Assembly: GCA_031119395.1 (NCBI GenBank)
Contig: JAVHYA010000012.1
Coordinates: 29,543-63,583 of the forward strand
Length of the DNA: 34,041 nucleotides
From: Pseudomonadota bacterium
GTDB taxonomy: Bacteria > Pseudomonadota > Gammaproteobacteria > Burkholderiales > Burkholderiaceae_C
Direction of reading: 5' to 3'
Part shown: positions 1-34,041 of the stretch, one piece after another
How positions within the stretch are numbered: position 1 is the stretch's first letter
Layout of the letters: the number at the start of each line of letters is the position of its first letter
Translations under genes and position numbers: made by a program
Notes under the pieces: model-generated
What the model was told of the DNA's origin: nothing
Databases searched by the model: none
Seen by the model: the letters and a program-made list of their open reading frames with translations, nothing else

Positions 1-30
1 GCCCCCACGCTCCCCCGCTGCGCGCGAGGT
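1..30 (+). repeat. Probable edge copy of intergenic repeat family 2
   Basis: The first bases (GCCCCCACGCTC then a GCTGCGCGCG stretch) resemble the opening of the copies at 15793 and 29515 (GCCCCCGCGCTCATC, then CTTCGCG or similar). It ends just before the stop codon of the first gene. Only part is visible because the window starts here, so assignment to the family is tentative. Confidence 0.35.
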
Positions 31-34
31 CCGT

Positions 35-1009
35 TCAGCTGCGCCCGACCAGCCGCCGCAGCCCCAGCCACTGCTGGGCCCAGAAGCCGCGGCCGTAGTC
101 GCGCACGCGGCCGGTCGCGTCGGGCTCGACCTGGTCGCGGATGCCGGTCGCGTCGTAGCGGTCGTCGAAGCTGGCGGAGCGAAAGAGCATGTCCCACCAG
201 GGCAGCAGAACACCGAAGTTGCGACCTCCCAGCGTCCTGGGCCCTTCCGATTCGTGGCCGATGCCGATCGCGTGGTGCAGGCGGTGGAAGCGCGGGCTGA
301 TCCACAGGCGCTCGCCCAGGCGGCCGAAGGACAGCCGCAGGTTGGCGTGCTGCAGGCTCTGGCTGAGCTGGGTGAAGGCCACCACGGCGATGAACTGCCC
401 CGGCGCCACGCCGATGAGCTGCGCCACCGCCACGATGATCGCGTCGTGGATCAGGTCGTCGAGCAGGTGGTTCCGGTCGTCGCTCCACATCGTCATCTGG
501 CGCTGCGAATGGTGCAGCGCGTGCAGGCTCCACCACCAGTTGAAACGATGCTGGCCGCGGTGGATGAGGTACTCGACGAAGTCCAGCACCACCAGGTAGA
601 TCGCGAAGGCCACCCAGGGGATGTCGGTCACGCCGGGCCACAACTCGTCCAGGTGCAGGGTGCCCCACCCGGCCCCGCGCAACTCGCCCAGGAGCGCATC
701 GAACAGCGGCGTGACGGCGAAAAACAGGACCAGGCGGAACAGGCCCAGCCGGTGGATCAGGGTGTAGAGGATGTCGATGCGGATGGCCTGCCGGTCGCGC
801 ACCGGCTCCACCGGACGCCAGCGCTGCAGCGGGCCGATCACCACCACCAGGATCAGGATCTGGATCACGCCCACGAGCAGCCAGCCGGTGGCGTCGAAGG
901 CGTCCTCGGTCCATCCGCCCAGGCCGGCCGCGAAGACCAGCGGCTGCACCACCGCCTCGAACAGCCACTGCTGCACGGCGGCGAACTGGTCGGTGAACCA
1001 CTCGATCAC
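35..1009 (-). CDS. Fatty acid hydroxylase / sterol desaturase superfamily membrane protein
   Basis: A 324-residue integral membrane protein of the di-iron fatty acid hydroxylase/sterol desaturase superfamily. The histidine clusters expected for the metal centre are all present in the middle of the protein: HRGQH (HX3H), then HALHH (HX2HH), later QHAN, and finally HRLHH (HX2HH). Several hydrophobic segments precede the first box, one of them near residues 40-60 and others near 85-105 and 130-150. The start is GTG at 1009, with GGGAG about seven bases upstream. Members hydroxylate or desaturate lipids in the cytoplasmic membrane, but the substrate cannot be told from sequence. It lies downstream of the deacetylase on the same strand, separated by about 150 bases that hold a repeat copy, so co-transcription is uncertain. 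Confidence 0.85.
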   Translation of the reverse strand: MIEWFTDQFAAVQQWLFEAVVQPLVFAAGLGGWTEDAFDATGWLLVGVIQILILVVVIGPLQRWRPVEPVRDRQAIRIDILYTLIHRLGLFRLVLFFAVTPLFDALLGELRGAGWGTLHLDELWPGVTDIPWVAFAIYLVVLDFVEYLIHRGQHRFNWWWSLHALHHSQRQMTMWSDDRNHLLDDLIHDAIIVAVAQLIGVAPGQFIAVVAFTQLSQSLQHANLRLSFGRLGERLWISPRFHRLHHAIGIGHESEGPRTLGGRNFGVLLPWWDMLFRSASFDDRYDATGIRDQVEPDATGRVRDYGRGFWAQQWLGLRRLVGRS

Positions 1010-1069
1010 GCGCGGCTCCCGCCACGGCCCGGGCCAGGCGCTTCGATCACCAAGATGCGTCTTAGCAAT

Positions 1070-1133
1070 TTCATGGATACAAAGTGGCTGTGTCGTCCAG
1101 CGGATGGGCGCGAGCAGCTATCGATTTCATAGT
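1070..1133 (-). repeat. Dispersed 65-bp repeat, family 1, copy R1 (intergenic)
   Basis: Read on the minus strand it contains AATCGATAGCTG followed by CGCGCCC and, about 20 bases on, ACAGCCACTTT. It aligns without gaps to the copy at 32822, sharing AATCGATAGCTG, CGCGCCC and the CAGCC-CTTT end. It occupies most of the gap between the polysaccharide deacetylase and the hydroxylase gene. I see no gene in the rest of this 150-base gap. Confidence 0.75.
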
Positions 1134-1159
1134 AAACCCGGCAAGCTGACCGCGCGCTT

Positions 1160-1990
1160 TCACGGGTGCGCGGCGATCCACTCGCGGTACGCCGGATGCT
1201 GGCGCAGCGTGCGGAAGCAGAAGCCCTTGGCCTTCAAGCCCACGATCAGCGGCTCCAGGTCGGCCGGCGCCCACGGGTCCTGGCGCGACCAGATGCCCAG
1301 GTGCGCCAGCAGGATGTCGCCGGGCCGGATGTGTTCCAGCGCCTGCGACAGCAGCTTGTCGTTGGGGTACTTGTCGCTGGGCAGTTCGTCGCCCAGGAAG
1401 CCGGCCGGCGACCAGCCGACGTGCGCGAAGCCGCAGCTCTTGGCCGCCGCCAGCAGGCGCGGCGAGGTCTTGCCGCCGGGCGCGCGGAACAGCGGCAGCG
1501 GCTTCTTGCCGGTGATGTGCGCCAGCCGGTCGGTCGAGCGCTTGATCTCTTCGCAGTACTGCGCCGCGTCCCAGGTGAAGGTGCGTCCCGCGTACGCGCC
1601 GGCGCTGGGCTGGATCCGGAACCTGGCATCCACCCCTTTCACGTCCCCGCGCCAGTACGCATGGTCGTAGGTGTGCGAGCCGAACTCGTGCCCCTCGGCC
1701 GCGCGCGCCTTCCACCACGGCGCCCAGTGGTTGTCCAGGCTGTCGCCGCCGTCCTGCGTCTTCTCGGCGGCGGCGAAGAAGGTGACCTTCACGTCCTGCC
1801 GCCTGAGCACCTCGGCCACCAGCGGCGCGATGCCCATGTGGCCGGTGTCGAAGGTCAGGTAGACCGGCTTGTCGCAGTCATTCTGGGCTGCAGCGCCCGC
1901 GGATCCTGCGCAAGCCGCTATGAAAAACGTAGCAATCGACGCGCCTTGCCGCAGCGCGCGGGCAGGCCGGAAATCAGCGGACCTTGGCAT
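1160..1990 (-). CDS. Polysaccharide deacetylase family protein (NodB-like), exported
   Basis: A 276-residue protein with a NodB homology domain filling residues about 43-265. Visible motifs are TFDTGH (46-51), the zinc-type H106-x3-H110 in SHTYDH, the FRAPGG substrate-groove motif (168-173) and a late AHLG with H230. In classical members the first motif is TFDDG, whose second Asp binds metal; here it is Thr49, followed by His51. Residues 1-36 look like a Sec signal peptide with cleavage near AAAQ, so the enzyme should act in the periplasm or envelope, removing acetyl groups from a polysaccharide or peptidoglycan. The start at 1990 is chosen because it gives a compact signal peptide; an in-frame ATG at 2008 is also possible. 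The gene overlaps the end of the upstream beta-propeller gene by 17 bases, which suggests coupled translation. Residues 20-40 are encoded by a dispersed repeat. Confidence 0.87.
   Translation of the reverse strand: MPRSADFRPARALRQGASIATFFIAACAGSAGAAAQNDCDKPVYLTFDTGHMGIAPLVAEVLRRQDVKVTFFAAAEKTQDGGDSLDNHWAPWWKARAAEGHEFGSHTYDHAYWRGDVKGVDARFRIQPSAGAYAGRTFTWDAAQYCEEIKRSTDRLAHITGKKPLPLFRAPGGKTSPRLLAAAKSCGFAHVGWSPAGFLGDELPSDKYPNDKLLSQALEHIRPGDILLAHLGIWSRQDPWAPADLEPLIVGLKAKGFCFRTLRQHPAYREWIAAHP
1871..1933 (-). repeat. Family 1 repeat copy R2, inside the deacetylase signal peptide
   Basis: On the coding strand the segment begins GCTACGTTTTTCATAGCGG and ends near CAGCCCAGAATGAC. Aligned without gaps it matches the aroA copy R4 at about 42 of 60 positions and the intergenic copy R5 at about 35 of the first 49 (hand counts). 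It encodes residues 20-40, starting ATFFIAACAG, i.e. the hydrophobic core and cleavage region of the signal peptide. Codons ATA, GCT and TTT stand out from the surrounding GC-rich usage. Confidence 0.7.
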
Positions 1991-2987
1991 GTTCGACCGT
2001 CCACACACCGTGGGGCGAGCGGCCCACGTTGACCGTGCGCACCACCTTGCCCGCCGTGAGGTCGACCACGCTGAGCTTCTTGGCCCAGCGCGAGGTGACG
2101 AAGAGCGTCTTGCCGTCGGCCGACACGTCCATGCAGTCCGGGCCGCCGGGCACCGGGTAGGTGGCGGCCACCGTGAGCGTGGGGATGTCGATGCGGCTGA
2201 TCGAGTTGGCGACGCGGTTGCTCACGAACACCGACTTGCCGTCGCCCGCCGAGCGGAAGGCATGCGCGCCCTTGCCGGTGGAGATCTTGCCGACCAGCTT
2301 GGGCTCCTTGCCCGCCACGTCGAAGACCTGCACGCCGTCGCCGCCGGTCAGGCCGACCAGCAGCGTCTTGCCGTCGTGGATGCCGAACACGTCGGCCGGC
2401 ATCGGCCCGGTGGGGATGCGCCAGCGGATGGCCTGGGTGGCGAGGTCGACGGCGATGAGCTCGTCGCTGTCCTGCATGGTGACGTAGGCCACCGTGCTCT
2501 TGCCGTCGATCCAGATGTGGCTGGGCGTCTTGCCGGTGGGGATGCGCTTGGCCAGCTGCAGGTTGCTGCCGTCCCAGCGGTAGACGTCGACGTGGTTGAG
2601 CCGGTTGCCGGCGGTCACGAACCACTTCATGTCGGGCGAGAACTGCAGCTGGTACGGGTCGATGATGCCGTAGACCGTGCGCTGGATCTCGCCCGTGCGC
2701 GGGTTGAAGAAGGTCAGCGAGTCGCCGGCCGAGTTGGCCACGATCACCGACTTCTGGTCCGGCGTCATGTAGATGTGGTGCGGCTCCTTGCCCACCGCGA
2801 CCCGGTTGCGTTCGCTCCAGGTGCCGGGATCGATCAGGCTGACCGAGGCATCGAGCGAATTGAGCACGAAGAGCGGCGGCGCCGCCGCAGTGGCCGGAGC
2901 GGCCGGTTGGGCCGGAGCGGCCGCGCAGGCCAGCAGACAAACGAAAAGAGCCGCAAGGCGGCTCAGGGAGCGAACGGACAGGCGCAA
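1974..2987 (-). CDS. YncE/YVTN-family beta-propeller protein, exported
   Basis: A 337-residue protein with an N-terminal signal peptide (RSLSRLAALFVCLLACAAAP, residues about 6-25) followed by an Ala/Pro-rich stretch and WD40/YVTN-like blades. Repeated blade signatures can be seen, such as FVLNSLDASVSLID, VIVANSAGDSLTFF, VFVSNRVANSISRID and LFVTSRWAKKLSVVDL, each with the N/S-x-S-xD pattern. This suggests a periplasmic seven-bladed propeller, usually a binding scaffold; no catalytic function can be assigned. The start is TTG at 2987, supported by GGAG seven bases upstream and by being the point where the signal peptide begins. It is the upstream partner of the deacetylase (17-base overlap), so the two may work in the same envelope process. 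Confidence 0.8.
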   Translation of the reverse strand: MRLSVRSLSRLAALFVCLLACAAAPAQPAAPATAAAPPLFVLNSLDASVSLIDPGTWSERNRVAVGKEPHHIYMTPDQKSVIVANSAGDSLTFFNPRTGEIQRTVYGIIDPYQLQFSPDMKWFVTAGNRLNHVDVYRWDGSNLQLAKRIPTGKTPSHIWIDGKSTVAYVTMQDSDELIAVDLATQAIRWRIPTGPMPADVFGIHDGKTLLVGLTGGDGVQVFDVAGKEPKLVGKISTGKGAHAFRSAGDGKSVFVSNRVANSISRIDIPTLTVAATYPVPGGPDCMDVSADGKTLFVTSRWAKKLSVVDLTAGKVVRTVNVGRSPHGVWTVEHAKVR

Positions 2988-3023
2988 GACACGGCTCCGG
3001 AAAGGGACTGGGAAGTTTAACGA

Positions 3024-3060
3024 GCGAGGGCGCCGCGCCGCCGACAGGACAGGCCCTCGC
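3024..3060 (-). terminator. Possible weak terminator hairpin after rsuA
   Basis: GCGAGGGC at 3024-3031 pairs perfectly with GCCCTCGC at 3053-3060, leaving a long 21-base loop. On the minus strand the stem is followed by TCGTTAAACTT. It lies between the rsuA stop and the start of the propeller gene. The long loop and poor U tract make it a weak candidate. Confidence 0.3.
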
Positions 3061-3090
3061 GATGGCCGGACGGCAGGCGCGCGCCGCGCG

Positions 3091-3828
3091 TCAGGCCGGG
3101 CCCGAAAGCCGCACCGCCTGCAGGTCCTCGGGCCTCAGCCAGCGCCATTGCCCGGGCGCCAGGTCGGCCGGCAGCACCAGGCCGCCGATGGCGCTGCGGT
3201 GCAGCGCCGTGACGCGGTTGCCCACGGCCGCGACCATGCGCTTGACCTGGTGGTACTTGCCCTCGGTGAGCGTGAGGCGCAGGTGGTGCGTGTCCACCGC
3301 TTCGGCCGCGGCCGCCCGCACCGGCTTCGGATCGTCGTCGAGCACCACGCCGGCCAGCAGGTGCCCGATCTGCGCCTCGGTGAGCGCATCGGCGGTCGTC
3401 GCCTCGTAGACCTTGGGCACATGGTGCTTCGGCGAGGCCATGCGATGGATGAACTGGCCGTCGTCGCTGAGCAGCAGCAGGCCGGTCGTGTCCTGGTCGA
3501 GCCGGCCGATGGCCTGCACGCCGGGTTGCCCGCCCTTGACGGGGCGCTGCCGCAGCGGCGCGGGCAGCAGGGTGTAGACGCTGGGCCAGGCCGAGGGCTT
3601 CTGCGAGCACTCGGTGCCGGCCGGCTTGTGCAGCATCAGGTAGGCCTTGCCGTGGTACTCCCACGGCGTGCCCTGCACGGTGAAGCGCAGGCCGTCGGTT
3701 GCTATCAAATCCGTAGCTGGCTGCGCAGCATCCACGCCGTCCACAGCCACGAAACCCTGTTGAATGAGGCCGGCACAGACGCGACGCGTGCCGAAGCCCT
3801 GGCTGTAGAGGAGGTCCTGAAGTTCCAT
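3091..3828 (-). CDS. rsuA: 16S rRNA pseudouridine synthase (RsuA family)
   Basis: A 245-residue pseudouridine synthase of the RsuA/RluB/E/F group, which isomerises a uridine in rRNA (RsuA: U516 of 16S rRNA). Residues 1-50 form a small S4-like RNA-binding domain and the rest is the catalytic domain. The catalytic-Asp motif GRLDQDTTGLLLLSDDG is present with the nucleophile at Asp111, and KPAG and KYHQVKRM motifs also fit the family. The length is close to that of E. coli RsuA (231). The ATG at 3828 is preferred over one 36 bases upstream because the S4 domain begins directly there; the upstream residues are not family-like. A dispersed repeat overlaps codons about 22-43 in antisense. Distinguishing RsuA from RluE-type specificity rests on overall resemblance only. 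Confidence 0.85.
   Translation of the reverse strand: MELQDLLYSQGFGTRRVCAGLIQQGFVAVDGVDAAQPATDLIATDGLRFTVQGTPWEYHGKAYLMLHKPAGTECSQKPSAWPSVYTLLPAPLRQRPVKGGQPGVQAIGRLDQDTTGLLLLSDDGQFIHRMASPKHHVPKVYEATTADALTEAQIGHLLAGVVLDDDPKPVRAAAAEAVDTHHLRLTLTEGKYHQVKRMVAAVGNRVTALHRSAIGGLVLPADLAPGQWRWLRPEDLQAVRLSGPA
3701..3765 (+). repeat. Family 1 repeat copy R3, antisense inside rsuA
   Basis: The plus strand reads GCTATCAAATCCGTAGCTGG then CTGCGC, matching the opening 26 bases of the copy at 32822 at about 22 positions; CAGCC recurs at the same offset later. Here the repeat is opposite to the coding direction, and read as rsuA it gives codons for the linker from the S4 domain (residues about 22-43, including PATDLIA). 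The 3' half is more diverged than in other copies. Confidence 0.55.
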
Positions 3829-3850
3829 CAAGCATGTCCAAGAACGACAA

Positions 3851-3880
3851 GGCGGCCGCGCCACGAGGAGCGCGGCCGCC
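3851..3880 (-). terminator. Terminator-like hairpin after ggt
   Basis: GGCGGCCGCG (3851-3860) and CGCGGCCGCC (3871-3880) are a perfect 10-bp inverted repeat with a 10-base loop, 18 bases past the ggt stop codon. On the minus strand the stem is followed by TTGTCGTTCTT, a partial U tract. It probably ends ggt transcription before rsuA. Confidence 0.6.
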
Positions 3881-3897
3881 CGGGGCGAGAACGCGGG

Positions 3898-5634
3898 TCA
3901 GTAGCCCAGCGCCAGCCCCGTGTTGCGGCGCGGATCGTTGGCGCCGTAGAAGCGGTTGTTGCCCACCGGCTTGCCGCCCAGCGAGGGCGCGCCGACGATG
4001 ATCGCGGCCAGGTGGTTGGCCGGTTGCGGCACGCCCAGGTTGTGGCCCATGTCGGTGAGGATCCTGCGCGTGTCGGGGCTCAGCGCATAGGCCTCGACGT
4101 TGGTGACGTCGGGCAGCCACTGCTGGTGGAAGCGGGGCGCATCGACGGCCTCCTGCACGTTCATGCCGTAGTCGATGGCGTTGATCATGGTGAGCATCAC
4201 GGCGGTGATGATGCGGCTGCCGCCCGGCGTGCCGACGACCATGACGGGCTTGCCGTCCTTGCTCACGATGGTCGGGCTCATCGACGAGAGCGGCCGCTTG
4301 CCCGGCTCGATCTTGTTGGCCTCGCCCTGCACCAGGCCGTAGAGGTTGGGCACGCCCACCTTCGAGGTGAAGTCGTCCATCTCGTTGTTCAGCAGCACGC
4401 CCGTCCTGGCGGCCGTGACCTTGGCGCCGAACCAGTCGTTGAGCGTGTAGGTCACCGACACGGCATTGCCCCACTTGTCGGCGATCGAGTAGTGGGTGGT
4501 GTTGCTGCCTTCATGCGGCGCCACGCCGGGCTTGATGTCCTTGGAGACGCCCGCCTTCTTCGGGTCGATCACGGCGCGGATCTTCTCGGCGTAGCCCTTG
4601 TCCAGCAGGCGATCGAGCGGGTTCTTCACGAAGTCCGGGTCGCCCAGGTAGCTGTTGCGGTCCACGTAGGCGTGGCGCATGGCCTCGATCTGGTAGTGCG
4701 TGGCCTCGGCGGAGCGCCAGCCCAGGTCCTTGAGCGGGTAGCCCTCGAGGATGTTGAGCATCTCGCAGATGATGACGCCGCCCGAACTCGGCGGCGGCGC
4801 CGAAACCACGCGGTAGCCGCGGTAGTCGCATTCCACGGGCGCCATCTCGCGCGTCTTGTACTGCGCCAGGTCTTCGGTGGTGATGATGCCCTTGCCCGCC
4901 GCGCTCGAGTCGGCGATGGCCTTGGCCACCCAGCCCTTGTAGAAGCCGTCGGTGCCCTTGGTGCTGACCTCGCGCAAGGTCCTGGCCAGGTCCTTCTGCA
5001 CGATCTTCTCGCCGACCTTGAAGGCCTCGCCCTTGTTCAGGAAGATCGCCGCCGTGGCCGGATCGGCCTTGAAGTCGGCCGTGGCGGTATTGAACATGTC
5101 GATGTCGCCCTGCTCGAGCACGAAGCCCTTCTCGGCCAGGTCGATGGAGGGCTTGATGAGCGCGGCGCGCTGCAGCGTGCCGTACTTCCCGCGCGCGTAC
5201 TCCATGCCCGACACGCTGCCGGGCACGCCCACGGCCAGGTGGCCCTTGGTCGAGAGGCCCTTGACCACGTTGCCGTCCTTGTCAAGGTACATGTCGGGCT
5301 TGGCCGCCAGCGGCGCCTTCTCGCGGAAGTCGAGGAAGGTCTTGCGTCCGTCGGCCAGCTGGATGGTCATGAAGCCACCGCCGCCGAGGTTGCCGGCCGC
5401 GGGGTAGACCACGGCCAGCGCGTAGCCGACGGCCACCGCGGCATCGACCGCGTTGCCGCCGCGCTTGAGCACGTCCACGCCGACCTTGGTGGCCAGGTGC
5501 TGGGCCGTGACGACCATGCCGTTCTCGGCCATGACCGGCGCCTGCGATGCCGCCATGGCCTGGCTACCAGCGCCCAATGCGAGGGCAGCGGCCAGCGCGG
5601 CGCGCGTCGAATGGGTCCATGCAAACTGCTTCAT
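3898..5634 (-). CDS. ggt: Gamma-glutamyltransferase, periplasmic proenzyme
   Basis: A 578-residue gamma-glutamyltransferase, which cleaves or transfers the gamma-glutamyl group of glutathione and related compounds. A Sec signal peptide occupies residues 1 to about 29 (ending QAMAAS), so the enzyme is periplasmic. As in the family, the precursor should cut itself into large and small subunits at the nucleophilic Thr in NTTHYS, here Thr379, with the following DKWGNAVSVTYTLN segment typical of the small subunit. Other family motifs are GGGGFM, PPPSSGGV, RPLSSMSPT and GTPGGSRI. Length matches the E. coli enzyme (about 580). The ATG at 5634 is well supported by GGAGG a few bases upstream. Followed by a strong hairpin. 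No partner gene for glutathione use is adjacent. Confidence 0.95.
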   Translation of the reverse strand: MKQFAWTHSTRAALAAALALGAGSQAMAASQAPVMAENGMVVTAQHLATKVGVDVLKRGGNAVDAAVAVGYALAVVYPAAGNLGGGGFMTIQLADGRKTFLDFREKAPLAAKPDMYLDKDGNVVKGLSTKGHLAVGVPGSVSGMEYARGKYGTLQRAALIKPSIDLAEKGFVLEQGDIDMFNTATADFKADPATAAIFLNKGEAFKVGEKIVQKDLARTLREVSTKGTDGFYKGWVAKAIADSSAAGKGIITTEDLAQYKTREMAPVECDYRGYRVVSAPPPSSGGVIICEMLNILEGYPLKDLGWRSAEATHYQIEAMRHAYVDRNSYLGDPDFVKNPLDRLLDKGYAEKIRAVIDPKKAGVSKDIKPGVAPHEGSNTTHYSIADKWGNAVSVTYTLNDWFGAKVTAARTGVLLNNEMDDFTSKVGVPNLYGLVQGEANKIEPGKRPLSSMSPTIVSKDGKPVMVVGTPGGSRIITAVMLTMINAIDYGMNVQEAVDAPRFHQQWLPDVTNVEAYALSPDTRRILTDMGHNLGVPQPANHLAAIIVGAPSLGGKPVGNNRFYGANDPRRNTGLALGY

Positions 5635-5666
5635 CGTTGCCTCCTGTAAAAAAGAAAAGCCTCCAC

Positions 5667-5732
5667 GCGCCCTGCTGCGCGAGCTTCGCTGCCCCGCACA
5701 GGGGCGCTTTTCATCATGGGGCGGCCCGGCGA
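5667..5732 (+). repeat. Intergenic repeat family 2, copy upstream of ggt
   Basis: In the 140-base gap between the methyltransferase and ggt the plus strand carries CTGCGCGAGCTTCGCTGCC, a GCCCC...GGGGC hairpin core, and GGGGCGGCCCGGCG at the end. The CTTCGCTGCCCC and GGGGCGGCCCGGCG blocks recur in the same order before tyrA and mrpC. It sits in the untranslated leader region of ggt. Confidence 0.5.
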
Positions 5733-5774
5733 TGAGAAATTCGAAGCGTGAAGGAATCGGTGCATCGGCCGCGC

Positions 5775-7370
5775 TCAGGCGATCAGCAGCGCCTTGCGGC
5801 GCAGGTCCTTGAGCACGAGCTCGACCTGCTGGCGCGTGAACTCGTGCAGCTCGGCCTCGTCGGTGATCGGTTGGTCGTCCTTGATGAAGCGCAGGCGGTC
5901 GGCCCGCGCCTCGGACTCGAGGTGCTCGACCAGTTGTTCGTGGGTGTGCGCTCCATCGAGCAGGGGCAACACGCAGCGCTCCAGCAGGGACAGGCCCACC
6001 GGCTCATGCCACTGGTTGCACACGCTGGCGCCCTGACCGGCGGCCAGCGGCAGGCCGGGCGACTGCCGCACCGACATCAGCGCCTGCGGTGTCGCCGCGA
6101 CGTCCGCAGCAGTGACGACCGGCGTGCGGCGGATGCGCACCGCGCCGAAGATCAGGAGCTCCTCGAGCATCGAGACCACCGCGACTTCGACCGCCGCATG
6201 CGGCTCGCCGATGCGTGCGGACACGGCTTCGACCAGGGCATCGACCGGCACCGTGGCGGGATAGCGCTCGTCCAGCACCTGCGCCACCGCCTTGTGGACC
6301 GGCAGGCGCAGCGTGATCTTGAGGTTGTGAATGGCGTTGCTCGGCTGCTCGCGCGCGTCGAGGGTGAGCGCAGACCCGTCGGCGGCCGTGAAGACGCCCG
6401 CGTAGTGGAGCTTGCGCAGCCGCTCGCGATCGAGGCGATAGCGGATGTCGCCATTGCGCGACTGCTTGACCAGCAGCGTCTGGCGGAAGGTCCGGTTGAC
6501 CAGGAAGTCCAGGTACTGCTCCATGAGGATCTGGCTGCCGCCGCATTCGCGCAGCAGGGGCTCGCGCACCTTGTCGCCGTAGTTCTGCACGAACATGGTC
6601 GAGGGCTCGGCGTCGCACAGGTAGCTCAGGCCCTGGGCGTCGGCGCGACCGACGAACTCCTTGAAATAGCAGGGAGCGTTGCACGGCTCGAGGAACTCGT
6701 GCAGCAGGTAGGAGTCGTGCGAGGCCCGCACGATGGGCATGGCCTCCTCCAGCGTTTTCTTCAGCACGCTGTCGGGCTTGGCGGAGCCCTCGAGGAACTC
6801 GAGCATGCCGCGTGCGTACGAGAGCTTCTCTTGCGGCGTGTCGCGCGGCCCGCCGCGCAGGATCATCGCGTCGCGGACGATCTCGCGCGCCTTCCAGCCG
6901 GGATAGACGTTGTAGCTGATGTAGGCCACGCCATCGGCGGCGAGGTTGCGGGAGCACACGCGCAGGATGGCTTCCTGCACCGGCTCGGGCACCCAGCTGT
7001 AGACCCCGTGGCAGATGATGTAGTCGAACTCGCCGAAGTCTTCGCCGATGTCGGTGATGCTCAGCGTACGCAGCTCGACGTTCGGCACGCGAACGTGAGC
7101 CAGCAGTTGCTGGCCCTGGCTGACCTGCACCGGGGACAGGTCCACGCCCAGCAGCTTCGCCTGTGGATGCCGGGCCCCCATCGGGATCAGGTTGCCGCCG
7201 GAGGCACAGCCCAGTTCGAGCACCCGCGCGCGCGCCAGCGCGGGGGCTTCCAGGCCGAACAGCCAGGCCAGGGCCTCGAGGTGTTCGATCGAGCTCTGGG
7301 GGAAGGGGTGGGAATCGTAGGGAACGCTGTCGTAGTACGACGTGATCGTGCTGGTCAGTGCATCCGACAT
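5775..7370 (-). CDS. SAM-dependent methyltransferase with methyltransferase regulatory domain
   Basis: A 531-residue protein. Residues about 10-230 form a class I Rossmann methyltransferase domain, with the SAM-binding motif VLELGCASGG at 50-59 and the opening YYDSVPYDSHPFPQS block that is characteristic of this group. The middle part (about 230-330) resembles the methyltransferase regulatory domain, and the C-terminal 200 residues look like the winged-helix region found in protein-lysine methyltransferases of the PKMT type. The family includes rickettsial enzymes that methylate outer-membrane proteins, so a protein substrate is a reasonable inference but unproven. The start ATG at 7370 is chosen because homology-like sequence begins there; an upstream in-frame extension would run into the tmRNA gene. 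It stands alone between ssrA and ggt. Confidence 0.82.
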   Translation of the reverse strand: MSDALTSTITSYYDSVPYDSHPFPQSSIEHLEALAWLFGLEAPALARARVLELGCASGGNLIPMGARHPQAKLLGVDLSPVQVSQGQQLLAHVRVPNVELRTLSITDIGEDFGEFDYIICHGVYSWVPEPVQEAILRVCSRNLAADGVAYISYNVYPGWKAREIVRDAMILRGGPRDTPQEKLSYARGMLEFLEGSAKPDSVLKKTLEEAMPIVRASHDSYLLHEFLEPCNAPCYFKEFVGRADAQGLSYLCDAEPSTMFVQNYGDKVREPLLRECGGSQILMEQYLDFLVNRTFRQTLLVKQSRNGDIRYRLDRERLRKLHYAGVFTAADGSALTLDAREQPSNAIHNLKITLRLPVHKAVAQVLDERYPATVPVDALVEAVSARIGEPHAAVEVAVVSMLEELLIFGAVRIRRTPVVTAADVAATPQALMSVRQSPGLPLAAGQGASVCNQWHEPVGLSLLERCVLPLLDGAHTHEQLVEHLESEARADRLRFIKDDQPITDEAELHEFTRQQVELVLKDLRRKALLIA

Positions 7371-7495
7371 GCGGTGGGTCCCTCGGCGTGATGTGGTCGG
7401 AACGTTCTTGTTTTCGCTGCGCATGCGAGCCCGGCAAGGCACCGGGCACGGCAAGGAGCGCCGACTATAAGCCCGCCCATCGGCGACCGAGCAAC

Positions 7496-7530
7496 AAAAA
7501 AAGGGCCGGATTCGTGGGAATCCGGCCCTT
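7496..7530 (-). terminator. Intrinsic terminator of ssrA
   Basis: A perfect 13-bp inverted repeat (7501-7513 with 7518-7530, loop 7514-7517) lies seven bases beyond the tmRNA 3' CCA. On the minus strand the stem is followed by a run of T residues. This is a textbook Rho-independent terminator; the 166-base gap to the methyltransferase start holds nothing else I can identify. Confidence 0.93.
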
Positions 7531-7536
7531 GCCGTG

Positions 7537-7922
7537 TGGTGGAGCTGGGGGGATTCGAACCCCCGTCCGCAAGCCATCGTCGCGCAGTTCTACATGTTTA
7601 GCGATCTGATTTGGATCTCGCCACCGGCGTCGCGCAGTCGCACGCTCCACCGGCCGCCAGCACCCTTGAATCTCGCCGCCGCCCAAGGTGCCCGGACGGC
7701 GGCCAGCCAATGTAATTAACCTTGCAGCCGGGAGGCGTCAGATTGCTCTAACGCCCCCTTGCCCAGCCCATCGGCCAACTGTTGCAAGGCTCACCGGGTT
7801 TAAGCGGCGAGTGCGAAACGTTCGTCGTTTGCAGTTAGTTTGTTTGAATCTGTTTAACGAGCGCATTCAGCTCGACATGCCCCGCTGCGATCCCGAACCC
7901 ACGTCGAAACCAGTGCAGCCCC
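7537..7922 (-). ncRNA. ssrA: tmRNA (transfer-messenger RNA)
   Basis: A 386-base one-piece tmRNA, which rescues stalled ribosomes and tags the unfinished protein for proteolysis. The 5' end GGGGCTG pairs with CAGCTCC before the 3' ACCA (one G-U pair), forming the alanyl acceptor stem; CCA is encoded. The T arm is GGGGG-TTCGAAT-CCCCC. The 5' region contains the conserved GGTTTCGACG block. The tag reading frame gives ANDERFALAA then TAA, a tag seen in Burkholderiales. It has a promoter within the end of gph and a strong terminator, so it is its own transcription unit. Confidence 0.96.
7800..7832 (-). other. tmRNA tag-peptide reading frame
   Basis: Minus-strand codons GCA AAC GAC GAA CGT TTC GCA (and on to TAA) encode ANDERFALAA. 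The GCA resume codon is at 7832-7830 and the stop at 7802-7800. The C-terminal ALAA is the degradation signal recognised by ClpXP-type proteases. Confidence 0.95.
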
Positions 7923-7932
7923 TGGAATCGGT

Positions 7933-7959
7933 ATTTTAGTCCGCGCGCAGCCATTTCAA
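7933..7959 (-). promoter_or_regulatory. Candidate sigma-70 promoter of ssrA
   Basis: On the minus strand TTGAAA (7959-7954) and TAAAAT (7938-7933) are separated by 15 bases. The -10 box lies ten bases before the mature tmRNA 5' end, which fits a short leader removed by RNase P. The hexamer starts with the TAA stop codon of gph, so the promoter overlaps the end of that gene. Confidence 0.6.
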
Positions 7960-8604
7960 GAGCTCGAGCGGCGCGGCGATCGCGGCATTGGCTTCCCAGA
8001 GGGTGGTGTCGGCGTCGGCGCCCAGGTAACCATAGGTCGCGGCGATGGTGCGCATGCCCGCAGCGCGGCCAGCCACCATGTCGCGCTCGTCGTCTCCCAC
8101 GTACACGCAGTCCGTCGCTGGCAGACCGAGGCGGCGCGCGGCTTCGAACAGCGGCTCCGGATGCGGCTTGGCATACGGCGTGCTGTCGCCGCTCACGATG
8201 GCACCGGCACTGCCGAACAACGGCAGCGACGCCGTGAGCGGTTCGGTGAAGCGCCTGGACTTGTTGGTGACCACGCCCCACGCGAGCCCTGCGTTGCGAA
8301 GTTCCGCGATCAGTTCCGCCACCCCGTCGAAGATGAAGGTGTTGTCCAGCATGCGCGCTTCATAGTTCTGGAAGAACTCCTCACGCAAGGCGGCGAACTC
8401 CGGCGCCTCGGGTGTGATGCCGAAGGCCACGCCCAGCATCCCGCGGGCACCGGCGCCGGCCATGGGCCGGTAGTTGTCCAGGGGAAGCGAGGCCAGGCCG
8501 CGATCGGTGCGCATCTTGTCGGCGGCAGCCCCCAGATCGGGAGCGCTGTCGATCAGGGTGCCGTCGAGATCGAACAGCACCGCACGTGGACGCCACGTGC
8601 TCAT
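7936..8604 (-). CDS. gph: Phosphoglycolate phosphatase (HAD family)
   Basis: A 222-residue HAD hydrolase, cytosolic, expected to dephosphorylate 2-phosphoglycolate. The catalytic motif FDLDGTLID puts the nucleophile at Asp12 and the acid/base at Asp14. Later motifs are VVTNKS (motif II), the Lys of YAKPHPEPL (motif III) and VGDDERDM (motif IV), with a helical cap domain between the first two. The start ATG at 8604 overlaps the ubiG stop as ATGA, and there is no clear ribosome binding site of its own, so translation is probably coupled to ubiG. The ubiG-gph pairing is common in proteobacteria. A related pyrimidine-5'-nucleotidase or other small-phosphate specificity cannot be excluded from sequence alone. 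Confidence 0.88.
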   Translation of the reverse strand: MSTWRPRAVLFDLDGTLIDSAPDLGAAADKMRTDRGLASLPLDNYRPMAGAGARGMLGVAFGITPEAPEFAALREEFFQNYEARMLDNTFIFDGVAELIAELRNAGLAWGVVTNKSRRFTEPLTASLPLFGSAGAIVSGDSTPYAKPHPEPLFEAARRLGLPATDCVYVGDDERDMVAGRAAGMRTIAATYGYLGADADTTLWEANAAIAAPLELLKWLRAD

Positions 8605-9320
8605 TCGGCCACCGCCGGCTTGCGCGTCGCCACAAGGTAGTTCACACCGGTGTCGGCGTTCAGCCAGTAGCGCCGCGTGACCGGGTTGTACGCCATGCCG
8701 CGCATCGGGCCGAGGTCGAGCCCTGCGGCACGGCAATGCGCGGCCAGTTCGCTGGGTCGGAGCAGCTTGCGGTACTCGTGCGTGCCGCGCGGCAGCATGC
8801 CAAGCACGTACTCGGCGCCAACGATGGCCAGGAGGAAGGCTTTCGCGTTGCGGTTGATGGTGGAAAAGAACACCCAACCGCCAGGCTTGACCAGGTCGGC
8901 GCAGGCCTGGACCACGGAGGCGGGATCGGGCACGTGCTCCAGCATCTCCATGCAGGTCACCACATCGAAGCTGGCAGGCGCCTCGGCCGCCAGGGCTTCG
9001 GCGCTGACCTCACGGTATTTGACGCCGCGGGTCCCCGCCTCCAGCGCATGCAGTTGGGCCACCTTCAAGGCCTTCGAGGCGAGGTCGATGCCCAGCACGT
9101 CCGCGCCGCGACGCGCCATCGAGTCGGCCAGGATGCCACCGCCGCAGCCCACATCCAGCACGCGACGCCCCGCCAGGGGCACTTGCGATTCGATCCACTC
9201 GAGCCTGAGCGGATTGATTTCATGCAGGGGTCTGAATTCGCTGTCGAGGTCCCACCAGCGGTGCGCGAGTTCGGAGAATTTCGCCAACTCCGCAGGGTCG
9301 GCATTGAGGTTGTCGGTCAT
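8601..9320 (-). CDS. ubiG: Ubiquinone biosynthesis O-methyltransferase
   Basis: A 239-residue class I methyltransferase that carries out both O-methylation steps of ubiquinone synthesis, using SAM. The N-terminal block FSELAHRWWDLDSEFRPLH and the following NPLRLEWI are typical of UbiG, and the SAM motif is VLDVGCGGGILA at residues about 57-68. Further family features are MEMLEHVPDP and FFSTINRNAKA. Length equals that of the E. coli protein (240). No Shine-Dalgarno sequence is evident before the ATG at 9320, and a GATAAT hexamer lies only eight bases upstream. It is followed by gph in an ATGA overlap. Confidence 0.95.
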   Translation of the reverse strand: MTDNLNADPAELAKFSELAHRWWDLDSEFRPLHEINPLRLEWIESQVPLAGRRVLDVGCGGGILADSMARRGADVLGIDLASKALKVAQLHALEAGTRGVKYREVSAEALAAEAPASFDVVTCMEMLEHVPDPASVVQACADLVKPGGWVFFSTINRNAKAFLLAIVGAEYVLGMLPRGTHEYRKLLRPSELAAHCRAAGLDLGPMRGMAYNPVTRRYWLNADTGVNYLVATRKPAVAE

Positions 9321-9328
9321 GTCGGCAG

Positions 9329-9334
9329 ATTATC
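9329..9334 (-). promoter_or_regulatory. Candidate -10 element of ubiG
   Basis: GATAAT on the minus strand, eight bases before the ubiG ATG and with no clear -35 partner. If real, the transcript would be leaderless or nearly so. Confidence 0.3.
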
Positions 9335-9390
9335 AAGTCGCACGCGCGGGCGCGGGCGACAGGTCGGACCACGACGTGGTGGCCCGGAAA

Positions 9391-9416
9391 TAAAAAAACC
9401 CCGCCGAAGCGGGGTT
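9391..9416 (-). terminator. Intrinsic terminator of the OmpA-family gene
   Basis: AACCCCGC (9397-9404) pairs with GCGGGGTT (9409-9416) around a TTCG loop on the minus strand, followed by TTTTTATTT. The hairpin begins 22 bases past the stop codon. Confidence 0.92.
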
Positions 9417-9438
9417 CTTGAAAGCCGAAGCTTGTGGA

Positions 9439-10086
9439 TCAGTTGGGGCGGGTGCCGACCACTTCGATTTCCACGCGGCGGTTCTTTGCGCGGCCTTCCT
9501 TGGTGCGGTTGTCCGCGACCGGCTGGCTCTTGCCCTTGCCTTCGGTGTACACGCGGTTGCGCTCGATGCCCTTGCTGACCAGGTAGGCCTTGACGGCTTC
9601 GGCACGACGCACCGACAGGCGCTGGTTGTACGCGACGCTACCGATCGAGTCGGTGTGGCCGACAGCGATGATGACTTCGAGGTTGATGCCGCGGATCTTC
9701 GAGACCAGATCGTCCAGCTTCGCGCGGCCTTCGGGCTTGAGCACCGACTTGTCGAAGTCGAAGAAGGCGTCGGCAGCGAAGGTGACCTTCGAGGCGGCGA
9801 CCGGAGGAGCAGCCGGAGCAGCGGGAGCAGCCGGGGCGGCAGGCGTCGCAGCGGGTGCGGGGACCAGAGCGCCGTCGCAGCCGACGGCAGCGGTGGCGGG
9901 GGTCCAGTTGGCATCACGCCAGCACAGTTCGTTGGTGCCGTTCTTCCAGACCAGTTCGCCAGTGCCGTTCTGCCAGTTGTCGATCACGGGACCGCCGTTT
10001 GCAGCGGTGACACGGGTCTGCGCGCCGGCGGCCGTGGCGAGCGCAGCGACTGCAAACATCATCGCCACTTTATTCAGTTTCTTCAT
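9439..10086 (-). CDS. OmpA family protein (peptidoglycan-binding C-terminal domain)
   Basis: A 215-residue exported protein. Residues 1 to about 22 are a Sec signal peptide (ending ATAAGAQ). Residues 25-75 are a short domain with a Cys pair (ELCW and VGCDG) instead of a full eight-strand barrel, then an Ala/Pro-rich linker (about 78-100). The C-terminal 115 residues are the OmpA/MotB domain, with GHTDSIGS, YNQRLSVRRAEAVKAYLV and RAKNRRVEIEV carrying the Asp and Arg that hold diaminopimelate of peptidoglycan. It therefore probably tethers the outer envelope to the cell wall. The start ATG at 10086 has a strong AGGAG about six bases upstream; an in-frame upstream extension is not family-like. 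Monocistronic, with a clear terminator, and likely highly expressed. Confidence 0.92.
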   Translation of the reverse strand: MKKLNKVAMMFAVAALATAAGAQTRVTAANGGPVIDNWQNGTGELVWKNGTNELCWRDANWTPATAAVGCDGALVPAPAATPAAPAAPAAPAAPPVAASKVTFAADAFFDFDKSVLKPEGRAKLDDLVSKIRGINLEVIIAVGHTDSIGSVAYNQRLSVRRAEAVKAYLVSKGIERNRVYTEGKGKSQPVADNRTKEGRAKNRRVEIEVVGTRPN

Positions 10087-10312
10087 GGTTCTCCTCTTGG
10101 GGGAAAAAGCCGCAGCCGCGCTGCGAAACAAGGACGTCTCAAGTGACCACCACCCAAAACGTTCAGATGATTGTGCCATAGGGTCTTTCCCAAACCGGTC
10201 GTGCCAGGGCGCCAAAGCGTAGGACTGAGGCGGAATCCGGGCCTTGTGTTGCGGCGTTACGACAGGGCGCAGGACGTAAAATCGTGGGTTCCCGTCGCCC
10301 GACCGCCCCTGC
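10087..10312. other. Divergent intergenic region between the OmpA-family gene and gyrA
   Basis: These 226 bases separate the leftward and rightward halves of the window and must hold promoters for both. The leftward side has a strong AAGAGGAG ribosome binding site. The rightward side has a TAAAAT element 30 bases before gyrA. The leftward -35/-10 pair is not clear to me; GGCACAATC near 10165-10173 on the minus strand is the best -10 region. No open frame of its own stands out. Confidence 0.6.
10277..10282 (+). promoter_or_regulatory. Candidate -10 element of gyrA
   Basis: TAAAAT in the context CGTAAAATCG, 30 bases upstream of the gyrA ATG. No good -35 hexamer is seen at 16-18 bases. The similar contexts CGTAGAATCG before lapA and CGATAGAATCG before mrpA support a shared promoter type. 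Confidence 0.4.
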
Positions 10313-12952
10313 ATGACCTCGTTCGCCAAAGAAACCCTGCCCATCAGTCTCGAAGAGGAAATGCGGCGCAGCTACCTCGACTACGCCATGAGCGTGATCG
10401 TGGGACGAGCGCTCCCGGACGCCCGCGACGGCTTGAAGCCTGTCCATCGGCGCGTGCTGTACGCGATGCACGAACTGAACAACGACTGGAACCGGCCTTA
10501 CAAGAAGTCGGCGCGCATCGTGGGCGACGTGATCGGCAAGTACCACCCGCACGGCGACCAGTCGGTCTACGACACGATCGTGCGGCTGGCGCAGGATTTC
10601 TCGATGCGCCACATGCTGGTGGACGGCCAGGGCAATTTCGGCTCCGTGGACGGGGACAACGCCGCGGCCATGCGATACACCGAAATTCGCCTGGCAAAAA
10701 TTGCGCACGAAATGCTGGCGGATATCGACAAGGAAACAGTCGATTTCGGCCCGAATTACGACGGCAGCGAAAAAGAGCCGATCGTTTTGCCGAGCAAATT
10801 GCCGAATTTGCTGGTGAATGGTTCCGGCGGTATTGCGGTGGGCATGGCGACGAATATTCCGCCACACAACCTCAACGAAGTGGTGGACGCCTGCCTGCAC
10901 CTGTTGCGCCAGCCCGAGGCGACGATCGACGAGCTGATGGAGATCATCCCGGCCCCGGACTTCCCGACCGCCGGCATCATCTACGGCATCAACGGCGTGA
11001 AGGACGGCTACCGCACCGGCCGCGGCAAGGTGGTGATGCGTGCCAAGTGCCACTTCGAGGACATCGACCGTGGCCAGCGGCAGGCGATCATCGTCGACGA
11101 GCTGCCCTACCAGGTCAACAAGAAGACGCTGCAGGAGCGGATGGCCGAACTGGTGCACGAGAAGAAGCTCGAGGGCATCAGCCACATCCAGGACGAGTCC
11201 GACAAGTCGGGCATGCGGCTGGTGATCGAGCTCAAGCGCGGCGAGGTCCCCGAAGTCGTGCTCAACAACCTCTACAAGCAGACCCAGCTGCAGGACACCT
11301 TCGGCATCAACATGGTGGCGCTGGTCGACGGCCAGCCGAAGCTGTGCAACCTGAAGGACCTGATCCAGGTCTTCCTGCAGCACCGGCGCGAGGTCGTCAC
11401 CCGCCGCACGGTCTTCAACCTGCGCAAGGCGCGCGACCGCGGCCACGTCCTGGAAGGCCTGGCGGTGGCGCTGGCCAACATCGACGACTTCATCGCCATC
11501 ATCCGCAACGCCCCCACTCCGCCGGTGGCCAAGGCCGAGCTGATGGCGCGCTCGTGGGACAGCAAGCTGGTGCGCGAGATGCTGACCCGCTCGCGGGCCG
11601 ACGGCGGCACGGTGAATGCCGACGACTACCGCCCCGAAGGGCTCGAGCGCGAGTACGGCCTGCACAGCGACGGCCTGTACCGCCTGTCCGAAACGCAGGC
11701 CCAGGAAATCCTGCAGATGCGCCTGCAGCGCCTGACCGGCCTGGAGCAGGACAAGATCGTGGCCGAGTACAAAGAGGTGATGTCGGAGATCGACGACCTG
11801 CTCGACATCCTCGCCCGCCCCGAGCGCGTGTCGACCATCATCGGCGACGAGCTCACGAGCCTCAAGCAGGAGTTCGGACAGACCAAGCTGGGTGCGCGCC
11901 GCAGCCAGGTGGAGCACAGCGCCTACGACCTGTCGACCGAAGACCTGATCACGCCGACCGACATGGTCGTGACCCTTTCCCACAGCGGCTACATCAAGAG
12001 CCAGCCGCTGAGCGAATACCGCGCCCAGAAGCGCGGCGGCCGCGGCAAGCAGGCGACGGCGACCAAGGAAGACGACTGGATCGACCAGCTCTTCATCGCC
12101 AACACGCACGACTACATCCTGTGCTTCTCCAACCGCGGCCGCCTGTACTGGCTCAAGGTGTGGGAAGTGCCGGCCGGTTCGCGCAACTCGCGCGGGCGTC
12201 CGATCGTCAACATGTTCCCGCTCGCCGAGGGCGAGAAGATCAACGTCGTGCTGCCGCTCACGGGCGAGACGCGCAACTTCCCGGCCGACCGGTACATCTT
12301 CATGGCGACCTCGATGGGCACGGTGAAGAAGACGGCGCTGGACGAGTTCAGCAACCCGCGCAAGGCCGGCATCATTGCCGTGGACCTCGATGCGGGCGAC
12401 TACCTCGTGGGCGCGGCGCTGACCGACGGCCAGCACGACGTGATGCTGTTCTCGGACGGCGGCAAGGCCGTGCGCTTCGACGAGAACGACGTGCGTCCGA
12501 TGGGCCGAAACGCCCGCGGCGTGCGCGGCATGATGCTCGAGGAAGGCCAGGGCGTGATCGCCATGCTGGTGGCCGAAGACGAGCAGCAGAGCGTGCTCAC
12601 CGCCACCGAGAACGGCTACGGCAAGCGCACGAGCATCGTCGAATACACGCGCCATGGCCGGGGAACCAAAGGCATGATCGCGATCCAACAAAGCGAGCGC
12701 AACGGCAAGGTCGTCGCCGCCACGCTGGTCCATGCGGACGACGAGATCATGCTCATCACCGACAAGGGCGTGCTGGTGCGCACCCGCGTGGCCGAAATCC
12801 GTGAACTCGGCCGGGCCACGCAAGGCGTCACCCTCATCGGCCTCGACGAAGGCGCCAAGCTCAGCGGTCTGCAACGCATCGTGGAAAACGATGCCAACGG
12901 CGCCGCAGACGGCGACGACTCTTCCAACCCATCCACGGAGAACACTCAATGA
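10313..12952 (+). CDS. gyrA: DNA gyrase subunit A
   Basis: An 879-residue GyrA, the DNA-cleaving and DNA-wrapping subunit of the enzyme that introduces negative supercoils. The N-terminal winged-helix/tower/coiled-coil part runs to about residue 520 and carries the catalytic Tyr122 in [10 protein letters not shown]. The C-terminal beta-pinwheel follows, with the GyrA box QKRGGRG at 572-578, which marks it as gyrase rather than topoisomerase IV. In the quinolone-contact region the sequence is [10 protein letters not shown]: position 83 is Gln where E. coli has Ser, and Asp87 is kept. Codons for residues about 124-182 are unusually AT-rich compared with the rest. The gene ends in an ATGA overlap with the DUF2059 gene, heading the housekeeping cluster. 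Length matches E. coli (875). Confidence 0.98.
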
Positions 12953-13533
12953 AAAGACTCAAACACATCCTGCTGGCCACCACCCTCGCTTCCGCCGCCA
13001 CCGCCGGCTGGGCCCAGGACAAGGCGACGCTCATCAAGCAGTTCCTCGACGTCCAGAAGCCCGCGGTCGAAATGATGGCCCGCGGCATCGTCCAGAGCAC
13101 CTCCGATCCGGTCGCCGCGGCCGCCTCCGAGTACCTGAACACCCGCGTTGCGGCGGACAAGCGCGATGCCGCCGCCAAGGCCGCCGACGAGGAATTCCGC
13201 AAGTATTACGACGCGACCTTCCCGATCGTGCGCGACAAGGCTGCCCAGGTGTTCCCCGGCGTCGTGACGCCGATCCTCGAGCAGGACTTCACCGAGGACG
13301 AACTCAAGACGCTGATGGCCTGGCTCAACTCGCCGGTGAGCCGCAAGTTCGCCGAGACCAGCGGCAAGATGCAGCAGGCCCTGGGCCAGAAGATCATCGG
13401 CGACCTGCGCAGCACGCTCGAACCCAAGGTCGAGAAGCTCAACGTCGACGTGGCCAAGGCCATCGGCGCCCCGACCGACGGCGGCCAGGCTGCACCCAAG
13501 TCGGGCGGCGCCAAGGCACCTGCCAAGAAGTGA
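12949..13533 (+). CDS. DUF2059 domain-containing exported protein
   Basis: A 194-residue protein with a signal peptide (residues 1-22, ending GWAQ). The rest is helical and matches the DUF2059 pattern, including a block of the type [20 protein letters not shown] and [13 protein letters not shown]. The C-terminal 25 residues are Gly/Ala/Lys-rich and probably disordered (ending APAKK). The function is unknown. Its ATG overlaps the gyrA stop by four bases, with GGAG eight bases upstream, and its own stop overlaps the serC GTG, so it is translated within the gyrA-serC operon. A periplasmic location is inferred from the signal peptide only. Confidence 0.88.
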
Positions 13534-14651
13534 CCACGACCTTGCCCCGCCGCCCCTACAACTTCTCCGCCGGCCCGGCCATGATGCCGGAGGCCGTGCT
13601 GCAGCAGGCTGCCGCCGAGATGCTCGACTGGCATGGCAGCGGCATGGGCGTGATGGAGATGAGCCACCGGGGCAAGGAGTTCGGCGAGATCCTCGCGCGG
13701 GCGGAGGGCGACCTGCGGCGCCTGCTGCATGTGCCCGAGCAGTTCCACATCCTCTTCATGCAGGGTGGCGGCCTGGGCGAGAACGCCATCGTGCCGCTGA
13801 ACCTGTCACGGGGCGGCACCGTCGACTTCGTCGTCACCGGCAGTTGGAGCGTGAAGTCGCACAAGGAAGCCCAGCGCTACTGCGATGCGCGCATCGCCGC
13901 CAGCAATGCCGAAGGCGGGCACCTGAGCCTGCCCGACCCGGCCGGCTGGCAGCTCAGCGACGGCGCCTCCTACGTGCACCTGTGCTCCAACGAAACGATC
14001 AACGGCATCGAATTCCAGGAGCTTCCGGATTTGAAGGCCCTGGGCAGTTCCGCCCCGCTGGTCATCGACTTCTCGTCGCACGTCGCTTCGCGACCTGTGG
14101 ACTGGTCGCGGGTCGGACTGGCCTTCGGTGGCGCGCAGAAGAACCTCGGCCCGGCCGGCCTCACGCTGGTCGTGGTGCGTGACGAGCTCCTGGGCCACGC
14201 GCTGGACATCTGCCCGAGCGCCTTCAACTACCGCACGGTCGCCGACAACCAGTCGATGTACAACACCCCGCCGACCTGGGGAATCTACGTCGCCGGCCTC
14301 ACCTTCCAGTGGCTGCTGGCGCAGAAGGAAGGCGAGCTGACCGGCGTCGAGGCGATGGCCCGGCGCAATGCCGCCAAGGCGAAGTTGCTCTACGACGCCA
14401 TCGACGGCTCGTCCTTCTACAGCAACCGGGTCGATGTCGGCTGCCGTTCGCGCATGAACGTGCCCTTCTTCCTCGCCGACGACAGCCGCAACGCCGACTT
14501 CCTGGAAGGTGCCCGCGCTGCCGGCCTTTTGCAGCTCAAGGGCCACAAGTCGGTGGGCGGCATGCGCGCCAGCATCTACAACGCGATGCCGCTGGAAGGG
14601 GTCCAGGCGCTGGTCGCCTACATGAGAGAATTCGAGCGATTGCATGCCTGA
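13530..14651 (+). CDS. serC: Phosphoserine aminotransferase
   Basis: A 373-residue class V aminotransferase (PLP enzyme) that makes 3-phosphoserine for serine synthesis and also serves pyridoxal phosphate synthesis. It opens with the family signature [37 protein letters not shown] and the PLP-lysine region [14 protein letters not shown] (Lys in AQKN) are all present. I choose GTG at 13530, forming a GTGA overlap with the preceding stop codon; a TTG at 13542 is an alternative and no ATG lies between. There is no strong ribosome binding site, consistent with coupled translation. The serC-pheA-tyrA-aroA order downstream is a familiar proteobacterial cluster. Confidence 0.95.
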
Positions 14652-15785
14652 ATGCACGCGCGCCCGATGACCTCTCCCGCCGACTCGCCCCCCTCCATCG
14701 AATCCTCTGCCAGCCTCGCCGATCTGCGGGTGCAGATCGACGCGCTCGACGACCAGCTGCTGCAGCTGCTCAACGCACGTGCGCGCGTGGCGGAGCTGGT
14801 CGGCGAGGTCAAGAAGCGGGAAGGCACGCCCTTCTTCCGACCCGATCGCGTGGCGCAGGTGATCGAGAAGGTCCGGCGCAACAACGCAGGCCCGCTCAAG
14901 AGCGCACATGTCGCGGCCATCTGGCGCGAGATCATGTCGGCTTGCCTGGCCCTCGAATCACCGCAGCGCGTGGCGGTGCTGGGACCCGAGGGCACCTTCT
15001 GCGAACAGGCGGCCATCGAGTACTTCGGTGGCGCCGCGGACCTGGTCTACTGTGCCAGCTTCGACGAAGTGTTCCACGCCACGGCCAGTGGCAGTGCGCA
15101 GTACGGCGTCGTGGGCGTGGAGAACTCCAACGAGGGCGTGGTCACCCGCTCGCTCGACATGTTCCTGCAGTCGCCCACGCACGTGGTCGGCGAAGTGAGC
15201 CTGCTGGTGCGCCACAACCTGCTGCGCCAGGTCAGCTCGCTCGACGGCATCGAGGCCGTGCTGGCCCACCCCCAGGCGCTGGCGCAGTGCCAGGGCTGGC
15301 TCGCCAAGCATCTGCCCCAGGCCGAGCGGCGCGCCGTCTCGAGCAACGCCGAAGGCGCGCGCCTCGCGGCCACCAACCCGGCCTGGGCCGGCCTGGCCAG
15401 CGAACGTGCCGCCACCGAGTACGGCCTGCACATCGTGGCCCATGCGATCCAGGACGACGCCTACAACCGTACGCGCTTCGCCGTCATCACCCTGCCCGCG
15501 ACGCTGGCCATGCCGCCGGCCTCGGGCCGCGATTGCACGAGCCTCGTGGTCTCGGTGCCGAACCGCCCTGGCGCCGTGCATGACCTGCTCGTGCCCCTGA
15601 AGACGCACAACGTGTCGATGACGCGCTTCGAGTCCCGGCCCGCGCGCACCGGCCAGTGGGACTACTACTTCTACATCGACCTGGACGGACACCCGAGCCA
15701 GCCCCACGTCGCGGCGGCACTGGCCGAACTGCGCGCGCTGTGCGCGTTCTACAAGGTCATCGGCGCCTACCCGGTGAAGGCCTGA
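14652..15785 (+). CDS. pheA: Bifunctional chorismate mutase / prephenate dehydratase (P-protein)
   Basis: A 377-residue P-protein for phenylalanine synthesis: chorismate to prephenate to phenylpyruvate. Residues about 20-105 are an AroQ-type chorismate mutase ([20 protein letters not shown], then EVKKREG and FRPDRVAQV). Residues about 112-285 are the dehydratase domain, with [17 protein letters not shown] and the catalytic TRF motif in NRTRFAVI. Residues about 300-375 are an ACT domain with [10 protein letters not shown] and the ESRPAR motif that binds phenylalanine for feedback inhibition. The ATG at 14652 directly abuts the serC stop; an ATG at 14667 is an alternative start. Confidence 0.96.
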
Positions 15786-15792
15786 GATGTCG

Positions 15793-15864
15793 GCCCCCGC
15801 GCTCATCACTCCGTGTATCGCGCCCCCCCAAGGGGACGCAGGCCTGCCTTGGGGCGGCCCGGCG
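15793..15864 (+). repeat. Intergenic repeat family 2, copy between pheA and tyrA
   Basis: Starts GCCCCCGCGCTCATCACT, continues with a TATCGC-C-run-GGGG core, and ends in GGGGCGGCCCGGCG. The first 15 bases are identical to the copy at 29515, and the core and end are closely related. It fills nearly all of the 87-base gap, ending just at the GGAGG ribosome binding site of tyrA. Confidence 0.75.
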
Positions 15865-15872
15865 GAGGCCTG

Positions 15873-16757
15873 ATGTTCGATCAACTCGGCCTGATCGGCT
15901 GCGGCCTCATCGGCGGCTCGTTCGCGCTGGCGCTCAAGCAGGCGCGCCTGGTCAAGCGGGTGGTGGGCTACAGCAAGTCGCCGTCGACCACGGAACGCGC
16001 CCGTCAGCTCGGCGTGATCGACGTGGCGGCGCCGTCCGCCCTGCTCGCCGTCTCGGGCGCCGACCTGGTGCTCATCGCCGTGCCCGTCGCAGCATCCGAA
16101 GCGACCTTCAAGGCGATCCGCCACGGCATCGCGGACAACGCCATGGTCATGGACGTGGGCTCGACCAAGCGGGACGTGATCGCCGCCGCCGAGCGGGGCC
16201 TTCAGCAGCAGCTGTCGCACTTCGTGCCCGCCCACCCGATCGCGGGCAAGGAACTCTCGGGCGTGGAGCATGCCGACGCCGCCCTCTTCGTCGATCGGCA
16301 GGTGGTGCTGACGCCGGTCCAGTCCACCCGGCGCGCCAACCTCCAGCGGGCATCCCAGGTGTGGACCGGCATCGGTGCCAAGGTCGTCCACATGACGCCC
16401 GAGGCCCACGACGCCGCCTTCGCGGCGGTGAGCCACCTGCCGCACCTGCTGGCCTTCGCCTTCACCAACGCCATCGCCGGGCAGCCCGACGGATCGCAGT
16501 TCCTCGCCCTGGCGGGCAGCGGTTTTCGCGACTTCTCGCGCATCGCCGCCAGCGACCCCGCCATGTGGCGCGACGTGCTGCTGGCCAACCGCGAGCAGGT
16601 GCTGCTGCAGTCCCAGGCTTTCCGCAAGGCGCTGTTGCAGATGGAAGCGCTCATTGCCGCCGGCGATGGGAACTCGCTGGAGCAGGCGATCGCCGCCGCC
16701 AGCCGCACCCGCGCCCAATGGCAGCTGGCGACGCCCAGCGCGCCGGGCAACGACTGA
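15873..16757 (+). CDS. tyrA: Prephenate dehydrogenase
   Basis: A 294-residue NAD-dependent prephenate dehydrogenase for tyrosine synthesis. The N-terminal Rossmann fold has [17 protein letters not shown] (residues about 6-22), followed by [17 protein letters not shown] and the substrate-site motif [14 protein letters not shown] are clear. The C-terminal helical dimerisation part holds [22 protein letters not shown]. There is no ACT or chorismate mutase domain, so it is the simple form. The ATG at 15873 is chosen over an in-frame one 60 bases upstream because it has GGAGG five bases before it and the dinucleotide-binding fold starts there; the upstream codons come from the repeat. The next gene starts two bases after the stop. 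Confidence 0.94.
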
Positions 16758-16759
16758 CG

Positions 16760-18781
16760 ATGTACGCCACTCCTTTTCTCGACGTCCCGCCGCTCGTGGC
16801 GGCCGGCGGCACGGTTCGCCTGCCGGGCTCCAAGAGCATCTCCAATCGCGTGCTGTTGCTGGCCGCGCTGGCGCAGGGCAGCACGACCGTCCACGACCTG
16901 CTCGACTCGGACGACACGCGCGTGATGCTGGACGCGCTGGCAACGCTCGGCTGCGGCCTGGATCGCGATGGCGGCGTGCTGCGCATCGAAGGGCTCGGCG
17001 GCCGCCTGGGCGACGACGTGCGCCAGCGCGCCCTGTCGCTCTTCCTCGGCAATGCCGGGACCGCCATGCGGCCGCTGACTGCCGCGCTGGCCCTGCTGGG
17101 GGGCGACTTCGAACTGCGCGGCGTACCGCGCATGCACGAGCGCCCGATCGGCGACCTGGTCGACGCGCTGGTGCAGTTGGGCTGCCAGGTCGAGTACCTC
17201 GGCAACCCCGGCTACCCGCCGCTGCGTATCCGGCCCGTCAGCGCCGCGGCGCTGCAGCTGGATGCGCCGATCCGCGTGCGCGGCGACGTGTCGAGCCAGT
17301 TCCTCACGGCGCTCCTGCTTGCGCTTCCGCTGGCGGCGGCCTCGCGTCCCATCACCATCGACGTGATCGGCGAGCTGATCTCCAAGCCCTACATCGAGAT
17401 CACGCTCAACCTGCTCGCGCGCTTCGGCATCGACGTGCAGCGCGACGGCTGGTCGCGCTTCGTCATTCCGGCCGGCGCGCAGTACCGGTCCCCGGGCGAC
17501 ATCCATGTCGAGGCGGATGCCTCCTCTGCTAGCTATTTCATAGCGCTTGGCGCAATAGCGGCGGGCCTTCCAGGCCAAAATGGCTTGAAGATCGAAGGCG
17601 TGGGCGCGGACTCCATCCAGGGCGACATCCGCTTCGTCGAGGCCGCACGGCAGATGGGCGCGCAGGTCACCAGCGGCCCCAACTGGCTGCAGATCGAGCG
17701 CGGCGCCTGGCCGTTGCGCGCCATCGACATCGACGCCAACCACATCCCCGACGCCGCGATGACGCTGGCCGCCATGGCGCTGTACGCCGATGGCCCCAGC
17801 ACGCTGCGCAACATTGCCAGCTGGCGCGTGAAGGAAACCGACCGCATCGACGCCATGGCGGCCGAACTGCGCAAGCTCGGCGCCACCGTCGAGGCCGGCC
17901 CGGACTTCATCCGCATCGAACCGCTGCCGCCCGGCCACTGGCGGCGCGCCAGCATCCACACCTACGACGACCACCGGGTCGCCATGTGCTTCTCGCTCGC
18001 GGCCTTCAATCCGGACCGGTTGCCGGTCCGCATCCTCGATCCCAAGTGCGTGGGCAAGACCTTCCCGGACTACTTCGAGGCGCTGTTCTCCGTGGTCCGG
18101 CCGGCCGAGGTGCCCGTGATCTGCGTGGACGGCCCCACCGCCTCCGGCAAGGGCACGCTGGCGGCCGAGATCGCGCGCCGGCTCGGCTACCACTACCTCG
18201 ACTCGGGCGCCCTGTACCGGGTCGCGGGCCTGGTCATGCGGCGCGCCGGCCTGGAAGCCGATGCGGCCGATGAAGCCCGCATCGCCGGGCTCGCCCGCGG
18301 CCTGGCCCTGCGCTTCGACGCCGGCCAGGTGCTGCTGGCCGGAGAGGACATCACCGACGCGATCCGCACCGAGGCCGCGGGCATGGACGCCTCCCGGGTG
18401 TCGGCGCTGCCGGCGGTGCGCGAGGCCTTGCGTGACCTGCAGATCTCCTTCCGCCAGCTGCCGGGCCTGGTGGCCGACGGGCGCGACATGGGCACCGTCA
18501 TCTTCCCCGACGCCTCCTTGAAGATCTACCTCACGGCCAGCGCCGCGCACCGCGCCGAGCGCCGGCATAAGCAGTTGATTTCAAAGGGGATTTCGGTTAC
18601 ACTCGACAGTCTTCGCGCCGACTTGGAAGCGCGTGATGCCAGGGACTCGTCCCGCAGCGTCGCGCCACTGAAGCCCGCAGAAGACGCCCGCCTCCTGGAC
18701 AACTCCGAGCAGACCATCGAGCAATCGGTGGATCAGGTTCTGGCCTGGTGGCGGCAGGTGCAGCCTTTCGACGACCGCTGA
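16760..18781 (+). CDS. aroA-cmk: Bifunctional EPSP synthase / cytidylate kinase fusion
   Basis: A single 673-residue frame holding two enzymes. Residues 1 to about 447 are 3-phosphoshikimate 1-carboxyvinyltransferase (shikimate pathway): [10 protein letters not shown] at 21-30, NAGTAMRP at 98-105 with the Gly100 that corresponds to E. coli Gly96 (glyphosate-sensitive class I type), [20 protein letters not shown] and [10 protein letters not shown]. Residues about 451-673 are cytidylate kinase, with the P-loop [10 protein letters not shown] (457-466), then [19 protein letters not shown] and [10 protein letters not shown]. The junction reads [15 protein letters not shown] with no stop and no long linker. 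Separate genes occur side by side in E. coli. A family 1 repeat covers codons 257-277 of the AroA part, adding about four residues compared with E. coli AroA. rpsA follows, with a candidate promoter inside the kinase part. Confidence 0.96.
17528..17590 (+). repeat. Family 1 repeat copy R4, in frame inside aroA
   Basis: The segment begins GCTAGCTATTTCATAGCGC and ends near CCAGGCCAAAATGGCTTG. Without gaps it matches the deacetylase copy at about 42 of 60 positions by hand count. It encodes [19 protein letters not shown] (residues 257-275), starting in the conserved ASYF of AroA. It is read in the same frame as the deacetylase copy. Codons TAT, ATA (twice), CTT and CAA stand out in this GC-rich gene. 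Confidence 0.65.
18575..18603 (+). promoter_or_regulatory. Candidate rpsA promoter inside the cmk part
   Basis: TTGATT (18575-18580) and TACACT (18598-18603) are separated by 17 bases in a locally AT-rich stretch of an otherwise GC-rich gene. Each hexamer matches the sigma-70 consensus at four of six positions. A promoter within cmk for rpsA fits the need to make S1 at a much higher level than the upstream enzymes. Confidence 0.5.
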
Positions 18782-18999
18782 GGCGGGTATTGAAGGCTCG
18801 GGCCTCCGGCACAACCTCTGCCGGGCGGTCCTTGGTCCAGCAGGTCCTCCTCGCGCGTCAGCGCACCGGCCTGCTGGTTGTTCAACCCCAACCGGGGTCA
18901 CTTCCATGTGGCCCAAACTGCCGTCTCCAGTCTTAGAAACAGCCGCAAGCGATCTTGCATGGGCGGCTGGAAACCTGGGTGGACGGAACAGGAAACTCA
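18782..18999 (+). promoter_or_regulatory. Structured 5' leader of rpsA
   Basis: The 218 bases between the aroA-cmk stop and rpsA contain three potential hairpins: CCAGCAGG (18837-18844) with CCTGCTGG (18870-18877); ACCCC-AACC-GGGGT (18885-18898); and GCAAG-CGAT-CTTGC (18945-18958), extended by AGCC/GGCT (18941-18968). S1 in E. coli represses its own translation through a structured leader, so this region may do the same. I cannot fold it, so the pairing is by eye. No gene is visible in it. Confidence 0.5.
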
Positions 19000-20685
19000 A
19001 TGTCTGAATCTTTTGCCGCTCTCTTCGAAGAGTCCCTCCAGCGTTCCGAAATGCGCGCAGGCGAGGTCATCACCGCCGAGGTGGTGCGTGTCGAGCACAA
19101 CCACGTGGTGGTCAATGCCGGCCTGAAGTCCGAAGCCTACGTGCCGATCGAAGAGTTCAAGAACGACAAGGGCGAACTCGAAGTGCAAGCCGGCGATTTC
19201 GTGTCGGTGGCCATCGGCTCCGTCGAAAACGGCTACGGCGACACGATCCTCTCGCGTGACACCGCCAAGCGCCTCGCTTCGTGGCTCGCGCTCGAGAAGG
19301 CCCTGGAATCCGGCGAATTCGTCACCGGCACCACCAGCGGCAAGGTCAAGGGCGGCCTCACCGTGCTGGTCAACGGCATCCGCGCCTTCCTGCCGGGTTC
19401 GCTGATCGACACCCGTCCGATCAAGGACCTGACCCCCTTCGAGAACAAGACCCTCGAATTCAAGGTCATCAAGCTCGACCGCAAGCGCAACAACGTCGTG
19501 CTGTCGCGCCGCGCCGTGGTCGAAGCCAGCATGGGCGAAGAACGCGCCAAGCTGATGGAAACGCTCAAGGAAGGCGCCGTGGTCCGCGGCGTGGTCAAGA
19601 ACATCACCGAATACGGTGCGTTCGTCGACCTCGGCGGCATCGACGGCCTGCTGCACATCACCGACATGGCCTGGCGCCGTGTCCGCCACCCGAGCGAAGT
19701 CGTTCAGGCCGGCCAGGAAATCACCGCCAAGATCCTCAAGTTCGACACCGAGAAGAACCGCGTGTCGCTGGGCCTCAAGCAGATGGGCGACGACCCGTGG
19801 ATGGGCGTGTCGCGCCGCTATCCGCAAGGCACCCGCCTGTTCGGCAAGGTCACGAACATCGCCGACTACGGCGCGTTCGTCGAACTCGAACCCGGCATCG
19901 AAGGCCTGGTCCACGTCTCCGAAATGGACTGGACCAACAAGAACATCGCCCCGAACAAGATCGTGTCGCTGGGCGACGAAGTCGAAGTCATGGTCCTCGA
20001 GATCGACGAAGACAAGCGCCGCATCAGCCTGGGCATGAAGCAGTGCAAGGCCAACCCCTGGCAGGAATTCGCGCAGAACACCAAGCGCGGCGACCGCGTC
20101 AAGGGCCCGATCAAGTCGATCACCGACTTCGGCGTGTTCGTCGGCCTGGCCGCCGGCATCGACGGCCTGGTGCACCTGTCCGACCTCTCGTGGAACGAAG
20201 CCGGCGAAACCGCCGTTCGCAACTACAAGAAGGGCCAGGAAGTCGAAGCGATCGTGCTGGCCGTCGACGTCGACCGCGAGCGCATCAGCCTGGGCATCAA
20301 GCAGCTCGACGGCGACCCGTTCACCACCTTCACGACGGTGAACGACAAGGGCCAGATCGTGACCGGCAAGGTCAAGACCGTGGACCCGCGCGGCGCCGAG
20401 ATCGACCTGGGCAACGACGTGGTCGGCTACCTGCGTGCGTCGGAGATCTCCCGCGACCGCGTGGAAGATGCCCGCAACGTGCTCAAGGAAGGCGACGAAG
20501 TCACGGCCGTGGTGGTCAACGTGGATCGCAAGACCCGCAACATCCAGCTGTCGATCAAGCAGAAGGACATGGTCGACCAGCAGGAAGCCATGGCCAGCCT
20601 GAGCCAGCAGTCGGCCCGCGAGAACGCCGGCACGACCAGCCTGGGCGCCCTGCTGCGCGCCAAGCTGGACAACAGCGACAAGTAA
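19000..20685 (+). CDS. rpsA: 30S ribosomal protein S1
   Basis: A 561-residue S1, which binds mRNA leaders on the 30S subunit. Six S1 (OB-fold) repeats can be followed along the protein, most clearly in [60 protein letters not shown] and [20 protein letters not shown]. The length is close to E. coli S1 (557). The ATG at 19000 is preceded by AGGAA and begins the conserved [12 protein letters not shown] block. Codon use is very biased (for example GAA, CTG, GGC, ATC), as expected for a highly expressed gene. The gene has its own long leader and a downstream hairpin, so it is probably partly independent of the aromatic genes. Confidence 0.98.
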
Positions 20686-20706
20686 GCCGCGGCAAGCGGT
20701 ACCCGG

Positions 20707-20735
20707 ACACGGCGAGGCTTGCCTCGCCGTGTTTC
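20707..20735 (+). terminator. Terminator hairpin after rpsA
   Basis: ACACGGCGAGGC (20707-20718) pairs perfectly with GCCTCGCCGTGT (20721-20732) across a TT loop, followed by TTCC. The U tract is short, so termination may be partial, leaving some read-through into ihfB. Confidence 0.7.
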
Positions 20736-20748
20736 CATCTGCCGACCC

Positions 20749-21075
20749 ATGACACGTTCCGACCTGGTTGAAGAACTCGCCGCCCGCTTCGCGCAGCTGA
20801 CGCATCGCGACGCCGAGTACGCCGTCAAGACCATCCTCGACGCGATGAGCGACGCCCTGGTGCGCGGCCATCGCATCGAGATCCGTGGCTTCGGCAGCTT
20901 CTCCGTCAGCCGTCGCCCGCCGCGCATCGGACGCAACCCGCGTTCGGGCGAGAGCGTGCAGATCCCCGAGAAGCGGGTGCCGCACTTCAAGCCGGGCAAG
21001 GCCCTTCGCGAGGCTGTGGATGCACGCAGTGCCGAACTCGAGGCCGAGGAGCAGCGCCAGCGCGAGCGGGCCTGA
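20749..21075 (+). CDS. ihfB: Integration host factor subunit beta
   Basis: A 108-residue DNA-bending protein of the HU/IHF family, the beta partner of IhfA. The N-terminal helices begin [14 protein letters not shown], and the beta-arm and tip motif [20 protein letters not shown] with [17 protein letters not shown] is diagnostic of IHF beta. The C-terminus is extended by about 14 charged residues ([11 protein letters not shown]) compared with E. coli (94 residues). The ATG at 20749 is chosen because it starts the first helix; an ATG 30 bases upstream falls in the terminator loop. The rpsA-ihfB-lapA-lapB order is conserved in many proteobacteria. Confidence 0.96.
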
Positions 21076-21087
21076 CACCCGGCTCCG

Positions 21088-21093
21088 TAGAAT
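21088..21093 (+). promoter_or_regulatory. Candidate -10 element before lapA
   Basis: TAGAAT in the context CCGTAGAATCGG, 24 bases before the lapA ATG. No convincing -35 hexamer is found 17 bases upstream, inside the end of ihfB. Confidence 0.3.
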
Positions 21094-21117
21094 CGGTCCC
21101 GGCCTGACGGGACACCC

Positions 21118-21438
21118 ATGAAATATTTCCTATGGCTGCTCAAGGCAGCCATTTTTTTTACCCTGTTCGCCTTCGCGCTGAACAACCAGCACGACGCGAC
21201 CGTCTACTTCTTCTTCGGGACGTACTGGCGTGCGCCGCTGGTGCTGGTCGTGCTCGCGGCCTTCGCAGGCGGCATGGTCGTCGGCGCGCTGGGCATGCTG
21301 CCCGGGTGGTGGAAGCACCGCCGTGCTGCCACGCAGGCGCCTCAACCCACCGCCGCCGTCGCCGTGAATCCCGTGCCCGAAGGCCCGGCCGCCGTCAGCG
21401 TCCAGGAACCCCAGATCGCCCGCCAGCATGGACTTTGA
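21118..21438 (+). CDS. lapA: LapA family protein (DUF1049), inner membrane
   Basis: A 106-residue membrane protein with two hydrophobic segments (about 4-20 and 37-62) around the family motif FALNNQHDATVYFFFG, then a basic stretch (KHRRA) and an Ala/Pro/Val-rich tail. In E. coli LapA is encoded next to LapB and contributes to lipopolysaccharide assembly control. Its last four codons overlap the start of lapB by 11 bases, so the two are translated together. Confidence 0.88.
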   Translation: MKYFLWLLKAAIFFTLFAFALNNQHDATVYFFFGTYWRAPLVLVVLAAFAGGMVVGALGMLPGWWKHRRAATQAPQPTAAVAVNPVPEGPAAVSVQEPQIARQHGL

Positions 21439-22612
21439 TTTCAGTTGGCTCCTGCTGGGCCTGCCCATCGCCTTCGTGCTGGGCTGGCTCGCCTCGCGCT
21501 TCGACCTGCGCCAGCTGCGGCTGGAGAACCGGCAGGCGCCCAAGGCCTACTTCCGCGGCCTCAACTTCCTGCTCAACGAACAGCAGGACCAGGCCATCGA
21601 CGCCTTCATCGAAGCGGTGCAGAACGACCCTGACACGCAGGAACTGCACTTCGCGCTGGGCAACCTGTTCCGCCGGCGCGGCGAGTACCAGCGCGCGGTG
21701 CGCGTGCACGAGCACCTGCTCGGCCGCGGCGACCTGAGCCGGGCCGACCGCGACCGCGCGCAGCACGCGCTGGCGCAGGACTTCCTGAGCGCGGGTCTGC
21801 TCGACCGTGCCGAGACGGCGCTGCAGAAGCTCGAGGGCACGCGCTACGAGAACGAATCGCGCCTGTCCCTGCTGGCCATCTACGAACGCTCGCGCGAGTG
21901 GGCGCAGGCCGAGATCGTGGCCAGCAAGCTCGACGCATCGGAACAGGCCAGCTACGGCACGCGCCGTGCGCACCATCTTTGCGAACAGGCGTCCGAACAG
22001 GCCTCGAAGGGCGCGCTGGACGAGGCCATGCGCCTGCTGCGCCAGGCCGCGACGCTGGCGCCCGACGCCCCCCGCCCGCCCATCGACATCGCAGCGCTCC
22101 AGTTGCGCAGCGGGCAGGCGGCCGAAGCCTTCGATACCTTGATGGCGCTGGCGGATACGGCGCCGATGGCCCTGCCCCTCTACGCCGCGCAATTGCAACA
22201 GACAGCCGTGGCCGCCCACCGCAGCGGCGAGGCGCTGGCCTTGCTGCAACGGCGCTACGCCCAGGCGCCGTCGATCGACGTGGTCGAGGCCATCGTCGCA
22301 CTGGGCGGACGGCTGCAACCTGCCGGCGAGGGCCACGAGGTCACGACCTCGACGCCGCGTGACGGCTACCTCGCCCACCTCGCGCAGCAGCCGGGCTCGC
22401 TGGTCGCCGCCTCGCGCTGGCTGGCCGGCGAGCAGTTCACCGACGATGCGCAGACCCACCCGCCGGTGCAGCGCGCGCTCGACCAGGCGGCGCGGCCACT
22501 GATGCGCTACCGCTGCGCAGCCTGCGGCTTCGAGGCGCACCAGTATTTCTGGCACTGCCCGGGCTGCCAGGCCTGGGACAGCTACCCACCCCGTCGGGTG
22601 GAGGAACTATGA
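21428..22612 (+). CDS. lapB: Lipopolysaccharide assembly protein B
   Basis: A 394-residue protein anchored by one N-terminal transmembrane segment (about residues 6-22), followed by a TPR array that starts with AYFRGLNFLLNEQQDQAIDAF and ELHFALGNLFRRRGEYQRAVRVH. A C-terminal rubredoxin-like metal site is formed by C363-x2-C366 and C377-x2-C380 (YRCAACGF and HCPGCQAWD). In E. coli LapB (YciM) recruits LpxC to FtsH for degradation and so limits LPS synthesis. All key parts are present and the length matches (389 in E. coli). The gene ends the housekeeping cluster. Confidence 0.95.
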   Translation: MDFDFSWLLLGLPIAFVLGWLASRFDLRQLRLENRQAPKAYFRGLNFLLNEQQDQAIDAFIEAVQNDPDTQELHFALGNLFRRRGEYQRAVRVHEHLLGRGDLSRADRDRAQHALAQDFLSAGLLDRAETALQKLEGTRYENESRLSLLAIYERSREWAQAEIVASKLDASEQASYGTRRAHHLCEQASEQASKGALDEAMRLLRQAATLAPDAPRPPIDIAALQLRSGQAAEAFDTLMALADTAPMALPLYAAQLQQTAVAAHRSGEALALLQRRYAQAPSIDVVEAIVALGGRLQPAGEGHEVTTSTPRDGYLAHLAQQPGSLVAASRWLAGEQFTDDAQTHPPVQRALDQAARPLMRYRCAACGFEAHQYFWHCPGCQAWDSYPPRRVEEL

Positions 22613-22699
22613 CCACCTGGATGGCCTGACGCACCAGGCGCTTGCATGATGGCCCGGCGCGATCGACGCGCATCGTCAACCAACACACAGGGAGTCATC

Positions 22700-23029
22700 A
22701 TGTTCAAGAAGGTCCTGGCCTCGCTGGCGTTCGCCGCCATGTCGATGGCCGCATCCGCCGCGGTCGAAATCAACAAGGGCTCCGTCGCCGACTTCGACGG
22801 CCTGCCGGGCGTGGGCCCGGCCCTGTCCAGGCGCATCGTCGACGCGCGTCAGCAGGCCGAATTCAAGGACTGGCCGGACTTCATGGCGCGCGTGAAGGGC
22901 GTCAAGCAGAAGTCGGCAGCCAAGCTCTCGGCCGCGGGCCTCACGGTCAATGGCAAGTCGTTCGACAAGGCCGCCGAGGGGTCGGCGGCAAAGAAATCGA
23001 CGGCGGCCAGGAAGTCGTCCGCCCGCTGA
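22700..23029 (+). CDS. Exported helix-hairpin-helix protein (ComEA-like)
   Basis: A 109-residue protein with a signal peptide (residues about 1-20, ending ASAAV) and one helix-hairpin-helix DNA-binding unit: VEINKGSVADFDGLPGVGP, then ALSRRIVDARQ and a second hairpin near VKGVKQKSAAKL. The C-terminus is Lys/Ala/Ser-rich (KKSTAARKSS). Similar small proteins resemble the DNA-binding half of ComEA, which pulls DNA into the periplasm during natural transformation; that role here is an inference. The ATG at 22700 has GGGAG five bases upstream and begins the signal peptide; an upstream ATG at 22646 would bury it. A hairpin follows the gene. Confidence 0.8.
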   Translation: MFKKVLASLAFAAMSMAASAAVEINKGSVADFDGLPGVGPALSRRIVDARQQAEFKDWPDFMARVKGVKQKSAAKLSAAGLTVNGKSFDKAAEGSAAKKSTAARKSSAR

Positions 23030-23048
23030 GCCCGCCGCGGCCATCGAG

Positions 23049-23074
23049 GAAAGCCGCCCCCACGGGCGGCTTTC
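23049..23074 (+). terminator. Terminator hairpin after the ComEA-like gene
   Basis: GAAAGCCGCCC (23049-23059) pairs perfectly with GGGCGGCTTTC (23064-23074) around a CCAC loop, 20 bases after the stop codon. The stem itself ends in TTTC rather than being followed by a long U tract. Confidence 0.75.
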
Positions 23075-23119
23075 CCGCGTGTGTGGCCATCCACGGCCGT
23101 CCGGGAAATGCCGCAGCCG

Positions 23120-23135
23120 TGGCCCGATATTTGCA
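23120..23135 (+). promoter_or_regulatory. Candidate sigma-54 (RpoN) promoter of the TRAP transporter
   Basis: TGGCCCGATATTTGCA matches the -24/-12 consensus TGGCACG-N4-TTGCW with one mismatch (C for A in the first block). Transcription would start near 23145, leaving a leader of about 36 bases with GGAGAG before the dctP ATG. Sigma-54 control is known for several dicarboxylate uptake systems. No DctD-type activator is encoded in this window. Confidence 0.55.
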
Positions 23136-23181
23136 CGTATCCTCGTTCTCGCTTTTCACTTCCCTGTTCAGGAGAGAGTCG

Positions 23182-24150
23182 ATGATTCACAAGTTCGGGC
23201 TTGCGATGGCCGCGCTCACGGTCGGTGCCAGCGCCTTCGCCCAGACCAAGTGGGACCTGCCCACCGCCTACCCCCCCACCAACTTCCACACCGAGAACAT
23301 CGGCCAGTTCGCGGCCGACGTGGACAAGGCCACGGGCGGCAAGCTCAAGATCACGGTCCACTCGAATGCCTCGCTGTTCAAGGCACCCGAGATCAAGCGC
23401 GCCGTACAGGGCGGCCAGGCGCAGATGGGCGAGATCCTGCTGGTGAACTTCCAGAACGAATGGCAGGTCTTCGGCACCGACGGCATCCCCTTCCTGGCCG
23501 ACAGCTACGACGCCGCCTGGAAGCTCTACCAGGCGCAAAAGCCGGTGCTGTCCAAGAAGCTGGCCGAGCAGGGCATCATGCTGCTCTACACCGTGGCCTG
23601 GCCGCCGCAGGGCATCTTCGTCAACAAGACCATCGCCTCGGCCGCCGACCTCAAGGGCATCAAGTGGCGCGCCTACAGCCCGGCCACCGCCCGCATCGGC
23701 GAACTGGTGGGCGCGCAGCCCGTCACCGTGCAGCAGGCCGAGCTCTCGCAGGCCATGGCGACGGGCGTGATCGAGTCGTACATGTCCTCGGGCTCGACCG
23801 GTTACGACACCAAGACCTACGAGTACATCAAGAACTTCTACGACACCCAGGCCTGGCTGCCCAAGAACGCCGTGCTGGTGAACAAGAAGGCCTTCGACGC
23901 GCTCGACAAGCCGACGCAGGACGCCCTGCTCAAGGCCGGCGACGAGGCCGAGAAACGCGGCTGGGAACTGTCGAAGAAGAAGAACCTCGAGTACCTCGAA
24001 CTGCTCAAGAAGAACGGCATGACGATCCACGTGCCCTCGGCACAGCTCAAGGCCGACATGAAGAAGGTCGGCGACACCATGATCAAGGAATGGACCGAGA
24101 AGGCCGGGCCCGACGGCCAGGCGGTGCTGGACGCGTACAAGAAGATGTGA
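23182..24150 (+). CDS. dctP: TRAP transporter substrate-binding protein (DctP family)
   Basis: A 322-residue periplasmic binding protein of the TRAP type, delivering a carboxylate-type ligand to the membrane subunits. A signal peptide covers residues 1 to about 20 (ending SAFAQ). Family features are the opening TAYPPTNFHTENIGQFAADV, the middle GIKWRAYSPATARIGELVGA with the Arg that usually contacts the ligand carboxylate, and VTVQQAELSQAMATGVIES. The ATG at 23182 has GGAGAG seven to ten bases upstream. It is the first gene of the dctP-dctQ-dctM set. The substrate cannot be named from sequence. Confidence 0.93.
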   Translation: MIHKFGLAMAALTVGASAFAQTKWDLPTAYPPTNFHTENIGQFAADVDKATGGKLKITVHSNASLFKAPEIKRAVQGGQAQMGEILLVNFQNEWQVFGTDGIPFLADSYDAAWKLYQAQKPVLSKKLAEQGIMLLYTVAWPPQGIFVNKTIASAADLKGIKWRAYSPATARIGELVGAQPVTVQQAELSQAMATGVIESYMSSGSTGYDTKTYEYIKNFYDTQAWLPKNAVLVNKKAFDALDKPTQDALLKAGDEAEKRGWELSKKKNLEYLELLKKNGMTIHVPSAQLKADMKKVGDTMIKEWTEKAGPDGQAVLDAYKKM

Positions 24151-24155
24151 GCCCC

Positions 24156-24183
24156 GGGTCCGGGCGCGGCCCGGACCCTTTCC
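24156..24183 (+). terminator. Hairpin with U tail between dctP and dctQ
   Basis: GGGTCCGGG (24156-24164) pairs with CCCGGACCC (24170-24178) across a five-base loop and is followed by TTTCC. It lies in the 46-base gap after dctP. Such a partial terminator would leave far more dctP message than permease message, as is often needed for a binding protein. Confidence 0.6.
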
Positions 24184-24196
24184 ACGCGACCTGCCC

Positions 24197-24703
24197 ATGC
24201 GCAAAGCCCTCGATTTCCTCTACGACAGTGCCGCCGCCCTGGCGGCGCTTTTCATGGTCGGCCTGCTGGCCATGGTGCTGACTTCCATCCTCGGGCGGCA
24301 GCTGCACTTCAACGTTCCGGGCATCGACGCCTACGCCGGCTACATGATGGCCGGCGCCGGCTTCATGGCGCTGGCCCACACCCTGAAGAAGGGCGAACAC
24401 ATCCGCGTGACGCTGGTGCTCAACGCGCTGGGCGCCACGCCGCGCCGCTGGCTCGAGCGCTGGGCGATGGGCGCGGGTGCGGCGCTGGCCATCCTCTTCG
24501 CGGTCTACGCGGTACGGCTGGTGCTGCAGTCGCACGAGTTCAACGACATGTCCACCTCCAACGACGCCACGCCGCTGTGGATTCCGCAGCTGAGCATGGC
24601 GGTGGGCGCCGTGGTCTTCGCGATCGCAGCCGTCGACGAGTTCTTCATCGAATGGAACGGCCGCGCGCCGGTGGCCGACGGGGAGATGTTGCGCCATGAG
24701 TGA
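24197..24703 (+). CDS. dctQ: TRAP transporter small permease subunit
   Basis: A 168-residue inner membrane protein with four hydrophobic segments (about 14-34, 48-66, 90-112 and 128-150). The pattern GIDAYAGYMMAGAGFMALAH and KKGEHIRVTLV after the second segment is typical of DctQ subunits. It pairs with DctM to form the sodium-driven TRAP membrane complex. It overlaps the start of dctM by eight bases. The ribosome binding site is weak, and a hairpin separates it from dctP. Confidence 0.9.
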   Translation: MRKALDFLYDSAAALAALFMVGLLAMVLTSILGRQLHFNVPGIDAYAGYMMAGAGFMALAHTLKKGEHIRVTLVLNALGATPRRWLERWAMGAGAALAILFAVYAVRLVLQSHEFNDMSTSNDATPLWIPQLSMAVGAVVFAIAAVDEFFIEWNGRAPVADGEMLRHE

Positions 24704-25991
24704 CATCGCCATTGCCGGCCTCCTGATCCTCTCGCTGTTCCTGATCCTCGGCAGCGGGGTGTGGATCGGGCTGACGCTCTCGGGCGTCGCCTGGATCGCG
24801 ATGGAGCTCTTCTCCTCCCGGCCCGCGGGCGACGCCATGGCCGTCACGATCTGGGGTTCGGCCTCGGGCTGGACGCTCACCGCCTTGCCGCTGTTCGTGT
24901 GGATGGGCGAGATCCTGTTCCGCACGCGGCTGTCGCAGGACATGTTCAGCGGCCTGGCACCCTGGATGCAGCGGCTGCCCGGCCGGCTGCTGCACACCAA
25001 CGTGGTGGGCTGCGCGATCTTCGCGGCGGTGTCGGGCTCCAGCGCGGCGACCTGCGCCACCATCGGCAAGATGACGCTGCCCGAACTGGGCAAGCGCGGC
25101 TATCCGCAGGACATGGTCATCGGCACCCTGGCCGGCGCCGGCACGCTGGGCCTGCTGATCCCGCCCTCGATCATCATGATCGTCTACGGCGTCGCGGCCG
25201 ACGTCTCGATCGCGCGGCTCTTCATCGCGGGCGTGATCCCCGGCATCCTGCTGGCGGTGCTGTTCTCGGGCTACATCGCGATCTGGGCGCTGATGAACCC
25301 CGACAAGGTGCCGCCGGCCGACGCGCGCATGAGCTTCATGCAGAAGCTGGCCGCTTCGCGCAGCCTCATTCCCGTCACGCTGCTGATCCTGGCGGTCCTG
25401 GGCTCGATCTACGCCGGCATCGCCACCGCCACCGAGGCGGCGGCCGTGGGCGTGGTGGGCGCGCTCGTCATCTCGGCGGCGCAGGGCTCGTTGAGCTGGA
25501 AGACCTTCAAGGATTCGTTGCTGGGCGCCACGCGCCTGTATTGCATGATGGCGCTGATCCTCGCCGGTGCCGCCTTCCTCACGCTGGCCATGGGCTACAT
25601 CGGCCTGCCGCGCCACCTGGCCGAGTGGATCGGCTCGCTGGGGCTGTCGAAGTTCCAGCTGGTGGCCATGCTGGCGGTGTTCTACATCGTGCTGGGCTGC
25701 TTCCTCGACGGCATCTCGATGGTCGTGCTGACCATGGGTGTCATCATGCCCACGGTCACGGCCGCCGGCATCGACCCCGTCTGGTTCGGCATCTTCATCG
25801 TGCTGGTGGTCGAGATGGCGCAGATCACGCCGCCCGTGGGCTTCAACCTCTTCGTGCTGCAGGGCATGACGGGCAAGGACCTGCTCTACATCGCGCGCGT
25901 GACGGTGCCGATGTTCCTGCTGATGATCGCTGCCGTGCTGATCATCTACTTCTTCCCGGCGCTGGTGACCTGGCTGCCGAAGCAGATGTGA
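24696..25991 (+). CDS. dctM: TRAP transporter large permease subunit
   Basis: A 431-residue membrane protein with about 12 hydrophobic segments, the transport subunit of the TRAP system. Family motifs include VSGSSAATCATIGKMTLPEL, GTLGLLIPPSIIMIVYGV, the repeated half ITPPVGFNLFVLQGM and GCFLDGISMVVLTMGVIMP. Length is normal for the family (about 425). GGGGAG lies ten bases before the ATG, inside dctQ, so translation is coupled to it. It ends the transporter unit; crcB begins 36 bases later and could be read through, as no terminator is visible. Confidence 0.95.
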   Translation: MSDIAIAGLLILSLFLILGSGVWIGLTLSGVAWIAMELFSSRPAGDAMAVTIWGSASGWTLTALPLFVWMGEILFRTRLSQDMFSGLAPWMQRLPGRLLHTNVVGCAIFAAVSGSSAATCATIGKMTLPELGKRGYPQDMVIGTLAGAGTLGLLIPPSIIMIVYGVAADVSIARLFIAGVIPGILLAVLFSGYIAIWALMNPDKVPPADARMSFMQKLAASRSLIPVTLLILAVLGSIYAGIATATEAAAVGVVGALVISAAQGSLSWKTFKDSLLGATRLYCMMALILAGAAFLTLAMGYIGLPRHLAEWIGSLGLSKFQLVAMLAVFYIVLGCFLDGISMVVLTMGVIMPTVTAAGIDPVWFGIFIVLVVEMAQITPPVGFNLFVLQGMTGKDLLYIARVTVPMFLLMIAAVLIIYFFPALVTWLPKQM

Positions 25992-26027
25992 GGCACGCCG
26001 GGCCGCCAGCACGGTGAGAATCGACGG

Positions 26028-26414
26028 ATGCCCCTGCTGCCCGTATTCGCCATCTCGCTCGGCGCCTCGCTCGGGGCGCTGGCCCGCTGGGGCCTCGGCC
26101 TCGCGCTCAACACGCAAGGCGGCCTGCTGCCCTGGGGCACGCTGGCCGCCAACCTCATCGGCGGCTACCTGATCGGCGTGGCCGTCGGCAGCTTCCAGGC
26201 CATGCCGCAGCTCGACCCGGTGTGGCGGCTGCTGCTCATCACCGGCTTCCTGGGCGGCCTCACGACCTTCTCGAGCTTCTCGGCCGAGGTGGTGGCGATG
26301 CTGCTCGACGGCCGGCTGGGGCTCGCGCTGCTGACCGGCTGCCTGCACCTGGCGGGCTCGCTGGCGCTGACGTGGGTCGGCATCCGCACGGTGCACTGGG
26401 TCGTCGCTTCCTGA
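26028..26414 (+). CDS. crcB: Fluoride efflux channel CrcB/Fluc
   Basis: A 128-residue protein with four transmembrane segments, of the Fluc/CrcB family that lets fluoride leave the cell. Signature motifs are GASLGALARWGLG (residues about 10-22), GTLAANLIGGYLIG with the conserved Asn (about 38-51) and GFLGGLTTFSSFSAEVV (about 74-90) with the Phe-box and Thr/Ser residues that line the pore and bind the central sodium ion. Length is typical. No fluoride riboswitch is recognisable in the short 36-base gap upstream. It is followed by a repeat and then the Mrp operon. Confidence 0.95.
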   Translation: MPLLPVFAISLGASLGALARWGLGLALNTQGGLLPWGTLAANLIGGYLIGVAVGSFQAMPQLDPVWRLLLITGFLGGLTTFSSFSAEVVAMLLDGRLGLALLTGCLHLAGSLALTWVGIRTVHWVVAS

Positions 26415-26432
26415 TTCCGGCGACGGCCAGGC

Positions 26433-26499
26433 GCTACGGAATTCATAGCTGCCCGCGCCCGACAGGCGGGCGTTGCAGGCACTTTTCGTCTGAAAGACC
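26433..26499 (+). repeat. Family 1 repeat copy R5 (intergenic, after crcB)
   Basis: GCTACGGAATTCATAGCTGC followed by CCGCGCCCG, a hairpin CGCCCG-ACAGG-CGGGCG, then TTGCAGGCACTTTTC. It closely matches the copy at 32822, which keeps the same hairpin stem with a different loop. It fills the first half of the 147-base gap between crcB and mrpA and may act as a terminator for crcB. Confidence 0.8.
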
Positions 26500-26547
26500 G
26501 GCAGCCCGTCTGCGGTTTTTTCCAATGGGCTGATGAGAGTCGGTCGA

Positions 26548-26553
26548 TAGAAT
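26548..26553 (+). promoter_or_regulatory. Candidate -10 element of the Mrp operon
   Basis: TAGAAT in the context CGATAGAATCG, eight bases before the mrpA ATG. No ribosome binding site lies between, so the transcript could be leaderless. A -35 element is not clear. Confidence 0.35.
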
Positions 26554-26561
26554 CGATCGCA

Positions 26562-29510
26562 ATGCCCCTGGTCCTTCTCGTCGCACTTCCCTTCATTGCC
26601 AGCGTGCTGGCGGCCTCGCTGCCGTCCGACGCACGCAACCGGGAATCGACGCTGGCCGGCGTGGTGGCGCTGTTCGGCGCGGTGCAGGTGGCCTGGCTGT
26701 TCCCGCGCCTGGCCGACGGCAACGTGCTGCGCCAGACCTACGAGTGGATCCCGTCGCTCGGCCTGGACCTGTCCTTCCGCATGGACGGCTTCGCCTGGCT
26801 GTTCTGCATGCTGGTCCTGGGCATCGGCACGCTGGTGGTGCTCTATGCGCGCTACTACATGTCGGCCTCCGACCCCGTGCCGCGCTTCTTCGCCTTCTTC
26901 CTGGCCTTCATGGGCTCGATGGTGGGCGTCGTGCTCTCGGGCAACCTGATCCAGATGGTGCTGTTCTGGGAACTCACCAGCCTCTTCTCCTTCCTGCTCA
27001 TCGGCTACTGGCACCACCGCCGCGACGCACGGCGCGGCGCACGCATGGCGCTCACCGTCACCGGCGCCGGCGGGCTGTGCCTGCTGGCCGGCGTGCTGAT
27101 GCTGGGCCGCATCGTGGGCAGCTACGACCTCGACGTGGTCCTCGCCTCGGGCGACCGGATCCGCGCCCATGCGCTCTACCCGGTGGCGCTGGTGCTGATC
27201 CTGCTGGGCGCCTTCACCAAGAGCGCGCAGTTCCCCTTCCACTTCTGGCTGCCGCGTGCCATGGCCGCGCCCACGCCCGTGTCGGCCTACCTGCACTCGG
27301 CCACCATGGTGAAGCTGGGCGTGTTCCTCATGGCACGGCTGTGGCCGGCGCTCTCCGGCACGCAGGAATGGTTCTGGCTGGTCGGCGGCGCCGGCGCACT
27401 CACGCTGCTGCTGGGCGGCTACGTGGCGATGTTCCAGCGCGACCTGAAGGCGCTGCTGGCCTACTCCACCATCTCCCACCTGGGGCTCATCACGCTGCTG
27501 CTCGGCATGAACAGTCCGCTGGCCGCCGTGGCCGCGGTCTTCCACATCATGAACCACGCGACCTTCAAGGCCTCGCTGTTCATGGCGGCCGGCATCATCG
27601 ACCACGAGACCGGCACGCGCGACATCCGCAAGCTGAGCGGCCTGCTGCGCGCCATGCCCATCACCGGCACGCTGGCCATCATCGCCAGCGCGTCGATGGC
27701 GGGCGTTCCGCTGCTCAACGGCTTCCTGTCCAAGGAGATGTTCTTCGCCGAGACCGTGTTCCTCGATGCCGCGCCCTGGGTCGAGTACACGCTCCCGGTC
27801 CTGGCGACGCTCGCGGGCGCCTTCAGCGTGGCCTACTCGGCACGCTTCGTCTTCGACGTGTTCTTCGGCCCCCCGTGCAACAACGAGGTGCCCAAGCCCC
27901 CGCACGAACCCCCGCACTGGATGCGCGTGCCGGTCGAGCTGCTGGTGCTGGTGTGCCTGGTGGTGGGCGTGGTGCCGGCATGGTCGGTCGGTGCCTTCCT
28001 CGCGGCCGCGGCCGCGCCCGTGGTGGGCGGCACGCTGCCGGAGTACAGCCTCGCGGTGTGGCATGGCTTCAACCTGCCGCTGGTGATGAGCTTCGTCGCC
28101 CTGGGGGGCGGCGCGGCCATCTACCTGCTGCAGCGGCGTCGGCGGGAAGCCGGCGGGCTGGAGCACACCCCGCTGCTGCACCGCTTCGACGGTCAGCGCA
28201 TCTTCGAGAACGTCCTGGCCCGGCTGTCCGAGGCCGGCCGCCGCAGCCGCCGCCTGCTGGGCACGCGCCGCCTGCAGCCGCAGCTGTTCCTGCTCGTGCT
28301 CGTGGCCGTGCTGGGCGCAGGCACCTCGCTGTGGTTCGTGCCGGCCGAGCGCGGCACGCGCGAGCTGCTGCCCTTCTCGCCCATGTTCGCGATGACCTGG
28401 GTCATCGGCTGCATCTGCGCGCTCGCGGCCGCGTGGCAGGCCAAGTTCCATCGCCTGGCCTCGCTCATGCTCGCGTCGGGCGCGGGCCTGGTGAGCTGCA
28501 TCACCTACATCTGGTTCTCGGCCCCCGACCTCGCGCTCACGCAGCTGGTGGTCGAGGTCGTCACCACCCTGCTCATCCTGCTGGGCCTGCGCTGGCTGCC
28601 GATGCGCAAGGCGCAGATCCAGCGGCCGCGCGAGCGCCTGCGCCCCTGGGGCCGCCGCGGACGCGACCTGCTGGTCGCCGCGGTGGCCGGTGGCGGCATG
28701 TCGGCCCTGGCGTGGTTCATGATGACGCGGCCCAACCCGCTGAGCATCTCGCCCTTCTTCCTCGAGCGCGCGCTGCCCGAGGGCGGCGGCACCAACGTCG
28801 TCAACGTGATGCTGGTGGACTTCCGCGGCTTCGACACCTTCGGCGAGATCACCGTGCTGGGCATCGTCGCGCTCACGGTCTACGCACTGCTGCGGCGCTT
28901 CCGCCCCGCGCCCGAAGCCATGGCCCTGCCGCCCCAGCAGCGCGCCCAACCCGACGACGGCACCAGCGACCTCGTCAACCCGCGCCTGGCCAGGGACACC
29001 GCCGTCGGCTACCTGATGGTGCCCGCGGTGCTGGTGCGCCTGCTGCTGCCGCTGTCGGCGCTGGTGTCGGTGTACTTCTTCATGCGCGGCCACAACGCGC
29101 CGGGGGGCGGCTTCGTGGCCGGGCTGGTGATGTCGGTGGCGCTCATGCTGCAGTTCATCGTCTCGGGCGCGGCCTGGACCGAGGAGCACCTGCGCATCTA
29201 TCCGCGCCGCTGGATCGCCATCGGCCTGCTGCTGGCGCTGGCCACCGGCGGCGGCGCCGTGGCGCTGGGCTTCCCCTTCCTGACCACGCACACCGCGCAC
29301 TTCACGCTGCCGGTGCTGGGCGAGCTGCACGTGCCCAGCGCCCTGTTCTTCGACACCGGCGTGTTCGCGCTGGTGCTCGGCGCCACCATGCTGATCCTCA
29401 CCGCCCTGGCCCACCAGTCCATCCGCAGCCACCGCTGGGCCGACGAGCAGGCCGAGAAGGAAGCGCAGCGCCGCGCTGCCGAAGAGGCTGCGGCGGGGGG
29501 AGCCGCCTGA
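26562..29510 (+). CDS. mrpA: Monovalent cation/H+ antiporter subunit A, with fused subunit B domain
   Basis: A 982-residue membrane protein, the largest subunit of an Mrp/Pha-type multi-subunit cation/proton antiporter related to NuoL of complex I. The antiporter core (about residues 60-480) has FWELTSLFSFLLIGYW with the key Glu137, FTKSAQFPFHFWLPRAM with Lys220, and STMVKLGVF-type helices. A middle MbhE/MbhD-like region (about 640-790) includes FSAPDLALTQLVVEVVTTLL. The C-terminal part (about 820-950) is the subunit B (MnhB) domain, with FFMRGHNAPGGGFVAGLVMS. The A-B fusion marks the group 2 arrangement known as Pha in rhizobia. It is the first gene of six. Confidence 0.95.
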   Translation: MPLVLLVALPFIASVLAASLPSDARNRESTLAGVVALFGAVQVAWLFPRLADGNVLRQTYEWIPSLGLDLSFRMDGFAWLFCMLVLGIGTLVVLYARYYMSASDPVPRFFAFFLAFMGSMVGVVLSGNLIQMVLFWELTSLFSFLLIGYWHHRRDARRGARMALTVTGAGGLCLLAGVLMLGRIVGSYDLDVVLASGDRIRAHALYPVALVLILLGAFTKSAQFPFHFWLPRAMAAPTPVSAYLHSATMVKLGVFLMARLWPALSGTQEWFWLVGGAGALTLLLGGYVAMFQRDLKALLAYSTISHLGLITLLLGMNSPLAAVAAVFHIMNHATFKASLFMAAGIIDHETGTRDIRKLSGLLRAMPITGTLAIIASASMAGVPLLNGFLSKEMFFAETVFLDAAPWVEYTLPVLATLAGAFSVAYSARFVFDVFFGPPCNNEVPKPPHEPPHWMRVPVELLVLVCLVVGVVPAWSVGAFLAAAAAPVVGGTLPEYSLAVWHGFNLPLVMSFVALGGGAAIYLLQRRRREAGGLEHTPLLHRFDGQRIFENVLARLSEAGRRSRRLLGTRRLQPQLFLLVLVAVLGAGTSLWFVPAERGTRELLPFSPMFAMTWVIGCICALAAAWQAKFHRLASLMLASGAGLVSCITYIWFSAPDLALTQLVVEVVTTLLILLGLRWLPMRKAQIQRPRERLRPWGRRGRDLLVAAVAGGGMSALAWFMMTRPNPLSISPFFLERALPEGGGTNVVNVMLVDFRGFDTFGEITVLGIVALTVYALLRRFRPAPEAMALPPQQRAQPDDGTSDLVNPRLARDTAVGYLMVPAVLVRLLLPLSALVSVYFFMRGHNAPGGGFVAGLVMSVALMLQFIVSGAAWTEEHLRIYPRRWIAIGLLLALATGGGAVALGFPFLTTHTAHFTLPVLGELHVPSALFFDTGVFALVLGATMLILTALAHQSIRSHRWADEQAEKEAQRRAAEEAAAGGAA

Positions 29511-29514
29511 TGAT

Positions 29515-29588
29515 GCCCCCGCGCTCATCGCTTCGCGTATCGCTGCCCCCCGCGGGGCCGCGTCGATGCCTTCGGGCGGCCGGGCGGC
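29515..29588 (+). repeat. Intergenic repeat family 2, copy between mrpA and mrpC
   Basis: Begins GCCCCCGCGCTCATCGCTTC, then GCGTATCGCTGCCCCC, a GGGG run and TTCGGGCGGCCGGGCGG. It shares its first 15 bases exactly with the copy at 15793 and has the same block order. It fills almost the whole 84-base gap, the only large gap inside the antiporter operon, and ends just before the mrpC start. Confidence 0.75.
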
Positions 29589-29594
29589 ATTGAC

Positions 29595-29939
29595 ATGGAA
29601 ATCGTGCTGGCCATCGCCATCGGCGTGCTCACGGGCTCGGGCGTGTACCTGCTGCTGCGCCCGCGCACCTTCCAGGTCATCATGGGCCTGACGCTGATCG
29701 CCTATGCGGTCAACCTCTTCATCTTCAGCATGGGCCGGCTCAAGGTCGACAGCGAGCCGGTGCTGGTGCCGGGCTTCCAGGCCACGCTGGCCAACACGGC
29801 CGACCCGATGCCGCAGGCCCTGGTGCTGACGGCCATCGTGATCGGCTTCGCGATGACTGCGCTCTTCCTCGTCGTGATGCTCGCCTCGCGCGGCATCTCC
29901 GACACCGACCACGTCGATGGCGAGGAGAAAGACGAATGA
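29595..29939 (+). CDS. mrpC: Monovalent cation/H+ antiporter subunit C
   Basis: A 114-residue membrane protein of the NuoK/MnhC family with three transmembrane segments (about 3-22, 28-46 and 70-95). Motifs are GVLTGSGVYLLLRPRTFQVI, LIAYAVNLFIF and DPMPQALVLTAIVIGFA, the last holding the family's conserved acidic and polar residues. The start ATG at 29595 has no good ribosome binding site because a repeat lies directly before it. Its stop overlaps the mrpD ATG as ATGA. Confidence 0.93.
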   Translation: MEIVLAIAIGVLTGSGVYLLLRPRTFQVIMGLTLIAYAVNLFIFSMGRLKVDSEPVLVPGFQATLANTADPMPQALVLTAIVIGFAMTALFLVVMLASRGISDTDHVDGEEKDE

Positions 29940-31642
29940 ACATGTTCGTCAACGAGCTGTTCTCGCTGCTCGACCAGCTGCTGGACCACACGATGCCGCA
30001 CCTGATCGCGGTGCCGATCCTCGTGCCCATGCTCACGGCCGCGCTGATGCTGCTGATGGGTGAGCAGCGGCGCCGTGCCAAGTCCTTCCTGTCGGTGGTC
30101 TCGGGCCTCGTCGGGCTGGTGGCGGCGCTGGCGCTGCTGCGCTGGGTCAACGCGCCCGACACCGGCGGCGGGCCGGGCTCGATCGGCGTCTACCTGCCGG
30201 GCAACTGGCCGGCGCCCTTCGGCATCGTGCTGGTGGCCGACCGGCTGTCGACCCTGATGGTGGCGCTCACCGGCGTGGTGGCCTTCGCGGCCTCGATCTA
30301 CTCCACCTCGCGCTGGGATCGCGCCGGCGTGCATTTCCACCCGCTGCTGCAGTTGCAGCTCATGGGCCTGAACGGCGCGTTCCTCACCGGCGACCTGTTC
30401 AACCTCTTCGTCTTCTTCGAGGTGATGCTCGCCGCCTCCTACGGCCTGCTGCTGCACGGCTCGGGCCAGCTGCGCGTGCGCGCCGGGCTGCACTACATCG
30501 CGATCAACCTGGCGGCCTCGTCGCTCTTCCTCATCGGCGCGGCCATGCTCTACGGCGTGACGGGCACGCTCAACTTCGCCGACCTGGGCGCGCGCATCGC
30601 CGAGATCGCGCCGGCCGACCGTGGCCTGCTGCACGCCGCGGCGGCCATCCTCGCCACCGCCTTCTTCGCCAAGGCCGGCGCCTGGCCGCTCAACTTCTGG
30701 CTGGTGCCGGCCTACAGCGCCGCCGTGTCGCCGGTGAGCGCCGTGTTCGCCCTGCTGACCAAGCTGGGGGTCTACACGCTGCTGCGCACGTGGACGCTGT
30801 TCTTCGGGGCCGACGCGGGCGCCTCCGCCCAGTTCGGCCAGGTCGCGCTGCTGGGCCTGGGGATGGCGACGCTGGCGGTGGGCGCGATCGGCATCGTCGG
30901 CACGCAGCGCCTGTCCAACCTCGCGGGCTATTGCGTGCTGGTCTCGGCCGGCACGCTGATCGCGGCAGTCGGTCTGGGGCAGTCGGCCGTGTGGGCCGGC
31001 GCGCTGTACTACCTGCTGAGCTCCACGCTGGCGGCCAGCGCCCTCTTCCTGCTGATCGACATGATCGAGCGCTGGCGCAACGCGGGGCAGAGCATCGCGC
31101 CGCACGAGTCGGCCGGCAATGCGCCCTTTCTCTCCGAGGACCTGCAGTCCTTCGACGACGTCAACCTCGACGACGAGGCGCAGGCGCTGTACGGCCGCGC
31201 CATCCCGGCCGGCGTGGCCTTCCTCGGCCTGAGCTTCGTGGGCTGCACCCTGCTCATGGCGGGGCTGCCGCCGCTGTCGGGCTTCGTCGGCAAGTTCGCG
31301 ATGCTGTCGGGGCTCCTCGATCACCGGCCGACGTCCAGTGGCTGGCTCTTCCTGGGGCTGCTGCTGGCCTCCGGCTTCCTCACGCTGGTGGCGCTCAGCC
31401 GCAGCGGCATCCGCCACTTCTGGACGCAGACGCAGGCCAGCGTGCCCGCGCTGCGTGCGCTGGAGGTGCTGCCGGTGGCCGTGCTGCTGGCCGCCTGCGT
31501 GGCGCTGACCATCGGTGCCGGGCCGGTGATGATGCATGCCCAGGCCACGGCCGAAGGGCTGGCGCACCCGGCCGACTACCGCACGGCCGTGATGGCGGCC
31601 CGCCAGCGCCCCGGCCCCACGCAGAAGACGGGAGGTGAGTGA
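29936..31642 (+). CDS. mrpD: Monovalent cation/H+ antiporter subunit D
   Basis: A 568-residue membrane protein, the second NuoL/M/N-like antiporter subunit. Glu162 in FFEVMLAASYGLLLHG and Lys246 in FFAKAGAWPLNFWLVPAY are the expected proton-path residues; SAVFALLTKLGVYTLLR gives the later lysine helix. About 14 hydrophobic segments run through the sequence. The polar insert near residues 385-420 (ESAGNAPFLSEDLQSFDD) is not hydrophobic and may be a cytoplasmic loop. AGGAG lies eight bases before the ATG, and the gene overlaps mrpC by four bases. Confidence 0.95.
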   Translation: MNMFVNELFSLLDQLLDHTMPHLIAVPILVPMLTAALMLLMGEQRRRAKSFLSVVSGLVGLVAALALLRWVNAPDTGGGPGSIGVYLPGNWPAPFGIVLVADRLSTLMVALTGVVAFAASIYSTSRWDRAGVHFHPLLQLQLMGLNGAFLTGDLFNLFVFFEVMLAASYGLLLHGSGQLRVRAGLHYIAINLAASSLFLIGAAMLYGVTGTLNFADLGARIAEIAPADRGLLHAAAAILATAFFAKAGAWPLNFWLVPAYSAAVSPVSAVFALLTKLGVYTLLRTWTLFFGADAGASAQFGQVALLGLGMATLAVGAIGIVGTQRLSNLAGYCVLVSAGTLIAAVGLGQSAVWAGALYYLLSSTLAASALFLLIDMIERWRNAGQSIAPHESAGNAPFLSEDLQSFDDVNLDDEAQALYGRAIPAGVAFLGLSFVGCTLLMAGLPPLSGFVGKFAMLSGLLDHRPTSSGWLFLGLLLASGFLTLVALSRSGIRHFWTQTQASVPALRALEVLPVAVLLAACVALTIGAGPVMMHAQATAEGLAHPADYRTAVMAARQRPGPTQKTGGE

Positions 31643-31643
31643 C

Positions 31644-32141
31644 ATGTTCCGCGCCCTGATCCCCTCGCCGCCGCTGTCGATCGCTCTGCTGGTCGTGTGG
31701 CTGGTGCTGAACCAGTCGGTGCATCCCGCCACGGTGCTGTTCGGCTTGCTGCTGGCCATCGTGGTGCCGCTGATCACCAAGGGCCTGCGTCCGGCCACGG
31801 TGCGCATGCGGCATCCGCGCACGGCACTGCGGCTGGTGGGCATCGCGCTGCACGACCTGGTGGCGTCGGCACTCACCGTGGCGCACCGGCTGCTGATGCG
31901 GCGCACGCGCGACATCCATCCGGCCTTCGTCCAGGTGCCCCTGCGCATGCGCGATCCCAACGCGCTGGCCGTGCTGTCGATGATGCTGACCCTGGCGCCC
32001 GGGACCGCGTGGGGCGAACTGGCGCTCGACGGTTCCGTGCTGCTGGTGCACGTGTTCGACCTCGACGACGAGGCGGCCTTCATCGCCATGGTGCAGCAGC
32101 GCTACGAGAAGCCCCTGATGGAGATCTTCGAATCATCATGA
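31644..32141 (+). CDS. mrpE: Monovalent cation/H+ antiporter subunit E
   Basis: A 165-residue protein of the MnhE family with two N-terminal hydrophobic segments (about 10-27 and 30-46), followed by a soluble part with LRMRDPNALAVLSMMLTLAPGTAW, the family signature, and VLLVHVFDLDDEAAF. The ATG at 31644 is preferred over a GTG nine bases earlier because GGAGG sits eight bases before the ATG. It starts one base after the mrpD stop and ends in an ATGA overlap with mrpF. Confidence 0.93.
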   Translation: MFRALIPSPPLSIALLVVWLVLNQSVHPATVLFGLLLAIVVPLITKGLRPATVRMRHPRTALRLVGIALHDLVASALTVAHRLLMRRTRDIHPAFVQVPLRMRDPNALAVLSMMLTLAPGTAWGELALDGSVLLVHVFDLDDEAAFIAMVQQRYEKPLMEIFESS

Positions 32142-32416
32142 CGCCTGTGCTCTTCTGGGCCCTCAAGGGCGCCCTGTTCCTCCTCGCCGTCGCCATGCTG
32201 TGCGCGCTGGCGCGCCTGCTGCTCGGCCCCTCGGCCCAGGACCGCGTGATGGCGCTGGACTGCCTCTACATCAACGGCATGCTGATGATGCTGGTGCTGG
32301 GCATCGTGTACGCCAGCAGCGTGTATTTCGAGCCCGCGATGCTCATCGCGCTGTTCGGCTTCGTCGGCACCTCGGCGCTGGCCAAGTTCCTGTTGCGCGG
32401 GGAGGTGATCGAATGA
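32138..32416 (+). CDS. mrpF: Monovalent cation/H+ antiporter subunit F
   Basis: A 92-residue membrane protein of the MnhF family with three transmembrane segments (about 5-25, 38-55 and 62-82). The family motif RLLLGPSAQDRVMALDCLYI is present, with the conserved Asp in PSAQDR and MALD. Its ATG overlaps the mrpE stop (ATGA). Its own stop is shared with the ATG of a nine-codon frame leading to mrpG. Confidence 0.92.
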   Translation: MTPVLFWALKGALFLLAVAMLCALARLLLGPSAQDRVMALDCLYINGMLMMLVLGIVYASSVYFEPAMLIALFGFVGTSALAKFLLRGEVIE

Positions 32417-32442
32417 CGGCAAGCACCGGAGGCCGCCCGTGA
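32413..32442 (+). other. Nine-codon minicistron linking mrpF and mrpG
   Basis: ATG at 32413 overlaps the mrpF stop (ATGA), encodes MTASTGGRP and stops at TGA 32440-32442, overlapping the mrpG start (GTGA). GGGGAGG lies seven bases before its ATG, and GGAGG inside it lies seven bases before the mrpG GTG. Whether the peptide matters is unknown; the arrangement could pass ribosomes from mrpF to mrpG. Confidence 0.4.
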
Positions 32443-32837
32443 GCGGCGCGTCGATGCCCTGGTGGGCCGAGTGGCTCACGGCGCTGCTGGTGCTGGTCGG
32501 CGCGGCCTTCGCGGCGATCGGCTCCTTCGGCCTGGTGCGCCTGCCGACCTTCTTCCGCCGCATCCACGCGCCCACGCTCGGGGCCACGCTGGGCGTGTGG
32601 GCGATCTCCCTGGCGACGATCGTGTACTTCTCGGTGCAGGGCTTCCAGCTCTTCCTTCACGCCGTGCTGATCGCCTTCTTCGTCGCGCTCACGGCGCCGG
32701 TCACCACCATCTTCCTGATGCGCGCGGCGCTGTTCCGCGAGCGACAGAAGGGGGGCGAGGTGCCGCCGCCCGCGCACGGCCCGCACCGTCCGCCCCAGGT
32801 GGTCGAGGCGGACACCGAAACGCTATCGAATCGATAG
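32439..32837 (+). CDS. mrpG: Monovalent cation/H+ antiporter subunit G
   Basis: A 132-residue protein of the MnhG/PhaG family with three transmembrane segments (about 9-30, 47-64 and 70-90). The signature FGLVRLPTFFRRIHAPTLGA is clear, followed by LHAVLIAFFVALTAPVTTIF. I choose GTG at 32439 because GGAGG lies seven bases upstream; ATG at 32454 is the alternative. The C-terminal 40 residues are polar and Pro-rich. The last residues LSNR and the TAG stop come from a family 1 repeat copy, so the original C-terminus may have been different. It is the last gene of the antiporter operon. Confidence 0.93.
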   Translation: MSGASMPWWAEWLTALLVLVGAAFAAIGSFGLVRLPTFFRRIHAPTLGATLGVWAISLATIVYFSVQGFQLFLHAVLIAFFVALTAPVTTIFLMRAALFRERQKGGEVPPPAHGPHRPPQVVEADTETLSNR

Positions 32838-32886
32838 CTGGCCGCGCCCGCCCGACGGGCGTTGCAGCCGCTTTTCCTTCGAATCC
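32822..32886 (+). repeat. Family 1 repeat copy R6, overlapping the end of mrpG
   Basis: Begins GCTATCGAATCGATAGCTGG, continues with CCGCGCCCG, has a hairpin CGCCCG-CCCGA-CGGGCG and ends TTGCAGCCGCTTTTCC. The first 16 bases are in frame with mrpG and provide its stop. The hairpin stem equals that of copy R5 while the loop differs. It could serve as the operon terminator. Confidence 0.8.
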
Positions 32887-33016
32887 CCCAAGCCCGGACG
32901 ACGCGGCGCGCGGCCGCGCCTCACGGGCTTCTACCCGGCGGTAGGTACCTTTGCCTTATGTTGCAGTGCAGCGCGTAGTTCGTTAACGTCTTGTAACTTC
33001 TACGCCTGACCTTGCC
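32887..33016. other. Gap upstream of the Bug-type binding protein
   Basis: These 130 bases are free of genes. A less GC-rich patch at about 32955-33005 (with GTTAACG and TTGTAACTT) is the likely promoter area. TTGCAG and TAACGT are spaced by 17 bases but match the consensus poorly. No ribosome binding site is clear before the ATG at 33017. Confidence 0.4.
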
Positions 33017-34033
33017 ATGATCGACAAACGCCGCCTGCTCCAATCCGCCGCTGCCGCCACGGCCGCCCTGTGCCTGCCCGCCTGGGCGCAGGACGCGGCC
33101 CGTGCCAACGCCCGTGCGGCAGCAGGCAGCGCCGCCTGGCCCACCAAGCCGCTGCGCATCCTGGTGGGCTTTCCCACCGGTTCGTCCCCCGACCTGGCGG
33201 CGCGCGCCGTCGCCGAGCCGCTCGCCAAGCTGCTGGGCCATCCCGTGGTGGTGGAGAACAAGCCCGGCGCGAGCGGCAACACCGCCGCGGACCTGGTCGC
33301 CAAGTCGCGCGACGACCACACCATCGGCGCGCTCATCAACGGCAACCTCACCATCGCGAAGCTGCTCAACAGCACCACGCCCTTCGACCCCGAGAAGGAC
33401 TTCGCGCCCGTGGGCCTGATCGGTACCGCGCCGCTGGTCCTCACGGTGTCGAACCAGGCGGTGGGCAGCACGCCCGCCGAATTGCTGCTGTGGGCCCGCA
33501 ACCTGGGCACCGAGGCCAAGTACGGCACCCCCGGCAACGGCACCGTCGGCCACCTGGGGATGGAGCTGCTGAAGATGCGCACCAGCATCCGCGCCACGCA
33601 CGTGCCCTTCAACGGCAACCCGCAGGTGATCGCCGCGATGCTGAAGAACGAGGTGCAGATCGCGCTGCTGCCGCCGGCCCTGGCGATGGCGCAGGTCAAG
33701 GCCGGCAAGCTCAAGGCCATCGGCGTCACCTCGCCCGACCGCAGCCCGCTGGTCAACGACCTGCCCACGCTGCGCGAGGCGGACGTGCGCGGTGCCGACC
33801 TGGAGATCTGGACCGCGCTGGCGGCTCCGGCCACGATGCCCGATGCCGCGGTCGACCGGCTCAACGCCGCGCTCGACCAGGTGCTGCGCGCCCCCGACGT
33901 GAGCCAGGCCCTGCTCAAGGCCGGCTGGCAGGCACGCGCCGGCTCGGCCGCCGCGCTGGCCAAGCGCATGCGCAGCGACACCACCACGCTGGGCGGCGTG
34001 ATCCTGATGCGGGGGATCAAGGAAGCGGCCTGA
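33017..34033 (+). CDS. Bug/TctC family tripartite tricarboxylate transporter substrate-binding protein
   Basis: A 338-residue periplasmic binding protein of the Bug (TctC) family, which is greatly expanded in Burkholderiales. The N-terminal DKRRLLQSAAAATAALCLPA is an export signal with a twin Arg at residues 5-6; Tat or Sec export are both possible. The mature part starts near WPTKPLRILVGFPTGSSPDLAAR and has the family's VVENKPGASGNTAADLVAKS and YGTPGNGTVGHLG motifs, which form the ligand pocket for carboxylates. No TctA or TctB membrane partner is next to it, as is common for Bug proteins. The ligand is unknown. Confidence 0.9.
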   Translation: MIDKRRLLQSAAAATAALCLPAWAQDAARANARAAAGSAAWPTKPLRILVGFPTGSSPDLAARAVAEPLAKLLGHPVVVENKPGASGNTAADLVAKSRDDHTIGALINGNLTIAKLLNSTTPFDPEKDFAPVGLIGTAPLVLTVSNQAVGSTPAELLLWARNLGTEAKYGTPGNGTVGHLGMELLKMRTSIRATHVPFNGNPQVIAAMLKNEVQIALLPPALAMAQVKAGKLKAIGVTSPDRSPLVNDLPTLREADVRGADLEIWTALAAPATMPDAAVDRLNAALDQVLRAPDVSQALLKAGWQARAGSAAALAKRMRSDTTTLGGVILMRGIKEAA

Positions 34034-34041
34034 GCCCGCGG

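Follow-up and report, generated by a model that had tools for sequence, protein, structure and literature searches.

DNA uptake sequences occur in hundreds to thousands of copies, with one orientation favoured in reading frame (PMC2346458), and their dialects are genome-specific and track phylogeny (PMC3630211). The repeat motif analysed here resembles the uptake sequences of Neisseriaceae (DUS) and Pasteurellaceae (USS) in its many copies, its favoured reading frame and its genome dialects, but those have a core of 9-12 bp, whereas this motif is conserved over ~64 bases and contains two palindromes. The Rickettsia palindromic elements (RPE) are reportedly selfish palindromic repeats found in frame in unrelated proteins. 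The motif is likewise a palindromic repeat family lying in frame within unrelated proteins; unlike in RPE, conserved residues of aroA and hscA are present also without the motif, and the net gain is typically 3-4 residues in aroA and 0 in hscA. A discrete insertion of the RPE style may apply to dnaE2, which is four residues longer than in some outgroups, and the EEP and dapE genes, longer in variable loops. With REP sequences and their RAYT transposases the motif shares a preference for intergenic positions and 3' ends, the palindromes, and a Y1_Tnp match in 17 of the 19 genomes with at least five motif hits, but it is unclustered, held in place across congeners and devoid of stem covariation. 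A word search of the main text of one REP survey (PMC3733652) finds Comamonadaceae, Variovorax, Acidovorax, Polaromonas and Burkholderiales unnamed. Finally, the betaproteobacterial repeat element (BRE) is found in Comamonadaceae and Bordetella with some copies wholly within coding sequences, and is described as 75-91 bp at full length in Bordetella, often in tandem, with up to 29 copies reported (PMC3110155). Our motif is similar in occurring in Comamonadaceae and partly inside coding sequence, and, by the figures given for BRE, differs in length, non-tandem layout and copy number, although the two may yet be identical. BRE apart, no published description of the 62-bp motif was found in the literature searched.

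In the window, by which we mean the whole analysed stretch of 34,041 nucleotides, one segment of a polysaccharide deacetylase gene and one of aroA (Table 1) align without gaps at 43 of 62 identical bases, 42 of 60 over the first 60, and direct alignment thus bears out the match in shared phase on which the first-pass annotation had remarked. The deacetylase segment is translated as ATFFIAACAGSAGAAAQNDC and the aroA segment codes for 20 residues. The pair ranks first in an inverted-repeat search of the window (59 nt, 73%). With a weight matrix built from 28 host-genome copies, all outside the window, six sites of the window score above 0 bits, the same number of copies as that annotation had counted, the one at 3701 being weak. 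The top weight-matrix score in 600 randomised windows was -1.3, and when synonymous codons were redrawn with the protein fixed the real score was matched in 0 of 20,000 draws for aroA and for the deacetylase each. The similarity of both segments is not chance, and a match of this kind is not expected from randomised sequence, the test that the annotation had proposed.

Table 1. Motif copies in the window and the genes that carry or overlap them
Feature	Position	Strand	Score or family match
Motif copy in aroA (EPSP synthase part of aroA-cmk), phase 0	17528..17589	+	24.6 bits
Motif copy in polysaccharide deacetylase gene, phase 0, signal-peptide region ATFFIAACAGSAGAAAQN	1872..1933	-	22.1 bits
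Weak motif copy, antisense to RsuA-type pseudouridine synthase gene (gene on - strand)	3701..3762	+	5.5 bits
Intergenic motif copy 3' of deacetylase stop	1072..1133	-	37.7 bits
Intergenic motif copy past ORF ending at 26414	26433..26494	+	74.8 bits
Motif copy at 3' end of ORF 32439-32837, stop codon 32835-32837 within motif	32822..32883	+	88.4 bits
aroA-cmk fusion gene, host of 17528 copy	16760..18781	+	NCBIfam NF008816, 1162.8 bits
Polysaccharide deacetylase gene, host of 1872 copy, start approximate	1160..1990	-	Pfam PF01522, 80.4 bits
RsuA-type pseudouridine synthase gene, start approximate	3091..3834	-	Pfam PF00849, 64.6 bits

The family matched by the aroA-cmk gene (NF008816) is the bifunctional 3-phosphoshikimate 1-carboxyvinyltransferase/cytidylate kinase, while the RsuA-type gene scores above the cut-off of NCBIfam TIGR00093 and reaches 163.9 bits, below cut-off, with the RsuA model. 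Third-position G+C in the aroA copy is 0.50, against 0.92 upstream and 0.97 downstream, and the gene finder scores positions 17517-17588 inside aroA as non-coding-like. At the gathering score of Rfam the sole match in the window is a tmRNA, and no family matches any motif copy.

Both segments are copies of a genuine 62-bp interspersed family. The best window copy used as query gave 45 matches in the host genome, 5 of them weak, and 30 extracted copies align without gaps across 62 bases. They have the layout GCTAT-N7-ATAGC, followed by a second palindrome (GCGCCCG N5 CGGGCGC in the host) and a T-rich end, the palindromes being ~17 and ~19 bp long; in 73 copies, ~64 positions hold all the information. 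A covariance model finds at least 150 copies in the host, the weakest of the matches listed having an E value of 1.1e-13. In 798,540 bp of the host (40 non-randomly sampled stretches, from large contigs present in the match lists) the count is 95 copies, compared to 0 in random sequence with the same 3-mer context, and a rough extrapolation from this non-random 0.80 Mb would give ~600 in total. A 100-kb stretch with foreign-looking coding statistics has 2 copies. With a host-specific model and strict filters, 28 of 60 genomes of the host family (one per genus) have matches and 19 of the 60 at least five hits; elsewhere in the order 3 of 97 genomes have one or two marginal hits each. Named relatives by aroA include Xenophilus (the nearest, 96%), Variovorax, Rhodoferax, Acidovorax and Polaromonas. 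Searching plasmids with the host consensus gave no match, and a phage search with a low-GC consensus gave a single partial match, in a record named Salmonella.

The copies persist between congeners. When the host was compared with its congener G071, the two flanks allowed 41 of 81 copies to be placed, of which 38 were present; in the reverse comparison 37 of 41 were placeable and 36 of the 37 present. The four absences resemble larger deletions or decay, not clean excision. Over 41 orthologous pairs the 31 most informative positions show 0.103 differences per site and the other 31 positions 0.206, while ungapped flanks differ at 0.24, a figure inflated by indels. Short distances between copies are avoided. 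Among 93 sites of the host sample there were 0 gaps below 1 kb against 7.4-7.9 expected (P 0.0005) and 13 below 3 kb against ~27, the control being copies dealt to intergenic intervals, with two pairs 45 nt apart merged. The avoidance is short-range only, the coefficient of variation of all host gaps being that of a random arrangement (P ~0.6). Four other genomes showed it more weakly, with 7 gaps against 12.9 expected (P 0.034), under a uniform control and with stretches partly selected around hits. As for the neighbouring genes, 1 copy lies between a divergent pair and 12 between convergent ones.

When 3' halves were swapped among copies of the same genome, the real stems paired no better than the swapped ones, so that no within-copy covariation was found (z of the two stems -1.21 and 0.55); the stem extension gave a z of 1.76 (p 0.05), and in 40 congener pairs there was one both-side change, located in the extension. 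A hairpin or RNA constraint was rejected since the stems are without within-copy covariation, and a double-stranded, dyad-symmetric protein site fits better than an RNA or a single-strand hairpin.

Most copies lie outside genes, often at 3' ends, and 14 of the 95 in the host sample fall within genes whose frame is open and unchanged on either flank. This number came from 17 same-frame rows, three of which (L153:16468, L141:11535 and L167:5405) were left out for in-frame stops, and the gene finder was seeded with known window genes. Phase 0 is used in 13 of the 14, in both orientations; by a hand estimate in which two of three phases per strand are open in the consensus, the chance of this is ~0.001. 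The annotation's picture of one repeat family with one reading frame tolerated in proteins agrees with these counts. By NCBIfam the carriers include HrpA, the error-prone DNA polymerase DnaE2, DapE, biotin carboxylase, dihydrolipoyl dehydrogenase, the PDH E2 subunit, RlmD, HscA, propionate-CoA ligase and PgeF/YfiH, and by Pfam an Exo_endo_phos (EEP) protein, a FemAB-like protein and a PD-(D/E)XK nuclease; the fourteenth, without family match, is ImuB-like by eye alone. The possibility that aroA was the source of the family was rejected, because hscA, dnaE2 and dapE embed the motif likewise.

The orthologues were used to compare insertion with assembly in place. In the window aroA and 80 named orthologues, the distance from ASYF to QGD is at least 33 residues in 46 and fewer in 35 (mostly 29-31), one of the latter (L075) having been put in the short class by hand; the long class is typically 3-4 residues longer, with a few carriers at 36-42. 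ATA, a rare codon that marks the motif where it encodes the Ile of ASYFI, is found in 28 of the 46 long and in 1 of the 35 short genes, rows that are related and do not count as independent events. The long class thus contains almost all carriers. ATA makes up 5.7% of all Ile codons in the aroA genes compared, and some of the 18 long genes without the mark look eroded. Synonymous conservation of the ASYFI codons was set aside as evidence, being partly circular as the rows were chosen by score. At the aroA site a stretch of 11 residues is encoded whether or not the motif is there. Limnohabitans L072 and Roseateles L127 share these residues yet lack repeat-like DNA, which is part of what the annotation had itself named as counting against insertion and weakens that proposal. 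Whether the motif is present or absent, 27 of 30 HscA loci align over 45 residues; the other three have 48, 49 and 49, and in two of these the motif scores weakly. In DnaE2 the aligned stretch is 45-46 residues in carriers and 41 in 11 motif-less loci; five further loci, where the motif signal is weak or absent, likewise have 45. Carriers have extra residues in variable loops of the EEP protein and, in many cases, of DapE, and insertion is possible there to judge from these alignments. The deacetylase copy lies in the same signal-peptide region in orthologues of ~12 other genera and is therefore old; it may or may not have arrived by insertion. Altogether, by these comparisons the motif appears to have formed in situ and not to have been inserted.

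The second palindrome follows the genome. Its form is GCGCTTG..CAAGCGC in genomes G015 and G010, mixed in G004 and GCCGGCG..CGCCGGC in G020, and stem dialects vary among the five genomes compared. In G020 the dapE copy reads GCCGGCG..TGCCGGC, the dnaE2 copy GCCGGCG..CAACGGC, the deacetylase copy GCCTGTG..CGCCGGC, the hscA copy GCCTGCA..CAACGGC and the aroA copy GCGCGCT..CGCCGGC, and for all five (5/5) the G020 matrix is the best scorer. These orthologous in-gene copies carry the G020 dialect. Across four genes and five genomes, 13 of 19 copies scored highest with the dialect of their own genome (one tie), and the own-dialect score excess over the 19 was unmatched in 5,000 label permutations; for aroA the own dialect scored highest in three of five genomes. 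The dialect matrices rest on 11-28 copies each and their training stretches exclude, by coordinates, the genes tested. HscA residues vary with dialect, from IAFSA.. to IAGSL...

Several explanations can be weighed against these data. Coincidental codon choice in GC-rich genes has practically no probability left and is refuted by the synonymous redraws and the randomised windows, even if the amino acids alone lift the deacetylase score (mean of the redraws -10.1, against -22.9 in aroA). The annotation had proposed a selfish element able to enter genes in frame without breaking them. In-frame copies are common, and the use of one frame in both orientations, the longer EEP protein and DapE loops and the 45-46 residues of DnaE2 against 41 would suit it. 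Arrival by insertion is the part that found no support: it is already contradicted for aroA and hscA, which retain residues and near-equal length without the motif, and DnaE2 loci with little or no motif signal reach the same 45 residues. Copies common to congeners do not look mobile, and orthologous copies vary in place by genome dialect. We regard selfish in-frame insertion as very unlikely.

A REP-like family mobilised by a single-copy Y1 transposase (RAYT), with in-gene copies as old insertions trimmed by selection, would account for the two palindromes and for the ATAG, GTAG or GGAG ahead of the second one, which we take to be REP-tag-like. A Y1_Tnp match is found in 47 of the 60 genomes and the host has one, with a motif copy starting at the stop codon of that gene; G004 has a copy at equal distance from its Y1_Tnp Pfam match, as does G023 with a weak copy (11.6 bits), while in G010 a copy is on the opposite side. 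Of the 19 genomes with five or more motif hits, the two that lack a Y1_Tnp match are G020 and G040, the latter incomplete. The avoidance of divergent gene pairs also agrees with such a family. Nevertheless Y1_Tnp is also matched in 30 of the 41 genomes that stay below five hits and is missing from G020, with its strong dialect; no clean empty sites were found between congeners, the copies avoid one another instead of clustering, 14 of 95 are in frame in genes, the stems do not covary and the conserved aroA residues are left unexplained, all of which makes mobilisation by RAYT unlikely. Quite unlikely, too, is a binding site, under selection at hundreds of places, for a protein of the nucleoid or of chromosome organisation. 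Dyad symmetry, the occurrence in both orientations, the avoidance of close neighbours in the host sample and the slower change of informative positions are what such a site would show, but selection per site would have to outweigh amino-acid constraint in HscA and aroA, and by the host model only 19 of 60 family genomes have at least five copies.

The explanation that we tentatively prefer, with a little less than even confidence, is that both segments belong to a genome-wide ~62-bp two-palindrome motif that is kept and improved in place and acts as a DNA uptake sequence. The gain in place, the single frame, the dialects, the avoidance of close neighbours and the lack of mobility between congeners together give the motif its resemblance to DNA uptake sequences, and these environmental bacteria may use it to tell that DNA is their own. 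A trans-acting factor would recognise the motif as double-stranded DNA and would be part of the DNA-uptake machinery (type IV pilus), making the motif an uptake sequence. Homologous fragments with a better match would then be imported and replace the resident allele, and this replacement could drive the motif into genes, where some amino acids would be sacrificed and one phase tolerated.

Natural transformation via type IV pili is described in Verminephrobacter eiseniae, with evidence for sequence-selective uptake and with foreign DNA inhibiting to a limited degree (PMC4212676). According to the same source Acidovorax temperans and A. facilis are naturally transformable, A. temperans by DNA of the same species only, whereas no transformants could be detected for A. 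defluvii or A. delafieldii; the part of that paper used here does not name an uptake motif. Loci named A. defluvii and A. delafieldii (L097 and L073) have a motif-like aroA, which counts against a simple link to uptake. Every one of the 19 genomes that have five or more hits matches ComEC, G003 in three pieces, yet so do 36 of the 41 remaining genomes. Against uptake also speak the 62 bp, far beyond the size of known uptake sequences, and the 3'-end placement of many copies, where an RNA role could act.

A bolder form of the uptake explanation is possible, although we lean towards doubting it: Comamonadaceae would have their own self-recognition code in the form of a long uptake sequence that has two palindromes and varies in dialect by genus. 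Its drive would have rewritten conserved proteins, among them EPSP synthase and HscA, and supplied a signal-peptide core, each change of dialect rewriting the same positions anew. If such a code is real, Comamonadaceae would join Neisseriaceae and Pasteurellaceae in having one. The family is a candidate uptake motif for the transformation described in Verminephrobacter and Acidovorax (PMC4212676, in the part used here). If the uptake reading fails, a motif with hundreds of persistent copies would still require a binding factor. In-gene copies that track the genome dialect would be a clear natural experiment on a force at the DNA level altering proteins, including beside an active site.

The motif is found directly beside the transposase gene of the host, where a motif copy starts at the stop codon of the only gene with a Y1_Tnp match. 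In another genome of the family, G004, a copy lies at equal distance from Y1_Tnp, and the same holds for G023, but there the copy is weak. The density of the motif falls to only 2 copies per 100 kb in positions 1-100000 of host contig C62, a region in which the host model scores long stretches as non-coding; it is perhaps acquired DNA.

Features of the window and the motif copy beside the transposase gene
Feature	Sequence	Coordinates	Strand	Remarks
Y1_Tnp match gene and motif copy	L307 (host C15)	2145-2899
aroA and cmk fused as one gene	window	16760-18781		NCBIfam has a model for the aroA-cmk fusion
tmRNA gene	window	7537-7922	-	Rfam
Second, separate direct repeat	window	15793-15865 and 29515-29587		73 nt, 79% identical; both at gene boundaries

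The motif is also carried by plasmids. Those of Diaphorobacter and Comamonas testosteroni (L364, L365) have copies at gene junctions, where they overlap the 3' ends annotated for cobN and for a gene of 2-hydroxymuconic semialdehyde dehydrogenase. The search of plasmid records gave 1,751 matching records, enterobacterial for the most part, and 14 of the 20 matches listed were DUF1010 genes. In the single record inspected, plasmid NZ_CP022165.1 (L363), the DUF1010 gene sits between dfrA12 and aadA2 in a class 1 integron and contains a partial copy at 127932-127970 (query positions 13-51 aligned, 85%). The DUF1010 integron cassette may have come from a Comamonadaceae chromosome.
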